Of a DNA stretch of 64,000 nt, positions 1 to 64,000 are shown one piece after another. The DNA is from Pseudomonadales bacterium (GTDB taxonomy: Bacteria > Pseudomonadota > Gammaproteobacteria > Pseudomonadales > Azotimanducaceae). Under the pieces are notes generated by a model. It had not been told where the DNA came from and ran no database searches. It worked only from the letters and a program-made list of their open reading frames with translations. Position 1 is the first letter of the stretch. Each line of letters begins with the position of its first letter. The position numbers were made by a program, and so were the translations under genes. The stretch spans positions 310,001 to 374,000 of the forward strand of contig JANQPF010000009.1 of NCBI GenBank assembly GCA_028285415.1, in the 5' to 3' direction.

Positions 1-1074
1 GTCGTGCGGCAGGCCGGGCATTTGAGAACCAAGCTGAACAACTGGTACACGCTCGGTAGCACCGGTGACACCACCACACAAGAAGCGCAAACCCATCTAC
101 CCGTACTGTTGCACGGCGCGCCGGAGCGCGTGTTTTATCTGGGTCTCGGCACCGGGATCACCGCCGGAGCGGCGCTCGACTACAACGTCGATGAGGTCGT
201 CGTAACCGAGATTGCGGGCTCTGTCATCCAAGCTTCACGTGAGTACTTCTCCGATTACACGAACGGTTTGTACGATGATCCGCGCGTTCGTGTGCTCGCC
301 GAAGATGGACGCACGGTTCTGCGCGGTGGTCGGGCCGGATACGATCTCATCATCAGCGATCTGTTTGTGCCCTGGAAAGCCGGCACCGGAACGCTGTATT
401 CGGTTGAACACTACCAAACGTCGATCGAGCGATTGCGGCCTGGGGGGTTGTACGCGCAATGGCTACCTCTGTACCAGCTGACGCAGGATGAACTCGCGAT
501 CATTGCTCGAACGATGCTCGAGGTGTTTCCCACGGTGACCATGTGGCGCGGCAACTTCTGGGCAGATAGACCCGTGCTTGCGCTGATCGGGCATCGCGAC
601 TCGACGCCACTCGCCACGAACGCGCCACTCATGCAGGCCTCGCGGATGGCGCTCCGGGAACACAGCGAGGGACAAGGGGATACGGTTCCCCTCATCGCGC
701 ACTACGCGGGCCAGCTGCAGGCGGAGAGCAGTTTGCTCAAACAGGCACCGCTGAACACGGACAATCGGCCGATCATCGAATACGTTGCCCCCATCAACCA
801 CCGACGCGAGCGAGCGGGCGAGACGGAGTGGTTCACCGACGAATCCATGCTGGCGTTTGTCGCGAGTCATGTCGGTCAAGCGCAGCTGTCGGGAGATACC
901 TACCTCGCTGAGCTGGATGTCACCTGGTACAGCGTCATCCAGGCTGGGTACTACCTGCACACTTCTCATCTGCTCAGGCGACAGAACAGCGAGGAAGCTG
1001 GCGAGGCACGCCGGCTCTTCCGGAACTTACTCCAGCAGGCGGCTCTCGCTTTCCAGAACCGCGCCGCAAACTAG
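1..1074 (+). CDS. Spermidine synthase-like protein, C-terminal part (5' end outside window)
   Basis: The frame is open to base 1, so the gene begins before the window; the GTG at 4 is probably internal. It shows a class I SAM/decarboxy-SAM fold: glycine motif YLGLGTGITAG near residue 46, an acidic strand end (VVVTEIAG), DPRVRVLAEDGR, and YDLIISDLFVPW. QWLPLYQLTQDEL is typical of spermidine-synthase-like domains that follow a membrane domain in orphan fusion proteins. Whether such a domain lies upstream cannot be seen. True polyamine synthesis is uncertain; these orphan members often have unknown substrates. It converges with the next gene and overlaps its end by 4 bp. Confidence 0.8.
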   Translation, partial: VVRQAGHLRTKLNNWYTLGSTGDTTTQEAQTHLPVLLHGAPERVFYLGLGTGITAGAALDYNVDEVVVTEIAGSVIQASREYFSDYTNGLYDDPRVRVLAEDGRTVLRGGRAGYDLIISDLFVPWKAGTGTLYSVEHYQTSIERLRPGGLYAQWLPLYQLTQDELAIIARTMLEVFPTVTMWRGNFWADRPVLALIGHRDSTPLATNAPLMQASRMALREHSEGQGDTVPLIAHYAGQLQAESSLLKQAPLNTDNRPIIEYVAPINHRRERAGETEWFTDESMLAFVASHVGQAQLSGDTYLAELDVTWYSVIQAGYYLHTSHLLRRQNSEEAGEARRLFRNLLQQAALAFQNRAAN

Positions 1075-2048
1075 CGGCTCAGGTCAATAATGACTTTGCA
1101 CTGGTCCGTGGGCGAGCGAAGCGCCTCGAAGACATCCGGCAGCTCATCCAGCGACACCACGTTGGTGATCATCGGGGAACCGTCAACGCGTCCGGCAATC
1201 ATCATCTGTATGGTGAAATCCCAGTCTTCCTTGTCGTAGGCGACCGCCCACTGGATTCTGAGCTCTTTGGAAAACGCCACGAGCGGCACGATAGTGTCGG
1301 GATGGTCGCAAAGGCCAATACCCATGATGAGTCCGCGCCGCGGGGCGCGTTCGATGCACTGCTGCAGGATGCCCGGTGCGCCGACGCAGTCGAACTGGAT
1401 TTCAGGTTCCCCTGCCGTGATCCCGGCAAACTGCGCTTGCACGTCCCCGGACGGGTCGACAATGTCTTCGAAACCGAGCGTATTGGCCATCTTGATGCGG
1501 GCGGGTGACATTTCGCTGATCACCACGTTCCTTGCGCCGAAGAAGCGGCACCAGATTGCACACGCAAGCCCGATGGGTCCGGCGCCGATGATGAGCACCC
1601 GTTTCTCATCAACCCCGGCAGCCATCTTGACCGAATGCAGCCCAACCGCGAGGGGTTCCACCAGCGCGCCGTTCAAATCATCCAGTTGCGGCGGAATCTG
1701 CACCACGCTCGCGGGATCAACCTTCACGTATTCCGCGTAGGCGCCCGTCACCTCACCCAGCCCGATGGTCTGATCCTTGATGAACGGCAGCGAGGTCACC
1801 CGATGACCCACCGCGAAGTCTCCCTTCGCAACCGCATTCCCCACCTCGACAATCTCGCCCGAAAATTCGTGACCGAATACGGTGTTCGGAGGCGCCATGA
1901 AGGGTCCCTCCCTCGACGCATGTATGTCCGTACCGCAGATGCCGCAGTGCGACACGCGAACCAGGAGTTCGTCGTCGGCAATCTCCGGTTTGTCGATGTC
2001 TTGAATGGACAGAGGGGCCCCTGGACCCGTAAATACCGCGGCTCGCAT
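1071..2048 (-). CDS. Zinc-type alcohol dehydrogenase (MDR family), short form
   Basis: Medium-chain dehydrogenase/reductase of 325 aa. The catalytic-zinc motifs are present: HCGICGTDIHAS near residue 36, FGHEFSGEI near 60 and LVEPLAV near 131. The Rossmann loop is VLIIGAGPIGLA near 150. The four-cysteine structural-zinc lobe that normally follows GDRV is absent: the chain goes from VGHRVTSLPF straight to GEVTGAYAEYV, which explains the length being about 20-25 aa below the usual. Likely an NAD(P)-dependent alcohol or polyol dehydrogenase; substrate unknown. It is divergent from the alpha/beta hydrolase at 2197. Confidence 0.85.
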   Translation of the reverse strand: MRAAVFTGPGAPLSIQDIDKPEIADDELLVRVSHCGICGTDIHASREGPFMAPPNTVFGHEFSGEIVEVGNAVAKGDFAVGHRVTSLPFIKDQTIGLGEVTGAYAEYVKVDPASVVQIPPQLDDLNGALVEPLAVGLHSVKMAAGVDEKRVLIIGAGPIGLACAIWCRFFGARNVVISEMSPARIKMANTLGFEDIVDPSGDVQAQFAGITAGEPEIQFDCVGAPGILQQCIERAPRRGLIMGIGLCDHPDTIVPLVAFSKELRIQWAVAYDKEDWDFTIQMMIAGRVDGSPMITNVVSLDELPDVFEALRSPTDQCKVIIDLSR

Positions 2049-2196
2049 TCAATGTCTCCCTGGATGTGCAGCCGTAAGAGTACTGCTTCGACGTGGGTCA
2101 TGTCAGCTTTCGCGGGTGCATTGAGCGTCGTCAGGAGGAGACGCGACGCAGGTCTCTACTTAGAATACCCGCTGCACACACTGTGGAGGAGGATCA

Positions 2197-3015
2197 ATGT
2201 CAGAAGCGCGGCAAGCATTCGCATCGTCCGGCGATGCCAGGATCTTTTTCGAGACTGCGGGAAGTGGCAGCAACATGGTGATGATCCATGCGGGCGTGGC
2301 GGATCACCGCCAGTGGAACGCGGCGTTCGATCACTTTCGAAACACGCACACCGTTGTCAGGTACGACATGCGCGGTCACGGCCGCAGCGAGCCGGTGGAA
2401 GGATCTTATCGCGCGATCGACGACCTGCAGGCTGTGCTCGACGAGGCCGGCATGGCGGGGCCGAAGATCATGATCGGCTGTTCGATGGGAGGATCGTTGG
2501 CGATGGACTATACACTCACCCATCCTCAGGAAGTCGCGGCGCTTGTCATGGTCTGTTCCGGTCCGTCCGGTTTGTCGCTGGATGTTCCGGCACCCGAGAA
2601 GTTCGCGGCAGTGGAACAGGCCGATCGCGACAACAACCTCGATCTCGTCTGTGAGCTCGAAACGCAGATCTGGTTCGATGGAACGGGTCGAAGCCCGGAG
2701 GACGTTGACCCCACGGCGCGAGCGCTCCTGTACGACATGAACCGGCTGGCGCTTTCACACGAAAGCCGAGAACTGGGTAAACGCGAGTACGATCTACAGC
2801 CAGCCGCTTATCGACGCTTGTCCGAGATAACGTGCCCCGTCATGATTCTGACCGGCGCCCTCGACATCCCCTTCATGGCTGCCGCGGCAGAAGTCATGCG
2901 CGAAGGGATGCCGCAGGCTTATAACGTCGAGTTTCCGGACAGTGCCCATCTGCCCAACATGGAACATCCAGAGCGTTTCAACGACGCCGTGGAGCGTTTC
3001 CTCGATACGCTATGA
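2197..3015 (+). CDS. Alpha/beta hydrolase
   Basis: A 272-aa cytoplasmic alpha/beta-hydrolase-fold enzyme. The nucleophile elbow is GCSMGG (Ser about residue 96), the acid lies in LTGALDIPF near 220 and the His in SAHLPNMEHPERF near 250. RGHGRSEP is the usual loop after strand 4. The ATG follows a strong ribosome-binding site (GGAGGAGG at about 2186-2193), which fixes the start. It is divergent from the ADH and converges with the endonuclease-like gene, overlapping by 6 bp. The substrate cannot be told; 3-oxoadipate enol-lactonase-like and general esterases share this pattern. Confidence 0.85.
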   Translation: MSEARQAFASSGDARIFFETAGSGSNMVMIHAGVADHRQWNAAFDHFRNTHTVVRYDMRGHGRSEPVEGSYRAIDDLQAVLDEAGMAGPKIMIGCSMGGSLAMDYTLTHPQEVAALVMVCSGPSGLSLDVPAPEKFAAVEQADRDNNLDLVCELETQIWFDGTGRSPEDVDPTARALLYDMNRLALSHESRELGKREYDLQPAAYRRLSEITCPVMILTGALDIPFMAAAAEVMREGMPQAYNVEFPDSAHLPNMEHPERFNDAVERFLDTL

Positions 3016-4263
3016 CTGATCGGGGTTTGAGCCTGGCGCGCAGTGGGTGAGACGCAGATCCGCCCAGACGAGACGATGGTCGGACGACACGACGGGATCA
3101 CCGTCACCCACGAGCCGATAGCGCGGATCTTGCGGCGTCGGCCAGAAGAGGCCGCTCCGCCTGATGTCCAATCCCCATACAGACGGCAACACATAGTCGA
3201 TGCGTAGATTCTGGGAGAAGTCGCTGGTATCCGTCGCCGGGTCGCCTCGATGGGGCGGGTTGTTGTCATCGAGCAGCGCTGCGGCCACTCCGCCCTGACT
3301 GGACGGCGGCTGGCTCGCATCAATCAGGGGGTGTCCCAGCAATTGATTGATGGCGTGGTCGAAGCTGTCCCCATCAACCGGATCGGCGTTGTAATCGCCC
3401 ATAATCACAAATCGAGTCTGCGGCGGCAGCCCGCCGCTGATGCCTTGGTCGTCGTAGAGATAAGACGCGTTGTCGACGTAGTCTGCCCAAAGCCTGATCT
3501 CATCGTGGTTGCGTCGTCCGTTGTGATCTTCGGGACCATCGAAAACGGCCGGTGTCGGGTGCGCGGCGAGCACGTGCACGGTTGTCGAGTCGACTAGAAT
3601 CGGGACATCCCAGTGACTTTTTGAAGACAGCCTGAACAACTCTAGCTCCTCGCCACTATAGAAATCACCGGGTTTGGCGGTGGTCGGATTGTCAGGCAAC
3701 GCCGCATCAGGCATATCTCGCCAAAGAAAGTGCTGAAACGTGCGAATCCGATCCTCCTGGATGGGAAATCGAGACAGCAACGCCATTGCGTATTGGCCCG
3801 GGAAATGTCCGTACCCGTAAGCGTCTGTCGGCCCTTCCATGACGCCGTCCCCATTGACATCGATAGCCGCCACAATGCCGGTATTGGAAGGCGCCAGATA
3901 GAGGTGAGAAAAGGTAATAGGTTGAGCGTTGCCCTGTGCCTGCTCAAGGTAGGACCGTATAAAGCGCTTTAAAGTCTTTCCGCTGGCATCAAAGTCGAAT
4001 TCATTCAGCAGCAAGACGTCTGGCCTCACTTCTTGAATGATCTCCGCAATCGCACGGGCTTGTGGGTCGCCTGCTTCAAGGTCTTTACCGAGTTGGCCAG
4101 GTTTTGGACGGTTCAGAAAGACGTTGAACGTAGCAAATCGAACAGAGCGATCGGGCTCACAGAAAGAACTGGTAAGACTCGCCTCGGCGACGACAGCTGC
4201 GCTTTGCAACATCAGAAGAGCGCAGAGCACAGCATGCAGCCGGGGTTTGAATAGTGTTTTCAA
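3010..4263 (-). CDS. Exported endonuclease/exonuclease/phosphatase-family protein
   Basis: A 417-aa protein with an N-terminal signal peptide (MKTLFKPRLHAVLCALLMLQ, then an AVVAEA cut site). The EEP metallohydrolase motifs are in order: FATFNVFLN near 44, LLLNEFDFD near 85, AAHPTPAVFD near 235, MGDYNADPVDGDS near 295, IDYVLP near 375, and SSDHRLVWADLRL at the C-terminus. The fold cleaves phosphodiester or phosphomonoester bonds (nucleic acids, lipids); an exported member of this size is often an extracellular nuclease or phosphodiesterase. Base composition from here to about 5.1 kb is visibly less GC-rich than the neighbours. Confidence 0.8.
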   Translation of the reverse strand: MKTLFKPRLHAVLCALLMLQSAAVVAEASLTSSFCEPDRSVRFATFNVFLNRPKPGQLGKDLEAGDPQARAIAEIIQEVRPDVLLLNEFDFDASGKTLKRFIRSYLEQAQGNAQPITFSHLYLAPSNTGIVAAIDVNGDGVMEGPTDAYGYGHFPGQYAMALLSRFPIQEDRIRTFQHFLWRDMPDAALPDNPTTAKPGDFYSGEELELFRLSSKSHWDVPILVDSTTVHVLAAHPTPAVFDGPEDHNGRRNHDEIRLWADYVDNASYLYDDQGISGGLPPQTRFVIMGDYNADPVDGDSFDHAINQLLGHPLIDASQPPSSQGGVAAALLDDNNPPHRGDPATDTSDFSQNLRIDYVLPSVWGLDIRRSGLFWPTPQDPRYRLVGDGDPVVSSDHRLVWADLRLTHCAPGSNPDQS

Positions 4264-4357
4264 AATGGGTTCTGTCTATCTCAGCCGACATCGGCCGGCA
4301 CATGCAATCGCGGAAGATCAAGATGGACTGCGAGTACGTCGGTTGCAACTCGTCCGT

Positions 4358-4534
4358 TTAACGACTTAATCGAGACATCCGTTTTTTGAGCTCCTTGCGA
4401 AGAATGTTTCTAGCGTAGGGTTTCATGCCTTTCCACTGTTGACATTCCTGCCGCGTACGACCGCAACCTAGACACCAACCATGAGGGCCAGAAAACTCAC
4501 ACACATCGATGCAGGGACTGTTACGCCGTTTCAA
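4358..4534 (-). CDS. Small DUF1289-type cysteine protein
   Basis: A 58-aa protein. It contains SPCIDVCEF near residue 6, WCLGCGRTRQE near 20 and QQWKGM near 33, then a basic tail; this matches the C-x3-C / C-x2-CGRT / W pattern of DUF1289, a family of small proteins of unknown function. The only usable start is a TTG at 4534. The frame is the same as that of the 145-aa protein upstream, separated from it by a TGA at 4574-4576 and 13 codons, so the two might be a gene pair or a split gene. Confidence is high for the family match and lower for the start. Confidence 0.65.
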   Translation of the reverse strand: MKRRNSPCIDVCEFSGPHGWCLGCGRTRQECQQWKGMKPYARNILRKELKKRMSRLSR

Positions 4535-4573
4535 CTTCCCGCTCTGCGTTATTCCGCATTGATTGATCTGGCA

Positions 4574-5011
4574 TCAAAGCGCCCTGAGTACCCGATCTAT
4601 CCCGTCTTCGAGTTGTCGAAGCTGATTGAATTCGCCAAGCAGTCGTTCTTCCAGATTTTTGAAATTAAGCGGCAGCGTTCGCTGACAAACGCTATACCCC
4701 TCACCAATGATCTGATATCCCTTCCACCCCCGAATGCGATGTCCCTCCAATTCCAAAAATTTTTGAATAAACAGGGATTGCGACGGGCAGTCCTCTTCGG
4801 CGTGCAGGCAAACTGGGAAAGACTTTTGTTTGATCTGGGGCGCCTCAATGCAGGTCTCAAAATGGACGCCGCCTTGGTTATCGTTGTACCAATGCGTTTT
4901 ATAGAGTTGTAGATAGGATCCACGATTGAAGATTGCCCAGTCGTCCTGAAACCAACGTGACTCTGTCAGCTTTTTCTCGAGACTCCGAAATACTTTTTTG
5001 ATGTCTTTCAC
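4574..5011 (-). CDS. Hypothetical protein, 145 aa
   Basis: I do not recognise the family. The protein is soluble with no signal peptide, charged, and contains a central stretch GVHFETCIEAPQIKQKSF followed by LHAEEDCPSQSLF and GWKGYQIIGEGYSV. It ends in a leucine-rich, probably helical segment. The plus-strand reading of the same DNA gives a less protein-like sequence, so I prefer the minus strand. It directly precedes the DUF1289 gene in the same frame. The region is AT-richer than its surroundings, a possible sign of transfer. Confidence 0.55.
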   Translation of the reverse strand: MKDIKKVFRSLEKKLTESRWFQDDWAIFNRGSYLQLYKTHWYNDNQGGVHFETCIEAPQIKQKSFPVCLHAEEDCPSQSLFIQKFLELEGHRIRGWKGYQIIGEGYSVCQRTLPLNFKNLEERLLGEFNQLRQLEDGIDRVLRAL

Positions 5012-5086
5012 GCAGCACCGCCGAACAAAATGAATCGCGTTGACTTAACACGACCACGAGAGTTTCCGGGACTGGCAGCCGGAATC

Positions 5087-6067
5087 TCAGCGGGCATCAA
5101 CCTGGCCTCCTTGAGGCGACGTATCGTGGCCCTGTGTTGCTAGAGGTTGACGACCCGGAGTAAGTGCAATGACTAACGACTCAACGTTGTAGCGCATCAT
5201 TTCCCGGTAAGTACTTGCGGGTCCCTGTGCCTCACTCAACGCGTCGGAATAGAGAGGACCACCAACGGCAATTCCGGCATCATCCGCAATGCGTTGAATC
5301 AACCGAGGACTCGCGATGTTTTCTACGAATAGGGCCCGCACATTTTGCTCGCGTATCTGGTCAATCACACTCGCGACATCCGCAGCGGTTGCATCCACCT
5401 CAAAGCTGAACCCTACCGGCGCTAAAAAACGAATCTGAAAGTCGCGCCCCAGGTATCCGAACGCGTCATGACTTGTTACGACAACCCGATTGCTTATTGG
5501 TATGTCTGAGACCTGACTCAACAGCTGTTCTTCCAGTGCCGTCAAGGCATTCAGGTATTGCTGCTGCCGCTCCTTCAATGCATCTGCATGCTGTGGCCGC
5601 TGTGCGATCAAAGCGCGAGTAATGTTGCGAACGTATACGCGAATGTTGCGAAAACTCTGCCAGGCATGCGGGTCGGGTTCATCCCCATGCGAGATGATAT
5701 CCACCCCGCGACTGGCAATGAGCTGCCGATTGACGTAGCCACTGTTTTCTATCAAACGTGACATCCACCCCTCGAACGCCAGTCCGTTGAATACCACCAG
5801 GTCAGCCTGAGTCAGAGCAATGGCGTCGGAAGGTTTAGGATGGTACGTGTGGGCGTCTGCATCAGGACCCACCAGATTGACGACATTGACAAACTCGCCT
5901 CCAAGCTCGTTGACCAGGTCTTCTAGAATGGTGAAGCTCGTGACAACGCGTATCGGAGCATTTCGTGCAACAACTTTGTCTGTCAACAGTTCGCTCGTTC
6001 GAGCATCGTTAGCGCCAAGCAATACCAGCAAAAGAAACAACTTAAACAGTGTTGAAACGAGGCGCAT
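5087..6067 (-). CDS. znuA: Zinc ABC transporter, periplasmic binding protein
   Basis: A 326-aa cluster A-I (ZnuA/TroA) metal-binding lipoprotein-like protein with signal peptide MRLVSTLFKLFLLLVLLGAN. Likely metal ligands are His in DAHTYHPKPSD (near residue 73), His in DPHAWQS (near 140), His in TSHDAFGY (near 200) and Asp in LYSDALS near the end. It lacks the long His-rich loop of many ZnuA proteins. It is the last gene of a minus-strand znuC-znuB-znuA operon, 3 bp after znuB. It would deliver zinc (possibly manganese) to ZnuB in the periplasm. Zinc is favoured by the Zur context. Confidence 0.88.
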   Translation of the reverse strand: MRLVSTLFKLFLLLVLLGANDARTSELLTDKVVARNAPIRVVTSFTILEDLVNELGGEFVNVVNLVGPDADAHTYHPKPSDAIALTQADLVVFNGLAFEGWMSRLIENSGYVNRQLIASRGVDIISHGDEPDPHAWQSFRNIRVYVRNITRALIAQRPQHADALKERQQQYLNALTALEEQLLSQVSDIPISNRVVVTSHDAFGYLGRDFQIRFLAPVGFSFEVDATAADVASVIDQIREQNVRALFVENIASPRLIQRIADDAGIAVGGPLYSDALSEAQGPASTYREMMRYNVESLVIALTPGRQPLATQGHDTSPQGGQVDAR

Positions 6068-6070
6068 GGC

Positions 6071-6937
6071 TTAGCCGGCGAGATGCCGCTTTGGATAGCG
6101 TTGTTCAAGGAGTCCGCCGTTCAATCCAAGCAGCACTGAGACGATGTACACGCCACCGAACGCAAGAACTATCGTGGGCCCTGTAGGCAGATCGAAGTGA
6201 AAGGATAACAACAGGCCAAGATAACAACCGCCAAAACTCATCAGTACAGCGACGATCAAAGTGGCATCCAGAGTCTTCGCCCAGAATCTGGCAGCCGCGG
6301 CTGGCAAAATCATGATCCCAATGGCCATCAATGTGCCCAGAGCATGGAAGCCAGCAACGAGGTTAATCACCATTAGGAATAAGAATCCGAAGTGCGCGAT
6401 TGAACTTGCGCGGCCCGTGCTGCGCAAGAAATGGGGGTCGACACACTCGATCACCAGGGGGCGAAACAGACAGGCCATGATCAGCATGCTGATGCTGCTG
6501 ATACTGGCAAGCAGCCAGAGAGCTGCGTCGTCGAGTGCCAAGATGTTACCAAAGAGCACGTGAAACAAATCCACGTTGCGGTGCTTAAGGGAGATAACCA
6601 ACACGCCCAAAGCAAGAGAAATCAGGCAAAATGAGGCTAAGCTGGAGTCTTCTTTAGAATGCGTGCTGCGCGCTACCCAACCGGCGAGTAATGCCACGAC
6701 AAACCCTGCCGCTAAGCCGCCAAGGCTGAGCCCAACAAGGGACAGGCCTGAGATGAGATACGCGATTGCAGCGCCCGGTAGGATAGCATGCGCCATGGCA
6801 TCACCGGTCAGACTCATGCGCCGAAGCGTCATGAATACACCGGTAGGCACGGCGCCGAGGCAGACTGCCAGGCTACCGATGAGGGCACGCTGCATAAAGG
6901 CGTATTCAGTAAACGGATCCAACAGTAGCCTGTCCAC
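6071..6937 (-). CDS. znuB: Zinc ABC transporter, permease
   Basis: A 288-aa ABC-3 family permease with about eight to nine hydrophobic segments. The N-terminal MRRMSLTGDAMAHAILPGAA-type signature (RRMSLTGDAMAHA near 40-52) is characteristic of ZnuB/TroC proteins. It is the inner-membrane channel of the importer. The gene starts 1 bp after the znuC stop and ends 3 bp before znuA, so the three are one transcription and probably translation unit. Confidence 0.9.
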   Translation of the reverse strand: MDRLLLDPFTEYAFMQRALIGSLAVCLGAVPTGVFMTLRRMSLTGDAMAHAILPGAAIAYLISGLSLVGLSLGGLAAGFVVALLAGWVARSTHSKEDSSLASFCLISLALGVLVISLKHRNVDLFHVLFGNILALDDAALWLLASISSISMLIMACLFRPLVIECVDPHFLRSTGRASSIAHFGFLFLMVINLVAGFHALGTLMAIGIMILPAAAARFWAKTLDATLIVAVLMSFGGCYLGLLLSFHFDLPTGPTIVLAFGGVYIVSVLLGLNGGLLEQRYPKRHLAG

Positions 6938-6938
6938 G

Positions 6939-7670
6939 CTAGACCATACCTACCCGGCACCAGCGTGCACTTTCATCAAACGCTGCAGAACGCTGTCCTG
7001 CCCGTCTTAAGTTGCCTTCTGTAAGGACTTCCTTCGTTGGTCCATACCCTACGCATTCTCGCGCGAGCAGCAGCGTCTGCGGACAATTCTCTCGAACGTA
7101 GTCCATGTCATGCGTCACCATGATCACGGTCTGCCCGGCTTGATGCCATTGCTTGATGATTTGCGTGAGATCAGCAAGCGTTTGGGCATCAATCGCACTA
7201 AACGGTTCATCTAGCAGGATCACTGGCTGATCTTGCACCAAGACGCGTGCGAAGAGGCAGCGCTGTAGTTGCCCACCCGAAAGGGTGTTGATCAAGCGTC
7301 TTTCAAAACCCTGCAAGCCCACAGCGGCAATGGCTTCGTCGCATCGCTCGAGTTCCTGGCGGGATACCGACTTTGTCGCTCGAAGCTTCGGCCACAACCC
7401 CGTTGCCACCAATTCACACACTGTCATCGGGAAGCTCTTGTCCAACCGTGTCTGCTGTGGCAGGTAGGTGACCGTACCTGGACACAGGCCTTCGATACTT
7501 CCCTCGTTAATCGCCAGGAGCCCTGCCATGGCATTCAACAAAGTCGACTTACCTGCCCCGTTTGGGCCCACTATGGCTAACCATTCGCCTTGAGCGATCG
7601 TTGCTGTTAAGTGGTAAACCACCGGGTGGAGATCATAAGTCAGTGTTAGGTTGTTCAGGTGAATGCTCAC
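6939..7670 (-). CDS. znuC: Zinc ABC transporter, ATPase
   Basis: A 243-aa ABC ATPase. It has Walker A GPNGAGKSTLLNA near 38, signature LSGGQLQRCLFARVL near 135, Walker B PVILLDEPFSAID near 156 and the His switch MVTHD near 190. An ATG-initiated frame reaches 7703, but I choose the GTG at 7670. Translation from it gives VSIHLNNLTLTYDLHPV, a normal ABC N-terminus, and the GTG overlaps the TGA of the preceding small ORF (GTGA), a classic coupling. It energises ZnuB/ZnuA. The likely promoter carries the Zur-box-like site at 7952-7968. Confidence 0.88.
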   Translation of the reverse strand: MSIHLNNLTLTYDLHPVVYHLTATIAQGEWLAIVGPNGAGKSTLLNAMAGLLAINEGSIEGLCPGTVTYLPQQTRLDKSFPMTVCELVATGLWPKLRATKSVSRQELERCDEAIAAVGLQGFERRLINTLSGGQLQRCLFARVLVQDQPVILLDEPFSAIDAQTLADLTQIIKQWHQAGQTVIMVTHDMDYVRENCPQTLLLARECVGYGPTKEVLTEGNLRRAGQRSAAFDESARWCRVGMV

Positions 7671-7777
7671 GTTGAATGGGTAACCCATACGACCATCGCC
7701 CACACAACACCACTGACAACCAGCGCCAAAGCGACCCGATGGAAGACGCTCCAGAACAACAGGGGTTTGATACGCAT
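7667..7777 (-). CDS. Possible 36-aa single-pass membrane peptide upstream of znuC
   Basis: The ATG at 7777 opens a 36-codon frame reading MRIKPLLFWSVFHRV, followed by a hydrophobic stretch ALALVVSGVVWAMVVWV. That is one basic N-terminus plus a likely transmembrane helix. Its TGA overlaps the GTG start of znuC by 4 nt. It is preceded by in-frame stops, so it is not the end of a longer gene. It may be a small subunit or a leader ORF that couples translation. No family is recognised. Confidence 0.45.
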   Translation of the reverse strand: MRIKPLLFWSVFHRVALALVVSGVVWAMVVWVTHST

Positions 7778-8079
7778 CTGCTTCAACGCGGTGCAGCCTT
7801 ACTGATCCAGCACTAACGACAGAGACGCTGCATTTCCAGCTGCAAATCTGTCGGCGAATCCAGCGGTTTTTCCAGCAATCACGTGGCTAAGTTGTTGTTG
7901 GTTTGTGCCTGACCTTTGCATGCTGCGAGGCTGGAGTGTTTCTAGAATTAAATGATACGTTATATCATATCTGCTAACCAACTACGCTCAAGGTCCTACG
8001 ATCCCGACACCTCAGGCGACTGGTTGCTTCGGACGAAAAGCAAAAGACCCCCGGTTGACATGCTCAAGGGAGAGATTGA
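7778..8079. other. Divergent intergenic region between znu operon and DUF1636 gene
   Basis: About 300 bases with no convincing gene. It carries the Zur-box-like palindrome at 7952-7968 and presumably the two divergent promoters. A 40-codon frame reading MQRSGTNQQQLSHV (minus, ending at a TAA at 7799) is open, but its longer version runs through the palindrome; I treat it as leader. Confidence 0.5.
7952..7968. promoter_or_regulatory. Zur-box-like operator A
   Basis: ATGATA-CGTTA-TATCAT is a perfect 6-5-6 inverted repeat. The overlapping GTTATATCATATC agrees with the core GTTATAACATAAC seen at the other sites in 11 of 13 positions. It lies 175 bp before the small ORF ahead of znuC and 112 bp before the DUF1636 gene, so zinc-bound Zur could repress both directions. 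Confidence 0.65.
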
Positions 8080-8652
8080 ATGCCACGACTTAGTGTTGCC
8101 GACTGCGAAACCCTGCTGCGGGTCCTCGAGGAAGAGCGGACACCGAACGCAGATACACTCAGGGCGGCCGTGCGTCTCCGGCAGCGACTCGAGCAGGCTA
8201 AGGCAAGTAAGGCGACCTCTGACCTGGCGTGCGAGCCAGATCCGACGCCTCACACATCGAGCGCAAGTCTCGGGTCGTGCACGCTCCACGTATGCACTTC
8301 CTGCGCCCCTCCGGGAACTCCCCGTGGACCAAAAGAACATCGTCCCGGCTTCAAGCTCTATCAAGAACTTCGCGCGATGCTCGATGAGAATCCGTTGGGC
8401 CAACACGTGGATATCCAGCCTGCCCAGTGTCTCAGCTTGTGTCCGCGCCCATGCGGAATTGCGCTCTCGTCGCCTGGTGCGTGGAGTTACCTCTTCGGCG
8501 ATCAGCAACCCGGCGAGACGGCGAAAGACGTTTTAGAGTGCATCTCGACGTACATCGGCACCGGAGACGGCCATATGCAACGTGATCGACGCCCGCAGAC
8601 GCTCCGGGCCAGTGTACTGGGGCGTGTGCCGCCACTCGACGGTGACCAATGA
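8080..8652 (+). CDS. DUF1636 family metal/cluster-binding protein
   Basis: A 190-aa protein. The C-terminal two thirds match DUF1636: LHVCTSCAPPG near 69, GFKLYQELRAML, then CLSLCPRPCGIAL near 122 and WSYLFGDQ. The C-x2-C and C-x3-C-x3-C cysteines suggest a thioredoxin-like 2Fe-2S or metal site. The family is known to sit beside cobalamin-synthesis-type (COG0523) genes. The N-terminal about 60 residues are charged, with a leucine-rich helical part and no recognised domain. The ATG follows AGGGAGAG. It is the first gene of a DUF1636-COG0523-WD40 series. Confidence 0.8.
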   Translation: MPRLSVADCETLLRVLEEERTPNADTLRAAVRLRQRLEQAKASKATSDLACEPDPTPHTSSASLGSCTLHVCTSCAPPGTPRGPKEHRPGFKLYQELRAMLDENPLGQHVDIQPAQCLSLCPRPCGIALSSPGAWSYLFGDQQPGETAKDVLECISTYIGTGDGHMQRDRRPQTLRASVLGRVPPLDGDQ

Positions 8653-8695
8653 TGCTTCGATCAACCGCTGTGTTCCATTTGCACCCGCTCAAAGC

Positions 8696-8715
8696 TGGCG
8701 TCCAGCCGGACGCCA
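8696..8715 (+). other. Stem-loop between DUF1636 and COG0523 genes
   Basis: TGGCGTCC-AGCC-GGACGCCA forms a perfect 8-bp stem with a 4-nt loop, 25 bp before the COG0523 start. There is no T run, so a simple intrinsic terminator is unlikely. It could be an mRNA-stability element, an attenuator or a processing site. Confidence 0.5.
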
Positions 8716-8740
8716 AGCACCACTTGGCAAGGAGAATTAG

Positions 8741-10087
8741 ATGAATATGTCTGAAAAGGTTCCGGTAACGATCCTCACGGGCTTTCTCGGCTCCGGAAAG
8801 ACGACCTTACTCAACCGGATCTTGAGTGAGGAACACGGAAAAAAGATTGCAGTGATTGAAAACGAGTATGGGGAAGTTGGCATCGATCAGGGGCTCGTCA
8901 TCGACGCGGACGAAGAAATATTCGAAATGTCCAACGGCTGTATCTGCTGCACGGTGCGCGGGGACCTGATTCGCGTACTCGGCAATCTCATGAAGCGCCG
9001 CGACAAGTTTGACTATGTATTGGTAGAGACCACAGGTCTGGCCGACCCAGGCCCCGTCGCTCAGACATTCTTCATGGACGACGAGATTCGCGACGAGTTC
9101 TCGCTGGACGGGATCGTCACGCTGGTTGATGCCGCTCACATCGATCAGCAGCTCGGCCGCAGCGATGAGAGCACCGAGCAAGTGGCGTTCGCAGACGTGT
9201 TGGTGTTGAACAAGACCGACCTCGTCAGCGACGACACACTTGACGGGCTAGAGGCGCGACTCAGAGACATGAACCGGATGGCCCAAATCGTGCGGAGCGA
9301 GCAAGCCAACCTCCCTGTCGACACGGTACTCAACCTGAGCGCTTTCGACCTCGACCAGGCGCTCGAGCGGCGCCCCACCTTCCTCGAGCCGGAGTATCCG
9401 TTCGAGTGGACCGGAGTCTACTCACTCGAACCGGGCCGCTATGAGCTCAGCCTTGCGGAAGGTCCTGATCCAGAGATGTCGCTTGTCGTCGTGTACGACC
9501 AGCGCGCGGATGACTCTGCACTCCGCGACGGGGCGGAATTGTGTGTGCGACAGTACGCCGAACCGGCGGAGAACGTTCTTCCAGGGGAATCGATTCCAGT
9601 GGGCACACATGTGAACCTCAAGCTCGAAGACCCGGGCCGAAAGTCATTCTTGTTGAAGATCGACAGACCGGTACAGGTTGGCCTCTACGCCCAGCATACA
9701 GCGGAGGAGTTTGATCTCCAGCTAGTGAGCGCAGATGGCACTGCAGTAGCGCTTACTACCGAGCGAACCTGGGTTGCACAACACGAACACGACGATGAGG
9801 TTGGTTCGATCGCCATCGAACGAGATGGCGATGTAGATCCTGACCTGCTCAATATCTGGCTCAGCAGATTGCTCGCCGAGCGAGGTGTCGATATTTTTCG
9901 AATGAAGGGTTTCATCAGCTTTGCGGGTGAGCCAAAGCGCTTTGTCTTCCAAGGGGTCCACATGCTGTTCGACAGTCAGCCCGACCGTCTCTGGGGAGAT
10001 TCACCTCGGCGCAATCAGCTTGTCTTTATCGGCCGCAACCTCGACGAAGAGAGCCTGCGTGAAGGGTTCGAAGCGTGCCTGACCTGA
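8741..10087 (+). CDS. COG0523 (CobW/ZigA-like) metallochaperone GTPase
   Basis: A 448-aa G3E GTPase. It has Walker A GFLGSGKTTLLNR near 15, ENEYGEVGID near 43, the metal-binding SNGCICCTVRGDL (CxCC near 66-70), ETTGLADPGP near 96 and NKTD near 155. The CobW C-terminal domain runs from about 375 (FRMKGFISFAGEPKRFVFQG). Between these domains lies an extra beta-rich section of about 150 residues beginning WTGVYSLEPGRYELSL, which makes the protein longer than usual. Members of this subfamily under Zur control are thought to move zinc to client proteins during starvation. The start is fixed by AAGGAG 8 nt upstream. Confidence 0.9.
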   Translation: MNMSEKVPVTILTGFLGSGKTTLLNRILSEEHGKKIAVIENEYGEVGIDQGLVIDADEEIFEMSNGCICCTVRGDLIRVLGNLMKRRDKFDYVLVETTGLADPGPVAQTFFMDDEIRDEFSLDGIVTLVDAAHIDQQLGRSDESTEQVAFADVLVLNKTDLVSDDTLDGLEARLRDMNRMAQIVRSEQANLPVDTVLNLSAFDLDQALERRPTFLEPEYPFEWTGVYSLEPGRYELSLAEGPDPEMSLVVVYDQRADDSALRDGAELCVRQYAEPAENVLPGESIPVGTHVNLKLEDPGRKSFLLKIDRPVQVGLYAQHTAEEFDLQLVSADGTAVALTTERTWVAQHEHDDEVGSIAIERDGDVDPDLLNIWLSRLLAERGVDIFRMKGFISFAGEPKRFVFQGVHMLFDSQPDRLWGDSPRRNQLVFIGRNLDEESLREGFEACLT

Positions 10088-11118
10088 GGACCAACCGGTC
10101 AGAGGGCATGCTTCGCGAGGGATGGTCTGCGGTAGTGGGTGACTACGCAATCGCCGGGGGTTGGGCGCGAGGTGGCGAAATGCTACTTGTTGGTGATAGC
10201 GCAGGTGGCGTCTACGGGTTCGACGGCGAATCCGGGGCTGCCCTCTGGTCACATCAGATGGCCCACGAAGGCGGCTTGCTGGCGTTGGCGATCAACCCAG
10301 AGGGCACTGCGTTCGCAACGGCTGGACAAGATGAACGACTCCTGATCTGGGATGCCGCAGAGGGTCAAACGACAAAAGCGATCGACATCGATAACGGCTG
10401 GGTCGAAAACGTCGCCTGGTCACCGAACGGTAAATGGTTGGCGGCTTCCTGCTCGCGGCAAGTTCGTGTCTTTGATTTGGGCGGCGACGAGTTGTGGCGC
10501 TCTGACGATCACCCGAGCACAATCAGCACGATCGCCTGGTCCAAGTCTAGTGAGTTAGCTACGGCCTGCTATGGACAGGCGACGTTTATGGAAGGGCCTA
10601 CCGGAACGATTCGTCAGAGGCTCAAATGGAAAGGTTCCTTGATATCCATGGCGCTGAGCCCGGACGGGAAGGTGGTCGCCTGCGGTAGTCAGGACAACTC
10701 TGTGCACTTCTGGCGTCGCTCGACCGGGCACGACTCGATGATGCCCGGATACCCCGGCAAACCGACGGCGTTGGCTTTCGACACAAAAAGCACGCTTCTC
10801 GCTACCGGTGGCGACGCCACAGTAACGGTGTGGAGTTTTCAGGGACGTGGTCCGGAGGGAACGCACCCCGGCAGGCTACAACTGCATGTCAAAACTGTCT
10901 CAACCCTTAGCTTTGCACCCCGAGGGAGGCGTCTGGCCTCGGGAGGTCGCGACGGAGCGGTGGTTGTGTGGAGCCTTCAGAAGGATGGAGAGGGCGAGCC
11001 CGTGGGGGCAGCGCTTGTCCCAGACGTAGTGGCTGAAGTCTACTGGCGGCCTGACGGGAGGGCGCTGGCGGCGCTGGATGCGCAAGGTGGCGTGACCGTC
11101 TGGCGAGTCGGAGAATGA
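10075..11118 (+). CDS. WD40-repeat protein coupled to COG0523 gene
   Basis: A 347-aa beta-propeller protein with about seven WD-like repeats, for example LLIWDAAEGQ, VRVFDLGGDELW, VHFWRRSTG, VTVWSFQG, VVVWSLQKDG and VTVWRVGE. There is no signal peptide. The GTG at 10075 overlaps the GTPase gene by 13 bp; an ATG at 10108 is an alternative start. The overlap implies co-translation, so the propeller may scaffold the GTPase or a client. This role is inferred from position only. Confidence 0.8.
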   Translation: MPDLRTNRSEGMLREGWSAVVGDYAIAGGWARGGEMLLVGDSAGGVYGFDGESGAALWSHQMAHEGGLLALAINPEGTAFATAGQDERLLIWDAAEGQTTKAIDIDNGWVENVAWSPNGKWLAASCSRQVRVFDLGGDELWRSDDHPSTISTIAWSKSSELATACYGQATFMEGPTGTIRQRLKWKGSLISMALSPDGKVVACGSQDNSVHFWRRSTGHDSMMPGYPGKPTALAFDTKSTLLATGGDATVTVWSFQGRGPEGTHPGRLQLHVKTVSTLSFAPRGRRLASGGRDGAVVVWSLQKDGEGEPVGAALVPDVVAEVYWRPDGRALAALDAQGGVTVWRVGE

Positions 11119-11186
11119 AGTCAAGTTTTCAGCACCGGCGCTCTCCCATGTGTCGCTAGACCTTTGCGTTCACGATTAACGATGTA

Positions 11187-11783
11187 TCAGCCATCACCTT
11201 CGCGTTTACCGAAGTGGCGCTCGGTTCTTTCGTATCGTTGCTGCGCTTCCAGACACAAGGTGGCGATCGGCCGCGCTTCGAGACGACCGAGCCCAATTTC
11301 CTCGCCGGTTTCCTCGCAGTAGCCGTAGTCACCCTGGGTAATGCGTTCCAGAGCGGCATCAATTTTGCGAATCAGCTTCCGTTCTCTATCGCGGGTCTTC
11401 AGTTCGAGCCCAAACTCTGCTTCCTGCGTTGCACGGTCGTTTGAATCCGGGAGCGCACCAGCTTCGTCCTGCATGTGGTGAATCGTGCGATCCACTTCTT
11501 CCATGAGCTCATGTTTCCAGTTTTCAAGGATCTTGCGAAAATGCTCGAGCTGGCCTTCGCTCATGTACGCTTCATTTTTCTTCGCTCTATATGGTGCAAC
11601 GCCGTAAATCAAATCAGGTTTGTTTACCTTCGCAGTTGCTGCTGATTTCTTCCGTGTACGAGGCTTGGAGGATGGCTCCTTGGCAGGGGCCTTCGTCTTC
11701 TTCGTAGTCTTGCTCTTGGTTGCTACCTTGCTCTTCGTCTTTGTCGCAGCCTTCTTACGTGGACCTTGGGGGGGCACAGACAC
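11187..11783 (-). CDS. dksA2: DksA-family protein, zinc-independent (two-Cys) type
   Basis: A 198-aa DksA/TraR protein. The coiled-coil part has MSEGQLEHFRKILENWK near 96 and EEVDRTIHHMQDEA. The finger reads GYCEETGEEIG then ATLCLEAQQ: Cys is kept at finger positions 1 and 3, with Thr and Ala at 2 and 4. This CxxT...CxxA form is that of Pseudomonas DksA2, which works without zinc and supports the stringent response under zinc limitation. I choose the GTG at 11783, which follows GAGGAG and comes 1 bp after the preceding small gene's stop; the longer frame to 11900 would overlap that gene. Residues about 10-55 are a Lys/Ala/Thr-rich tail of histone-H1 type. Confidence 0.85.
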   Translation of the reverse strand: MSVPPQGPRKKAATKTKSKVATKSKTTKKTKAPAKEPSSKPRTRKKSAATAKVNKPDLIYGVAPYRAKKNEAYMSEGQLEHFRKILENWKHELMEEVDRTIHHMQDEAGALPDSNDRATQEAEFGLELKTRDRERKLIRKIDAALERITQGDYGYCEETGEEIGLGRLEARPIATLCLEAQQRYERTERHFGKREGDG

Positions 11784-11784
11784 T

Positions 11785-12012
11785 TCAGCTCTCCTCGGTT
11801 TTGACAATGGCCGCGATATTGGCCGATAACCACGCCGACGCAGCAGCAAGCTGCAACCAATCCCCGCTGGAATCGACGCCAGAAGCCAGCATGCTGGCAA
11901 TCCAGCACAAGCTGGCCAGCGTCTGTCCGAGCCGTTCCGCGCGGAACAACCTGTCGCGAACCCGCCGCAAGATGTGCGGGACGCCGTCTTTCTGGTGGTT
12001 CGCGGTCAACAT
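11785..12012 (-). CDS. Small membrane protein, 75 aa, in the zur-linked operon
   Basis: The ATG at 12012 overlaps the flavoprotein stop (ATGTTGA) and is preceded by GGAGAGG; the stop lies 1 bp before the dksA2 start. This exact packing argues for a real gene. The N-terminal half is basic (ILRRVRDRLFRAERLGQT). Two hydrophobic segments follow, SLCWIASMLASGV and LQLAAASAWLSANIAAIV, which could form a helical hairpin in the inner membrane. No family is recognised. Confidence 0.7.
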   Translation of the reverse strand: MLTANHQKDGVPHILRRVRDRLFRAERLGQTLASLCWIASMLASGVDSSGDWLQLAAASAWLSANIAAIVKTEES

Positions 12013-13124
12013 ACACAGGCCTCCCCGCAGTAGGAAAGATCATCGAGGTACATACCCCAGGAACGATAAGTCTCCAGCCCTTCAGCGGACAGCTCTAACG
12101 AGGTTGCTATGGCTTTGGCGACCACGGCAAAGCGTTGTCGATACTTGTAGATAAAGCAGAAGACGTGGTTGTCATGCCGTACTGAGGGCCCGCAGAGAAA
12201 CAGACCCGGCGCAAGCGTCGACTCGTCGTTATCGCTGAGCACCGGGAAGCCGTCGTTTCTCAGCTCGAACAGGTTTGCGACCAGCATGTGGCTGCCCTCG
12301 AAACCACCAGCCCAAAGGGGCGGGACGTCAGTTTGAAAGAGAGCGCCATCCCAAGCGGCGACCTCATACCCATCGCCGGCGCAAGTGACCGAGGTGATTG
12401 GCGTATGCGGATACAGTTCCACGAGTTCGAGGAACCAGTCCTCTCGCATTCGTTCAAGCGTAAACGGGGAGAGCGCAATGCTCGGGTCGGAGCTCATGTC
12501 TTCCCATGGGGCGCCGCTATCGAACAGCCGCACTCGTTTGTCGTGATACGCTAGATGATAGGCAGCATCAACGCCACTCTCGTACCCGCCGATGACGATG
12601 AAGTCATCACCTTCCAGGTCGTCGTAGCTGGCGATAGTCGACGTGTGCCGGCACAGCTCAGAACCGGCGAATCCCATCAGGCGAGGGTACTGGAACTCAC
12701 CCGCGGCCCAGACTACATGCCTTGCAGTGAAGGTCGCTTCGGAGGTGTCGATAAGGAAGCAATCATCTTCAGGTGTCACACGTATCACGTCGACTTGCTC
12801 GCGCACGGGCACCCTGAATAACTCCGCTACCTGACGTAGGTGATCAGCGAACTCCTGCCCAGTTGGATGCTCGATCCCCAAACTGAAACCGGGGGACACG
12901 CCGATCGCAACCGAATTTAAGTCGAGCATGCCGAACGAATTGGTAGGGAACGACGGTGTGATGAATCGTGTCTCAGCAGGCCAGCCCGCAAAGGACGCGC
13001 CAACATGGTGGCGCTCGAGGACAACAAAGTTTTCGATTCCAGCATGCTGGAGGGCTACGGAGACACCCACGCCAGCCGCTCCACCACCCACAACGACGAC
13101 ATCGTGGACAAACTCAGATTTCAT
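12006..13124 (-). CDS. NAD(P)/FAD-dependent oxidoreductase in zur-linked operon
   Basis: A 372-aa flavoprotein. It has the dinucleotide motif VVVVGGGAAGVGVSVAL near 10, a second Rossmann motif DFIVIGGYESGVDAAY near 175, and ATG/GD-type ending LAPGLFLCGPSVRHDNHVF near 325. Closest in style to flavin monooxygenase/thioredoxin-reductase-like proteins; substrate unknown. The C-terminus ends in a short cysteine cluster, YCGEACVC. The ATG at 13124 is preferred over the GTG at 13133. It is the second gene after hisI in an operon that continues into the 75-aa protein and dksA2, so a zinc-starvation role is inferred. Confidence 0.8.
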   Translation of the reverse strand: MKSEFVHDVVVVGGGAAGVGVSVALQHAGIENFVVLERHHVGASFAGWPAETRFITPSFPTNSFGMLDLNSVAIGVSPGFSLGIEHPTGQEFADHLRQVAELFRVPVREQVDVIRVTPEDDCFLIDTSEATFTARHVVWAAGEFQYPRLMGFAGSELCRHTSTIASYDDLEGDDFIVIGGYESGVDAAYHLAYHDKRVRLFDSGAPWEDMSSDPSIALSPFTLERMREDWFLELVELYPHTPITSVTCAGDGYEVAAWDGALFQTDVPPLWAGGFEGSHMLVANLFELRNDGFPVLSDNDESTLAPGLFLCGPSVRHDNHVFCFIYKYRQRFAVVAKAIATSLELSAEGLETYRSWGMYLDDLSYCGEACVC

Positions 13125-13180
13125 CGCTTCCACCCGGGACGCTGCTCAACGACCATGTTAATCCGGCAAACAGGTTCCAC

Positions 13181-13684
13181 TCAGAGCTGCGTTGGATTGG
13201 GTGCGTCACCGTAGACATCCTTCGGATCAAAGGACTTCCGTGATTCCGTGAAAACCAGTCGAGCAGGTCCATGAGAGTCGTCGCCAAACTCGACGGAACG
13301 GTAGAAACAGGAGCGGTACCCCACGTGACAACTCGCCCCCGAGCCGGCAACTTGGACACGGAGCCAGACAGCGTCCTGATCGTCATCGATGCGCATCTCT
13401 ACAATTTTCTGAACGAGACCACTGGTCTTACCTTTGCGCCAGAGGCACTGGCGGCTTCGGCTCCAGTAGTGCGCTTCGCCAGTCGTAATCGTTTCCATAA
13501 GCGCCTTACGGTTCATGTAGCCCAACATCAACACTTCGCCCGACTCGGCGTCAGATGTGATACACGGGATGAGTCCGTCGGCATCGAACTTCGGCGCTAG
13601 CGCGAGACCTTCTTCGACTTGCTCAACCGATTCGCGTATTGCAAACAGTGTTGAAGTCACTGTGTCGGTGTATTCAACTTTCAT
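13181..13684 (-). CDS. hisI: Phosphoribosyl-AMP cyclohydrolase paralogue
   Basis: A 167-aa PRA-CH, the third step of histidine synthesis. Signatures are [14 protein letters not shown] near 49, THYWSRSR-like [19 protein letters not shown] near 70, and [15 protein letters not shown] near 121. The usual D-C-D-x-D metal motif reads D-D-D-Q-D: the Cys that supplies one of the three zinc ligands is Asp, while the other two Cys remain. It is not beside other his genes. The ATG at 13684 lies 56 bp from the Zur box, while the longer frame to 13840 would run across that box, so the shorter start is chosen. A zinc-sparing duplicate is likely. Confidence 0.88.
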
Positions 13685-13739
13685 TGAGGTATTTGCCCGG
13701 TGATTCTTTGGAGCACGGTACTTGTCGTAGAAAAACGAG

Positions 13740-13756
13740 ACGTTATAACATAACGT
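13740..13756. promoter_or_regulatory. Zur-box-like operator B
   Basis: ACGTTAT-AAC-ATAACGT is a perfect 7-3-7 palindrome matching the gammaproteobacterial Zur consensus. It sits between the hisI-flavoprotein-dksA2 operon (56 bp upstream of its start) and zur itself (28 bp upstream), implying repression of the operon and autoregulation. Confidence 0.85.
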
Positions 13757-13783
13757 TTCAGAGTCGCAAGAGGAATCGACGCA

Positions 13784-14290
13784 ATGACGTTTCGGTCGAT
13801 GCAGTCCAGGCCATGCACCGGCTCTAAAAGCCGTGAGCAACCCGCAACGGCTGAGCGGGTTACGCTGGCGATGAACCTCTGTCGTGAGCGAGGAGTGAGG
13901 CTAACCACACTCAGGCAGCAGGTTCTGGAGCTACTCTGGCAGAGCGCTCGCCCCACAGGCGCTTACGAACTGATCGAACTGCTGGCGCAAAGGAACTCAC
14001 GTCCCGTCGCGCCACCCACTGTCTATCGCGCGCTCGAGTTTTTGATGTCTCAGGGATTTGCCTCCAGAATCGAAAGTCGCAACGCGTATGTTCCCTGCGC
14101 CCATCCAGAACGCTGCCAAGAGCATATTTTTCTCATCTGTAACCACTGCGAGGAGTGGATCGAGCTGGACGACGCGCGGTTCGAGCATCAGCTCGCTGAC
14201 GAAGCCGCGCACCTGGGATTCCGCACAACTCAACGAGTCGTTGAGGTGGTGGGCACCTGCGCTGATTGCGTCAGCGCTAGCGCAGATTGA
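13784..14290 (+). CDS. zur: Zinc uptake regulator, Fur family
   Basis: A 168-aa Fur-family repressor. The winged-helix part includes [15 protein letters not shown] near 38 and [16 protein letters not shown] near 74. The Zur-type segment NAYVPCAHP near 103, [16 protein letters not shown] near 115 and the C-terminal GTCADC provide the two CxxC pairs of the structural zinc site. It binds zinc and then the boxes described here, switching off uptake and zinc-sparing genes. AAGAGGAA 8 nt before the ATG supports the start; downstream ATGs at 13799 and 13871 are less likely. Confidence 0.9.
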
Positions 14291-14447
14291 ATGAGCGAGC
14301 GTACTAGAGTTTCTCGCCGACACTACGGTCCGGCGACAACCACGGTCCCCTGACGAATCGAGCGATCACAATACTGCCATGTTCGAGGTTCATCCATGAC
14401 AGACTTGTTACCATCAATCCACATTCTTGTGTCTGGAAAGCGTCATC

Positions 14448-14789
14448 ATGCCGGAGTTTGATCCTGACACTGTTCGCACGCTTGTCGGGGACCTCGCACA
14501 CGGTGACCACACACTCGATCTGCGGGGGGTCTCCTCGACCGACGCAAAATCCGCGATCTCCGACATGCTGGATCAGTCAACCTCGCATGTCTTGAAAAAG
14601 GTGGTAGTCCGCATCGATCCGGCCACCTCAACCAGTGGAGAGACCCTCTTCCTTCCAGTCGGCCAACAACTCCTTGAAGCGCGCAAGCAGGGTCTCATTA
14701 CTCGCCTGCAGACTTTACCCGAAGCGGACGGTGGCGGGTTTTACATCGAACTCACGGGGCATCCTCGAGATGAGGAGACGCAGCAATGA
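14448..14789 (+). CDS. Small Smr-like protein preceding cysS
   Basis: A 113-aa protein. It has [17 protein letters not shown] near 22, VVVRIDPA near 55, [20 protein letters not shown] near 63, and GGGFYIELT near the end. The LDLRG start and alpha/beta order resemble a Smr (MutS2 C-terminal) domain, but the conserved His of LDLHG is Arg. The function is unknown. The ATG at 14448 is chosen over the upstream ATG at 14427. Its stop overlaps the cysS start by 4 bp (ATGA), so the two are co-translated. Confidence 0.65.
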
Positions 14790-16168
14790 CGCTTTACCTG
14801 ACCAACACCCTGACGCGAACGAAAGAGGCGTTCGTGCCGGCAGATCCCGAGAACGTCTCAATGTACGTCTGCGGGCCAACCGTCTACAACTTCGCCCACA
14901 TTGGCAATGCCCGACCGGCAGTGGTCTTTGACGTCCTCTATCGCCTACTGAAGCGGCGTTTCAAGCGAGTTGTCTACGCCCGCAATTTCACAGACGTCGA
15001 CGACAAGATCAACGCAGCCGCCAAGGAAGCGGGTCAGCCCATATCGGTTATCAATGAACGCTTCATCGAAGCCTACCAGGCCGATATGGCATCGCTCGGC
15101 GTATTGACGCCGGAGTTCGAGCCTCGAGTGACGGAGCACATTCCCGACATCATCAATATGGTGGAACAATTAATCGAGCGCGGGCACGCCTATGCCGTCG
15201 AAGGACATGTGCTGTTTCACGTGCCCTCCTTTTCGAACTACGGTGCTTTGTCCGGTCGCGCCCGTGACGAGATGGTTGCCGGCGCGCGGGTGGAGGTGGC
15301 GCCATTCAAGCGTGACCCGGCCGACTTCGTACTCTGGAAACCCTCAACGGCGGACCTTCCCGGCTGGGAGAGTCCCTGGGGAAGAGGCCGTCCCGGGTGG
15401 CACATCGAATGCTCGGCGATGATCGAACAGCACCTCGGCGATTCAATCGATATTCACGGCGGCGGGCAGGACCTGATCTTTCCTCACCACGAAAACGAGA
15501 TTGCTCAGGGAACCTGTGCGCATGATGGGAAAACCTATTGCCGCTACTGGGTTCACAACGGTTTTGTCACCGTTGATGGACAGAAAATGTCGAAATCCCT
15601 CGGCAACGTGCACCTTGTCCGAAACCTGCTCGACGACGCGCCCGGTGAAGCCATCCGCTTTGCACTGCTTGGTGCACACTATCGACAGCCGCTCGACTGG
15701 AGCACGGACGGACTCAACCAGGCAAAGCGCGGGCTCGATCGTCTGTACGGTGTGCTGCGCGATCTCGGTGACGTTCCCGACGTTACCCCACCGGGCGACC
15801 TGCTCGAACCACTCATCACAGCCCTCGAGGATGACCTGAATTTCCCGCGAGCCATTGCTGAGCTCTTCGCGATTGCGAAGGCTGCACGCCGAGCAACCAC
15901 GGCGAACGAGCGCGCCGCCTATAAAGCGGTCTTGGGAGATGCTGGGGACTTATTGGGGTTGCTGCATCAGGATCCGGACGCCTGGTTCGGACAGCCCACA
16001 GGAGAAGACGAAGATACGGCAGAGATTCAGCGTCTGGTTGAGGCCCGATCAGCTGCTCGATCGGCACGAGATTACGCCGCAGCGGACCGTATCCGCGATG
16101 AGCTCGCCGCCCTGGGCGTAATGATTCAGGATCATGCTGACGGACCCTCCTGGCAGAGGGTCGACTAG
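14786..16168 (+). CDS. cysS: Cysteinyl-tRNA synthetase
   Basis: A 460-aa class I synthetase. [10 protein letters not shown] near 26, HIGNAR (HIGH motif) near 37, WHIECSAM near 205, [10 protein letters not shown] near 232 and KMSKSLGN (KMSKS) near 268. The zinc ligands Cys, Cys, His and Glu of the catalytic site are all retained. The C-terminal anticodon-binding part is full length. It follows the Smr-like gene in an overlap. Because of the zur neighbourhood it may be the second, zinc-regulated CysRS known from other Zur clusters; no Zur box was found directly upstream, so it could also be the housekeeping copy. Confidence 0.93.
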
Positions 16169-16214
16169 GTCGCCGCTCCTGACGTGTTTGGACGTTGTCG
16201 AAGTCCGCGACGTT

Positions 16215-16667
16215 TCAGTCTGTCGGAGGTATCCAGGTCAGCGACGAGTGATGTAGCGAGATCAACACCTTCCCTTCGAGTTTGTGATACGCGAAGGTGT
16301 AGTCGGCGCGTGTCGCGTCGCCTTGTTCGTTCACGAATGTATAGTGACCCATGTCTTTGTAACCCAGGCCGCCCGCCTTGAGGATGGGGCCAACAGCGCT
16401 CTGAAACTCCACGCGCTTCCAGTTGTTGAACAGAAAGCCGCCGTCGTTCGGATAGTCCGAATTGCCGCCAACAAAGTAAGAGCGTGCGCCCGCCTCATCC
16501 AACCGAATTTCGTCTGCCAGCGTCGGTTTGAACAGCAACGGTTCGTCAGGTGAGCCGAAGTCATACAAACCAATCAGCGTATCGATGTCTTGATCGATGA
16601 CCGCCTTGGCCCATGCTCGTTGGGCGTTGATCACTTCGGCTTTTGTCATCTTTTCGAACTGTCTCAT
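16215..16667 (-). CDS. SnoaL/NTF2-like protein
   Basis: A 150-aa cone-shaped NTF2-fold protein of the SnoaL/CaMKII-association type. It has AWAKAVIDQDIDTLIGLYD near 16, a loop with DEPLLFKPTLADEIRLDE near 38, and C-terminal strands ADYTFAYHKLEGKVLISLHH. No catalytic role can be assigned. The start at 16667 follows an AGGGA site; the longer frame to 16778 would run through the palindrome at 16716. It converges with cysS, 46 bp away. Confidence 0.75.
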   Translation of the reverse strand: MRQFEKMTKAEVINAQRAWAKAVIDQDIDTLIGLYDFGSPDEPLLFKPTLADEIRLDEAGARSYFVGGNSDYPNDGGFLFNNWKRVEFQSAVGPILKAGGLGYKDMGHYTFVNEQGDATRADYTFAYHKLEGKVLISLHHSSLTWIPPTD

Positions 16668-16715
16668 AGCAATCCCTGATTCTTTTTCTAGTTTGTTCGT
16701 GTGCGACATTTGCGG

Positions 16716-16730
16716 AATATGCCACATATT
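16716..16730. promoter_or_regulatory. Palindrome in SnoaL/PHP divergent region
   Basis: AATATG-CCA-CATATT is a perfect 6-3-6 inverted repeat, 49 bp before the SnoaL-like start and upstream of the PHP gene. It has the geometry of the Zur boxes but not their sequence; it may be a degenerate site or an operator for another regulator. Confidence 0.35.
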
Positions 16731-16784
16731 GGTGCGCGGAGCGCATTGTAGGCGCCGTGATGCATGCGCCCACGACACATTCTG

Positions 16785-16790
16785 TATACT
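16785..16790 (+). promoter_or_regulatory. -10 element for the PHP gene
   Basis: TATACT, a near-consensus -10. No good -35 box is seen at the right distance. Transcription from here would start near 16797, which excludes the ATG at 16791 and favours the GTG at 16827 as the start of the next gene. Confidence 0.4.
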
Positions 16791-16826
16791 ATGCGGCGCT
16801 TTCGCACTAAATGTGGATTCAACGCT

Positions 16827-17456
16827 GTGATTCTCGATTTACACAACCACTCCATCAAGTCCGACGACGGACGCGCCAAGGTGGAGAACTATTGTCAGTG
16901 GATACGCTCCAGGGACATCCCAATCGACGGCATGGTCCTGACCGAACACCGTCAGTTCGAACCGACTGACTACTCCGCTCTGGAGAAAAAGTACGGCCTT
17001 GTCATTCTCGAAGGCAGCGAAGTCGAAACCGAGTATGGGCACGTTCTTGTCTATGGGGTGACTGACGCGTTGATGCGTGAGTTCGATTTTGAACGTCTCG
17101 ACATCCCGCTGGCGGAAGTTCTGGCAGGTGCTGAGAAGCACGGCGCAATCGCCGTGCCCTGTCATCCCGGACGACCGCGGGTTGGCATGTTCGCACACAC
17201 CGAAGCGCTGGGCGTTCCGGAAGGTGTACGCATCGTTGAGGTCTACAACGGAGGCAGTCGCGAAAACGAAGACCAGATAGCCATCGACAAAGCGGAAGAG
17301 CTTGGCTACCTCGGGATCGGCGGCAGTGATGCACACATCGTCAGCCATATCGGTCGCTGCGCTACTCGATTTCCTGACCGTATCGATTCGATGGGCGAAC
17401 TGGTCGAAGCGCTCGCGTCGGGTGAGTTTGAAGCCATTAAACCAGCCAGCGAGTAG
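16827..17456 (+). CDS. PHP-domain metal-dependent phosphoesterase
   Basis: A 209-aa PHP protein (polymerase and histidinol phosphatase fold). Metal motifs are LDLHNHSIKSDDG near 4, MVLTEHRQF near 35, EGSEVETEYGHVLVYG near 60, AVPCHPGRPR near 108, VEVYNGG near 137 and GGSDAHI near 165, giving the usual cluster of His/Asp/Glu ligands for two or three metal ions. The substrate is unknown. The GTG start is chosen because the strand-1 motif must begin close to the N-terminus and the -10 box lies at 16785. It is convergent with the dihydroorotase gene. Confidence 0.85.
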   Translation: MILDLHNHSIKSDDGRAKVENYCQWIRSRDIPIDGMVLTEHRQFEPTDYSALEKKYGLVILEGSEVETEYGHVLVYGVTDALMREFDFERLDIPLAEVLAGAEKHGAIAVPCHPGRPRVGMFAHTEALGVPEGVRIVEVYNGGSRENEDQIAIDKAEELGYLGIGGSDAHIVSHIGRCATRFPDRIDSMGELVEALASGEFEAIKPASE

Positions 17457-17485
17457 CAGCAGCTACCGTCGCCACCAATCGCGCC

Positions 17486-18817
17486 TTATCGATTGAACGA
17501 CAATCGCATGGCGTGACCGGTGGTCTCAACCACCTTCTCTCCATCGTAGACCCGGGTGCCATTCACCCATGTACCTCTGATCGACGACGCAAAGGCGTGT
17601 CCCGAGAACGGCGACCAGCCACACTTGTAGAGAAGACTGTCGTCGCTTACCGGGGTCGGATGATCCGGCGCAATCATGACCAGATCCGCATAGTAGCCTT
17701 CACGAATGTATCCACGCCCTTCGATTGCGTAGCGTTTCGCAGGATTGTGGGCCGTTTTGTCGACAACCTGCGCCAAGGTGAGTCGATCGTTGTGGACATG
17801 GTCCATCAGACTAAGCAACGCATGCTGAACGAGCGGCAGCCCGGCCGGAGATTTTGCGTAGTCCTGTTCTTTTTCAGCCAGCGTGTGAGGGGCGTGGTCG
17901 GTGGCGATGATGTCGATGCGGCCGGTGTGCAGCGCCTCGATCAACGCGTCTCTGTCCTGTTGGCTTTTGATTGCCGGGTTGCACTTGATGAAATTGCCCA
18001 GCCGGGGGTAATCATCTTGCGTGAACCATAAGTGGTGCACGCAGGCTTCCGCGGTAACGGCCTTGCCGTCGATCGGCCCCGGGGAAAAGAGCGCCAACTC
18101 CTTCTCTGTTGTGATGTGCAGCACGTGCAGCTGACTGTTGTAACGCTTTGCGAGACCCACCGCGTACTCGGACGATGTGAAGCAAGCCTCGGTATCGCGA
18201 AGGCGCGGATGGTCTTCTATCGAAAGCGTGTTCTGACTACGCAGAATCTCCTCTTCATTCCTTTGCATCACAGGACCACTTTCGCAATGCGTCACGATCA
18301 GCGTTGGCGTTTCACGAAAGATCAGCTCGAGCGCAGCCGGGTCTTCAACGAGCAGATCACCGGTTGACGCGCCCATAAACACTTTCAAACCACAGTGTCT
18401 GGCCGCATCAAGCCGCTTGATCTGCTCGATATTGTTTTCAGTGGCACCCAGATAAAACGAATAGTTAGCCATCGAACGAACAGAGGCGAGCTCAAACTTG
18501 CTCTCGAGCGCAGCGATGCTGGTGGTTGCGGGATTGACGTTCGGCATTTCCATGTAGCTGGTAATGCCGCCCGCAACGGCCGCGCGGGATTCGCTTGCGA
18601 TGCTCCCTTTGTGGGTCAACCCAGGCTCGCGAAAGTGCACCTGGTCATCGATCATCCCCGGCATCAGGTAACACCCATTCGCCTCCACCACGTGGTCGTT
18701 TGGCTGCGCTGTAATCGCCGTTGAAATCTCGACAATTCGATCACGCTCGATCCGAACGTCGGATTCGAACAAGCTGTCCTCGTTGACGATCCGGGCAGCT
18801 TTTATCAGGGTATCCAT
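17486..18817 (-). CDS. pyrC2: Dihydroorotase paralogue
   Basis: A 443-aa amidohydrolase that interconverts carbamoyl-aspartate and dihydroorotate in pyrimidine synthesis. It has MPGMIDDQVHFREPGLTHKG near 52, the carbamylated-Lys motif LKVFMGASTG near 143, THCES near 174, LHVLHITT near 232 and IATDHAPHT near 304. In the first motif the normal HxH is Q-V-H, so one ligand of the first metal is missing; the same form is seen in the PyrC2 of some Zur regulons and in Bacteroidetes. It is the third gene of an operon with the M19 and DUF2817 peptidases (15 bp after M19) that begins at Zur box C. Confidence 0.88.
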   Translation of the reverse strand: MDTLIKAARIVNEDSLFESDVRIERDRIVEISTAITAQPNDHVVEANGCYLMPGMIDDQVHFREPGLTHKGSIASESRAAVAGGITSYMEMPNVNPATTSIAALESKFELASVRSMANYSFYLGATENNIEQIKRLDAARHCGLKVFMGASTGDLLVEDPAALELIFRETPTLIVTHCESGPVMQRNEEEILRSQNTLSIEDHPRLRDTEACFTSSEYAVGLAKRYNSQLHVLHITTEKELALFSPGPIDGKAVTAEACVHHLWFTQDDYPRLGNFIKCNPAIKSQQDRDALIEALHTGRIDIIATDHAPHTLAEKEQDYAKSPAGLPLVQHALLSLMDHVHNDRLTLAQVVDKTAHNPAKRYAIEGRGYIREGYYADLVMIAPDHPTPVSDDSLLYKCGWSPFSGHAFASSIRGTWVNGTRVYDGEKVVETTGHAMRLSFNR

Positions 18818-18832
18818 TGTTGCGGGCTACCC

Positions 18833-20065
18833 CTACCTTACGATGTCCGGCGATTCGAGTGACACCGTCTTCGCAGCTTCCACTTCACGCATCAAGCGCA
18901 ACAGATTCCCCGACCAGATTTTCGCAATGTCCTGACGACTGTACCCTGCGTCGAGGAGCGCCGCGGTGATCCTGGGGACAGCCGCAACATCTGCCATGCC
19001 ATCGACACCGCCGCCGCCGTCCCAATCCGCACCGATACCCACATGGTCGACACCAACCAGATCGAGTACATAAAGCAGATGTTCGACGTATTTCTCAAAG
19101 CTCGATCTTGGCGGTGGGTAACGTTTGTAGACCTCTGCCCGAGCGCTTCGATAGGCCTCAAACTCCTTGTCGGAAAGCGATGAAAGATCAGGCCCGAACG
19201 TTGCACGCAACTCGTCCATCGCCGCTTTGTGTTCAGGCGTGGGCACAAGCTCTTCAAGGTAGCCACCGAACGCGTTGACGTGCACAACGCCTCCCGATTC
19301 CGCCAATTGGACCAAGAGCTCATCCGGCACGTTACGCGCATGGTCGTAAACGCCGTCCGGCCCGCTGTGGGACAAGATGACCGGGGTCGAGGATATTCTC
19401 ATCATGTCACGCAGCGCGTCGTCCGAAGCGTGCGAGGCGTCGACGATGATGCCCAGGCGGTTTGCCTCCCGCACGAGTTCCTCGCCGATGGGGCTGAGAC
19501 CTTCATACAACACAACGCTATCGGTAGAACTATCGGCAAACTGGTTGTTGCTGAAGTGCACCGGGCCCAGCATCCGCAGGCCGCCACTATAAAACGTCTC
19601 CAACAGAGACACGTCGCGCCCCAGCGGGTAGGCATTTTCCATGCTCTGGAAGACGACAATCTTGCCCTCATCATGAATGCGCTGGGCATCGTCGGCAGAA
19701 AACGCCAGTTCAACCGCATCGGCGTACCTTGCCGCCAGCTCCCGTATGGCCATCTGGCGAAGCACGGCAGAATTGCGGGCTCGGACGTAGGCGGCGTCGT
19801 TCAACTCTCCCTGGGCTGTAAAGATGACCCAGAAACCGCCGTCCAGCCCCCCTTCCTGCAGGCGCGGCAGGTCGACATTCGTGCCGTTTTCAGAGAACGA
19901 GCCTCTCGCTGAGAAGGCATAGTCTTGTCGATGAAACAAAGCCGGGGTATCCAGGTGCGCGTCTAACGTCAGGAGGGACTGGTGCAGTTCGTCTGCATCA
20001 ACAGCTTCCCCGTGGGCCGCTGACACTGAGACCAGCCATAGTGCGAGAAGCCAGATCTTTTTCAT
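18833..20065 (-). CDS. Exported membrane dipeptidase (M19 family)
   Basis: A 410-aa renal-dipeptidase-like zinc enzyme with signal peptide MKKIWLLALWLVSVSAAHG. Motifs are LTLDAHLDTPALF near 33 (HxD), QSMENAYPLG near 139 (bridging Glu), FSNNQFADS near 170, IVDASHASDDALRDMM near 211 and PVILSHSGPDG near 233. It would split dipeptides, including D-amino-acid types, in the periplasm. The gene lies 15 bp before pyrC2 and 30 bp after the DUF2817 gene. Regulation from Zur box C is inferred from operon structure. Confidence 0.9.
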   Translation of the reverse strand: MKKIWLLALWLVSVSAAHGEAVDADELHQSLLTLDAHLDTPALFHRQDYAFSARGSFSENGTNVDLPRLQEGGLDGGFWVIFTAQGELNDAAYVRARNSAVLRQMAIRELAARYADAVELAFSADDAQRIHDEGKIVVFQSMENAYPLGRDVSLLETFYSGGLRMLGPVHFSNNQFADSSTDSVVLYEGLSPIGEELVREANRLGIIVDASHASDDALRDMMRISSTPVILSHSGPDGVYDHARNVPDELLVQLAESGGVVHVNAFGGYLEELVPTPEHKAAMDELRATFGPDLSSLSDKEFEAYRSARAEVYKRYPPPRSSFEKYVEHLLYVLDLVGVDHVGIGADWDGGGGVDGMADVAAVPRITAALLDAGYSRQDIAKIWSGNLLRLMREVEAAKTVSLESPDIVR

Positions 20066-20095
20066 GTCGGTTTTACTCCTGGAACGTGTCGTGGT

Positions 20096-21178
20096 TTAGC
20101 GTTGTAGTTCACGTAGGGTCGAATTCACAACGTCAAGCGCGCGTTCGTACAGCATCGATTTCCACTTCGCCTCGTCACAGTAGAACGCATCTCTCACCTG
20201 GCGCTTGATGTCCCGGCCGAGGGGGCTATCCAGCGATCCGAACTGGTACAGCCAGTTGTCCGCCCGGACCGCGGTCATGACTTCCTTCAAGGACAACGTG
20301 CCATATTCGAGCGCCACAAAGTACGTTTCGACATCCGGCAGCGCGCGCTCCACCCCGTGGGCCATCGTGCCCTGAATAGGCGCCGACGTAGACGTCCCCG
20401 CATCAGGGTCAGTCACTTCGTAGTCCCGATAGATCTCGAACGTTCGATCAACCTGAGCCCGGGATCCCGCGGCAATCATCTCTCCATAACCGTAAGGCCC
20501 GAGACCGGTATGAAAATCGATGAAGCACGCCCGTCTGGCCGGTTCGGCCACTTCCTTTACCAGGGCAAGCACGGTCTCGGCCGACCAGCTCAGGGTTTCC
20601 CCACCATAGAAGACCCCATTGCTGTGGGTGTACTGACCCCCGGAGGCCGCATGCTGCAACGCTCCGGGACCGTTGTCTTTGGCATACTGAGCAAGCGCCG
20701 CATCCGCCTGTACGCGTGTCTCGCCTTCCCATGCCTCGGGCACCAGGTGGGCATGAATGTCGCCGTAGCCATTGTCGCTGGGTACTTCATGGGCAAAATC
20801 CAGAAAGTTGCGGTTCAGATCGATGTTGTCTTCGTTGACGCGCCGATCGTGCGCAAAGCCATAAGGGTTCACTGCATGCACCAGGACAATTCGCAGGTTG
20901 GGTCCCAGGCCACCAAAAACGGATTCACCGACCAGCGCAGACTGGATGCCCGATCCGCAATAACCTTCTACACCATGCGTGCCACTGAAGAGCATGAGCA
21001 GGTGTTCCGCATCGGCAGAACCCAACATCGCGACGTCCAGGAAAAGATCACTCCCGTCCGGTGCTTTTGCCCGGTCGTTCTGGTACGCATCTACGGTAAA
21101 TCCCCGCGCTTCACAGAGTTGGAGGAACTTGCCGCGCGCGGCCTGATAGTTTGCAGAGAAGTAGTTTTCTATGTCCAT
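20096..21178 (-). CDS. DUF2817 (M14-like) carboxypeptidase
   Basis: A 360-aa protein of the DUF2817 family, related to M14 zinc carboxypeptidases. Metal and active-site motifs are FSGTHGVEGYCGSG near 64 (HxxE), NPYGFAHDRRVNEDNIDLNR near 108, ACFIDFHTGLGPYG near 217 (third His) and FVALEYGT near 288 (catalytic Glu). There is no signal peptide, so it acts in the cytoplasm. It is the first gene of the operon with M19 and pyrC2; its start lies 63 bp from Zur box C. Confidence 0.85.
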   Translation of the reverse strand: MDIENYFSANYQAARGKFLQLCEARGFTVDAYQNDRAKAPDGSDLFLDVAMLGSADAEHLLMLFSGTHGVEGYCGSGIQSALVGESVFGGLGPNLRIVLVHAVNPYGFAHDRRVNEDNIDLNRNFLDFAHEVPSDNGYGDIHAHLVPEAWEGETRVQADAALAQYAKDNGPGALQHAASGGQYTHSNGVFYGGETLSWSAETVLALVKEVAEPARRACFIDFHTGLGPYGYGEMIAAGSRAQVDRTFEIYRDYEVTDPDAGTSTSAPIQGTMAHGVERALPDVETYFVALEYGTLSLKEVMTAVRADNWLYQFGSLDSPLGRDIKRQVRDAFYCDEAKWKSMLYERALDVVNSTLRELQR

Positions 21179-21241
21179 GCTATGTCCCTGCTACGTCCAT
21201 GCTGCAACGGCCCGACAATCGACTATGCTGAAGTGCGCCAC

Positions 21242-21254
21242 GTTATAACATAAC
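21242..21254. promoter_or_regulatory. Zur-box-like operator C
   Basis: GTTAT-AAC-ATAAC, a perfect 5-3-5 palindrome with the same core as box B. It lies between the DUF2817-M19-pyrC2 operon and thrS (start 125 bp away). A TATACT -10-like element at 21303-21308 probably serves thrS. Confidence 0.8.
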
Positions 21255-21379
21255 AAGATGAGAAGGGACCCAAAGCGGCATGCGTTTACGCGCAAATCAC
21301 CCTATACTGCGCGCCGTTTGTCATCTTCCCTATCTAACCACGCGGCCTCTGGTAAGGGCCGCCACTGAAAGAGGTCTAC

Positions 21380-23299
21380 ATGCCGCATATCACCCTACCT
21401 GATGGTTCTTCACGTCAGTTCGACCAAGCCGTCACCGTCCACGACGTCGCCGCCGATATCGGCGCGGGCCTGGCGAAAGCCGCCCTGGCCGGCAAGGTCG
21501 ACGGCAATCTGGTCGATACCTCTTTCCTGATCGAACAGGATGCAGACGTTGCCATCATCACCACCAAGAGCGAAGAGGCGCTCGAGCTCATTCGCCACGA
21601 CGCGGCGCATGTCATGGCTCAGGCCGTGCAGGAGCTGTTTCCCGGTACGCAGGTGACCATCGGACCTGCAATCGAAGACGGTTTTTACTATGACTTCGCG
21701 CGGGAAGAACCCTTCTCGCCCGACGATCTGGAAAAGATAGAAAAGCGTATGCAGGAGATTGTCGAGCGTGATCTGCCGATCGAGCGGGAGGTCTGGGACC
21801 GTGACGAGGCAAAACGGCAATTTGCCGACATCGGCGAGAGCTACAAAGTCGAAATCATCGAAGACATCATTCCCGAGGGCGAGGACGTCTCCGTCTATCG
21901 ACAAGGCGACTGGTTTGACGTTTGCCGCGGTCCGCATTTGCCCAGCACCGGCAAGCTGCCCAAGGCGTTCAAGCTGATGAAGCTGGCAGGCGCTTACTGG
22001 CGCGGCAACTCGGACAACGAGATGCTGCAGCGGATATACGGCACCGCATGGCGTGACAAGAAGGAGCTGAAAGGCTACCTCCATCGGCTGGAAGAGGCGG
22101 AAAAACGCGATCACCGCAAGCTCGGGCGCAAGCTTGATCTCTTTCACTTCAGCGATGAAGCGCCCGGATCGGTGTTCTGGCATCCGAAAGGTTGGACGCT
22201 GTTCCTGCAGCTGCTCGAATACATGCGCAAGCGTCAGGAAGATGCCGGCTACGTTGAGGTCAACACGCCCGACGTCATGGATCGGAGCCTCTGGGAAACG
22301 TCCGGGCACTGGTTCAACTACCGGGAAAACATGTTCTCGACACAAACTGAGGACGAACGCGTCTTCGCCCTGAAGCCGATGAACTGTCCCGGTTCGGTAT
22401 CCATGTTCGCACAAGGGCTGAAGAGCTATCGCGACCTGCCCCTGCGGATGGCCGAGTTCGGCAAGGTACATCGTTACGAACCCTCCGGAGCGTTGCACGG
22501 CTTGATGCGCGTGCGCCACTTCACTCAGGACGACGCGCATATTTACTGCACCGAAGAGCAGATGGAGCAAGAGTGCATTGACGTCGTGGCGCTTGTTCTC
22601 GATATCTACAAAGATTTTGGGTTCGAGGACGTCGTGATCAAGCTATCGACCCGGCCCGAAAAACGCATCGGCAGCGACGAAATCTGGGACAAACTGGAAG
22701 GCGCGTTGAGCAACGCGCTGGACGTGATGGGTCTGGAATACGTGCTCTATCCGGGCGAAGGCGCCTTCTACGGTCCGAAGCTCGAGTTTGTCTTGCGCGA
22801 TGCCATCGGCCGGGACTGGCAGTGTGGCACGCTGCAGGTGGACATGAACCTGCCCGAACGGTTCGACATCTCCTACGTGGACGAAAGCGGCGGCCGCGAC
22901 AAGCGTCCAGTGATGCTGCATCGCGCCCTCTTCGGATCCCTGGAACGGTTTATCGGGATCCTGATCGAACACTACGAAGGCAAGTTCCCGGTCTGGCTGT
23001 CACCCGTGCAAGCTGCGCTGATGACAATCACCGACAAACAGGACGCCTACGTCAACGAGGTCGAGGAGCGCCTGAAATCGCGCGGCATCCGCGTCATTTC
23101 AGATCTCAGAAACGAAAAGGTCGGATTCAAGATCCGTGAACATACGCTCCAGGCCATCCCCTACCTTCTGGTAGTGGGCGATCGAGAGGTGGCGAACGGC
23201 GAAGTGGCCGTACGCACTCAGAGCGGCGAAGACCTGGGCGTCATGTCAGTAGATGCCTTTGTAGACCACGTCGAAGAGAACGTGGCCAACTTGCAATGA
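21380..23299 (+). CDS. thrS: Threonyl-tRNA synthetase
   Basis: A full-length 639-aa class II synthetase. The TGS domain starts [14 protein letters not shown]. The editing (N2) domain has [16 protein letters not shown] near 73 and [13 protein letters not shown] near 180. The catalytic core has [10 protein letters not shown] near 334, [20 protein letters not shown] near 371 and [13 protein letters not shown] near 512. The zinc ligands (Cys of NCPG, His of DDAH, His of MLHRA) are kept, but the His of the usual NCPGH is Ser. It is not followed by infC-rpmI-rplT as the housekeeping gene often is, and Zur box C is upstream, so a zinc-regulated second ThrRS is likely. A GAAAGAGG site precedes the ATG. 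Confidence 0.93.
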
Positions 23300-23313
23300 C
23301 CGTGAGCGGCTGG

Positions 23314-23332
23314 GCGTACCCGAAAGGTGCGC
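23314..23332. terminator. Hairpin between convergent thrS and metallothionein genes
   Basis: GCGTACC-CGAAA-GGTGCGC forms a 7-bp stem (one G-T pair) and 5-nt loop in the 33 bp between the two stop codons. There is no T run; it may act as a weak bidirectional terminator or mRNA 3' end. Confidence 0.4.
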
Positions 23333-23431
23333 TCAGCAGCAGCAACGCTCTTTGCAACACTCACAGCTGCCCTTCTTGCAGCACTCTGCGTCTTTCGATT
23401 TGCAATCACACTTGCACTTTTCGTCAGCCAT
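23333..23431 (-). CDS. Metallothionein-like peptide, 32 aa, 11 Cys
   Basis: The frame reads MADEKCKCDCKSKDAECCKK followed by GSCECCKERCCC and TGA. Cysteines are at 6, 8, 10, 17, 18, 23, 25, 26, 30, 31 and 32, in CxCxC, CC, CxCC and CCC groups, with Lys/Glu/Asp between and no aromatic or hydrophobic residues. That is metallothionein composition, though shorter than known bacterial SmtA/BmtA proteins. A perfect AAGGAG lies 6 nt before the ATG. It is the second gene after the Cys-rich ArsR-type regulator, so metal-inducible expression is inferred. It would chelate Zn, Cd, Cu or As(III) in the cytoplasm. Confidence 0.8.
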   Translation of the reverse strand: MADEKCKCDCKSKDAECCKKGSCECCKERCCC

Positions 23432-23461
23432 TTCTAACTCCTTACACAGTTCACATTGTGA

Positions 23462-23797
23462 TCAGGCAATACTCTCACTCGCACTTCGAGCGGTGTCCTG
23501 CCCGTCAATCTCATCCGCCAGCATGCGCAACCGCTGTGCAACCTGCTTACGATTGAGAGAGTAAAGTCGTTCCCGGCCCCGAGTTTCGATTTGCACGATG
23601 TCCTCCTGTGCGAGCGCCTTCAGATGCCGCGAGGCTACTGAAGCATCAACGCTGCAGCACTCACACAGACACATTGCGTTTTCCGGCTCACGGCAGCCGC
23701 ATAGCTCATAGACGAGCGACAATCGGTTGAATTCACCCAGCGCTTTCAAGAGGCGCGCAAGCTCTTGTCGTTCGTCAGCGTCGATTACCTTACTCAT
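23462..23797 (-). CDS. ArsR/SmtB-family metal-sensing repressor
   Basis: A 111-aa winged-helix protein. Helix region ECCSVDASVASRHLKALAQE near 46-65 is the ArsR HTH; the wing is IVQIETRGRERLYSLN near 67. It has six Cys around the recognition area (33, 35, 43, 45, 47, 48: CGC and CLCECC), an unusually rich thiol site for As(III), Cd/Pb/Zn or Cu(I) sensing. It precedes the metallothionein-like gene by 30 bp on the same strand and has an inverted repeat over its promoter, so it likely represses both. There is no clear ribosome-binding site before the ATG. Confidence 0.88.
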   Translation of the reverse strand: MSKVIDADERQELARLLKALGEFNRLSLVYELCGCREPENAMCLCECCSVDASVASRHLKALAQEDIVQIETRGRERLYSLNRKQVAQRLRMLADEIDGQDTARSASESIA

Positions 23798-23803
23798 GAA
23801 ACT

Positions 23804-23832
23804 ATATTTGCTTATTTGTGCAAATATGTCAA
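23804..23832 (-). promoter_or_regulatory. ArsR operator and overlapping promoter
   Basis: ATATTTGC (23804-23811) and GCAAATAT (23820-23827) form a perfect 8-8-8 inverted repeat, 7 bp before the ArsR ATG. On the minus strand a consensus TTGACA -35 (23832-23827) abuts it, and AAATAT/TATAGT (23809-23801) can serve as -10. Repressor binding would cover the promoter. The predicted transcript start is at or within a few bases of the ATG, suggesting a leaderless or nearly leaderless mRNA. Confidence 0.65.
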
Positions 23833-23923
23833 TAACCCGCCGGCGAGGTCCATCAAGGTTTGAGGGATTCGAGTACCATTAGGGCTCTAAAGACGTTCGG
23901 ACACACGGGGAGACGAGTCAGCT

Positions 23924-24742
23924 ATGCAATCGCTTTTGGGTTTCGAAGGAAAGAGAGTTGTTGTCACGGGCGCCTACTCAGGCATTGGCGCATCGTTGGT
24001 CGAGTTGTTACGGGAGGCCGGCGCCGATCAGATCGTTGTTCTGGATATCAAAGAACCCGAAGCCGCCGTTGACGAATTCATCGAGACGGACATGGGCAAC
24101 CCGGTTTCCATCGATGCGGCGCTGGCAGCAATTGCGGCTACCGACCGTGGGGTTGACGTCCTTTTCAACAACGCCGGCGTTGCGGCAACGCTTCCTGCTG
24201 ACACCGTGATGCGCGTCAACATGCTCGGGCTGAAGCGTTTGACGAGTGGCTTGATGCCGAACATGCGTTCCGGCGGCGCCATCGTCAACACGGCTTCAGT
24301 GGCCGGTAATCGCTGGCCGGAGCATCTGGCGCAGATCACCGCACTTCTCAGCATCGACAGCTGGGATGAGGGTATCGCCTGGATCGCGGACAACGAGACG
24401 CTCATCGCGGACGGCTATTTCTTCTCCAAGGAGTGTGTCCAGGTGTACACGATGCAGACGGCAAAGGTGGCAACCGCGCAAGGTTTGCGCATCAACAGCG
24501 TCTGCCCTTCCCCGGTCGACACACCGCTGTTACCCGCGTTCCGCGAAACCATGACCGACGAGATCATTGACTGGGCCATCGATGCCGGAGCGGGACGCGT
24601 TGCCACCGCGGCAGATCAGGCCCGCTCACTCCTGTTCCTGGGCTCGGATCTCGCAAGCTACGTCAATGGCGTAAACCTGCTGGTCGACGGGGGTTACACC
24701 GCCGCTCTGCAGATGGGCCAGGTTGCTCTGCCTGGACAGTAA
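23924..24742 (+). CDS. Short-chain dehydrogenase/reductase
   Basis: A 272-aa classical SDR. VVVTGAYSGIGASL near 12 (cofactor glycine motif), VLFNNAGVA near 78 (NNAG), IVNTASVAG near 123 (Ser), YFFSKECVQVY near 165 (YxxxK). The C-terminus LASYVNGVNLLVDGGYTA is typical. The layout resembles 3-alpha-hydroxysteroid dehydrogenase/carbonyl reductases, with a long insertion before the catalytic Tyr. The substrate is not certain. It stands alone on the plus strand, convergent with the iron-type ADH. Confidence 0.88.
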   Translation: MQSLLGFEGKRVVVTGAYSGIGASLVELLREAGADQIVVLDIKEPEAAVDEFIETDMGNPVSIDAALAAIAATDRGVDVLFNNAGVAATLPADTVMRVNMLGLKRLTSGLMPNMRSGGAIVNTASVAGNRWPEHLAQITALLSIDSWDEGIAWIADNETLIADGYFFSKECVQVYTMQTAKVATAQGLRINSVCPSPVDTPLLPAFRETMTDEIIDWAIDAGAGRVATAADQARSLLFLGSDLASYVNGVNLLVDGGYTAALQMGQVALPGQ

Positions 24743-24760
24743 CGGACTCTGCGCGCTCAC

Positions 24761-24786
24761 CCCGGCGCGCCAGAAGGCACGCCGGG
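24761..24786. terminator. Hairpin between convergent SDR and Fe-ADH genes
   Basis: CCCGGCG-C-GCC-AGAA-GGC-A-CGCCGGG is a strong stem of 7 plus 3 bp with one C-A mismatch and a 4-nt loop, between two convergent stop codons. It has no U tract but is well placed as a bidirectional terminator. Confidence 0.55.
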
Positions 24787-24803
24787 AATCACAGTTCCTA
24801 GCC

Positions 24804-25946
24804 CTACCAGGCCGCCCGATACAGCGCTTCCAGCGCGGCAGGGTCAACGGGACGCGGGTTGGTGAAGTTCACCGGATCGGCAGTGGCGTCTTCGACGAGC
24901 ACCGGTAACAGATCATCCTCACCGCCCAGATCCGATATGGAACGATCGATACCAATGTCGCTGCGGAGCTGAACAACCGCGTCGATGGCGCCCGCGCCGG
25001 TAGCGGGCCCTGACGGCGCGAGAATACGCGCCACTTCCGCATACTTATCAGCCCGTTCCGGCATGTTGTACTCCATCACGTGCGGGAGCATGGTTGCCAG
25101 CGTCTGGCCGTGCGCGGCGTTGAGCCGCGCTGAAATGGCGTGTCCAGTGCCATGTACGGAGCCGAGTCCGCAGACGTTGAACGCCATCGCCGCCTGTGCG
25201 GAAGCCAGCAGCATCTGTGAGCGTGCCTCGATGTCGGTCCCGTCCTTGACGGCATCTCGCAGATACCCGGCAACCTTGGCAATTGCCTGGAGCGCAATGC
25301 CGTCGGAGTAGGCGTTGGCTCCAACCGACACGAACGCCTCAATGGCATGGGTCAAGACATCGTAGCCGCACGTGGCCGTTGGGTAGGTCGGCAGCCCCAC
25401 CGTGAGATCGGGATCGAGGATCGCGAATGCAGGCGTGATGCTTGGATGCATGACGTAGGTTTTCCGGCCGAGCTCGGTGTTGGTGATGACGCAGGCGCTG
25501 TTGGTTTCTGAACCGGTACCCGCTGTAGTAGGGACGGCGATCACCGGCGCTTTCGCATCCACCGGAGTGGATGCCTGCATCTCAGCGACGGTGCCGGGGT
25601 TGGCTGCCAGGAGGGCAACGGACTTCCCGCAGTCCATAGACGATCCCCCGCCGATCGGGATGACGCAGGCGTCTCCGAGCTCACGAAGCTTAGCGGCACC
25701 CGCTTCGACATTCTGATCCGTCGGATTCGGCTCGACGCCGTCGAATACCTCAACACGAAGATTAGATGCTTTCAGTGCATCGAGAACCGGATCCAGGACC
25801 CCGCTCGCAGCCAGGTTTTTGTCCGTGACGATGAGCGCCGCGTTCAAACCGAGCACTTGAATATGGTTACTGAGTTGGCTGCTGGCACCCCTGGCGAAGG
25901 TAATGGTCGGTAATGGGCGTGCAACAAAGTTCTCGTCTGAAAGCAC
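24804..25946 (-). CDS. Iron-containing alcohol dehydrogenase
   Basis: A 380-aa group III ADH. NAD-binding GGGSSMDCGKSVALL near 98, TTAGTGSETN near 138, and the metal ligands Asp and three His in the region from TCGYDVLTHAIEAFVS near 190 to GTGHAISARLNAAHGQTLA near 266. It oxidises or forms a primary alcohol or similar with NAD(P). It lies alone on the minus strand, with a 99-bp gap to the deacetylase upstream. Confidence 0.9.
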   Translation of the reverse strand: MLSDENFVARPLPTITFARGASSQLSNHIQVLGLNAALIVTDKNLAASGVLDPVLDALKASNLRVEVFDGVEPNPTDQNVEAGAAKLRELGDACVIPIGGGSSMDCGKSVALLAANPGTVAEMQASTPVDAKAPVIAVPTTAGTGSETNSACVITNTELGRKTYVMHPSITPAFAILDPDLTVGLPTYPTATCGYDVLTHAIEAFVSVGANAYSDGIALQAIAKVAGYLRDAVKDGTDIEARSQMLLASAQAAMAFNVCGLGSVHGTGHAISARLNAAHGQTLATMLPHVMEYNMPERADKYAEVARILAPSGPATGAGAIDAVVQLRSDIGIDRSISDLGGEDDLLPVLVEDATADPVNFTNPRPVDPAALEALYRAAW

Positions 25947-26045
25947 GGTAACTCCTTAGGTTGATAGGTTGTAACGGTTAGTAGTGGTTTAACACAATTG
26001 GGGCAGACACGCGAAGATTTGTTCCTCGTCAATAGGTCAGCGGCC

Positions 26046-27233
26046 TCAGGATGATTGCAGCTCGATGAGTCGACGCATGAAGTTGGTCCCCTCCTCGAGC
26101 TGGGCAATCGATATGAACTCGTCGGGTTGGTGGGCCTGATCGATCGAACCCGGACCACACATGGCCACCGAAAATCCGGCCTGTTGAAACTGTCCGGACT
26201 CAGCCGCGTAAGGCACCACCTCGATGGCATTCTGACCGGAAAGCTGCTTCGCCAGCTGCACCGCGTCCGTATCCTCCGGGACGTCAAATCCGGGGACGTT
26301 GGCGTAGACCTCGATGGCAACCTGTGTATCCGGGCAGATGGCCTGCATCTCGGGTTCAACCACCTCACGCACGTACGCTTCATATTCGGCGAGATACTCA
26401 CCCGGGTCCTCGCCGGGGAGCGTACGGATGTCGGTGACAAAACGGCATTCGCGCGCCGTGATGTTGTGCGCCGTGCCGCCATGCACCACACCGCAGTGCA
26501 AAGTCGAGTACGGCGGTTCAAACGCACACTCCGGGCTTGCCGCTTCGGCATTTGCGCGCTGCCGCTCGCCCAGCCAGTTGATCAGACGACCGGCCACCAT
26601 GACCGCCGAAACGCCGCGCTGCTGCTGACTCGAGTGGGCTTCGTGACCGGTCACATGAGTATCGAAGTGAAGAATGCTCTTGTGGCCCGTCACCACCCTC
26701 ATGCTGGTCGGCTCACCCACGATGACGGCGCGCGTGGGGGGCAGCTCACTTTTGATGGTATCAATCAAACGCGGCGCACCCAGGCAGCCGATCTCCTCGT
26801 CGTAGGACAGTGCAAGGTGAATGGGACGCTTGAGCGCTTTCATCTCCGGCACCAGCGCCAGCGCAATGGCGCTGAAGGCTTTCATGTCACAGGTTCCGCG
26901 TCCGTAGAGCAGACCTTCCTTTTCTGTCAGCACAAACGGATCCGTATGCCAGTCCTGGCCTTCGACGGGCACCACGTCGGTATGACCCGACAGGATCACC
27001 CCACCCGGTTCAGAGGGGCCGATGGTTGCATAGAGATTGGCCTTGGCACCGCAGTCGCTGTCGACCCGATGCGCCTCAATCCCATTCGCGGCGAGATAAT
27101 CCTGCACGAAGGCGATCAGCTCGAGGTTCGATTCCGAAGATACCGTTGGATACGAGACGAGCTTTTCCAACATATCTCGCGGCGTGTACCGCGCCGCGGT
27201 GTCACTCGCAGATTGCGTCAGTCTCTCTTTCAT
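26046..27233 (-). CDS. argE: Acetylornithine deacetylase-like M20 peptidase
   Basis: A 395-aa zinc amidohydrolase of the M20 family. VILSGHTDVVP near 76, YGRGTCDMKAF near 109, SYDEEIGCLGAPRL near 143, and the dimerisation-domain part GHEAHSSQQQRGVSA near 195. The order and spacing fit ArgE, which frees ornithine from N-acetylornithine, but other N-acyl amino-acid hydrolases share them. The frame opens at 27302, but the ATG at 27233 matches the family N-terminus. It is divergent from a GST. Confidence 0.82.
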   Translation of the reverse strand: MKERLTQSASDTAARYTPRDMLEKLVSYPTVSSESNLELIAFVQDYLAANGIEAHRVDSDCGAKANLYATIGPSEPGGVILSGHTDVVPVEGQDWHTDPFVLTEKEGLLYGRGTCDMKAFSAIALALVPEMKALKRPIHLALSYDEEIGCLGAPRLIDTIKSELPPTRAVIVGEPTSMRVVTGHKSILHFDTHVTGHEAHSSQQQRGVSAVMVAGRLINWLGERQRANAEAASPECAFEPPYSTLHCGVVHGGTAHNITARECRFVTDIRTLPGEDPGEYLAEYEAYVREVVEPEMQAICPDTQVAIEVYANVPGFDVPEDTDAVQLAKQLSGQNAIEVVPYAAESGQFQQAGFSVAMCGPGSIDQAHQPDEFISIAQLEEGTNFMRRLIELQSS

Positions 27234-27325
27234 CGGCGGAGCATACGGGCTCTCCCGTCCTTTGGAAAGCCAGCTCCGGTCCAGCTCGATATAATGCCGC
27301 AACTACACTGCCGAGGGCGGCGGAT

Positions 27326-27892
27326 TTGAAACTGTATGGGAAAGGTGGTCGGTCTTTCAGGTGCCTGTGGATGCTGGAAGAAACCGGCATCGACTATGAG
27401 CACGTTCTGGTGGACTGGTCAGCTGGTGAGTCACGAACCGCCGAGTTTCTGGCAATCAATCCAAACGGAAAGGTACCCGTGTTGGTCGACGGCGATCTGC
27501 GCATCTTCGAATCGCTGGCGATCAACTACCACCTGGCGCGCCGTTACGCGGAGAACCTGTGGGTCAGCAACAGCCGAGACGAGTCTCTGGCCACCATGTG
27601 GTTAGCGTGGGGGCTGAGCGAACTGGAAGGTCCGCATGACGCCGCAAATCTCCACGCGCGCGACATCGATGCTGAGCGACTGCAGATTGCACTGAACGCT
27701 CTGCGACAAACGCTCGACAACCAGACGTACCTGCTCGGCAATCAATTTACGGTCGTAGATCTCAACACCGCCAGCCTGCTGCTGCGTCCGCAATACCGGA
27801 AAGCCGCACTCGACGACCCCGATCTGGGCACGTGGTTTCGGGCGTGCACGCGACGCGGCGCGCTGGAAAGGGCCATGGCAAAGACGGACTGA
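27326..27892 (+). CDS. Glutathione S-transferase-like protein
   Basis: A 188-aa GST. The N-terminal thioredoxin-like domain begins LKLYGKGGRSFRCLWMLEE and has NPNGKVPVLVDGDLRIFES (cis-Pro and Glu-Ser motif) near 48; the all-helical C-terminal domain has FTVVDLNTASLLL near 148. The proposed start is a TTG at 27326 behind GAGGGCGG, because the frame upstream overlaps the divergent argE gene. Substrates are unknown. Confidence 0.75.
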   Translation: MKLYGKGGRSFRCLWMLEETGIDYEHVLVDWSAGESRTAEFLAINPNGKVPVLVDGDLRIFESLAINYHLARRYAENLWVSNSRDESLATMWLAWGLSELEGPHDAANLHARDIDAERLQIALNALRQTLDNQTYLLGNQFTVVDLNTASLLLRPQYRKAALDDPDLGTWFRACTRRGALERAMAKTD

Positions 27893-27920
27893 CCGTTTTG
27901 CATGCCCCGTGCGGGCTCCG

Positions 27921-28754
27921 CTACCCGTCGCTCACCATGCGGACGTTGAGCGCCGACAGGGCAGCCATCCCTTCGGTGACCGCACCCAGGAAGCGTTCCA
28001 TCGAGTTCGGCACCGTCTTGATGTCACCCAGGACAAGGTTGTAGCGATGAACGTCGTCGTGGTGAGGCAAATCCCGCATCCGGCGAGTCCAGGCGCGCAT
28101 CACCTTGTTCTCGGACAGGTCGAGGAGATTTGCCGTTTCCAACTGGCCAATCTCTTCGTAGCACGCAAGATCTGCGATGCTGGCAGAAGTGGTCCCGGCA
28201 AGGAAGTCGCCGTCCGCCAGGTACGCGCGCTCGAGATAATCGACAATCTGAGCAACCAGCCGCTGCCCTTTTCCCAGGCCATCGTCATCAGCCATGGCGT
28301 TTTGAATGCAGAGGTTGTTGACGTAGCTCAAGGGATTCGAGCCGGGAATCCCGCCGAACGCCACCAGCACGTGTGGCGCCATCAGCGTCATCGTTGCCAG
28401 ACGGGTCAGCGTATGGTGTGAGTGGAGATATTGAGTGATTCGAGCCCTGAGCTGAATGTCATCGGGGTACATGTTCGTCCAGCCGTGTTTGACGGCAAGA
28501 TAAGCGAGGATCGCAGGCATCTCCGACAGCACAAATCCTTCGTCGTCGATGACCGGGATCTGACCGCGGGCGGTCACTGACGCCTCTCTATCAGGATCGG
28601 GCTCAATCAACTCAATCGGCAAGTCGTTCAGAACGCATGCCCAGATCACCGATCGCGATGGCTGGCTGGCGGGGTGTCCATAAACTCTGAGCACGCGGTC
28701 TCCCGGTAATGGTTCGTCAAGTGGGGTGGCCGCCGGACGCACACGATGAGACAA
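27921..28754 (-). CDS. Glutathione S-transferase family protein near a Zur box
   Basis: A 277-aa GST. Domain 1 runs from VLRVYGHPASQPSRSVIWAC near 22, with ARGQIPVIDDEGFVLSEMPA near 63; the helical domain has ASIADLACYEEIGQLE near 195. The CxxC of disulfide types is absent. The start lies 24 bp from Zur box D, which it shares with the divergent DUF1826 gene, so zinc regulation is possible but not proven. Confidence 0.8.
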   Translation of the reverse strand: MSHRVRPAATPLDEPLPGDRVLRVYGHPASQPSRSVIWACVLNDLPIELIEPDPDREASVTARGQIPVIDDEGFVLSEMPAILAYLAVKHGWTNMYPDDIQLRARITQYLHSHHTLTRLATMTLMAPHVLVAFGGIPGSNPLSYVNNLCIQNAMADDDGLGKGQRLVAQIVDYLERAYLADGDFLAGTTSASIADLACYEEIGQLETANLLDLSENKVMRAWTRRMRDLPHHDDVHRYNLVLGDIKTVPNSMERFLGAVTEGMAALSALNVRMVSDG

Positions 28755-28777
28755 CTTGCACCTTTACTACAGATGAT

Positions 28778-28789
28778 ATGTTATAACAT
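28778..28789. promoter_or_regulatory. Zur-box-like operator D
   Basis: ATGTTA-TAACAT is a perfect 12-bp palindrome. On the minus strand GTTATAACATATC matches the core of boxes B and C in 12 of 13 positions. It stands between the GST gene and the DUF1826 gene, about 12 kb from the main zinc cluster. Confidence 0.75.
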
Positions 28790-28862
28790 CGCCTGGCCGG
28801 CAGCGTGTGGAAGCGCTCCCAGACCCCTGTACTACCGGATAGTAACGTCGATGAGGAACTTG

Positions 28863-29471
28863 ATGCGACAGGTGAGCGGTAATGAGCTCGGCGACTTTGC
28901 AGCAATCTACGATGACGATGTGGAGCTCATCAGCGTAACGCGGCCGCAAGCGGACGTTTGCGCAAGCCTGGCAGAGAGGCTGATCAGTTCGCGCCAGGTC
29001 CCCCAGCTGCGTTGGGTACAGGCAGCGAATGATCCTGATGCTTCAGCCAGCGCGTTGCCAGCTACGCTGGATGCCGATGTGCGGAGCGCGCTCGTAGTTC
29101 AAATCACCGAAGCGAGCGAAGTGCTGGGTGAACTCATGGACTGTGAAGAAGTAGGCATTCGTCTCGAGACGCTCAGCGCCCCCATGTGCCCACGATTTCA
29201 TGTGGATTACGTCCCATGCCGCATGTTGATCACGTTGAGTGGTCAGGGCACAGAATGGATTCGCAACAACGACGTCGACTGGACTGTGTTTGCCAATCTG
29301 GGGACAACAACGCCACCACTCCAGGCGGACAGGCAGATCCAGCAGATGCCCACAGGCAGCTGGTCGCTGCTGAAAGGTGGCGCGTGGAACGAGCAATTCG
29401 ACGGAGTCGTTCACAGATCTCCCCACGGAGATGGCGAACGCCTGCTGCTGTCACTGGATCCGATCGTTTAG
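28863..29471 (+). CDS. DUF1826 protein, probable zinc-starvation gene
   Basis: A 202-aa protein with the DUF1826 hallmark CPRFHVDYVPCRMLITLSG near 106 and GTEWIRNNDVDW near 126; further downstream are LLKGGAWN and VVHRSPHGDGERLLLSLDP. The HxD and second His suggest an iron or zinc 2-oxoglutarate-type or other metal centre. The family is known to accompany COG0523 and Zur. The ATG at 28863 follows GAGGAAC; the ATG at 28851 in the same frame is an alternative. It overlaps the next convergent gene by 4 bp. Confidence 0.8.
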   Translation: MRQVSGNELGDFAAIYDDDVELISVTRPQADVCASLAERLISSRQVPQLRWVQAANDPDASASALPATLDADVRSALVVQITEASEVLGELMDCEEVGIRLETLSAPMCPRFHVDYVPCRMLITLSGQGTEWIRNNDVDWTVFANLGTTTPPLQADRQIQQMPTGSWSLLKGGAWNEQFDGVVHRSPHGDGERLLLSLDPIV

Positions 29472-29905
29472 TCACCGCCGTCGGCCGGCGAGGACGCTCG
29501 TTCGCACAGCCACCATCCCAGGAGGATCAAAGGGATGCCAACGAGAAAGGAGAAAACGTTGCCATCCAGACCCAGGATTGTCGGTGGCATATCAGCCGGC
29601 AGTAAATCCGGTTCCACTGACGCCCCAAACATTGGCGCAACAAGGAGCGCAACAAAAAGCGTCAGCGCGTAAGCCAGCAGGATTCCGACGCTAATTCGAA
29701 TGCGGAAGATATCTGGCCTGACCAACAGCAGAAACAGCGCAATTGAGTGCGTACCCAGTACGTGCATTACCCCCCAGATTGCGTGCAATCTGGCGTGCGG
29801 CGGCCAATCCGTGTTGCCGGCATGGATATAGCTCAGGTCCGCCACCGCAGTGGCCACAGCGCTGATCGCAACCAGCACCACGAGCAGGTTTCTGCCTGTG
29901 CTCAC
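29468..29905 (-). CDS. Hypothetical four-helix membrane protein
   Basis: A 145-aa protein with four hydrophobic segments (LLVVLVAISAVATAVADL; IWGVMHVLGTHSIALFLLLV; VGILLAYALTLFVALLVAPM; NVFSFLVGIPLILLGWWLCE). Conserved-looking polar residues include His in HAGNTDWPPHARLHAIWG and in MHVLGTH. I do not recognise the family with certainty. It stands alone, overlapping the DUF1826 gene end. Confidence 0.7.
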   Translation of the reverse strand: MSTGRNLLVVLVAISAVATAVADLSYIHAGNTDWPPHARLHAIWGVMHVLGTHSIALFLLLVRPDIFRIRISVGILLAYALTLFVALLVAPMFGASVEPDLLPADMPPTILGLDGNVFSFLVGIPLILLGWWLCERASSPADGGD

Positions 29906-29971
29906 GTCCCTCTCCCATTCGGCACGTCCCGCGACGATAGCAGACCTGCAGAGGGGAATCCTCCTCAGCGC

Positions 29972-30664
29972 TCAGGGTGCAAACCCCACCCAACCGTGCC
30001 ACGTGAACGCGGAGTAAAAAGAAGAGACGTCAGTCAGGCCAGCCTGCATCAATATCTCCATATCCTTCTCCGGCTCGAACATTGTGGTCATTGCGGATAC
30101 TGCCTCGCGCGCTGCACCCGCCATGTCCGGATCCACGCCCGAGATGATCGCAAAGCCTTCGTATCGCGACATCCAGACGTCGCGGTCGGGTGCACGCTGC
30201 GGAAAGCTGCTGTGGACCACAATCAAAGGCGCTCCGGGCTTCAGACGCTCGACAATACCGGCGACGGTTTCTCTACGATCTTCAGCATCCAGGAAGTGAA
30301 GCGTGAGCAGGCTCGTTGCACCATCGAACGGGCCTGGCGGTGCGGAATCAATGAATCCCTGATGCAGCATGACGCGGTCGATCTCGTCACCCAGTCTCTC
30401 GCGGGCTGCGTCGAGCATTGGGCCTGCCGGGTCAACGCCTACAAATTGCCATCCCGGGTTGGCTCCCGCCAGCGCCTCCAGTTCCAGACCCCCGCCGGCA
30501 CCGTGGACCAGCACCTTCCCGTCGTGCGGGACGCGTTCGCGCAGGAGTACATTCACCATACGGTGAACGTCCGCGAATCCCGGCGTGAACCGTCTCGGTC
30601 CGTCCGCATAGCTGCGCACGCGTTCAGGGTCTTCGAACACCTCGAGAAACGGATTCGATTTCAC
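29972..30664 (-). CDS. Class I SAM-dependent methyltransferase
   Basis: A 230-aa methyltransferase. SAM motif I VLVHGAGGGLELEAL near 51, acidic residue in FVGVDPAGPMLD near 73, and post-motif FDGATSLLTLHFLDAEDRRE near 113. It overlaps the Rrf2-type regulator by 4 bp (ATGA), so it is in the same operon and probably under its control. The substrate is unknown. Confidence 0.85.
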   Translation of the reverse strand: MKSNPFLEVFEDPERVRSYADGPRRFTPGFADVHRMVNVLLRERVPHDGKVLVHGAGGGLELEALAGANPGWQFVGVDPAGPMLDAARERLGDEIDRVMLHQGFIDSAPPGPFDGATSLLTLHFLDAEDRRETVAGIVERLKPGAPLIVVHSSFPQRAPDRDVWMSRYEGFAIISGVDPDMAGAAREAVSAMTTMFEPEKDMEILMQAGLTDVSSFYSAFTWHGWVGFAP

Positions 30665-31131
30665 AAGCCGGCCTCCCGAGGCATTTCTGCCGCCTGGCGT
30701 GCTCTCACACCCGCCATGTCTTTGCTGAAATCTTCATACAACGACTGCAGCGTGACGTTGCCGAATCGAGTCATCAGCAGTGATTCAGCGGCTGCAAGAG
30801 AGTCAGCCAGAGCGTTGTTCACCGCCTTTTCAACCAGACAGCCGGATGACGCGCGGCGATATCCCATGGCAAAGATTGCAGGCTCCCCGACGGCCTCATA
30901 AACATCGAGAAGGGAGACCTGCGCCAGGTCACACGCCAGCGCCCATCCGCCGGCACGCCCCTTGGACGAGGTCACCAGGCCTCTCTCCCGCAACCCGCTG
31001 AGCGTTCGCCGCACGACAACCGGGTGGGTCCGCATCATCCTGGCCAGAAAATCGGATGACACAGGCGCATCCTGGTCCGCCATGTGGAGCAGGATGTGCA
31101 GGACGTCTGAAACTCTGCTGTTTTTTTTCAT
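30661..31131 (-). CDS. Rrf2-family transcription regulator
   Basis: A 156-aa Rrf2 protein. DFLARMMRTHPVVVRRTLSGL near 27 is the HTH, with wing GLVTSSKGRAGGWALA near 52. Only one Cys (SSGCLVEKAV near 99) occupies the place of the usual three-Cys FeS cluster, as in YwnA/CymR-type members that do not hold a cluster. The ATG at 31131 is the family start; the longer frame to 31206 runs through the operator. It is the first gene of the operon with the methyltransferase. Confidence 0.85.
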   Translation of the reverse strand: MKKNSRVSDVLHILLHMADQDAPVSSDFLARMMRTHPVVVRRTLSGLRERGLVTSSKGRAGGWALACDLAQVSLLDVYEAVGEPAIFAMGYRRASSGCLVEKAVNNALADSLAAAESLLMTRFGNVTLQSLYEDFSKDMAGVRARQAAEMPREAGL

Positions 31132-31160
31132 CGCACCCTCAAGATCCCGGTCCAGATAAT

Positions 31161-31181
31161 ATGTAACATTTATAGTTACAT
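31161..31181. promoter_or_regulatory. Inverted repeat, probable Rrf2 operator
   Basis: ATGTAAC-ATTTATA-GTTACAT is a perfect 7-7-7 inverted repeat 30 bp before the Rrf2 start. It is the likely site of autoregulation. Confidence 0.6.
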
Positions 31182-31318
31182 TACAACGCTTCGGCTCGAC
31201 CGCCACCCATCACGGATCCAATCTGCTAGATTACTTGGCGGGGAATAGCGGCTTCGCAACGCCAGAAACGGGCGTATCGGGCCTTCGATCCAAACCGGGA
31301 AAACCAACCATCAATATC

Positions 31319-32128
31319 ATGAGCTGGCTGAAAGACCCACTTACGGGCTTCCTTATCATTGGCGCTGTCATATTCATTCTTGCGGGCATCGTTGCCGATG
31401 ATGAGATTTCCTACGACGTTGAGGTCCGCGACGCGGATATCAAACGCCTTCACGATCACTGGAGCATGCAGATGAGGCGCCCGCCAACGGCGCAGGAACT
31501 CACCAATCTCGTGGACCAGTTTGTCAAAGACGAAATCTACTACCGGGAAGCGCAGCGTCTTGGCCTCCACGCGAACGACTCAATCGTGCGCCGGCGCATG
31601 GTGCAGAAACTCACTTTCCTTACCGAAGACATTGCAATCTCCACGCCCATCGAGGAAACCGCACTGCGCGCCTACTTTGAGCAACACCAGGATAATTATC
31701 GCGTCCCTGCAAGCTTCTCGTTCTCGCACCGCTTTTTTTCTCCGGAAAAGCGGGAAGACGCAGAAGGAGAGGCAAAAGACGCGCTCGGGACAAATGATCC
31801 CGGCGATCCTTTCATGTTGCAGAAACAATATCGAGATCGCTCAGAGCAGCAGATCGGCAATCACTTCGGGCGCGAATTTGCCAGCGCGCTAGCGAGCCTG
31901 GAAGCCGGCGACGAGTACCAGGGTCCCATCGAATCTGCGTACGGCTGGCATCTCGTAAAACTCGAGAAAAGCAGTCCCGCGGCCGTACCCGATTTCGCAG
32001 ACGTTGCCGAACGCGTGGCTGCCGATGCCCAACAGGCAGCCCGACAGACAGCCAACGAAGCCTACTACGATGAACTGAAAGCCAGCTACAACGTGTCCTA
32101 CCCGGGCCTCGAGAATACCGCCGAATGA
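31319..32128 (+). CDS. Membrane-anchored peptidylprolyl isomerase (PpiC type)
   Basis: A 269-aa protein with one N-terminal transmembrane anchor (GFLIIGAVIFILAGIVA), a SurA-N-like helical part (LVDQFVKDEIYYREAQRLGL near 61) and a parvulin domain in the last about 110 residues ending GPIESAYGWHLVKLE. It would face the periplasm and help fold exported proteins. Its stop overlaps the HupE gene start by 4 bp. PpiC-HupE pairs are common neighbours. Confidence 0.8.
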   Translation: MSWLKDPLTGFLIIGAVIFILAGIVADDEISYDVEVRDADIKRLHDHWSMQMRRPPTAQELTNLVDQFVKDEIYYREAQRLGLHANDSIVRRRMVQKLTFLTEDIAISTPIEETALRAYFEQHQDNYRVPASFSFSHRFFSPEKREDAEGEAKDALGTNDPGDPFMLQKQYRDRSEQQIGNHFGREFASALASLEAGDEYQGPIESAYGWHLVKLEKSSPAAVPDFADVAERVAADAQQAARQTANEAYYDELKASYNVSYPGLENTAE

Positions 32129-33111
32129 AAAGCCGCTACCTGTCGCAAGCGGCGCTCAGCCTCGCCATTCTTTGTACCGGTAGTTTTGCGTTCGCCCACG
32201 AGCTCCGACCCGCTTACCTGCAGATCACCGAGGTGGACGGCGGCAGCACGAGCTATCACGTGCTCTGGAAACAGCCGGTCATCCAGAACAGTCCGCTGCC
32301 TATTGAGCTCGAGTTCGCGGACGAATGTACGGTCACCGACCTGGCACCGCCGGAGACCACGAGCGTTGCGCTCCTGCATCACTGGAAAACCGATTGCGAC
32401 CTCAGCCAATCACAGATCGAAGTGAGCGGATTGACCGCCACGCACACAGACGTCCTGGTGCGGCTCGAAAAACTGGACGGTGAGACGACCAGCTACGTGC
32501 TGCGGCCCGACGATCCGACGCTGGACCTTAGAGAAGAAGGCGCACCTGCCCTGAGCTATTTCACGATCGGTGTCGAACATCTCGTTTTCGGTATCGATCA
32601 CGTCCTATTCGTGATTGGGCTTTTCCTCTTCATTCGCGAACCGATTGCGCTCATCAAAACCATCACAGCGTTTACGGTGTCACACAGCATTACGCTTGCA
32701 CTGTCGGTTCTGGAAATCGTCAAACTCGACCAGGGGCCTACCGAAGCGGTGATTGCCTTGTCGATACTTTTTCTGGCCCGCGAACTCGTCCAGGGTGAGG
32801 GCAAACGATCGCGTCTCACCCTGGGCCGGCCGTGGGTGATGGCCTTCATTTTCGGATTGCTGCACGGTCTCGGATTCGCCGGGGCACTGGCAGATATCGG
32901 TTTACCTGAAGATGATCTGTGGCTTTCCTTGTTGCTGTTCAATGTCGGCATCGAGGCCGGCCAGATTGCCGTGATCCTCCTCCTCGCCGCCATGGCCTGG
33001 ACGTTGTCCCGGATGAACTGGCAGAAACAGTTCAACACCGTCGCCGCCTGGAGCATGGGCGGCCTGGCGGCCTTCTGGACGATCGACCGAACCGCCCTAC
33101 TACTGCTATGA
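32125..33111 (+). CDS. HupE/UreJ-family membrane protein
   Basis: A 328-aa protein with signal peptide (AALSLAILCTGSFAFA), an extracytoplasmic domain of about 130 residues starting HELRPAYLQITE, and a C-terminal membrane domain with about six to seven helices. Motifs EHLVFGIDHVLFVIGLFLFI near 152, FTVSHSITLALSVL near 184 and LLHGLGFAGAL near 246 carry the conserved His of the HupE/UreJ family, proposed nickel/cobalt or other metal transporters. Specificity is unknown here. Confidence 0.85.
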   Translation: MKSRYLSQAALSLAILCTGSFAFAHELRPAYLQITEVDGGSTSYHVLWKQPVIQNSPLPIELEFADECTVTDLAPPETTSVALLHHWKTDCDLSQSQIEVSGLTATHTDVLVRLEKLDGETTSYVLRPDDPTLDLREEGAPALSYFTIGVEHLVFGIDHVLFVIGLFLFIREPIALIKTITAFTVSHSITLALSVLEIVKLDQGPTEAVIALSILFLARELVQGEGKRSRLTLGRPWVMAFIFGLLHGLGFAGALADIGLPEDDLWLSLLLFNVGIEAGQIAVILLLAAMAWTLSRMNWQKQFNTVAAWSMGGLAAFWTIDRTALLLL

Positions 33112-33219
33112 GGCACCCGGGGCTATACTGTCGACCGAGCCCACTGCTGGATTGACGACGTCGCGCCGTCGACATCGTTGACGTTCAGCAGGAAACAACC
33201 TGCCTTGGAGGGGAGAGCC

Positions 33220-35130
33220 ATGAGGTTTGTTCTACTATTCGCTGCACTGCTGACATTTGCCTGCAGCCAGGAACCCGCCGTTCAGCCGGAAGCTGAAGCC
33301 ACAGCGGAAGTTGCGGCAGCCGCGGCGCCAGAGCCGGCAATCGAAGTCAATCCGAACAAAAACGCCTACTTCGGCGATACGCACGTCCATACGATTCTGT
33401 CTTTCGATGCCTACCTCATGGGCACGCGCGGCTCACCGGATGACGCTTACGAATTTGCCAAGGGCGGGGCCATCGAACACGCCTCCGGTATCAAGATGCA
33501 AATGAAAAAGCCGCTCGATTTTCTGATGGTTGCCGATCACGCCTTCTATCTCGGGATGATGCGAGAGCTGGCGAAAGATCAAGGGCCCTATGCAGATCAT
33601 CCGCTTGGCGACGTTGTCGAAGGCGCAACGTCAGCGGAAGGCTCCACCGCGGCGTTCCAGGCTGTGCTCGGCCATCTGGGCAGGCGCGACCCGAATGCTC
33701 CGGATGAGCTCGACGATCGGGACATCCGGCGCAGCGCCTGGCAGGAAATCATCGAGTCGGCTGAGCGTCACAACGATCCTGGCAATTTCACGGCCTTCAT
33801 CGGCTATGAGTACACCTCTTCGGGACCGGGGCAGCAGAACCTGCATCGCAACGTTGTTTTTCGTGACAGCAATGTACCGGCGATTCCATTCAGCCGTCTC
33901 GATTCACTCAACCCGGAGGATCTGTGGGCGTGGATGGACACGAATCGCGAGCAAGGCATCGAGTCGCTGGCAATCCCTCACAACCCGAACGGCTCCGACG
34001 GTTGGATGTTCGAGCGTAACTACTTCCAGTCTGACAAACCGATCGACGCGGCGTACGCCGATATCAGGATGCGCAACGAACCGCTGGTCGAAAACTCGCA
34101 GGTGAAAGGCACTTCCGATACCCACCCGCTCCTGTCGCCAAATGACGAGTGGGCGGATTTTGAGCTCATGGAGCTGCGTATCGCATCTACCCTCTCGTCG
34201 CGGCCGGAAGGAAGCTATGTGCGCAACGCCTATCTGAACGGCATGCTGATCGAGCAGGAAACCGGAAGCAATCCCTACAAGTTCGGCGTCATCGCTGCAT
34301 CCGACAGTCACAACGCGGCTGGCTCCTTTGAAGAAGACAACTACTGGAGCAAGACGGGTTTGATGGACATCAACCCTGTCAACCGAGGCTCCGTCCCGCT
34401 GCCCGACTCAGATCCGGCAAATCCCGAGTACGCATCCGGCGCTTCGAGCTTCTGGGGTGCATCCGGGCTGGCCGGAGTCTGGGCTGAGTCGAATACGAGA
34501 GACGCCCTCTTCGACAGCATGAGAAGAAAAGAGACCTTCGCCACCAGCGGACCACATATCCGGGTGCGGTTCTTCGGCGGCCAGGGACTGGGAGACAGCC
34601 TCGAAGGCGCCGACGATGTCATAGCAGCCGCGTATGCCAACGGCGTGCCCATGGGTGGAGACATCATGGGTTCCGGAGACGATGCGCCCAGCTTCTACGT
34701 GTGGGCCAGCAAAGATCCCGACACGGAGAAGCTGCAACGGCTGCAGATCATCAAGGGATGGATCGAGGATGGCGAGCGCATGGAAGCCGTCATAGACGTT
34801 GCGTGCTCAGACGGCGGCGAGGTTGATCCTGAAACCAACCGCTGCCCGGACAATGGCGCAAGCGTTGACATTGCAACATGCGCAACCACGCCCGACAAAG
34901 GCGCAAACGAACTCAGCGCAACCTGGACCGACCCGAATTTCGATCCCGCCCAGAACGCGTTCTACTACGCCCGCGTTCTGGAGAACCCGAAGTGTCGTTG
35001 GTCCACCTGGGACGCAATCCGGGCTGGCACAACCCCCAACCCGAACATGCACACGACCATTCAGGACCGTGCCTGGTCGTCGCCAATCTGGTTCAACCCC
35101 GCGGCGCCGAGGGAAGTCGCCGCAAGATAG
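33220..35130 (+). CDS. DUF3604 family lipoprotein
   Basis: A 636-aa protein with lipoprotein signal peptide (MRFVLLFAALLTFACSQE). The core starts NAYFGDTHVHTILSFDAYL near 44, a PHP-like metal motif, with LDFLMVADHAFYLGMMREL near 97, FIGYEYTS near 190 and GVIAASDSHNAAGSFEEDNY near 355. Members are large exported proteins related to PHP phosphoesterases, common in marine bacteria; activity unknown. The ATG at 33220 behind GGAGAG gives the signal peptide and is chosen over 33178. Confidence 0.85.
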   Translation: MRFVLLFAALLTFACSQEPAVQPEAEATAEVAAAAAPEPAIEVNPNKNAYFGDTHVHTILSFDAYLMGTRGSPDDAYEFAKGGAIEHASGIKMQMKKPLDFLMVADHAFYLGMMRELAKDQGPYADHPLGDVVEGATSAEGSTAAFQAVLGHLGRRDPNAPDELDDRDIRRSAWQEIIESAERHNDPGNFTAFIGYEYTSSGPGQQNLHRNVVFRDSNVPAIPFSRLDSLNPEDLWAWMDTNREQGIESLAIPHNPNGSDGWMFERNYFQSDKPIDAAYADIRMRNEPLVENSQVKGTSDTHPLLSPNDEWADFELMELRIASTLSSRPEGSYVRNAYLNGMLIEQETGSNPYKFGVIAASDSHNAAGSFEEDNYWSKTGLMDINPVNRGSVPLPDSDPANPEYASGASSFWGASGLAGVWAESNTRDALFDSMRRKETFATSGPHIRVRFFGGQGLGDSLEGADDVIAAAYANGVPMGGDIMGSGDDAPSFYVWASKDPDTEKLQRLQIIKGWIEDGERMEAVIDVACSDGGEVDPETNRCPDNGASVDIATCATTPDKGANELSATWTDPNFDPAQNAFYYARVLENPKCRWSTWDAIRAGTTPNPNMHTTIQDRAWSSPIWFNPAAPREVAAR

Positions 35131-35132
35131 GA

Positions 35133-36605
35133 TCAGGCATACCCGGCGGGCGGCTGATAGCCGCCCATCTCCCTGGCCATCAGACGCGCAAACTCGATGG
35201 TCGTGCGATCGTCAAACTCTGCGCCAATGGCCTGTAGTCCAATGGGCAGTCCCGATGCGGACAAGCCCGTCGGAAAAACCGTGCTCGGCAGGTAACTCAA
35301 CGTCGCAAGCCCCGCCCAGAACACCTGTTGAAAGTACGGCTGCGCCGTACCGTTGACCATCAGGGTGCGCTCGTTGATGTCACTCTGATCCTGCTCAAAA
35401 GCCGGCGTTGCGGTCGTCGGCGTGATGAGCACGTCCCAGTCCCGGAAGAACTGTTGCCACTGCGCGCGATAGAAGCCGCGCTGACCATGCAACACTTGAT
35501 ACTCGTAAAACTTGAGCTCCGCCGCTGGACCACTCGTGATACCCAGCAGTATGCCGAGATACGTGTCCGAGGCCGCCTTGGCCTCAAAGGCCGGGCGCGC
35601 TGTGTCCGATACTTTGGCACCCGCCTGCGCAAGCTTTTCGCCGACAGCCTGCACGCGCGCCGCCACCTCGCTCTCGACCGGCGCGTTGGGATCGTCAGGC
35701 CAGAGGGCCACGCGCAGCCCTTTGAGAGAAGTCATCCGCGGCGGCGGCAGCTCCAACCGCCAACCCGCCGCGTTAAATCGATTCGGGCCGCTGAGCACGT
35801 CCAGCGATACGGCAAGATCTTCGGCGCTACGCGCCATCGGACCGACCACCGCAAGGTCCGGATGCTGCGGCGTCGGCGGCAGTCCCGGCGGCTGATGCCC
35901 GCGAGAAGGGACAATGCCGAGCGTCGGCTTGTGACCGTACACTCCGCAAAAGTGCGCCGGATTACGAATCGAACCGCCGATATCGGAGCCGCTCTCGAGT
36001 CCGGTCAACCCTGCAGCGAGCGCCGCTGCAGAGCCGCCCGATGACCCGCCCGGCGTGCGTTTCAGGTCCCACGGATTATTGGTGGTGCCGTAAATGGCGT
36101 TGTAACTCTGGAAGTCACCTAGAAAAATCGGCACGTTCGTTTTGCCGAGGAAGACTGCGCCCGCGTTTTTGAACCGTTCGACCACAGCCGAATCAGCTTT
36201 GGCGATCGCCTGCGCCGCATCGGGCACGCCCCACGTCGAAGGCAGGCCCGCTATGTCATAGGACTCTTTGATGGTCATCGGCAGGCCGTGCAACGGACCG
36301 AGCGCCTGGCCCCCGGCAAGCGCTTTGTCCGCCGCTCTGGCAGCTTCGAGAGCGCGCTCGAAGTCACGCACCACCACTGCGTTCAACTGCTCGTCATACC
36401 GCTCGATACGACCGATGAAATAGCGGGCGAGCTCTTCGGCCCCCACCTCTTTTCTGCGCAGCTTGCCTGCGAGCTCAACGGCCGATAAGTAACCCAGCTC
36501 TTCCGCCGCCTGTGCCCGAGGCAGTCCGGCAACGCTACCCAACGCGGCCGCTGCCGCGATGGTCCCCGAGCTTTGTAGAAAATTTCGTCGCGATGCTTTG
36601 TTCAT
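35133..36605 (-). CDS. Amidase, Tat-exported
   Basis: A 490-aa amidase-signature enzyme. The start MNKASRRNFLQSSGTIAAAA is a twin-arginine signal, so it is exported folded. Catalytic triad: Lys in GLPMTIKESYD near 107, Ser in TPGGSSGGSAAALAAG near 181 and the nucleophile Ser in ESGSDIGGSIRNPAHFCGVY near 205. It hydrolyses an amide; the substrate is not evident. The ATG at 36605 is preferred over the frame start at 36635. It is convergent with the DUF3604 gene. Confidence 0.88.
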   Translation of the reverse strand: MNKASRRNFLQSSGTIAAAAALGSVAGLPRAQAAEELGYLSAVELAGKLRRKEVGAEELARYFIGRIERYDEQLNAVVVRDFERALEAARAADKALAGGQALGPLHGLPMTIKESYDIAGLPSTWGVPDAAQAIAKADSAVVERFKNAGAVFLGKTNVPIFLGDFQSYNAIYGTTNNPWDLKRTPGGSSGGSAAALAAGLTGLESGSDIGGSIRNPAHFCGVYGHKPTLGIVPSRGHQPPGLPPTPQHPDLAVVGPMARSAEDLAVSLDVLSGPNRFNAAGWRLELPPPRMTSLKGLRVALWPDDPNAPVESEVAARVQAVGEKLAQAGAKVSDTARPAFEAKAASDTYLGILLGITSGPAAELKFYEYQVLHGQRGFYRAQWQQFFRDWDVLITPTTATPAFEQDQSDINERTLMVNGTAQPYFQQVFWAGLATLSYLPSTVFPTGLSASGLPIGLQAIGAEFDDRTTIEFARLMAREMGGYQPPAGYA

Positions 36606-36746
36606 GGCTCCCCTCCGGTTGAACGCTGCCAGCATACGTTCGAACGCATTTGAGTTGAAGTTCGAATGACAATCTCGAGAGCGGTGCAGGCGGACAGACG
36701 TGTGGCTGGTCTATAAGATGAACTTGTACCCCGAGAAGGCAGTCCC

Positions 36747-38117
36747 GTGACAACGCTGAACTACGAAACCAGACCACCATGGCAGGTAAACGTCGTCATT
36801 GAGAAAGCGCGGCTGGTGAGAGTCTCGGGGCTCGCGGTACCCATGATCGCGGCTGCACTGGCAACGAACGTCATGACCTTCGTCGACACGCTCATGGTTG
36901 GCCATCTCGGCAACGCCGCCCTCGGTGGTGTCGGTATTGGCGGTCAACTCTTTTTCCTGCTGCTGGCGTTCGCGCTGGGCCTTACCGCCGGCGTTCAGGC
37001 GATGGTGGCCAGGCGGGTCGGAGAAGACCGTCTTGATCAGACAGGGAAGGTGCTGAACGCGGGTATTCTGCTTGCACTGATTGCCGGCTGCGTTCTGGTG
37101 GCGCTGGGCTACCTGCTTACGCCTTTGGTATTCGGCGTCATCAACGACGACCCGTTGGTCATCGAAGAGGGCCTCGCTTATCTGGCAACGCGACTACCGT
37201 CGCTGCTGCTCATGGGCCTTACGCTGACGTTCCGCGCTTACTGGGTCGGTGTCAGCCTGGCCAAATGGTCGATGGTGTCCATCATCACGCTGTCGCTCGC
37301 CAACATCCTGTTCAACTACATGCTCATTTTCGGCAATTTCGGCATGCCGCGAATGGAGGTGACCGGCGCTGGCCTCGGTAGCACCCTGGCGGTGTTGACT
37401 GGCTTGCTGGTCAACGTGGGCTTTGCGCTCAAGTTTGCTCTCGGCAACGGCTTTCTGAGGGGGCTACCGGAGCCCACACAGATCAAAACGATTGTGACGG
37501 TTGCCTATCCCGAAAGTTTGCGTCAGGCCCTCTTTTCGGTGGGCGTAGTGCTGTTCTACGTGCTCATCGGTCAAATTGGGACGCAGGAGCTCGCCGCGTT
37601 CCATGTGGTGATCAGTATCTGCCTGATTGCGTACATGCCCCACATTGGTATCGGCGGCGCGGCCACCACCCTGGTTGGGGAAGCGTTGGGTCGCAAAGAC
37701 GCCAGCGATGCAAGGATCTGGGGATGGCAGGTGTCCAACGTCGGCCTGGTGGTATTGACGGTTCTTGGCGTCGCCGTGGCGTTCTTTCCCGAGGCCGTAT
37801 TGAGCCTCTTTTTCGTCGATGAAAGCACGCTGGCCCTTGCCATCATTCCGCTGCAGCTGGCGGTCTTTGCACACGTGCTGGACGGCTACGCCAAGATTCT
37901 CGGATCTGCGCTGATCGGGGCTGGCGCTACCCAGGCTGCCATGCGGCTCACGCTGCTGCCCCAGTATCTGATGTTGTTACCGCTGCTCGCCTTGTCAGTG
38001 TTCCTCGACTACGGCCTGATCACCGCGATGTCGATATTTCTCGCCTCGACGGCCCTGACGGCGCTGCTGTCTGCGCTCGTCTGGCAGAGAGGCAGCTGGC
38101 AGCAAATCGACATTTAG
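36747..38117 (+). CDS. MATE-family multidrug efflux pump
   Basis: A 456-aa protein with 12 hydrophobic segments in two repeats. The first repeat begins VSGLAVPMIAAALATNVMTF, with VDTLMVGHLGNAALGGVGIG near 51; the second has IGIGGAATTLVGEALGRKDA near 300. It exports organic compounds using Na+ or H+. A GTG at 36747 is the best start. It is convergent with the hydrolase at 38121 and only 3 bp away. Confidence 0.9.
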   Translation: MTTLNYETRPPWQVNVVIEKARLVRVSGLAVPMIAAALATNVMTFVDTLMVGHLGNAALGGVGIGGQLFFLLLAFALGLTAGVQAMVARRVGEDRLDQTGKVLNAGILLALIAGCVLVALGYLLTPLVFGVINDDPLVIEEGLAYLATRLPSLLLMGLTLTFRAYWVGVSLAKWSMVSIITLSLANILFNYMLIFGNFGMPRMEVTGAGLGSTLAVLTGLLVNVGFALKFALGNGFLRGLPEPTQIKTIVTVAYPESLRQALFSVGVVLFYVLIGQIGTQELAAFHVVISICLIAYMPHIGIGGAATTLVGEALGRKDASDARIWGWQVSNVGLVVLTVLGVAVAFFPEAVLSLFFVDESTLALAIIPLQLAVFAHVLDGYAKILGSALIGAGATQAAMRLTLLPQYLMLLPLLALSVFLDYGLITAMSIFLASTALTALLSALVWQRGSWQQIDI

Positions 38118-38120
38118 CCC

Positions 38121-38930
38121 TCACATACCTTGGCGGCGTAGAAAGTCGACAACCACCCTGAGGAAGCCCGCAAAATTCTCCCGGCGAACGTTGTGCCCGG
38201 CATTCTCCACTACCGCTGATTGAATCTGCGGATGGCATGCCGTGATGGCCTCGGCCGTCACAGCTGCCAGGGCCCTGTCGCTTCCCGGCTCTCCACGTAT
38301 CATCAGCGTTGGCGCCTCTACGCGCTCGAGCAGGTGACGCCAGCCTGGAAACACGAAGTGCTTCAAGATCGCCGGGTTGACCTGGAGCTTACCTTCCGCC
38401 CATGCCTCGAACTCACTCACATCCCATATCGGGTGCTGCATCCGACCCTCTGCCATCACCTCCGCTGAACTCATCTCGCGAAAACGCTCAATCTGCTTTG
38501 CATAGGCGGCTACCATTCGTTCCGATGGTGTGGAGGATTCATTGCGAAACGTGGGATCTTCAAGCACCAACGCGGCAATCCGGGCGCCATACGCTGACGC
38601 AAACTGGCAGGCAGCTATCGCCCCGATCGAATGCCCCAGTACCACCGTTCGTTCCACGCCCAGGTGATCGAGAACCGCACGCATGTCCTCCGCGGGATCG
38701 TGGATGGCGTCTTCCGGAGGCATTGAGCTGCCGCCATGACCTCGCGAATCCAACATGATGACCGTAAAGTCACCCGCCAGCGCTTGTGCGGTGCGCGACC
38801 AGCACAAACCATTGTCGCCCAACCCATGCAGCAACAGGATCGTATGTTCCTGTTTACCCACGCGGTGGTAAACCACGTGCCCGTCCTGGAGTTGGAGCAA
38901 ACCCCGTTCGAAAACGGGTTTACCAGGCAT
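38121..38930 (-). CDS. Alpha/beta hydrolase
   Basis: A 269-aa alpha/beta hydrolase. Oxyanion region LLLHGLGDNGLCW near 33, nucleophile VLGHSIGAIAACQF near 98, acid in TLMIRGEPGSD near 217, His in VVENAGHNVRRENF near 245. The ATG at 38930 overlaps the aldo/keto reductase end by 11 bp, so it is the last gene of the minus operon that starts with the PhyH protein, perhaps with the TonB receptor. A role in cleaving an ester or lactone of the pathway substrate is inferred. Confidence 0.85.
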   Translation of the reverse strand: MPGKPVFERGLLQLQDGHVVYHRVGKQEHTILLLHGLGDNGLCWSRTAQALAGDFTVIMLDSRGHGGSSMPPEDAIHDPAEDMRAVLDHLGVERTVVLGHSIGAIAACQFASAYGARIAALVLEDPTFRNESSTPSERMVAAYAKQIERFREMSSAEVMAEGRMQHPIWDVSEFEAWAEGKLQVNPAILKHFVFPGWRHLLERVEAPTLMIRGEPGSDRALAAVTAEAITACHPQIQSAVVENAGHNVRRENFAGFLRVVVDFLRRQGM

Positions 38931-39885
38931 AGGCTTCGGGAGCAGGCCCGCAGGGCGGAAAAATCTCGTCCAGCCGTTCGAGCACGCCGGCATCCAGCTC
39001 TATGTCAGGCACATCCAACACCGTCGTCAGCTGTGCCATGGTGCCCGGTCCGATGATGGTCGACACGACACCCGGACGATGCAGCAACCAGGCCAGCGCC
39101 AGCGCGCTGGGGGAAAGGTTGAGCTCGTCACACAACAACTCGTATTGATCGAGCTGGTCTTTGCGCTGCTCACGGGCAGATTGTGCATCCGGGGTGCTGC
39201 GCCGGCCTTCCGTAGTTGCAGCGCTGCCAGCCAGCAGGCCACCGGCCAGCGGACTCCAGATGATCAAACCCACGCCGTACGCCTCACACGCCGGGACCAC
39301 CTCCATCTCGGCACGGCGCTCAATCAGATTGTAGAGAGATTGTTCCGCAACCAGGCCAAGACGATGACTCGCACGGGCGCGCTCGTTGGCTTGCGCTATG
39401 AACCACCCCGGAAAGTTGCTTGATCCGACATAGGTAATTTTTCCTTGAGCGATGAGGCGGTCCATCGCCTGCCAGATTTCGTCTACCGGTGCGCTGCGAT
39501 CAATATGATGCATCTGGTAGAGGTCGATATGTTCAACCCCCAGTCGTCGCAGACTGGCATCACACGCCTGCTGGATATGCCGCGCTGACAAGCCTCGATC
39601 GTTGATGTCATCCGACATGGGTTCATGCACTTTGGTCGCAAGCACCACTCGATCGCGCCGGCCGGGATCTTCCTTGAACCAGGCACCCAGCAACGTTTCC
39701 GTCGTGCCTACGCCAAGATAGCCGCCATACTGGTTTGCGGTGTCGACAAAGTTGATTCCCGCGTCAACCGCGGCGTTCAGAATCTCGAAGGCTTCCGGCT
39801 GTTCGGTACGCGGTCCAAAGTTCATCGTGCCCAGGCACAATTCACTCACGCGCAACGCGCTGCGGCCCAGTTGTCGATACTTCAT
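38920..39885 (-). CDS. Aldo/keto reductase
   Basis: A 321-aa AKR beginning MKYRQLGRSALRVSELCLGT. Catalytic residues are visible as Asp/Tyr in FVDTANQYGG near 46-52, Lys in VVLATKVH near 83, and His in LYQMHHIDRSAP near 124. The NADPH-binding end is STIIGPGTMAQL near 284. It reduces or oxidises a carbonyl or hydroxyl group. Start ATG overlaps the PhyH stop by 4 bp, so it is translationally coupled. Confidence 0.88.
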   Translation of the reverse strand: MKYRQLGRSALRVSELCLGTMNFGPRTEQPEAFEILNAAVDAGINFVDTANQYGGYLGVGTTETLLGAWFKEDPGRRDRVVLATKVHEPMSDDINDRGLSARHIQQACDASLRRLGVEHIDLYQMHHIDRSAPVDEIWQAMDRLIAQGKITYVGSSNFPGWFIAQANERARASHRLGLVAEQSLYNLIERRAEMEVVPACEAYGVGLIIWSPLAGGLLAGSAATTEGRRSTPDAQSAREQRKDQLDQYELLCDELNLSPSALALAWLLHRPGVVSTIIGPGTMAQLTTVLDVPDIELDAGVLERLDEIFPPCGPAPEAYAW

Positions 39886-40868
39886 GATTTTTTCCCTGCT
39901 TGCGGCCTCAGCGGTTTGAATACGGTCCCGGTTTGCAGCGGCGTGCTCGAATCGGCGACACAAAATTTTGCTATCTCCTGCGAACGCTGGCTGAGCTTGA
40001 GGTAATCGGCGTGATCGATACCCGGCACAATCTGCTCGCGAAACCACGGCGCATAAAACTCCAGATTGGGAATGGCACGCGGTTCGTCAGATAAGTTTGG
40101 CGTACCGCCATGCCAGGCGCGCACGTCCCTGATCATGACACCACCCGCAGGCACAGGACACACTGTCGACAACCGCATCCACTCCGGTTCTTCGTCCAAA
40201 GTCGGAATAGGCGTGCGTGACTTTTGTGTACCCGGGATTTGTCGCGTCGGCCCATTCAGCTGGGTCACGTCCTGGGGCAGAAAATTGACGCACAGATACG
40301 GACACGGCAGGTCGCGAATCGTGACATGGCCGTTGGGATCGTGAAAGGCGCTGAAGGGGCTGCTTTCATCGTCGACCCAGTCACGCACATCCGCATGAAG
40401 AATCTGGTAGTCGACCGCACCAGGCAGACAAAAGTCACCGCTGGCCGCTCTCAAACAGAAGTGAGGCGAGCCGAAAAGTTCAGCGACAATCTCCTGTACC
40501 ACGGTAAGCTCGAGCAGCATCTGCCATTCGGGCCGATGCAGCTGGCTGCGGGTCAAACTCGAGCCGCCGAACGAGTAGCGATGGGTACCCCGATTGCCTT
40601 TGCCTTCGTCGTCCAGCGCGACAATCTCCCGCATGACCTCACCACATCCCTGAGCCAGGTAGTCTATTTGCTCATCGTTGAGAATGCCGGCGATCACGAC
40701 AAACCCGTCGCGATGAAAGAGCTGCCGTATGCGTGCCCGATCACCCTGCTCGAGAATCTCCAAGCCTTCGATACCGCCGCGCTCGGTAATCTTGTCTCGC
40801 AGCGCCTTCACGGCCGGATCATTCCGTGTCTCATCAGACCATCCTGACAATGGCTCGTACGCGCTCAT
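39882..40868 (-). CDS. Phytanoyl-CoA dioxygenase (PhyH) family oxygenase
   Basis: A 328-aa non-haem Fe(II)/2-oxoglutarate dioxygenase of the PhyH type. FHRDGFVVIAGILNDEQID near 51 opens the domain; the facial triad is likely His and Asp of YQILHADVRDW near 156 and His of DVRAWHGGTPNLSDEPR near 247, with the Arg for 2-oxoglutarate. It hydroxylates an aliphatic or terpenoid substrate. It is 29 bp after the TonB receptor gene and coupled to the AKR, pointing to oxidation of an imported compound. Confidence 0.85.
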   Translation of the reverse strand: MSAYEPLSGWSDETRNDPAVKALRDKITERGGIEGLEILEQGDRARIRQLFHRDGFVVIAGILNDEQIDYLAQGCGEVMREIVALDDEGKGNRGTHRYSFGGSSLTRSQLHRPEWQMLLELTVVQEIVAELFGSPHFCLRAASGDFCLPGAVDYQILHADVRDWVDDESSPFSAFHDPNGHVTIRDLPCPYLCVNFLPQDVTQLNGPTRQIPGTQKSRTPIPTLDEEPEWMRLSTVCPVPAGGVMIRDVRAWHGGTPNLSDEPRAIPNLEFYAPWFREQIVPGIDHADYLKLSQRSQEIAKFCVADSSTPLQTGTVFKPLRPQAGKKS

Positions 40869-40897
40869 GAACTTCTCTCCTCTGGCCTCTACCCGGA

Positions 40898-43141
40898 CTA
40901 GAAATTTATCCCAAATTGGATCGCATAGGTGGCCGGATCGCCCAGAAACTGCGCTCGTGTCGTGCCATCCAGCGCCGCGTAGGAAGAGCCGAAAACGAAA
41001 TGAGGATAGTCTTCATCAAATACGTTGTGCGCCATCAACGTCACGCGGTAACGATCGTCCGCGCTCGCAAAACCCAGACGCAGGTTGACCAGCGTATAGC
41101 TATCCACATCAGCCGTGGGGTCATCGTCCAGGTTCGTATTTTTACGCGACTGTCCGGTGACTTCCGCTCGCACAAAACCATTCCATCCGTCACTCACGCT
41201 GAAGAGATAGTCTCCTGTCAGGGAGTAGTTCCAACGCGGTACATCTCTGAACCGATGATCCTCGAGATCGGGTCGATCGCTGAAGTCCTCAATGTTCGTA
41301 TCGAGATAGCTCAGGCTGGCAGACAGTGACAGGCCGTCCACATTCGGCAGCCAGGTTAGATCCACCTCGACACCGGTCGACAGAATCTCATCAATTGACA
41401 GGTTTCTGCCAACGCCAAACTGATCCGTGGCGATGGCCTGGAGGTCTTCTACCGTCTGATAGAACAAGGCCGTATTCAACATCAACCGGTCATCTGCCAG
41501 GCGAAACTTGGCACCCAGCTCATAGAGCGTCGGTATCTCCGGATCCAGGACCGGCAGGCCACCCACCTCTGCAAGGAACCCTGCGTTGGCGCTTTCTGCC
41601 ACATCGATACCGGGACCTTTGTATCCTCGCGACCAGGTGAGATACGTCGTGACATCATCATTCCAGAAATATCTGGCGATGATCCGACCCGACAAGTCAG
41701 TGTCGTCCACTTGCTGTTCACCGGCAAGATCCGGGCCGAAGTTCGACGCAAACGGCAGACCGGGTATGAGCGGCGACGCCACGCGGGAGTAGTCCGCTTC
41801 AATGTCTTCGCGCGTGTAGCGCCCACCTACGACCAATGAGAAGTCGTCGGTGAGATGGAACGTGAATTCACCGAACAGCGCGGCGCTTTCGGTCTCAACC
41901 GAGCGGTCCACAGCGGTGCTGACGTTGAAGAAAGGTGGAAAGGGAATTGCAAACTGAACGTCCACGCGACCGAAGGCATCCAGATCTTGCGTGAAGTAAT
42001 AAAGCCCGGCGACAAAATCGACGTTGTCGCTGAGCTGCCCGTTCAAACGGAGTTCCTGACTGAACTGAGTCGAGTCCGAAGCCGTGCCGTTCCGATCGTT
42101 GACATTGGAAGTGGACAATCCGTCAGCCTCGTTGAACTCGTCAATCTCCCACTCACGATAGGCGGTGATACTGGTCAGCGCACCCCACCCTGTCGTCGCG
42201 TCAACCTGCAAAGACACGCCATACGCTTCGGACTCCTGGAGAATGCGCGAGTCCAACACGGCCACTTCGCGGTTGTCTTCTCCCCCTTCGATTCCCAGCG
42301 AATCCAACGCATCCGCCAGTTGCAGAACGGGAGAGTTCAGAGCAAACAAAATGGCCGGGGTCGGCGGCCCGATGACGCGGTATGTCGGCAAACAGCAGCG
42401 ATTGTCCTCTTCGACATAATCCGCGATGAGCGTTGCGGAAACGCTGTCCGTGGGCGTAAACAGCAGCTTGCCTCGCAAAGACCACGTGTCCTTGTCGTTG
42501 ATGTCGTCCTGCCCCGGCAGGACGTTGTCAATTTTCCCGTCGTGCCGATTCACGCTACCCGACAGCCGGTAGGCCAGCGTGTCCTCGGTAATGGGCCCGG
42601 TGATGGTGCCCCGGGTCAGGATCTCGTCGTAGCTACCATACAAAATGTCGATTCCGCCGCCCGTTTCAAACTCCGGAGCCAACGTTCGGACGTTGATGAC
42701 GCCGGCGGAGGCGTTCTTGCCAAAAAGCGTGCCTTGTGGGCCTCGGAGGACTTCAACCGATTCGATACCGTAGAGGTCGAAGAAACCTTGTGCTTCGCGA
42801 CCCATCACCACCCCATCAACCACGGTCGCAACGCTCGATTCGAAGCCGTCGCTGAAGCTGAAGGTGGAGATGCCACGCATCTTGGGGCCTGTTGCTCTGG
42901 ACGTATTCAAAGGGGTGAGTTCAAGACCCGGAACGAACCGCGCTACCTCTTCGATCGTATTGACCGCACCTTCTTCGAAAAACTCACGTGAAAGCACCGA
43001 AACCGCAACCGGGCTTTCTGAAATCGACTCTTCTGTCTTGCGAGCGGTCACCACCACTTCTTCGATCTCAGCACTGACCGGCAAGGCAACGCACGCCATA
43101 AGAAACAGGAAACAGAGCCTCACGCAGGGACGGATAGCCAT
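40898..43141 (-). CDS. TonB-dependent outer-membrane receptor
   Basis: A 747-aa receptor with signal peptide (VRLCFLFLMACVALPVSA), TonB box EEVVVTARKTEES near 28, plug domain (GLELTPLNTSRATGPKMRGI; ESVEVLRGPQGTLFGKNASA near 127) and a beta-barrel ending in Phe (YAIQFGINF). The type is that of marine receptors for organic substrates rather than siderophores; no specific ligand can be named. It is first in the minus operon with PhyH, AKR and hydrolase. Its promoter carries the operator at 43164-43185 shared with the amidohydrolase gene. Confidence 0.92.
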   Translation of the reverse strand: MAIRPCVRLCFLFLMACVALPVSAEIEEVVVTARKTEESISESPVAVSVLSREFFEEGAVNTIEEVARFVPGLELTPLNTSRATGPKMRGISTFSFSDGFESSVATVVDGVVMGREAQGFFDLYGIESVEVLRGPQGTLFGKNASAGVINVRTLAPEFETGGGIDILYGSYDEILTRGTITGPITEDTLAYRLSGSVNRHDGKIDNVLPGQDDINDKDTWSLRGKLLFTPTDSVSATLIADYVEEDNRCCLPTYRVIGPPTPAILFALNSPVLQLADALDSLGIEGGEDNREVAVLDSRILQESEAYGVSLQVDATTGWGALTSITAYREWEIDEFNEADGLSTSNVNDRNGTASDSTQFSQELRLNGQLSDNVDFVAGLYYFTQDLDAFGRVDVQFAIPFPPFFNVSTAVDRSVETESAALFGEFTFHLTDDFSLVVGGRYTREDIEADYSRVASPLIPGLPFASNFGPDLAGEQQVDDTDLSGRIIARYFWNDDVTTYLTWSRGYKGPGIDVAESANAGFLAEVGGLPVLDPEIPTLYELGAKFRLADDRLMLNTALFYQTVEDLQAIATDQFGVGRNLSIDEILSTGVEVDLTWLPNVDGLSLSASLSYLDTNIEDFSDRPDLEDHRFRDVPRWNYSLTGDYLFSVSDGWNGFVRAEVTGQSRKNTNLDDDPTADVDSYTLVNLRLGFASADDRYRVTLMAHNVFDEDYPHFVFGSSYAALDGTTRAQFLGDPATYAIQFGINF

Positions 43142-43154
43142 GTCATCTCTCCAA

Positions 43155-43170
43155 TATAGTTGTTACTATA
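43155..43170. repeat. Inverted repeat in the TonB receptor leader
   Basis: TATAGT-TGTT-ACTATA, a perfect 6-4-6 inverted repeat overlapping the -10 element of the receptor promoter and its start site. It may extend the repressor target. Confidence 0.45.
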
Positions 43171-43185
43171 GAGTATCTAAAATAA
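43164..43185 (-). promoter_or_regulatory. TetR-type operator with -10 element, TonB receptor promoter
   Basis: Read on the minus strand: TTATTTTAGA-TAC-TCTATAGTA. The dyad is TAGA-N3-TCTA; TATAGT within it is a good -10 element. The same 10-base left half and TCTATA right half recur at 45391, so both are probably sites of the TetR-family protein encoded at 43246. Confidence 0.7.
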
Positions 43186-43245
43186 CGAGACTATTTAACA
43201 CTGTCAATAATAAGGGCAGGGTTTGATGTACAGAGGTATCGAGGA

Positions 43246-43845
43246 ATGAACCAGGAACCCAAAGCCAGAACCCGCCTCTCCCCCGAGGCTCGAAAAAACC
43301 AGCTGCTCGATGTCAGCAAAGAAATAATCCTTGCGGAGGGCCTGCAAGGGTTCAGCATAGAAGCCCTGGCGCGCACCGCCGGCGTGTCGAGCCCACTGGT
43401 CTACAACTACTTCAAAAGCCGATTGGACACGCTGCAAACGTTGCTGCGTCGGGAGTACACCGGCTACAGCGCGCGATTGATGGAGGCGATGCGCAACGCC
43501 GCAAGCTTCGAAGAAGTTGTGCGGCTGAACGTTGAAAGTAACTTCGACCACTACTCACCGGGCAATATCATCCCGATCCTGCAAAGCCAGCCCGAGATCG
43601 TCAGCGCAATCACCAAAGAGGTCAGTCGCTACAACAACAACCTCGCGAAACAGCTCGTTAAGGTCACCGCCGAAACCTACAACCTGCAGCCGCGCCAGGC
43701 TGAGCTGCTGGTCAGCATGTCTTCGGGCGCCTCTATCGCCGCCGCTGAATACGCGTCAACAGGACGCATGAAACGAGACAAGGCCATCGACGCCGCCGTG
43801 CGGTACATCCTTTCAGGATTGGACCAAGCCAGCACTGACGAGTAA
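43246..43845 (+). CDS. TetR-family regulator of the adjacent catabolic genes
   Basis: A 199-aa TetR protein. HTH FSIEALARTAGVSSPLVYNY near 37-56; the ligand domain is all helical with no recognised pocket. It sits between the divergent TonB receptor operon and the transporter gene (5 bp downstream), and two near-identical dyads lie in front of the receptor and amidohydrolase genes. It is inferred to repress the import and catabolism genes until the substrate appears. Confidence 0.85.
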   Translation: MNQEPKARTRLSPEARKNQLLDVSKEIILAEGLQGFSIEALARTAGVSSPLVYNYFKSRLDTLQTLLRREYTGYSARLMEAMRNAASFEEVVRLNVESNFDHYSPGNIIPILQSQPEIVSAITKEVSRYNNNLAKQLVKVTAETYNLQPRQAELLVSMSSGASIAAAEYASTGRMKRDKAIDAAVRYILSGLDQASTDE

Positions 43846-43850
43846 CAGAC

Positions 43851-45377
43851 GTGACGAGCACACCCAACACGCTGCCGTTGCGCACGAAGCTTTCCTTCGG
43901 CGTGGGCGCGGTCGGAGAGTGGGTTTATCTCGGCATGTTCAACACGTTCATCGGGATTTTTTACAACCAGGCTCTCGGACTCCCCAACAGCTTGATCGGT
44001 GCGGCAATACTGGTTGCATTGATCGGCGATGCAATCTCAGACCCGACGGTTGGCGTGGTATCGGACCGGTGGCGGTCCCGGTGGGGCCGCAGACATCCAT
44101 TTCTCTTTGCCGCCCCACTCCCGCTCGCCGTGTCACTGTGGTGCGTATTCAATCCACCCGATGCGTTCACGCTGAGAGAAGGTACGGAATTCGAGCTTGG
44201 TAACTGGCCGCTATTCATCTGGCTGGTGCTCTGGACCACCATCAGTCGGCTGTGCGTGACCTTATATACAATCCCGCACCTGGCGCTGGGCGGAGAGCTG
44301 GCCCGGTCTCAGTACGAACGTTCACAGCTTTTCAGCATCAACGCCATGTTCAGCTACGCTTCTGGTGCCGTTTTCGGCTTTTCCGCATGGACCATGCTGA
44401 GCGGCACCACAGCCAATGCCAATGGTCAGGAGGTCGCCAATCACCTGGTCGCGGCATCTTACGTTCCGCTGTCGTTGGTGACTTGTCTTGTGATCTTCTT
44501 TTGCGTCTTACTCTGCGCGTACGGCACCTTCGCCCGCGGGCGCGCCCTGAGTCAGCCCCCACCTGACGTAAAACGCGTCAATCTATGGCTACTGCTCACG
44601 AAGATTGTCGGCACCCTCAAGAATAGAAACTACGCCATGTTGTTGTTCGGATTTCTGTTCTTCATGATTTCCAGCAGTCTGTTCGAGACCTTCAACGTCT
44701 TCGTCAACACCTACTACTGGGAGCTGACCGCGGATCAGATTCGTTGGCTGGGTCTCGCGGGTTTGCCTGGCGTCATTGTGGGTGCTTCGGTCGCACCCAA
44801 CCTGATGAAACGCTTCGACCGCAAACCCGTCCTGACGGGCGCCGTCATCGGGCTGGTCGTCTTTGCCCAACTGGTGATCGATCTACGTTTGCTCGGCCTG
44901 ATGCCGGAAAACGGCTCGAACTTCCTCCTGCCGCTGCTGATGGGCAATAGTTTCTGTTTTGCCATTACGCTCGGCATGGCCGGCGTCGCCGTACTTTCGA
45001 TGATTGGGGATGTGATTGATGAGAACGAGCTGGCCACGGGAGAGCGGGAAGAAGGGTTGTTTTATTCCGCGCGCGCTTTCTTTGCAAAACTGGCCAATTC
45101 CGCCGGCCATTTCATCGCCGGATTGATGTTGGACTGGTTCATTGTCCTCCCTCTGGATGCGGTCCCGGGCGAGGTAGACACGGACGTGATCTTCAGACTG
45201 GGCATCGCAGCAGGGCCAATCATGGCCATTGCCGGCATGGTTTCCATTTTCTTCTATTCACGGTATCAACTAACCCGCCAGCGCCACGCCGAGATATTGA
45301 GCACCCTGGAATCTCTGCAACGGCCGGCAGACGGCGCAGAAGAGATTGCTTCGACAAACGACGCCGTTAAGCGTTGA
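43851..45377 (+). CDS. GPH-family sugar/organic solute:cation symporter
   Basis: A 508-aa, 12-helix major-facilitator protein of the glycoside-pentoside-hexuronide type. GDAISDPTVGVVSDRWRSRW then GRRHPFLFAAPLPLAVSLW near 59-98 is the family signature, and VIGDVIDENELATGEREEG near 384 its second-half counterpart. It would bring the substrate across the inner membrane after TonB import. The GTG at 43851 lies 5 bp after the tetR stop. Confidence 0.9.
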   Translation: MTSTPNTLPLRTKLSFGVGAVGEWVYLGMFNTFIGIFYNQALGLPNSLIGAAILVALIGDAISDPTVGVVSDRWRSRWGRRHPFLFAAPLPLAVSLWCVFNPPDAFTLREGTEFELGNWPLFIWLVLWTTISRLCVTLYTIPHLALGGELARSQYERSQLFSINAMFSYASGAVFGFSAWTMLSGTTANANGQEVANHLVAASYVPLSLVTCLVIFFCVLLCAYGTFARGRALSQPPPDVKRVNLWLLLTKIVGTLKNRNYAMLLFGFLFFMISSSLFETFNVFVNTYYWELTADQIRWLGLAGLPGVIVGASVAPNLMKRFDRKPVLTGAVIGLVVFAQLVIDLRLLGLMPENGSNFLLPLLMGNSFCFAITLGMAGVAVLSMIGDVIDENELATGEREEGLFYSARAFFAKLANSAGHFIAGLMLDWFIVLPLDAVPGEVDTDVIFRLGIAAGPIMAIAGMVSIFFYSRYQLTRQRHAEILSTLESLQRPADGAEEIASTNDAVKR

Positions 45378-45390
45378 CCGCAAGACTATC

Positions 45391-45412
45391 TTATTTTAGA
45401 GTGTCTATAATA
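45391..45412 (+). promoter_or_regulatory. TetR-type operator with -10 element, amidohydrolase promoter
   Basis: TTATTTTAGA-GTG-TCTATAATA. TATAAT at 45406-45411 is a perfect -10 box inside the right half. Compared with the TonB receptor promoter, 10 of 10 bases of the left half and 6 of 6 of TCTATA agree. No clear -35 is seen. Confidence 0.7.
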
Positions 45413-45441
45413 GCGATTAATACTTTTTTCGGAGGCTTGGA

Positions 45442-46617
45442 ATGTCCCACGTGACAGACAGAACGGTACACGACGCTGACAGTCATCTGATCGAAACCCG
45501 CGGCTGGCTCGAAACCTATGCAAGCCGTGACGTTGCGGAGCGCTTCTTACCCGGCGTGATCTCTCTGGATCTGCCCATTCTCGACCCGCTCATGGCGCAG
45601 GCGGAAAGCCGGTTGGCCGGCGACGATCCGGAGCTCACCCAGGCCTTGAAAGACAAATTGTTCGGCCACAAAGGCAAACTCAATCAATGGCTGGCATACG
45701 GCGCCACCGACAAGGCGGAGCGCAGCGAGTCGCTCGATCTCATGGGCGTTGCCTCACAACTGGTGTTTCCGACGCTGGCTGCTTCGCGCTTCTCTCGACA
45801 CGAAGATCTGGACGTCGTGTACGGCGGCTGCGATGCTCTGAACCGGGCCATGGCGGATTTTTGTAGCGATGACCCAAGATTGCTGCCGGTTGGATATCTT
45901 TCCCACCGCGATCCGGAACGCGCCGTCACTTCTCTGCAGATGGCATTGGATCTCGGCATCCGCACCGTCTGGATTGCTTCGGACGCCGTAGAAGGTCGCG
46001 CACCTTCCCATGTGTGCTACGACCCGATATGGGCAATGCTCGAGGAGGCACGTGTGCCTGTCACCCTGCACATTGGCAGCGGGCAGAATATGCCTTCGGC
46101 TTACATGAACGTGGACGGCCCGAACGACGCGAAGCCGAACCCTTCCAATCTGGAAACGACCCGGCCCAAGGACCTGCCCGTAGTGCATCACTCCATTGAG
46201 CGCTGGCTGACGTGCATGATCTACGACGGCGTGCTGGAACGTCATCCGAACTTGAAGGTTGGCCTGGTTGAGCTGGGAGCGAACTGGCTGCCCGCCTCGC
46301 TGATGAACCTGGATATGGGCGTGTCTTTGCTGGGCAAGTTCGATGAAAAGCTGAAAGCCCTTTCGATCAAACCGTCGGAGTACGTACAGCGCCAGGTGCG
46401 AGTGGCCCCCCTGCACACCGAAGACACCGGGTGGATCCTGCGCAACGTCGGCAAGGACATATTGATGTTCAATACCGACTACCCACATCCCGAAGGCGGG
46501 CGTGATCCTTTTGGTGACTTCGAACGGAGCCTCGACAACGTCGCTGCGACTGAAGAGGAGCTGGATCGCTTCTACACAAAGAACTACGAAGACTACTTGG
46601 GCATCAATGCGGCCTGA
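45442..46617 (+). CDS. Amidohydrolase-2 family hydrolase/decarboxylase
   Basis: A 391-aa TIM-barrel metal enzyme of the ACMSD-like amidohydrolase family. HDADSHLIETRGWL near 10 (DxH metal pair), RVPVTLHIGSGQNMP near 204 (His), ERHPNLKVGLVELG near 267, and LMFNTDYPHPEGG near 341 (catalytic Asp). It hydrolyses or decarboxylates a ring or acyl intermediate. GGAGG precedes the ATG. It has its own operator/promoter and overlaps the next gene by 11 bp. Confidence 0.88.
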   Translation: MSHVTDRTVHDADSHLIETRGWLETYASRDVAERFLPGVISLDLPILDPLMAQAESRLAGDDPELTQALKDKLFGHKGKLNQWLAYGATDKAERSESLDLMGVASQLVFPTLAASRFSRHEDLDVVYGGCDALNRAMADFCSDDPRLLPVGYLSHRDPERAVTSLQMALDLGIRTVWIASDAVEGRAPSHVCYDPIWAMLEEARVPVTLHIGSGQNMPSAYMNVDGPNDAKPNPSNLETTRPKDLPVVHHSIERWLTCMIYDGVLERHPNLKVGLVELGANWLPASLMNLDMGVSLLGKFDEKLKALSIKPSEYVQRQVRVAPLHTEDTGWILRNVGKDILMFNTDYPHPEGGRDPFGDFERSLDNVAATEEELDRFYTKNYEDYLGINAA

Positions 46618-48058
46618 TCCGGGCATCGCGCGGAGGCGGACAGACGGTTGGCGCCATCGGCTCTGCCTCGTCGCGGTTTCAATAGGGGTCCTGGGCGGGT
46701 GCGGTCAGGCGGAAACGTCAGACGAAACAACCCTGAGCAGCCTGACCTACGCTGCGGTACCCGGCGACGACGCGCCCGAACTCGCACATCTTGGACCACA
46801 TCGAGTCGGGGTTCGCAGCCTTGAGTTCACCTACGAGGATCAACCCGACGTCAGCCTCATGGGTCACATCAGCGGTTCAACCACAACCTGGACCCGCAGG
46901 CTCGGCGTCGACGTCCTCTACCCTGCTGACGTTCCCGCAACGCAAAGCGCGGATGCCATCTACACCGGCGGTTACCACACCGGGTTCACCGACATCGAAG
47001 GTCTGCCCGAGACCTTCGAGATTCAAGGAATCGCGGTGCGTAACGCTCCGGTTCTCGAAGGCACAATTTACCCCCTGGTTGTGGTCTCTCACGGCTTACT
47101 CAACACGCCGGGGGTGCTCTCGGGGTTGACGGAAAACCTAGCGAGCAAAGGGTACATCGTTGCGGCCATCGACCATCGCGATGCGCAAGACGATCCTGCA
47201 ACCGCCGCACATCTGTTCGCACGGGTGATGCTCAATCGCGTGCCTGATCAGCGACGCGTCGTGAGCGAAATGATCGCGTTGGCTCGAGACCCGGACAGTG
47301 ATCTGGGCAAAGTGATCGATACGAGCGCCATCGGGCTCGTCGGCTTTTCCATGGGCGGTTATGGCGTGCTTGGACATGCCGGCGCCGGCTACGATGCAGA
47401 GGGCACCGCGCTGGACATCGTGCCTGCGGCCGCGATTCTGGATCAGACGGAAGACCATCCCGCCTACGCGAATCTGGATCGGAGCCATCTGGAGGCTGTG
47501 ATTGCATTTGCACCCTGGGGTGGCAAACACGGTGAGATCTGGTCTGATCGTGCCTTGGGTAACGTACAGACACCGCTGCTCATTCTGGCCGGCAGTGAGG
47601 ACGACGTGTCCGATTTCGACCACGGCATCACACGCATCTTCGAAAAGGCTCAGGGTGCCGATCGATACATGCTGGTGTTTCAGAATGCGCAACACAATCT
47701 GGTGCAGGTCCCCGCGCCACCCTCGGCGCATCTTGACGTGCGGTCATGGATGACCTTCGAAGACGCAACCTGGCGGCGCGAGCGACTGCTCAACGTCGGC
47801 GTTCACTTTTCGACCGCCTTCCTGGACTGGAAGCTCAAGGGTATGGCGCAGCGCGCCGACTATCTGGACGTACCGACGGTCAAATCGAACGACGCCAGCT
47901 GGGAGCCATCGATCACGGCGGACTATAGCGACCAATTTGCAAACGGCAGTGATGGCTCAGAGAATTACTGGCGAGGTTTCAAGGCTCGCCAGGCTATTGG
48001 TTTGGAACTGCACCGCAGAACCCGGGAGAGCGCATCGCTATCAAACGCCGCTCCGTGA
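46607..48058 (+). CDS. Lipoprotein alpha/beta hydrolase (PAF-acetylhydrolase/dienelactone type)
   Basis: A 483-aa exported hydrolase. The ATG at 46607, inside the end of the amidohydrolase gene, gives a basic N-terminus and lipobox LVAVSIGVLGGCGQAE, so it is a lipoprotein; the frame start at 46502 would not. The nucleophile is IGLVGFSMGGYGVLGHAG near 246, acid in LILAGSEDDVSDFDH near 328, His in FQNAQHNLVQV near 364. Probably cleaves an ester of the imported substrate in the periplasm. Confidence 0.82.
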   Translation: MRPDPGIARRRTDGWRHRLCLVAVSIGVLGGCGQAETSDETTLSSLTYAAVPGDDAPELAHLGPHRVGVRSLEFTYEDQPDVSLMGHISGSTTTWTRRLGVDVLYPADVPATQSADAIYTGGYHTGFTDIEGLPETFEIQGIAVRNAPVLEGTIYPLVVVSHGLLNTPGVLSGLTENLASKGYIVAAIDHRDAQDDPATAAHLFARVMLNRVPDQRRVVSEMIALARDPDSDLGKVIDTSAIGLVGFSMGGYGVLGHAGAGYDAEGTALDIVPAAAILDQTEDHPAYANLDRSHLEAVIAFAPWGGKHGEIWSDRALGNVQTPLLILAGSEDDVSDFDHGITRIFEKAQGADRYMLVFQNAQHNLVQVPAPPSAHLDVRSWMTFEDATWRRERLLNVGVHFSTAFLDWKLKGMAQRADYLDVPTVKSNDASWEPSITADYSDQFANGSDGSENYWRGFKARQAIGLELHRRTRESASLSNAAP

Positions 48059-48094
48059 TCTGCTGGCTCTCAATCCGAGTTACTTACGGATGCG

Positions 48095-48715
48095 ATGAAA
48101 CTCTACACACACCCATTTTCCATCGTGCCGTGGCGCGTGCAGATTGCGCTTCACGAGAAAGGTCTCGAGTACGAAATCGTCGAAACGGATCTTTATTCCA
48201 GACCTGCAACGGCGGGTTTTCTGGCACTCAATCCATTCGCTCAGATCCCCGTGCTCGACGATCGCGGCTTCGTCATTGCCGAATCCATGGCCATCCTCGA
48301 GTACCTGGAGGAACGGTATCCAAGCCCGCAGCTGCTGCCGGAAGACGTGCAAAGCCGGGCAACCACTCGTCAGCTCATGTGCTGGGGCACCGACTATTGG
48401 CCGCCCGCCTGGAAGAAGTGGATGGCGCCGCGCTTGCCTCGTGGACTCGGCGATCCCTGGACCGATGAATCCGTGGAACAGGGAAGAAGTGACATCGCCG
48501 CCCATCTCGACGTGCTGGAGCGTCAGCTGCAGGATCGAGATTGGCTGGTCGGTGACTTCTCCCTGGCAGACGTTTGTTATGCCCCTTTCGTTCTGGTGCT
48601 CGATCGCGTGGACCTCGGCGAGGAAGTCAAACGGCGCGAAAACGTCGATGCGTGGGTCGCCCGGCTGAACGCGAGGGATTCAATCGTCCACACAATGATG
48701 CCTCCGAGCCCCTGA
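48095..48715 (+). CDS. Glutathione S-transferase
   Basis: A 206-aa GST. MKLYTHPFSIVPWRVQIALH opens the thioredoxin domain; NPFAQIPVLDDRGFVIAESM near 49 carries the cis-Pro and Glu-Ser of the glutathione site; the C-terminal helical domain has WLVGDFSLADVCYAPFVLVL near 150. It lies 36 bp after the lipoprotein hydrolase on the same strand and may belong to the same catabolic unit. Confidence 0.85.
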   Translation: MKLYTHPFSIVPWRVQIALHEKGLEYEIVETDLYSRPATAGFLALNPFAQIPVLDDRGFVIAESMAILEYLEERYPSPQLLPEDVQSRATTRQLMCWGTDYWPPAWKKWMAPRLPRGLGDPWTDESVEQGRSDIAAHLDVLERQLQDRDWLVGDFSLADVCYAPFVLVLDRVDLGEEVKRRENVDAWVARLNARDSIVHTMMPPSP

Positions 48716-48733
48716 GCCGGTGCGAATGACACC

Positions 48734-49090
48734 CTACCCCGCGTGGTAGGAAAGCAAAGGCTCAAACCCTCCGAGAATCATGCGGGTACCGTCTACGGGC
48801 ATTTCTTCGATGGCCTCCATCCTGGGATCTGCGAAAATACCTTTGTGAGCGACCGCTCCGGTATGCCGATCGGGCCAGATCACCCAGGAAAGTACAATCT
48901 TCTCGTTCGGCTTTGCCTTGACGGCTTTCCGATAGTCGGTGACCTCGCCGTCAGGGACTTCGAGCTCCCAGTTTTCGAAGATTTCGATAGCGCCGAAGTC
49001 TTTGGCCACCTCGACGAAAACTTTCATGGCCTCGACGAAAACTGCTTTTTTGTCCTCTGGTACCGGAAAAATGTAGCTATTGACGTACAT
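48734..49090 (-). CDS. DUF1428 family protein
   Basis: A 118-aa dimeric alpha/beta-barrel type protein: MYVNSYIFPVPEDKKAVFVE, ENWELEVPDGEVTDYRKAVK near 39, and ADPRMEAIEEMPVDGTRMIL near 86. Function unknown. The gene overlaps the upstream TetR gene by 14 bp, so both are in one operon. A short internal duplication (FVEAMKVFVEVA) comes from a near-tandem 13-bp repeat near 49010-49040. Confidence 0.85.
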   Translation of the reverse strand: MYVNSYIFPVPEDKKAVFVEAMKVFVEVAKDFGAIEIFENWELEVPDGEVTDYRKAVKAKPNEKIVLSWVIWPDRHTGAVAHKGIFADPRMEAIEEMPVDGTRMILGGFEPLLSYHAG

Positions 49091-49688
49091 GGTCGTTCAC
49101 CTCCGTGGACGCGACGGTTGTCGATTGTGCCTGGATCCCTCGAAACAAGAGATACAACGGACGCACTACTTCCTCGGTCTCGAGCTCATCGCTCAGCGCA
49201 CCACCGCACGTGGCGGCGTAAGCAAAACCGTGTAGATAGTCGATAAACAGATGCAGCGCGTCTGCTTTGGCAGTCTCATCCAGATCCAGACCGTGCACGG
49301 CCGCTTCGAACCGGTGTGAAAACGCAAACACGGGGCCGACCACGGGACTTGCGAGCATGGCTTCGAGTAACCCGGGATATTCCCGCAGAACGCTGACATA
49401 GCTGACCGCAAGTTTCGCAAGCTCGCGTTCCCAGTTGTTCCTTCTTTTCGGCTCATACACGGATGACACGATCGAGGTTGCCATGCCTTCGAGAAGCATC
49501 TGCTTGGACCCGAAGTAGTGATAAATCGCCATCGGATCGACGTCGAGCTGCTTCGCAATCGCGCGGATGGAGGGGAGCTTTGCAGACTTGAGCGTGAGTG
49601 CTTTGGCGGCCTCAATGATCCGTTCAGATGACACCCGCCGATCGTCCTTCTTCGGGCGCCCCCTTACTCTTTGCGCTTGTTGTTCCAA
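49077..49688 (-). CDS. TetR-family regulator
   Basis: A 203-aa TetR protein. HTH LPSIRAIAKQLDVDPMAIYH near 38-57, followed by YFGSKQMLLEGM. The C-terminal domain resembles TetR_C proteins of class-C type. It is divergent from the RibD-like reductase; the long palindrome at 49701-49729 between them is the obvious operator, so it likely controls itself, DUF1428 and the reductase. Confidence 0.88.
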   Translation of the reverse strand: MEQQAQRVRGRPKKDDRRVSSERIIEAAKALTLKSAKLPSIRAIAKQLDVDPMAIYHYFGSKQMLLEGMATSIVSSVYEPKRRNNWERELAKLAVSYVSVLREYPGLLEAMLASPVVGPVFAFSHRFEAAVHGLDLDETAKADALHLFIDYLHGFAYAATCGGALSDELETEEVVRPLYLLFRGIQAQSTTVASTEVNDHVRQ

Positions 49689-49700
49689 TGAATCGGTGTA

Positions 49701-49729
49701 TTATTATTTCTACAGTGTAGAAATAATAA
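49701..49729. promoter_or_regulatory. Long palindromic TetR operator
   Basis: TTATTATTTCTAC-AGT-GTAGAAATAATAA is a perfect 13-3-13 inverted repeat, 13 bp before the TetR ATG and 6 bp before the reductase ATG. Such a position would block both divergent promoters. Confidence 0.8.
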
Positions 49730-49734
49730 GCATC

Positions 49735-50295
49735 ATGACAAACATTGTCTACATCGGGACAAGCCTGGATGGATACATTGCCGCGCCAGATGGGAGCCTC
49801 GACTGGATGAACACGGTGCCGAATCCGGAAGGCAGCGACATGGGCTTCTTCGACTTCATGGAACGAGTCGATGCCGTTGTCATGGGGCGGAACACTTTCG
49901 AGACCGTCGCAGGATTCGGGCTCGGCTGGCACTACCCGAAGCCCGGCATCATTTTGAGCTCGACGCTGGACGCCTTGCCGGAAGCGTTTCAGGCGAAGTG
50001 CCGCATCGACAACGGCTCACCCGGAGAGATTGTTGCACGAGCCAGGCAAAGCGGGTTCGAGCATCTGTACATCGACGGCGGGATCACGATTCAACAATTT
50101 CTGGCGGCAGACCTCATCGACGAGATGATCATTACCGACATACCAATTCTCCTGGGCGGCGGTGATCCTTTGTTTGGCGCCTTGGATAACGAGCTGGTGT
50201 TTGATCTGGTGGGCACGGAAGTCCTGCTCGAGCATCTCGTCAAAAAGCACTATCAGCGCCAGCGTACAGAGCCGCTTCTGCAGGCGCATAGCTGA
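49735..50295 (+). CDS. Dihydrofolate reductase/RibD C-terminal-like protein
   Basis: A 186-aa protein with MTNIVYIGTSLDGYIAAPDG and SLDWM, DAVVMGRNTFETVAGFGLGW near 44, HLYIDGGITIQQFL near 105 and ITDIPILLGGGDPLFG near 128, the order of RibD C-terminal / YyaP-like NADPH reductases. It is not a classical folate enzyme; the substrate is unknown. The ATG at 49735 is chosen; the frame upstream would run through the palindrome. Confidence 0.85.
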   Translation: MTNIVYIGTSLDGYIAAPDGSLDWMNTVPNPEGSDMGFFDFMERVDAVVMGRNTFETVAGFGLGWHYPKPGIILSSTLDALPEAFQAKCRIDNGSPGEIVARARQSGFEHLYIDGGITIQQFLAADLIDEMIITDIPILLGGGDPLFGALDNELVFDLVGTEVLLEHLVKKHYQRQRTEPLLQAHS

Positions 50296-50313
50296 TAGAG
50301 AGCCATCTGTTCG

Positions 50314-51495
50314 TTATCCACGCAGTGCCTGTGGGATCGGCCGACGGATTGCCGCAATGCCGGGCATCAAACCACCCAGCACACCAAGCGAAAGTGCCGT
50401 CAGGCCTGCAATCGCCAGTGACTCTCCGGTGATATCAAACTCAAACGCGACCTGCGTGCCGCTTGTCGTTGAGGCGGCAACTGTCGAAAGCGTTTGTCCA
50501 TCCAAAAGCACAAAAACGCCAACAAGAGCAGCACCGGCCCCGATCAAACTCAGAACTGCGCATTCAGCAAGCACGGCGGTGAGTACCGGAACGCGTCCAA
50601 ATCCCAAAGCCCGCAGCGTCGCGATCTCGCGGGTGCGCGACTCCAGGGCAGCTTGCATGGAGTTCACTCCGGCAGCGAGTGCACCGATACTCATGATGAT
50701 ACCGACCAACAACCCGAGCGTTTGAATCATGCTTGTCGTAGGCCCCGCCAGGTCCTCGTAGAAAGAGCTCTCTCGGTACGCGGAGAGCGTCAAACGGCGA
50801 TCGGCGGCAAGCTGAGCCTGAAAACTTTCAAACTCGCGCGCGCTTTCCAGGCGCACAATAATCGAAGAGAACGTCTCGCCGCGCCCGAGCGTGGCTGCCA
50901 ACAAACGCTCGTCCATCCAGAGTTCCGTTTCGTTGGCACCGCCTTCAGCGCTGAAGTGGCCGCGAACGAGGTATTCCTGCCCACGGATTCGTATCGTTTG
51001 GCCAACTTCGAGACCAGCGAACGTCTGCGCCGCCTTAACACCGGCAATCAGCTCATACTTACCCGCATCAAAGGTCGCGCCCGAAACGATGCTTACCTCA
51101 GGGCGCACGGTGAATGCGGCAGCCTCGACCCCGCGCAACGGGAGCGTTGCCTCTTTGCTCGAGTTCTTCATGCGAAGATTGGCCGTGACATAGGTTTCGC
51201 GTGACGCAACGCCTTTGTCCTGCAACCGCAGGAGCCCTGCCATGTCACGCACGATCTCATACTGATTCAACGCGACGTTGCCGTTGATCTCCGATGTCGA
51301 ACCAGCGCGAAGCAGCAAAGCACGATCCGGCTGACCTGTTGAAGCCAACGCACCTTCGAAGGCCGTACTCACGGCAAAGAGGGAGGTCACGATGGCAGTC
51401 AGACCGGCAACGCCGAAAACGATGATGACTCCCGAGCCAGGGCGTGCCAAGAAGAGCTTTAGAAACATGAGAAGCAGCGAGCTCACCTCTTTCAT
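50314..51495 (-). CDS. ABC transporter permease (FtsX/MacB type), second subunit
   Basis: A 393-aa permease with one N-terminal helix (GVIIVFGVAGLTAIVTSLFA), a large periplasmic domain, and three C-terminal helices ending in an FtsX domain (TLGLLVGIIMSIGALAAGV; ALRALGFGRVPVLTAVLAE). The ATG at 51495 begins directly after the first permease stop (51497), so the two are coupled. Together with the ATPase and the HlyD-like protein it forms an export system. Confidence 0.85.
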   Translation of the reverse strand: MKEVSSLLLMFLKLFLARPGSGVIIVFGVAGLTAIVTSLFAVSTAFEGALASTGQPDRALLLRAGSTSEINGNVALNQYEIVRDMAGLLRLQDKGVASRETYVTANLRMKNSSKEATLPLRGVEAAAFTVRPEVSIVSGATFDAGKYELIAGVKAAQTFAGLEVGQTIRIRGQEYLVRGHFSAEGGANETELWMDERLLAATLGRGETFSSIIVRLESAREFESFQAQLAADRRLTLSAYRESSFYEDLAGPTTSMIQTLGLLVGIIMSIGALAAGVNSMQAALESRTREIATLRALGFGRVPVLTAVLAECAVLSLIGAGAALVGVFVLLDGQTLSTVAASTTSGTQVAFEFDITGESLAIAGLTALSLGVLGGLMPGIAAIRRPIPQALRG

Positions 51496-51496
51496 A

Positions 51497-52657
51497 TCAA
51501 GCCTCCACACGAAGGGCGGTTGCGATCGGGCGGTAGACCGACCTGAGAACAGGAAACACCGAGACCGCCAGGCCAATGAGGAGTGCCAGAGCCAAGCCTT
51601 CGACCAGCGTTGCGGTCTTCATGCCGCCAAACTGGGGCATTTGAGGGATCGCTTGCTCCAGCTGTGACGTAATCAAGAAAGCGAGACCAAGGCCGATGGC
51701 CGCGGCTGACACCGACAGCGCGACAAATTCCGACAGCATGAAGACGCTCAACGAACTGCTACGGAATCCGAGCACTCGCATCACCGCGAGCTCGGGAGTT
51801 CGTTCATGCACAGAGCGGCTCATGGCGTGGCCCGTCAGCAGCAATAGTGTGAACAACACGGCCACCAGGATGATTGAAGCAATCAGCCCAACGTCACCAA
51901 TCTGCCTGGCAAAACTCAGCACATACTCAGTACTGTTTTGAGTACGCGTTTCGTTGGATGAATTGGCGAAGACCGCATCAATTCGCCGGGCGACATCACC
52001 AAGGTCAGCGCTCTCCTGCGTTTTGACAACCAATGTGCCGACGCTCCCATGTGCAAACGCCCGGTACTCATCGAAATACGCGTAGCCAAAGTAAAATCCA
52101 TCGTTGCCGATCAACGCCTCGTTGGTTGAGGTGAACACACCCACAATCTCAAAGTCCCACGCAAGCTCGTCCCGGTTGTGCCAGATCGTCGGAATCAACG
52201 AAACGACATCACCCTCTTGCCAGCCAAATCGATCAACGGTCGCTTGACCCACAATGGCCGCCCTGCGACCCGCGATGAACGCTGACGCCACCTCCTCCTT
52301 GATTTGAACTTCCGGAAATACGGACAAGAATTCACTGGGAGTCACGGCAAACTGCGGGAAAAAGTTCTGCGCATCCTGATAAACGCCACCAAACCAGGTC
52401 ATGTGCGCGACGACGTCAACCTGGTTGATGTCAGTCACCCGGGTTGCATAGTTGACGGGTAACATGTCGGCGACGCTATGTCTCGGCATGACAATGAGTC
52501 GACTTTCACCCGATGTCTCTATGCCTTCGTCAAACATGACTCTAATCGGCTGCAGCAGTCCAAACAGAACGAAGGCCGTCACCAGGCTCAGCGCGGTGCA
52601 GAAGGTTCGTATCGGCGAGCGTCTGAGATCGGCCACTACAAATCTCAGCCAACTCAT
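51497..52657 (-). CDS. ABC transporter permease (FtsX/MacB type), first subunit
   Basis: A 386-aa permease with the same layout: N-terminal helix (TFCTALSLVTAFVLFGLLQ), a periplasmic domain of about 230 residues, and three C-terminal helices (IASIILVAVLFTLLLLTG; LAVMRVLGFRSSSLSVFMLS). It overlaps the ATPase gene end by 4 bp. Two different permeases suggest a heterodimeric MacB-like or lipoprotein-extrusion type transporter. Confidence 0.87.
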   Translation of the reverse strand: MSWLRFVVADLRRSPIRTFCTALSLVTAFVLFGLLQPIRVMFDEGIETSGESRLIVMPRHSVADMLPVNYATRVTDINQVDVVAHMTWFGGVYQDAQNFFPQFAVTPSEFLSVFPEVQIKEEVASAFIAGRRAAIVGQATVDRFGWQEGDVVSLIPTIWHNRDELAWDFEIVGVFTSTNEALIGNDGFYFGYAYFDEYRAFAHGSVGTLVVKTQESADLGDVARRIDAVFANSSNETRTQNSTEYVLSFARQIGDVGLIASIILVAVLFTLLLLTGHAMSRSVHERTPELAVMRVLGFRSSSLSVFMLSEFVALSVSAAAIGLGLAFLITSQLEQAIPQMPQFGGMKTATLVEGLALALLIGLAVSVFPVLRSVYRPIATALRVEA

Positions 52658-53352
52658 GCGACCGCCCTCTTCTGCCGGTCTCGCAGATTTCCTTTGTCCA
52701 TGTGCCAGACCGTATGCGCATAGGACGCAGCTTCGGGATCGTGGGTGACCATGAAAATGGTCTTGTCGAAATCGGTGTTGAGCATCTTGAGCAGCTGTAG
52801 TGTCTCGGTTGCGCTGGCTCTATCGAGATCCCCCGTGGGTTCGTCGCAAACCAGCAGGCGCGGATCCGTAACCAGCGCCCTAGCAATCGCAACTCGCTGC
52901 TGCTGACCGCCGGACAGTTCGGTTGGCTTGTGTTTGGCGCGATCAGTGAGGTCCACTATCTCCAGGGCCGCCGCGGCGCGTTGATTCCGCTCCTTGCGAC
53001 TCAAGGGCGTCAGCATCAGGGGCAGCGCTACGTTGTCATGTGCGGTCAGGACAGGAATCAAGTTATAGAACTGAAACACAAAGCCCAGAGTGGCGGCGCG
53101 CCACGCAGCCAGGGTTTGTTCATCGAGCGAAGTGATGTCAATTCCGCCAATCGTGATGTCACCTGCGTGGGGCTTTTCCAAGCCCGCGATGAGATTGAGC
53201 AAAGTGCTTTTGCCTGATCCCGAGGGTCCCATCAAGGCCACGAAGTCCCCGGACTCTACGCTCAGGGTGAGGGAGCTCAGAACCTCTAACTGGTGACCGC
53301 CGCGAAAGTACCCATGAGTGATATTTTCGCAGCGAATGAAAGGTGTGGTCAT
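52654..53352 (-). CDS. ABC transporter ATPase (MacB/LolD type)
   Basis: A 232-aa ATPase. Walker [17 protein letters not shown] near 42, Q-loop [20 protein letters not shown] near 89, signature [15 protein letters not shown] near 143, Walker [15 protein letters not shown] near 164 and His switch MVTHDPEAA near 200. The sequence pattern is that of LolD/MacB-like exporters. It is the first of three overlapping minus-strand genes. Confidence 0.92.
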
Positions 53353-53456
53353 GACTTGTCTCCGTTGTCTGCGGCGACAAATCTAGGGGCAATCAGCGAC
53401 CAACTCGCGTCGAAAACTCAAATGCAAACGCACATTCTCAATATGAGTGACCTTTT

Positions 53457-54569
53457 TCAGGATTCGACCACTTTCTGTTTGAGCCGCCGGTACTCTGTCG
53501 GCGTCATGCCATGAATCTCTCGGAATGCTCTATTGAAGGGATTGATGGATTGATAGCCGGCACTCAAAGCCAGGGTCAGAACCGGGGTGGTGTTTTGTTT
53601 TGGATCCTCCAGCGAGGCACACACTTCCGCCACACGGTAGTGATGCAACAACGCATTGAAGTTCCTGAAACCCAACTGTTCATGAACGAGGTTACGGAGT
53701 CGATATTCGGGAATGGCCAGGTGGTCAGCGAGACCACGCACGCTCAAACCCGGCGTACGGTAAATGTGCTCATCTTGAAGTGAGAAGAGGATTTTGCCCG
53801 TGTCCGCATCATCCTGTGCTATTTGCGTTGACGCTTCGGCAAAGTCCTTGGGTTGTCGTCGTTCGCCCAGCACCAGAGGCGCGTTGGGTGAAAACGCAGC
53901 AAAGAGCAGAATGCCGTTCAGCGCAATGCCTAACAGGCCTATCAGACCATGCACAGGGTATTGCCAATCCAGGGGTACCCAGACAAAACCGAACGCAATG
54001 CGTTCGACCAGAAGACTGAGCACAGCTTGTGCACAGAATACGATGACGACGAGCCATCGCGCGGATTGCCTGGCAGGAATGAGATCATCGTCCCGGTTGG
54101 AGATAATCCAATACAACGCAATACCAAGAAACGTCGTTTGTAAAACCGCCGGGGTGGCCTCATAAAGAAGAAGTTCGAGGACGGGGTTCCAATCCGTACC
54201 CAGAATCCAGGTGATCGGCTCTTCGAGAAAACTCTGCAGAATCCAGGCGAACAGCAGCGTCCGCGGCAGCTTACGGCCATCGCGAAACACCACGTGACAC
54301 GCAAGCATGAACGCTCCGGACACGCTGTTGCGTATCAAATTGAACACCGGATGCAGAGCGCCGAGGTCTATCCGATAGGCTTCGTGGATGAGCAGACCAA
54401 AGTCATCCCTCGAGGCAATGACGCTGCAAATGATCCCGAGCGACATCCAGACGAAAAGAAAGATGAGTCGCGGGTTCGTCGATATCGAGACCAGCCGGAT
54501 CGCAAGTAACACCATCAAGGTGATGGTCACTGAATCGAGCAGAACGTAAAGAAGGTTAATTTCGTTCAT
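53457..54569 (-). CDS. Membrane-bound AraC-family regulator
   Basis: A 370-aa fusion: about six to seven transmembrane helices in residues 1-230, then a cytoplasmic AraC DNA-binding domain (SVRGLADHLAIPEYRLRNLV near 273; GYQSINPFNRAFREIHGMTP near 338-357). The membrane part may sense an envelope or lipid signal directly. Its start overlaps the stop of the HlyD-like gene by 4 bp, and the ABC genes follow 104 bp later, so it probably controls this exporter. Confidence 0.88.
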   Translation of the reverse strand: MNEINLLYVLLDSVTITLMVLLAIRLVSISTNPRLIFLFVWMSLGIICSVIASRDDFGLLIHEAYRIDLGALHPVFNLIRNSVSGAFMLACHVVFRDGRKLPRTLLFAWILQSFLEEPITWILGTDWNPVLELLLYEATPAVLQTTFLGIALYWIISNRDDDLIPARQSARWLVVIVFCAQAVLSLLVERIAFGFVWVPLDWQYPVHGLIGLLGIALNGILLFAAFSPNAPLVLGERRQPKDFAEASTQIAQDDADTGKILFSLQDEHIYRTPGLSVRGLADHLAIPEYRLRNLVHEQLGFRNFNALLHHYRVAEVCASLEDPKQNTTPVLTLALSAGYQSINPFNRAFREIHGMTPTEYRRLKQKVVES

Positions 54570-55603
54570 GTGCCCAGGAAATCGACTCGGGCGCCCATTT
54601 CAGGAAGGATACGATCATCGGTGTCGATCAACTCTACCCTGACCTTTACGGTGCCTTTACTTCGATCTCCTCTGGGAATGATCGCGAGCACTTTACCGGC
54701 ATAAGTGACTTCAGGGTATGCGGTAAGGACCACTTCAACCTTCTGATCGTCTGCCACCTTTCCGATATGGGATTCATTGACGTCAACTTCGATTTCCAAC
54801 GAACCCATATTCACCAGAGTGGCGATCCCAGTGCGTGTAAAGCCTCCGCCAGCCGAAACGGGCGACACAATCTCCCCCGGCTGCGCGGTTCGTTCGGTAA
54901 CGACCCCATCAAAGGGTGCTCGAATCTCAAAATCCTGCAAAGCGACGCGCTGTAGCTGAACTTGCTCGCCCGCAATTCGAACATCGGCTGCCAGCGACGC
55001 GAGTTGCGCATCAAGCACCTCTACCTGTGTCGTCACCGCGTCGAGCTCTGCAACGCTAGCCAGATTCGACTCCGTCAGCTGCTTTACCCGATGCATACGA
55101 CGGTTTGCTGCAGCGAGTTCAGTTTCCACCTCTGCCATTCGAATCCGCGAACCCTCATGCTCCGACACGGCAAGCTCATACTCCGCTCGTTTCATTCGAT
55201 CGTCCAACCGGGCAAGCAGCTCACCCTCGCTGACCAGGTCACCTTCCTCGACGTAGACGGCATTCACCACCGCGGTCGTTCGAGCACTGACTGTTGCCGA
55301 TTGATTCGCCGTCACATAGCCATTCGCCTGTAGGAGAATGCGTGCAGTTTGGTCAGCCACCCTCGGCGCAGCGAATGGCGTCGATACTTCCTGTTGAGAC
55401 GACTCTATTGCGGGGGTTTGAAGAGATTCTTCAAACGTCACTTCTGCCAGGCCCATTTGTACAACCAGCCAGGCGGACGCTGCGCACAACGGCACCACAA
55501 AACCGAGCCGGAGACCGGCGGGCCTCGAATCTACGCCAGGGTTTGCGCTTGGTGCATCGAGACGAAGCGTTCTAAGCAGCTCACGTTTTGCGGCAACTTT
55601 CAT
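54566..55603 (-). CDS. HlyD/MacA-family periplasmic adaptor
   Basis: A 345-aa membrane-fusion protein. One transmembrane anchor (GFVVPLCAASAWLVVQMGL near 34), a lipoyl-type strand pair (TTAVVNAVYVEEGDLVSEGE near 110; DFEIRAPFDGVVTERTAQPG near 218), a coiled-coil hairpin about residues 140-205, and a beta-barrel end (DVNESHIGKVADDQKVEVVL). It links the inner-membrane ABC exporter to the periplasm. It is the first gene of the set and coupled to the AraC-type gene. Confidence 0.88.
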   Translation of the reverse strand: MKVAAKRELLRTLRLDAPSANPGVDSRPAGLRLGFVVPLCAASAWLVVQMGLAEVTFEESLQTPAIESSQQEVSTPFAAPRVADQTARILLQANGYVTANQSATVSARTTAVVNAVYVEEGDLVSEGELLARLDDRMKRAEYELAVSEHEGSRIRMAEVETELAAANRRMHRVKQLTESNLASVAELDAVTTQVEVLDAQLASLAADVRIAGEQVQLQRVALQDFEIRAPFDGVVTERTAQPGEIVSPVSAGGGFTRTGIATLVNMGSLEIEVDVNESHIGKVADDQKVEVVLTAYPEVTYAGKVLAIIPRGDRSKGTVKVRVELIDTDDRILPEMGARVDFLGT

Positions 55604-55819
55604 AGCAGCGTTCCACTGAAAGGTCGAAGCAGATTAACCATTCGACGCCATATCAGCTCACCAAAAAGTGAGCAAACAGCGTCAATTCAAAAAATGGTGT
55701 GGTTTTGGTACTTGTGACAACGACAGTTCACGTGAGAAAAGGCGCTGAAGGCGCCGAAACCAGTGGCGCTGTCCTTGAACCTGTAGCGGATACTGCGAGC
55801 TTATTACTCAGCTCGAAAG

Positions 55820-56191
55820 TTACACACGCGAGACAAGTGCGAGCGTGTTGTCACCGGGATCCTTGAAAAACGCCATCCACTCTTCGGTTCCGGGATTGTC
55901 GAATACACCTGCTTCGTCCCTGTGGATGAGATGCGGTTTGCTGTCGAACGCCACACCTCGCCCAACGAGCTCATGATAGGCGGCTTGGATGTCGTCAACC
56001 CAGAAGTACAGCGTCGCGGGAGGGTTACCCGACTCAAAAAGCAATCGCGTGCCGGCAAAATCAAAAAACAGGAGGCCCGGTGGATTAAACTCACCAATAA
56101 ATCGAGCGCCAAGAACATCGAGATAAAAATGCTTGGTTGTCTCGGCGTCAACGACGTTTGCTGCTATCTGATGTATCCGTGTTAAGCGCAT
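55820..56191 (-). CDS. VOC-family (glyoxalase-like) protein
   Basis: A 123-aa single VOC module pair: MRLTRIHQIAANVVDAETTK, HFYLDVLGARF, then YFWVDDIQAAYHELVGRG near 70 and WMAFFKDPGDNTLALVSRV at the C-terminus, with His near the start and Glu/His positions for a metal. The ATG at 56191 matches the family N-terminus (the frame opens at 56227, in the operator). It is divergent from marR, which likely controls it. Confidence 0.82.
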   Translation of the reverse strand: MRLTRIHQIAANVVDAETTKHFYLDVLGARFIGEFNPPGLLFFDFAGTRLLFESGNPPATLYFWVDDIQAAYHELVGRGVAFDSKPHLIHRDEAGVFDNPGTEEWMAFFKDPGDNTLALVSRV

Positions 56192-56207
56192 TGACGGTAC
56201 TCGGCAT

Positions 56208-56225
56208 TTAGTTAGCATTACTAAC
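56208..56225. promoter_or_regulatory. Inverted repeat between VOC and marR genes
   Basis: TTAGT-TAGCATT-ACTAA (56208-56224), with GTTAG-CATTA-CTAAC nested at 56211-56225. It lies 17 bp before the VOC start and 22 bp before marR, a typical MarR-operator position. Confidence 0.55.
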
Positions 56226-56245
56226 AATATTTACTCAGAGAACTC

Positions 56246-56674
56246 ATGTCAACACGACAACCCATACTGACCATCAACTCAACGATGACTCAGCTCATGC
56301 GCCACATTCGCCGTATCGACGAGCAGCAGGGCGTTGGTCGAGCCCGTTTATCCGTCCTGGCAGTCCTGCGATTCGGCGGAGACCATACGCTTTCAGAATT
56401 GGCGGAGACAGAGATGGTCAGCCGCGCGACGATGCACCACGTCGTCAACGGTCTTGAGGCGGATGAATTGGTTCGCCGACGCGCCGACCCGGCAGATGGC
56501 AGACGTCAGCTCATTAGTCTGACCAAAGAAGGCAGGCGCAAAATCGATACCGCCCACCGCGCACGGCTGTCTTATTTGAAAACACTCACAGCCAACATCA
56601 GCGAAGAAGATTTGATCGTTACGGCAAACACCCTCGATGCGATGAGAAACGCGTCCTGGGCGCAGGTTGAATGA
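56246..56674 (+). CDS. MarR-family regulator
   Basis: A 142-aa winged-helix protein. The recognition part TLSELAETEMVSRATMHHVV near 52-71 and the wing LVRRRADPADGRRQLISLT near 80 are diagnostic for MarR. It is divergent from the VOC gene, with an inverted repeat between them, and 62 bp before the epimerase gene. The inducer is unknown. Confidence 0.9.
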   Translation: MSTRQPILTINSTMTQLMRHIRRIDEQQGVGRARLSVLAVLRFGGDHTLSELAETEMVSRATMHHVVNGLEADELVRRRADPADGRRQLISLTKEGRRKIDTAHRARLSYLKTLTANISEEDLIVTANTLDAMRNASWAQVE

Positions 56675-56735
56675 CGAGCCCCTCTCGCCGGCAGACCAGT
56701 TTGATAACCGCCTGGCCGCCCGTCAGTATGTGCCG

Positions 56736-57695
56736 ATGCGCGTTCTCGTTGTCGGTCTGAACGGATTCATTGGCTCTGCCATCGCGGGTCAAGCCTGTGC
56801 TCAGGGTCACGAGGTATTTGGTATGGGGCGTCGCCTCCAACCGGATGCGGTCTCGGACGTGACTTACCTCATTGGCGATCGTTCTGATCCCAGGGAAGTG
56901 CAGGGAATCATCATCAAAGAAAAAATTGACGTTGTCGTCGATGTCATACCGATGGTCATGGCCAACACCGAGCCCCTGCTCAATTGCCTGGAGGGAGTCA
57001 TCGAGCAATACGTGATGATCAGCTCGAGCGACGTTTACGCCAACTACGAGCTTCTGCAGAAGCGGGCTCAAGGTGAACCCGCTGCGGAAGCGGTGGATGA
57101 AAACGCGCCGCTTCGTGCTTCCAGATATCCCTATCGGGAGGAAACGCGTCGAGACGCCAGCGCGTCCGATCAATACCTGGACGACTACGACAAGATTCCC
57201 ATTGAAGACGCGGTGCAGCAGCTCTCCGTTGCGTGGACCATCCTCAGGCTGCCCATGGTTTTTGGGCCCGGCGACAGACAACGGCGCTTCCGTTGGGCAA
57301 TTGCACCCATGCTCGAACGACACGACATGCTGACTGTTCCTCGTAGCTGGGCGAATTGGCACTCCACGTACGGATACATCGAAAACGTTGGTGCTGCGGT
57401 TGCCATCACTATTGGCCACGCAAACGCATACAACCAGGTGTTCAACGTCGCCGAGGAGCAACCGGTAAGTCAGATCGATTGGGCTCGGAAGTTCGCTGAA
57501 GTCATGGACTGGCAGGGGCAGATCGACGTGACCGATGATCCTGACCATCCACTGAGAAGACGAACGAACGATCTCGACTTAAGCGTTCCGTTCAAGATCG
57601 ATGGAACGAAACTGCGTCAAAGGCTCGGGTTTACCGACGTTGTGGACGAATCAACGGCACTGGCAAGGACAGTGGCGAACGAAGCATCCACTTGA
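56736..57695 (+). CDS. NAD-dependent epimerase/dehydratase family protein
   Basis: A 319-aa extended SDR. MRVLVVGLNGFIGSAIAGQA shows the Gly-rich NAD(P) motif; VMISSSDVYANYELLQ near 96 is the catalytic Ser/Thr region; a Rossmann-end STYGYIENVGAAVAITIGHA near 210 is typical. The ATG at 56736 gives the normal N-terminus; the frame also opens with a TTG at 56667 overlapping marR. The substrate is unknown. Confidence 0.82.
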   Translation: MRVLVVGLNGFIGSAIAGQACAQGHEVFGMGRRLQPDAVSDVTYLIGDRSDPREVQGIIIKEKIDVVVDVIPMVMANTEPLLNCLEGVIEQYVMISSSDVYANYELLQKRAQGEPAAEAVDENAPLRASRYPYREETRRDASASDQYLDDYDKIPIEDAVQQLSVAWTILRLPMVFGPGDRQRRFRWAIAPMLERHDMLTVPRSWANWHSTYGYIENVGAAVAITIGHANAYNQVFNVAEEQPVSQIDWARKFAEVMDWQGQIDVTDDPDHPLRRRTNDLDLSVPFKIDGTKLRQRLGFTDVVDESTALARTVANEAST

Positions 57696-57761
57696 AACAC
57701 CTTTCCCATCAGTCATCTCTGATGGCAAAGTCCAAACCACAAACCATCGCCGGATGACGAC

Positions 57762-58247
57762 ATGACCATCACAGGCAGCTGCTTATGCGGTTCATATACG
57801 TTCGAAGTCGACGAGGTCGTGGGTCCGTTCGAAGTCTGTCACTGCAATCGCTGCAGGAAGAAAAGCGGTGCCGCGGGTTTGCCCATGGTGGGTGTCCTGG
57901 CCCGTGACTATCGGGTTCTGAGCGGATTGGACGCCGTTACAACCTACGAAGCACCCCTACTGGGGAAGCCCCCGCCCTATCACTCGTTTTTCTGCAAAAC
58001 ATGCGGGAGCCCCCTGCCCCCACCAGACCCGGACGACTGGTTCGAGATACCGGCCGGGCTCTTCGACGACGATCCCGGCGTCCGACCGGACAAACACATC
58101 TTCGTTGAGCTGGTCCCGGCGTGGGACGAGATCACAGATGATTTACCTCAGCTCGGGCTCAGAGACCTGGTGCGAGGCCGACGCAGCGAAGAACTGCCGG
58201 AAGGTCATGAGATGGTGACCCACCACGGCACCAGAATTAAGGTCTAG
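57762..58247 (+). CDS. GFA-family (CENP-V/GFA) zinc protein
   Basis: A 161-aa glutathione-dependent formaldehyde-activating enzyme-like protein. Zinc ligands are in GSCLCGSYTFEV near 4, VCHCNRCRKKSGA near 25 and FFCKTCGSPLP near 72. The C-terminal half (IPAGLFDDDPGVRPDKHIFV) is typical of GFA members. The activity of most family members is not known. It converges with and overlaps the next gene by 4 bp. Confidence 0.88.
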   Translation: MTITGSCLCGSYTFEVDEVVGPFEVCHCNRCRKKSGAAGLPMVGVLARDYRVLSGLDAVTTYEAPLLGKPPPYHSFFCKTCGSPLPPPDPDDWFEIPAGLFDDDPGVRPDKHIFVELVPAWDEITDDLPQLGLRDLVRGRRSEELPEGHEMVTHHGTRIKV

Positions 58248-59068
58248 CGATTGGAGTCAGACAAGCCGGTGACGCGGTCCAAGCTCGCGAACCTCTCCGG
58301 CCACAGGTAGTCGCCATTCTTTTCCCGACAAACGCCAACGCCAGTGATCGCTTCCCTCGGAATGGGACTGTTCACCCGCGGGTAGGCTGAGTCAGTGCCG
58401 GGCTTTGCCGAATCGAACTCCAAGTCGTCGAGTAACTGCGACTCGATGCTGAGCAGATGGTCGTTCAGTTCGACGACCAGGGGGACCGCGGTGGTTGCTG
58501 ACGCTACCCGATTGCATGTCAGCGTCAGCAAAGCGGCGTGCGCCCTGGCGCGAACGAATCGGTTTTCCTCGTTGGGTGGCACGTAGTAGTCCTGGCTGAG
58601 GCCCGCGGCAAGCTCCGATTGCGTGGCAACATGGTAGATGCGAGCCTGCGGGGCAGAACGGGTATCGAGCTGTTCGTAAAACTCTATCCGGTTCCCATCC
58701 GGGTCGGTGACGCGTACGCGTCTTGCGAATCCGTCCTCAGCGATCTCCAGGTCCGGTTGAACTGACCGCAATCGTGACACTTCCACGTCCAGGTGCTCGA
58801 CAGCGATGACAACAGAATCCGTCGACAGTTCGAGGTTCGATTCGGGTACATTCGGCACAAGGTTGATTTCGTCACCCTGGTGATTCCTCAGCAAAATCAC
58901 TTCACCCCCACGCGTGGCCGTCACCTGCCGGAATCCCAAACGTTGATAGAAGTCGAGAGACCTGGCTTTGTCGGATACGCGCAAACTACCGTGTGCGGCA
59001 AAGCTCCGCTTGATCAACCCGAGGAGAAAAGCTCGAATGTTCCGCCATGCAGCGTTGAGTGATCCCAT
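58244..59068 (-). CDS. VOC-DUF952 fusion protein
   Basis: A 274-aa two-domain protein. Residues about 20-140 form a glyoxalase/VOC module (GSLRVSDKARSLDFYQRLGF; VIAVEHLDVEVSRLR; VRVTDPDGNRIEFYEQLD). Residues about 145-250 look like DUF952 (RIYHVATQSELAAGLSQDYY; PLVVELNDHLLSIE; PRVNSPIPREAITGVGV). The combination is unusual. The ATG at 59068 follows AAGAGG and is preferred over the frame start at 59128. Confidence 0.75.
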   Translation of the reverse strand: MGSLNAAWRNIRAFLLGLIKRSFAAHGSLRVSDKARSLDFYQRLGFRQVTATRGGEVILLRNHQGDEINLVPNVPESNLELSTDSVVIAVEHLDVEVSRLRSVQPDLEIAEDGFARRVRVTDPDGNRIEFYEQLDTRSAPQARIYHVATQSELAAGLSQDYYVPPNEENRFVRARAHAALLTLTCNRVASATTAVPLVVELNDHLLSIESQLLDDLEFDSAKPGTDSAYPRVNSPIPREAITGVGVCREKNGDYLWPERFASLDRVTGLSDSNR

Positions 59069-59220
59069 TGTACCTCTTACCCGGACCAGATGCCTGCAGA
59101 TGATGAATCGCTGAAGAACGCTTGGCAATCGCGGCGGCGATTGCGTGACCCCTGCCCGTCCGCGATTACTTCAGCTTGCAACCCGTGATATATATCTCAT
59201 TCGAACCACCAGGGTAATCG

Positions 59221-59778
59221 ATGGGACTGACCACTTACTTTCGTGCCCAGGCGCACAACAACGCGTGGGCCAATCACCGGATACTCAGCGCCTGTTCGAT
59301 GCTCTCAGTGGCGGAGCTCAATGAGGCTCGTACAGGTTTCTTCCCCAACATCATTCACACCCTGAATCACATTCTCACGGTAGATCTCTACTACATCAGC
59401 GGCCTCGAAGGCGCCTCGTCAGGGCCGGCAGCGTTTGACCCGGAAGTGCCGTACCCCGATTTCGAGGCACTCTCACAGCAGCAACGTTCAGCTGACCGCC
59501 GATTGATTACGTTCTGTGTGGACCTGACCGAGGCGAGACTCTCGACGTCCGTCGACCTGAGGCGGAAGGGATTCGTACAACAGGAGCGCATCGATCGAAC
59601 GCTGCTACACCTCTTTCAACACCAGATTCATCATCGAGGACAGGTGCACACGATGCTCTCGAGCACGAACGTTGCACCACCGCAGCTGGATGAGTTCTTC
59701 CTTGAACGGGGGCACGTATTGCGGGCACAAGAATTCGAGGCCCTCGGCTTTTCCGAACAGGATGTCTGGCAGGCATGA
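59221..59778 (+). CDS. DinB-family protein
   Basis: A 185-aa four-helix-bundle DinB protein. AQAHNNAWANHRILSAC near 9, IHTLNHILTVDLYYIS near 43 and LLHLFQHQIHHRGQVHTML near 125 supply the three His metal ligands of the DinB/YfiT fold. Many family members are thiol-dependent S-transferases. AGGG precedes the ATG; a GATATATATC palindrome sits at 59187-59196. It overlaps the isomerase gene by 4 bp. Confidence 0.87.
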   Translation: MGLTTYFRAQAHNNAWANHRILSACSMLSVAELNEARTGFFPNIIHTLNHILTVDLYYISGLEGASSGPAAFDPEVPYPDFEALSQQQRSADRRLITFCVDLTEARLSTSVDLRRKGFVQQERIDRTLLHLFQHQIHHRGQVHTMLSSTNVAPPQLDEFFLERGHVLRAQEFEALGFSEQDVWQA

Positions 59779-60392
59779 ACTCCCCACTCCATATCGACTA
59801 TTTCTATTCAGCCCACTCGGTTTTCGCCTATCTCGGGTCCGCCCATCTGAACGAGCTCGCCCGACGAGTGGGCGCACGCATCGTCCACTATCCGATGGAC
59901 CTGCATCGAGTGATGCAGGAAGCCGGGGCCTCCAGTTTTAGGGAACGCAGCAAGGCGCACATACGGTATTTTTTCGGCACCGAGATTGAGCGGTGGTCGA
60001 AGAAGAGGAACCTCCCCTGGCTGGGCCGTGTCCCCACCCATCACCACAAAGATTACATGCTTGCGAATCGGTTTCTTGTTGCTGCGCAACAGATGGGTTA
60101 CAACGTGGACGAGCTTTCACACGGGCTGCTGCGGGCTCACTGGGTCGATGACATCGACTTGACGGACAAACACGCCCTCGCAGCTGTTGCGGATGCTGTG
60201 AATCTCGACGGCCAGGATGTTCTGACCCAAGCGCTGTCTGATGAGATATGGGAAATCAGCCAGAAGAATTCTGAAGAAGCCATCAAGCGAGCGGTTTTCG
60301 GATCACCGACGTACTTTGTGGGTGGCGAGATGTTCTACGGACAAGACCGCCTGAATTTCGTCGAACAAGCGCTTGCGAGCGCGACCCGCTAG
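59775..60392 (+). CDS. 2-hydroxychromene-2-carboxylate isomerase/DsbA-like protein
   Basis: A 205-aa kappa-class GST/DsbA-like protein. IDYFYSAHSVFAYLGSAHLN near 5 is the thioredoxin strand with Ser in place of the CxxC; an all-helical insert follows, and FGSPTYFVGGEMFYGQDRLN near 175 contains the cis-Pro. The family includes HCCA isomerases of aromatic degradation. It is coupled to the DinB gene and 11 bp before a VOC gene, a small set of thiol- or glutathione-linked proteins. Confidence 0.85.
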   Translation: MNSPLHIDYFYSAHSVFAYLGSAHLNELARRVGARIVHYPMDLHRVMQEAGASSFRERSKAHIRYFFGTEIERWSKKRNLPWLGRVPTHHHKDYMLANRFLVAAQQMGYNVDELSHGLLRAHWVDDIDLTDKHALAAVADAVNLDGQDVLTQALSDEIWEISQKNSEEAIKRAVFGSPTYFVGGEMFYGQDRLNFVEQALASATR

Positions 60393-60403
60393 AAGGCTGA
60401 TCC

Positions 60404-60823
60404 ATGGTCAACGGCACTTTGTCTCATATCGATTTTTCGGTGAGTGACCTGGAAAAATCAATCTTGTTCTACGACACGCTGTTACCTGCACTGGGATACA
60501 GGAGATGGCGTCAATCCGCCTGGGGTTTAGAGTATCCAGATGGTTCGGTTTTCGGTATTGACCTACGCCCGGCAGAAACAGGGATCGGGAGAAGTTACAA
60601 CCGGTACGAGCCTGGACCACACCACCTGGCCTTTAACGTGGATGCTGATGCAGCCGTTGACGCCATTTTCGAGCGCATGCGGGAAGCTGGTGCTGAAGTT
60701 GCCGATGCTCCGGCCAACTACGGCGGACAACCGGGATACGGCAGTCACTACTATGCGGTGTTCTTCTTTGACCCCGACGGGTTCAAAGTCGAAGTCGTGC
60801 ACTCGATCGGATTTGAAGTCTAA
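60404..60823 (+). CDS. VOC-family protein
   Basis: A 139-aa glyoxalase/dioxygenase-superfamily protein. SHIDFSVSDLEKSILFYDTL near 6 with metal-ligand His, PGPHHLAFNVDADAAVDAIF near 66 (second His), and AVFFFDPDGFKVEVVHSIGF with the C-terminal Glu. The substrate is unknown. It is 11 bp after the isomerase gene and probably in its operon. Confidence 0.88.
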   Translation: MVNGTLSHIDFSVSDLEKSILFYDTLLPALGYRRWRQSAWGLEYPDGSVFGIDLRPAETGIGRSYNRYEPGPHHLAFNVDADAAVDAIFERMREAGAEVADAPANYGGQPGYGSHYYAVFFFDPDGFKVEVVHSIGFEV

Positions 60824-60834
60824 ACCACCTGGCC

Positions 60835-62451
60835 TCAGTCCGAGTCCGCCTCTTTCGACGTCCGCCGTTCCGCCGGCAACGCCTCTATCAGCAAGTTAGG
60901 CCGCCCGTCTCGTTTCTCGAGCGTGAACTGGTCATACAGCTCACCCGTCGCCGTGTACGCCCTGTATCTCAGTAATTTGTCGTCGACGTCGATGATCTGG
61001 TAAAGCTGGGTATTCTCCGCAATCCGCTTGGCATACGCTCCCTTCGTAACCGCATACATCTTCGGGCCACTTACTGAGACCACGTGAACCGTACCGATCT
61101 CGGGATCGTAAGCCTGTTGATACCCGCTGGGGACGTTGGCTTCATCCAGCGCGGCCACCTCCCCGGTCCGAGCATAGGTGTGGTCGTGACCGCTCAGCAC
61201 CAGATCAACCTTGAACTCATCAAGCACCGGCTTCCAAAGCGCGCGGAGCTCAGCGTTGTCGCGATCAGAGGCTGGAGAAAAGATGGGATGGTGGAACGTC
61301 AGAATGGTCCAGCGATTGGGATTGTCCTCGAGTACTTTCCGCAGCCAGGGCACCTGCGCTTCTCTTTCTTTGTTCGTATCCAGCGAGACAAATCGCACAC
61401 CCTGGTAATCAATGAAATAGACCGTTTCCTTGAGTGCCTCGTCCGGCACGTCCTGGATGGGAAACGTGAACTGCGGACGCCAGTGCGTGCTGACCATCGG
61501 GATCCCGGGATCCCGCTGCCTGTCGTTCAGCGGCGCTGAAAAGACTTCGGATCCAACCAGCTCTTCCTTCGTGAATCCGGTGATCGAGCTCACGCCGTCG
61601 TCGGCAAGCACAATCCTACCGGTGTCGTTGATTTCCAGGCGGGCGTTTGTTCCATCCGGTCCCATCGCTGATATCCGATACAAGGTGCCTTTATCGCCCG
61701 CTTCGCGATCGAGCGACGTCATGATGATCTCGACATCCTCACCGTCCTTCGTGGACCAGAACCTTTCGTGCTCCGGCCCCTGATTGACGCGACGATATTC
61801 GTGATTGCCGGGTGTTGCGATCACGGGAATGGTCCCGTTGACCCAATCCGGCCCCTGATGCCACTCGCCCCACTCCGCATCCCAGGAGGGTTCGTTGATC
61901 AGATCACCCGCATGCAGCGTGAATGCCGCCCTGGGTGCGTCACGAAACGCTTCTCTGAACACGCGGGACCAGTGGGTTCGAACTTCGTTCTGGGCGTCAC
62001 CAAAATAGATGAAGCTGAACGGCCGGGCTCGATCGCTGGCGGTGCGGAAGTGATAGTACTCGGTCCAGTTGACGCCATCGCCCACCCGATAGGTGTAGAG
62101 CGTATCCGGCTCCAGGTCTGTAAACGTGACGCTGTGGTAGTGCGCCTCGTTGAGGTCGCTCTGCAGATGGCTGGTCTCGGCATCGAACGTCTGCGGCTCC
62201 AGCGCCCTGCCGTTGGCATTTGCTATCGCCAGATGCGCTAGACCTTTCTTGACCGAGGTATCTGTTCGCCAGGTAACGGACTGAGTGGTCGCCGGATCGT
62301 CTTGCCAGGTCAGAACGACTCGGTCAGGCAGCGGCGTGGGGGCATGGGCGGCTGACGGCGCGTACTGAACCGCCTGCCCATCCTCATGGGCACTGACCTG
62401 CCAACAGCAGACACAGGCGACAACCACGAGCCATTGTTTGATTGGGCGCAA
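60835..62451 (-). CDS. Purple acid phosphatase-like metallophosphoesterase
   Basis: A 538-aa exported phosphoesterase. A signal sequence (RPIKQWLVVVACVCCWQVSA) precedes a purple-acid-phosphatase N-terminal Ig-like domain (VVLTWQDDPATTQSVTWRTD). Catalytic motifs are SFIYFGDAQNEVRTHW, LHAGDLINEPSWDAEW, VIATPGNHEYRRV, LTFHHPIFSPASD and LVLSGHDHTYART. A TTG at 62451 gives a normal signal peptide; a GTG at 62508 is the other candidate and overlaps the ThuA gene. It releases phosphate from phosphoesters outside the cytoplasm. Confidence 0.83.
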   Translation of the reverse strand: MRPIKQWLVVVACVCCWQVSAHEDGQAVQYAPSAAHAPTPLPDRVVLTWQDDPATTQSVTWRTDTSVKKGLAHLAIANANGRALEPQTFDAETSHLQSDLNEAHYHSVTFTDLEPDTLYTYRVGDGVNWTEYYHFRTASDRARPFSFIYFGDAQNEVRTHWSRVFREAFRDAPRAAFTLHAGDLINEPSWDAEWGEWHQGPDWVNGTIPVIATPGNHEYRRVNQGPEHERFWSTKDGEDVEIIMTSLDREAGDKGTLYRISAMGPDGTNARLEINDTGRIVLADDGVSSITGFTKEELVGSEVFSAPLNDRQRDPGIPMVSTHWRPQFTFPIQDVPDEALKETVYFIDYQGVRFVSLDTNKEREAQVPWLRKVLEDNPNRWTILTFHHPIFSPASDRDNAELRALWKPVLDEFKVDLVLSGHDHTYARTGEVAALDEANVPSGYQQAYDPEIGTVHVVSVSGPKMYAVTKGAYAKRIAENTQLYQIIDVDDKLLRYRAYTATGELYDQFTLEKRDGRPNLLIEALPAERRTSKEADSD

Positions 62452-62480
62452 AGTCTGCCCAACGACTGCCTGAGGAACCA

Positions 62481-63230
62481 CTACGCTGCGAGTTCGCCCA
62501 CGCTCCACTTGAGTCCGCGGCGCAGGAGCTCGTAAAAGTCCGGCACCGTCCAGGCGCCCCGCTCCATCTTCGGATACACCTCCACCATGGGCTGCATGTC
62601 ATATTTCGAACGCGCATGGCCAAGCGTCAGGAACAACACCTCACCTTCGCCGAATTGGCGCAGGTACATGATGGGATGGTCGCGTTCTTCGACCGGCGTC
62701 TCCACATAGCCGGGGCATTCGCCACCCCAGCGTGTGGTCAGCAGAACCTCAACGTCGTCGTAGAACTCCGAGACATAGAGTTCGTCCTCGACCAGCATCG
62801 GGTCGATGCCCGCGACGAGAGGGTGATCCTCCTTGCCCGGCTCGATGTTGACGGGGTAATACTCGATGGCGGGGTGGCCAATGAACTGACTGCCGAGCAT
62901 ATGCATGAACTTCGGCGCCGTGCGCGGACAGGTTACACCCTCGTCGGTGAACTCGAGAATCGAGTTAGTCGCGTGCAAGGCAAACCACTTGTGTCCCGAC
63001 TTCAACCACGCCTCCAGCCGCTCGGTTTCTTCCTCCGTCGGGACAACGTCTACCGTGTAGGTGACGAGGATGTCCGCCGCGGTGATCTCGTCAATCTTGG
63101 AATAGTCTTCGCCGACGTTGACGCGGAATCGCTGGTCCTCGGCGAAGAGTTTCAACATCTCCAACCGAACAAAATCCATATCGTGGTATTTACCGCCACA
63201 TACGAAATAAACGCTGATGGGTCCTGACAT
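62481..63230 (-). CDS. ThuA-domain protein
   Basis: A 249-aa ThuA (glutamine-amidotransferase-like) protein. YFVCGGKYHDMDFVRLEML near 8, DILVTYTVDVVPTEEETERL near 53, GHKWFALHATNSILEFTD near 80 and PIMYLRQFGEGEVLFLTLGH near 184. It lacks the Cys-His-Glu triad; the family is linked to sugar metabolism, though the role is unclear. It precedes the phosphatase gene on the same strand. Confidence 0.85.
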   Translation of the reverse strand: MSGPISVYFVCGGKYHDMDFVRLEMLKLFAEDQRFRVNVGEDYSKIDEITAADILVTYTVDVVPTEEETERLEAWLKSGHKWFALHATNSILEFTDEGVTCPRTAPKFMHMLGSQFIGHPAIEYYPVNIEPGKEDHPLVAGIDPMLVEDELYVSEFYDDVEVLLTTRWGGECPGYVETPVEERDHPIMYLRQFGEGEVLFLTLGHARSKYDMQPMVEVYPKMERGAWTVPDFYELLRRGLKWSVGELAA

Positions 63231-63338
63231 GTTTCTTCCCCCTGTCTGAATACGCCCAAGATTTTGACAGCATCAACGATCCGAATCGAGCCCTTCGACC
63301 TGATTCTCCAAGGAACGTCAACTTCCCGGCCGTCACGC

Positions 63339-64000
63339 TCAATTGTCGTCCGGCCGTTCCCCATAATCCTGCCAGGGACGGTCGCGTTCTCGAATCGTCT
63401 CTCTGAACCCTTTGGTCCGGAAGTCCTCGGTCCAGCGATAAGCCTCCTCGGTATGGCGGGTGATGCCATCAAAGAGCGTACCCAGCAGCTGCGTGGTGCC
63501 CAGCCCCATGTTTTCGTAAGCCTGATTGATCAGAAGCTTGTTCAGTGCCAGCTGGTTGGCCGGAATGTTCCGGTAGAGCTTCGCCTCCGCTTCGATGAAC
63601 TCGGAGAGCTCATCCGCCGGGACCACATGGGAAACGAGACCAATGCGATAAGCCGTCTGCGCGTCTATCGCGCGTCCGGTCAGGAGAAACTGCTTCGCAT
63701 GTTCGAGCGTCAGCCGATACACCCACAGCATGGTCGTTGGCGTTCCGTACACACGACTCGGCGCATACCCGATGTGCGCATCCTCCGCCATGTAAAGCTG
63801 ATCGCAGCACAAGATGAGATCCGTGGCCCCGCCAATGGCCCAGCCTTTGATCTCACCCAGAACCGGCTTCGGACATTGCCAGATGCGCATGAACCGACGC
63901 ACGTTGTTCCCCATGAACGCCAGATCCCGCACCGGATCCCACGCCCCTTCTCTATGCTCCACCCGCGGCGCGTCATAGGGTGTATCCCACTCACCCGAGG
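63339..64000 (-). CDS. Enoyl-CoA hydratase/isomerase family protein (5' end outside window)
   Basis: The minus-strand frame is open to the window end, so the N-terminus is missing; at least 207 aa are present. Crotonase-fold oxyanion motif PVLGEIKGWAIGGATDLILC and the following CDQLYMAEDAHIGYAPSRVY are clear, with the C-terminal helical part (EAEAKLYRNIPANQLALNKL). The gene probably acts on a CoA thioester; the catalytic acid residues of true enoyl-CoA hydratase cannot be confirmed from this fragment. Confidence 0.85.
   Translation of the reverse strand, partial: SGEWDTPYDAPRVEHREGAWDPVRDLAFMGNNVRRFMRIWQCPKPVLGEIKGWAIGGATDLILCCDQLYMAEDAHIGYAPSRVYGTPTTMLWVYRLTLEHAKQFLLTGRAIDAQTAYRIGLVSHVVPADELSEFIEAEAKLYRNIPANQLALNKLLINQAYENMGLGTTQLLGTLFDGITRHTEEAYRWTEDFRTKGFRETIRERDRPWQDYGERPDDN

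Follow-up and report, generated by a model that had tools for sequence, protein, structure and literature searches.

A probable Zur-controlled zinc-starvation island in a Pseudomonadales bacterium, with an Asp-form HisI paralogue and a neighbouring iota-carbonic anhydrase

The window, by which is meant the whole 64,000-nucleotide stretch analysed here (contig JANQPF010000009.1, positions 310,001 to 374,000), comes from a bacterium of the Pseudomonadales. At 5087..23299, ORFs and Pfam matches agree with the gene content given in a preliminary description: ZnuCBA, DUF1636, COG0523 and WD40 proteins, DksA2, a flavoprotein, HisI, a FUR-family regulator, CysRS, a PHP protein, dihydroorotase, M19 and DUF2817 peptidases and ThrRS (Table 1). 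Two genes were absent from that description, one for an iota-carbonic anhydrase (iota-CA) and one for a small Smr-like protein. The assignment of the COG0523 GTPase to subfamily 5 is a call from context, the pairing with the WD40 gene, and not from a subfamily tree. The WD40 protein recurs at 68-70% in two other loci (L094, L100), where the COG0523-WD40 pair has the same order. The 75-aa ORF adjoins the flavoprotein gene both in a genus relative (G006; 77% identical) and in L104 (63%), while the FAD oxidoreductase recurs in L104, L140 and L148, and in G006 its gene immediately follows a Zur box. The Smr-like protein is found at 58-62% in three relatives. The gaps within DUF2817-M19-pyrC2, a predicted operon, are 15 and 30 bp.

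Table 1. Genes and candidate Zur boxes in the window
Feature	Position	Strand	Evidence and remarks
ZnuA, zinc-binding protein	5087..6067	-	PF01297 E 1.5e-75
ZnuB, permease	6071..6937	-	PF00950 E 4.6e-53
ZnuC, ATPase	6939..7703	-	PF00005 E 3.5e-26; named by position beside ZnuAB
Zur box	7954..7971		between znuCBA and DUF1636-COG0523-WD40; 3 mismatches to general pattern, 0 to AYGTTATAWCATAWC
DUF1636 protein	8080..8652	+	PF07845 E 6.5e-31
COG0523 GTPase, subfamily-5-like by WD40 partner	8741..10087	+	PF02492 (cobW), PF07683 (CobW_C)
WD40 protein	10075..11118	+	PF00400 E 3.1e-31; 13-bp overlap with COG0523
DksA2	11187..11784	-	PF21157/PF01258; C-T-C-A finger replacing four Cys; start uncertain
75-aa ORF, putative membrane protein (preliminary description)	11785..12012	-	no Pfam match
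FAD oxidoreductase (flavoprotein)	12006..13133	-	Pyr_redox_3, PF13738 E 1.2e-89
HisI2, D-form phosphoribosyl-AMP cyclohydrolase	13181..13687	-	NF000768 157.6 bits, cut-off 126
Zur box	13737..13754		between predicted hisI2 and zur operons
Zur	13784..14290	+	PF01475 above cut-off; best NCBIfam model Zur NF008646, 107.6 bits
Smr-like small protein	14448..14789	+	AF2 pLDDT 68.7; top PDB match Smr domain 2zqe E 4.8e-4
CysRS2	14786..16168	+	PF01406 E 4.2e-121
iota-CA, COG4337 type	16215..16667	-	7c5x E 2.3e-31, 7c5v E 5.8e-19
PHP-type hydrolase, Zur link putative	16764..17456	+	PF13263; 88% in G006; start uncertain
PyrC2, dihydroorotase with DDQVH	17486..18817	-	NF006688 679 bits, cut-off 535; 2gwn E 1.6e-134
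M19 dipeptidase, in predicted pyrC2 operon	18833..20065	-	PF01244 E 6.7e-93
DUF2817 peptidase-like, first gene of predicted pyrC2 operon	20096..21178	-	PF10994 E 1.6e-105
Zur box	21237..21254		between DUF2817-M19-pyrC2 and thrS2
ThrRS2, full length with TGS	21380..23299	+	TIGR00418 724.6 bits; TGS PF02824
Zur box, fourth	28775..28792		outside previously described block; ahead of DUF1826
DUF1826 protein behind fourth box	28746..29471	+	PF08856 E 1.6e-41; listed ORF overlaps box, true start taken as downstream

The three matching palindromes reported previously are present, and a fourth was added ahead of the DUF1826 gene. A scan of the window with a general Zur-box pattern gave 8 rows at three or fewer mismatches (1.47 expected), and a scan of the 5.97-Mb genome with the box consensus gave 24 rows at two or fewer mismatches versus 6 for the reversed control. 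At zero or one mismatch there were nine genomic rows, representing eight distinct sites, seven of which fall in C2:292050-338789 (47 kb of 5.97 Mb). A scan for 13-bp half-site palindromes was uninformative (89 matches versus 90 expected), and a search for direct and inverted repeats found no informative repeat family. The score of the Zur protein against NF008646 lies below the equivalog cut-off of 167. G006 shares modules of the island, with hisI2/zur, FAD/zur' and folE2 each preceded by a box. No box of two or fewer mismatches was found in the upstream gap of its own thrS2; the thrS2 copy of G009 is preceded by a box with no mismatch.

The region is about 50 kb long and extends to both sides of the 18-kb block originally delimited, whose bounds cut through it. 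It reaches about 20 kb to the left of the window, where it includes FolE2, two further COG0523 genes (one of them ZigA), DUF1826 and a TonB receptor, and its right end is the DUF1826 gene of Table 1. An ArsR-like ORF and a Cys-rich peptide adjoin it. The gene content and the boxes make it very likely that the block is a Zur-controlled zinc-starvation island.

Clusters of this kind were already described in 2009 (Haas et al. 2009, PMC2770081), as the preliminary description recognized; since the WD40 gene beside subfamily-5 COG0523 is reported there too, that partner is not new. In the accessible parts of that paper, the clusters share with the island ZnuABC, Zur, COG0523, FolE2 and paralogues of HisI, PyrC, CysRS, ThrRS and DksA, with DUF1826 in the cluster figure. 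The HisI paralogues are stated there to keep their zinc residues, whereas in the island HisI2 Asp replaces one zinc Cys. The Zur-linked carbonic anhydrase named there is of the gamma class, whereas the island's neighbouring enzyme is of the iota class. The Zur regulons of Pseudomonas protegens and P. aeruginosa likewise include znuABC, yciC genes, folE2, pyrC2, dksA and TonB receptors, with hisI2 in P. protegens; unlike in the island, can is explained as a gamma-CA, and thrS2, cysS2 and iota-CA are not among the genes listed in the part of the source available (PMC6103462). Loci of 19-20 kb in Marinobacter excellens HL-55 (L131) and M. nauticus (L128) hold FolE2, CysRS, PyrC, D-form HisI, DksA2, COG0523, DUF1826 and Zur- and Znu-like genes, and L131 also a WD40 gene. 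Their gene order differs from that of the island, and no match to ThrRS, the FAD protein or iota-CA lies within the flanks examined. With these two loci and that of Pseudomonas matsuisoli (L148) comparable, the island cannot be called unusually complete.

The island region would gather this bacterium's main Zur regulon in a single stretch of chromosome. Under ample zinc, zinc-bound Zur would sit on the palindromes and repress; when zinc falls, promoters at the region's seven boxes would open. Those in the window would drive znuCBA and DUF1636-COG0523-WD40, hisI2-FAD-orf75-dksA2 and zur-smr-cysS2, DUF2817-M19-pyrC2 and thrS2, and DUF1826. Those to its left would serve folE2, the TonB receptor and the genes flanking the 292050 box, namely a COG0523-DUF1826 pair to one side and, to the other, an alcohol dehydrogenase, DUF4198 and ZigA. 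The induced cell would import zinc, its COG0523 GTPases would direct the scarce metal, and DksA2, FolE2 and PyrC2 would replace zinc proteins (C4-finger DksA and E. coli-type PyrC in the first and last cases). D-form HisI2 would stand in for the three-Cys zinc HisI, CysRS2 and ThrRS2 would serve as extra or higher-affinity copies with zinc residues retained, and the neighbouring iota-CA would hydrate CO2 without metal.

The absence of any other housekeeping copy had been named as grounds for rejecting the zinc-starvation reading. Because a genome-wide search found second copies of all five genes (hisI and cysS on C12, thrS on C26, pyrC on C15 and dksA on C9), this objection does not arise. DksA1 keeps CCCC, and the C-T-C-A pattern of DksA2 equals that of 4ijj, which we take to be P. 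aeruginosa DksA2. PyrC2 has Gln for the first metal His (DDQVH), and the genome's own PyrC is of the E. coli type, a different dihydroorotase type, with motifs intact. The housekeeping HisI carries DCDGD. As judged from the alignments, zinc-ligand loss holds for DksA2, PyrC2 and HisI2. It does not hold for CysRS2 and ThrRS2, in which the zinc-ligand residues are retained and which are probably extra or higher-affinity copies. The C26 ThrRS was also considered as a zinc-free form and rejected because its alignment retains the zinc ligands. The idea that the neighbouring housekeeping hisI and cysS genes had recently been duplicated within the genus was rejected as well, since the island HisI2 and CysRS2 fall outside the genus housekeeping clades and group only with G006. 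FolE2, assigned by Pfam/NCBIfam, belongs to a zinc-independent cyclohydrolase family (Haas et al. 2009, PMC2770081).

HisI2 is a member of the HisI sequence family by its NF000768 score, and Asp102 occupies the first of the three catalytic-zinc Cys positions, with the other two Cys and the catalytic His kept. In MtHISN2 the zinc ligands are Cys126, Cys142 and Cys149, and the metal residues are called universally conserved in the section consulted (PMC8102479, citing D'Ordine). Lacking the three-Cys site, HisI2 is classed as a HisI homologue and not as a zinc HisI. By sequence the D-form is one clade across Proteobacteria, forming one side of a branch in a 53-row HisI tree (support 99/91). Asp is present in 82/82 sequences, a count that is not independent evidence because all 80 loci were selected by the scan peptide DDQDAVW, which contains that Asp. 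When the 410 bp surrounding each gene start were scanned, an exact Zur core was present for 18/79 D-form hisI genes versus 29/2548 control windows (Fisher p 1.3e-16), the other 61 having none there. In 9/30 genomes examined the D-form is the sole HisI found; the spare part may therefore have become the standard part.

The iota-CA has its best fold match in 7c5v (model pLDDT only 64) and resembles the Anabaena and Bigelowiella COG4337 enzymes in sequence (E 5.8e-19 and 2.3e-31), fold and catalytic residues. Thr52, Tyr67, His142 and Ser144, invariant in 6/6 aligned rows, correspond to Thr106, Tyr124, His197 and Ser199 of all2909, and the HHSS motif is present. The COG4337 enzymes work without metal in vitro, according to the portion of the report available (PMC8132391), and metal-free CO2 hydration would be expected here. 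Prokaryotic iota-CA is predicted there to carry a signal peptide, whereas no signal-peptide-like stretch was seen by eye at the N-terminus of the island copy. Because it scores 72 bits versus a cut-off of 350 for the NCBI metal-independent CA model, it is probably a separate subfamily. A search of the bacterium's own genome found no beta-family carbonic anhydrase (control detected in 9/14) and no alpha-family match (control detected in only 1/14).

The island apparently supplies a metal-free carbonic anhydrase and a HisI with part of its zinc grip lost. Neither an Asp-form HisI nor an iota-CA-Zur link was found in a full-text literature search, most subscription journals lying outside its reach, and the D-form HisI2 and the iota-CA beside it appear new. 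That some Zur islands hold two zinc-free replacements new to the literature searched, a Cys-to-Asp HisI that uses a metal other than zinc and an iota-CA that is metal-free and seemingly cytoplasmic, is a tentative proposal with somewhat less than an even chance of being right.

One alternative, named in the accessible text of Haas et al. (2009, PMC2770081), is that the paralogues are extra zinc-using copies made in zinc shortage to hold total activity, the Asp of HisI2 simply taking over zinc binding from the Cys. While the zinc residues of CysRS2 and ThrRS2, and the two Cys and His kept in HisI2, are consistent with this, DksA2 and HisI2 each lack a ligand that the housekeeping partner keeps, PyrC2 lacks the first His of the motif kept by the bacterium's own PyrC, and FolE2 belongs to a zinc-independent family. 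That the D-form is the sole HisI found in some genomes also favours this alternative, since the D-form may be a normal housekeeping enzyme; overall, we consider the extra-copy explanation unlikely. It is still less plausible, and in our view very improbable, that the genes form a mobile or general metal-stress cluster whose zinc link is secondary. A second HisI was found in only 2/13 genus genomes, HisI2 and CysRS2 group apart from the genus housekeeping copies, and the ArsR-like ORF and Cys-rich peptide lie alongside, but the palindromes and gene set fit Zur regulons and hardly any of the best boxes lie away from island genes.

A separate question is whether the iota-CA is a passenger beside cysS2, outside the zinc response, which is possible if rather doubtful. 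No recognizable Zur box was found in the upstream gap that it shares with the PHP gene. Its closest homologues outside zinc islands in an order sample (G164, G029) show none of Zur, HisI2 and a box over 30 kb, and among 8 strong matches in the class of G262, 5 lack a zinc neighbour and 1 is ambiguous. Most sampled iota-CA genes are not zinc-linked, and these samples rule out a general zinc link. Against the passenger explanation, iota-CA lies next to D-form hisI on the same strand in L098, L099 and L109, and with one gene between them in L123, with a Zur box at, or immediately upstream of, hisI in L098 and L123; in G376 it lies near zur and a COG0523 gene. The genus mate G006 also has it in a D-form hisI cluster. 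Its presence at 5/80 D-form hisI loci is hard to obtain by chance because the family is rare (11/244 genomes at E 1e-15; 7/385 at E 1e-30).

Bacterial metal-free iota-CA is not known to have an established physiological role, and a candidate role is suggested by its occurrence in some zinc-starvation clusters. The D-form HisI, a wide clade enriched beside Zur and COG0523 genes, contradicts the statement on Zur-linked HisI paralogues printed in the part of Haas et al. (2009) available, and is a testable case of an enzyme switching metal. If the two-replacement proposal is true, HisI2 and iota-CA, together with FolE2, DksA2 and PyrC2, would keep the supply of folate, histidine, pyrimidine and bicarbonate going without zinc.

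Each gene named for the proposed zinc-starvation island in the preliminary description was recovered in the window by ORF calls and Pfam, but the bounds given there (5087..23299) did not hold, as the island continues to the left and to the right. The source genome (G000) is 5.97 Mb in 34 contigs, 99% complete and 3% contaminated; the window corresponds to C2:310001-374000. Zur-type palindromes, or boxes, were sought across all of it with the pattern AYGTTATAWCATAWC at up to two mismatches, yielding 24 rows versus 6 for the reversed control pattern. The nine rows with no or one mismatch represent eight places, seven of them within C2:292050-338789 and one at C2:464689. Genes in the left flank (L029) encode FolE2 and a ZigA GTPase, which score 318 and 703 bits against cut-offs of 215 and 600, as well as a third COG0523 protein, DUF1826 and DUF4198 proteins, a TonB receptor and what by eye looks like an iron-type alcohol dehydrogenase. 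On the right side, box 28775 precedes a DUF1826 gene.

Two other places on C2 carry transport genes. At L028:16653-19837 (C2:286653-289837), a weak box with two mismatches heads three genes: one for an ABC ATPase, one for a MacB-like permease whose very long loop is rich in His, Asp and Glu, and one for a protein of 294 aa that lacks a Pfam match. This trio may resemble the Zur-controlled PA4063-PA4066 genes or the ZrgABC zinc genes. Box C2:464689 coincides with the start of an ORF for a TonB receptor in L030:3310-14758 (C2:458310-469758). Its neighbours, assigned by eye as an ABC system, one MFS protein and a pair of exporter-like ABC proteins, could possibly form a metallophore transport cluster with it.

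Boxes and iota-carbonic anhydrase ORF in the window
Feature	Position	Strand	Description
Box	7954		separates znuCBA (minus) from DUF1636-COG0523-WD40 (plus)
Box	13737		separates hisI2-FAD-orf75-dksA2 (minus) from zur-smr-cysS2 (plus)
Box	21237		separates DUF2817-M19-pyrC2 (minus) from thrS2 (plus)
iota-CA ORF	16215-16667	minus	COG4337 match

Gene spacing outlines compact units around the three tabulated boxes, with gaps of 30 and 15 bp in DUF2817-M19-pyrC2. Given this spacing, the M19 and DUF2817 peptidases, the flavoprotein and the 75-aa ORF look like members of apparent operons behind the boxes. In the genus genome G006, the FAD-orf75-dksA2 unit sits directly behind its own 0-mismatch box; contig C121 of that genome is 17,070 bases long, and locus L103, taken as G006, has the same genes. 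G006 also has two Zur-like genes (L031:3999-4514 and L065:14708-15211), each about 60% identical to the window Zur and preceded by a 0-mismatch box. Counterparts of the flavoprotein occur in L104 (68%) and in the Pseudomonas clusters L140 and L148 (36-40% identity), and matches near hisI2 were found for M19 (L098, 39%) and DUF2817 (L132 and L146, 37%). M19 begins with a signal-like stretch, judged by eye, and our guess is that it is a periplasmic back-up peptidase. The small ORF ahead of cysS2 has a predicted Smr-domain fold (2zqe, E 4.8e-4; model pLDDT 68.7), which suggests a nucleic-acid or ribosome-linked role.

The view that the island enzymes are paralogues was borne out by second copies elsewhere in the genome: HisI and CysRS on C12, ThrRS on C26, an E. 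coli-type PyrC on C15, and DksA on C9 along with two further DksA/TraR matches. Thirteen genus genomes (G000-G012; G007, G011 and G012 about 70% complete) were compared. Both forms of ThrRS occur in G000, G006 and G009, the full-length form alone in G001, G002 and G004, and a lower-scoring divergent form alone in 7 of 13; the latter lacks TGS in those included in an alignment of 16 sequences. The divergent copy of G000 lies at C26:235286-237031. Two of the genomes with both forms, G000 and G009, have a 0-mismatch box ahead of full-length thrS. Upstream of that gene, no box of two or fewer mismatches was found in the single-form genomes G001, G002 and G004, nor in G006. Two dihydroorotase searches identified the island type (DDQVH; DGQVH in G008) as the sole dihydroorotase in 7 of 13 genomes (G001, G005 and G007-G011) and the E. 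coli type as the only one in G002, G003 and G004. G000 has both, G012 a fragment only, and G006 the E. coli type plus a broken island-type remnant (L031:9088-9342, on C121). Thus, for ThrRS and PyrC, the second copy in G000 is the standard enzyme in relatives.

Beside thrS2, at 23333-23797 (minus), lies a 111-aa ORF with CLCECC and no Pfam match at 1e-5 that, by eye, could encode an ArsR-type regulator. After it comes a peptide of 32 aa, 11 of them Cys, which by eye resembles a metallothionein. In G009 (L068), a counterpart of the regulator-like ORF with 85% identity adjoins thrS.

In PR-AMP cyclohydrolase, three Cys bind the catalytic zinc (Cys126, Cys142 and Cys149 in the plant enzyme, according to the text available of PMC8102479). 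The island HisI2 reads DDDQD versus DCDGD in the housekeeping HisI, and keeps the other two zinc Cys and the catalytic His. HisI of this kind is termed the Asp form (D-form) below. In the accessible text of Haas 2009 (PMC2770081), HisI paralogues retain their zinc residues, unlike HisI2 with Asp at one zinc Cys, a contrast drawn with the published description.

A peptide scan of genome contigs with DDQDAVW confirmed 456 matches, and the best 80 loci were studied. DDDQD is present in all 80, which is not an independent count since the scan peptide itself contains the Asp. They include loci of Marinobacter nauticus (L128), Pseudomonas nabeulensis (L140), P. matsuisoli (L148) and Thauera linaloolentis (L134), and a few that are non-proteobacterial by title alone (Bryobacterales, Chloroflexi and Marinimicrobia MAGs). 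A tree of 27 D-forms and 26 canonical sequences (C-forms), drawing on 25 of the best 80 loci, all proteobacterial by title, places the D-forms on one side of a branch (99/91), beside alphaproteobacterial C-forms. Among 30 genomes hand-picked from the best 80 loci, completeness not given, 20 have a canonical DCD copy as well, 9 the D-form alone and 1 a further match interrupted by a stop; the D-form is probably an active enzyme.

Evidence linking the D-form to Zur came from the stretch that runs from 350 bp upstream to 60 bp downstream of the start of the match. Here 18 of 79 usable loci have an exact 10-bp Zur core, versus 29 of 2548 control windows of equal size from other parts of the loci (Fisher p 1.3e-16); with one mismatch the counts are 23 of 79 versus 71 of 2548. 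Marker searches of the best 80 loci (tblastn, 1e-12, 40% coverage) found Zur in 28, COG0523 in 34 to 36, ThrRS in 14 and CysRS in 32, part of which may be housekeeping copies; in a separate count, 14 loci, many of them short, have none of the markers. Asp prefers harder metals than Cys does, so we infer that HisI2 uses Mn, Fe or Mg; Asp can bind zinc too.

The tabulated ORF lacks a Pfam match at 0.01 and matches the solved COG4337 iota-carbonic anhydrases (iota-CAs) 7c5x (E 2.3e-31) and 7c5v (E 5.8e-19), the latter also being closest to its predicted fold (pLDDT 64). Mutations in all2909 show a Thr, a Tyr, a His and a Ser to be essential or important, and all four are conserved in 6 of 6 aligned sequences. 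As far as its text was available, PMC8132391 describes COG4337 enzymes as active after metal stripping, with none of six measured metals present. The window protein scores 72 bits against the NCBI metal-independent CA model, below the cut-off of 350, and so probably represents a separate subfamily. Family searches found no beta-CA or alpha-CA in the genome.

Among the best 80 of 456 HisI2 loci, five have iota-CA within their flanks: directly after hisI2 on the same strand in L098, L099 and L109, one gene away in L123, and in L103. Boxes lie at or just ahead of hisI2 in L098 and L123. PHP adjoins iota-CA in the window and in G006 without a box, including in the gap common to both genes in the window. 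Iota-CA matches at E 1e-15 occur in 11 of 244 genomes of the order. The other two close ones, G164 and G029, have no Zur, HisI2 or box within 30 kb, G164 showing only a distant TonB-receptor match. The eight distant ones have no zinc gene in the 4 to 20 kb examined, where G149 has one 2-mismatch box almost 10 kb off and G213 a single generic match to an ABC ATPase. In the class of G262, eight strong matches in 7 of 385 genomes comprise two that are zinc-linked (G262, the search centre, and G376), one ambiguous (G611, weak Znu-like matches, no box) and five not zinc-linked, two of these at contig ends. A full-text literature search returned no paper that ties iota-CA to Zur in the text it covered, the nearest concerning gamma-CA by its title. 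We conclude that several lineages have brought iota-CA into Zur islands, yet that it has no general link with such islands. In outline, the island fits a known class without standing out from it; it extends beyond its reported bounds, and two of its parts are apparently new variants.
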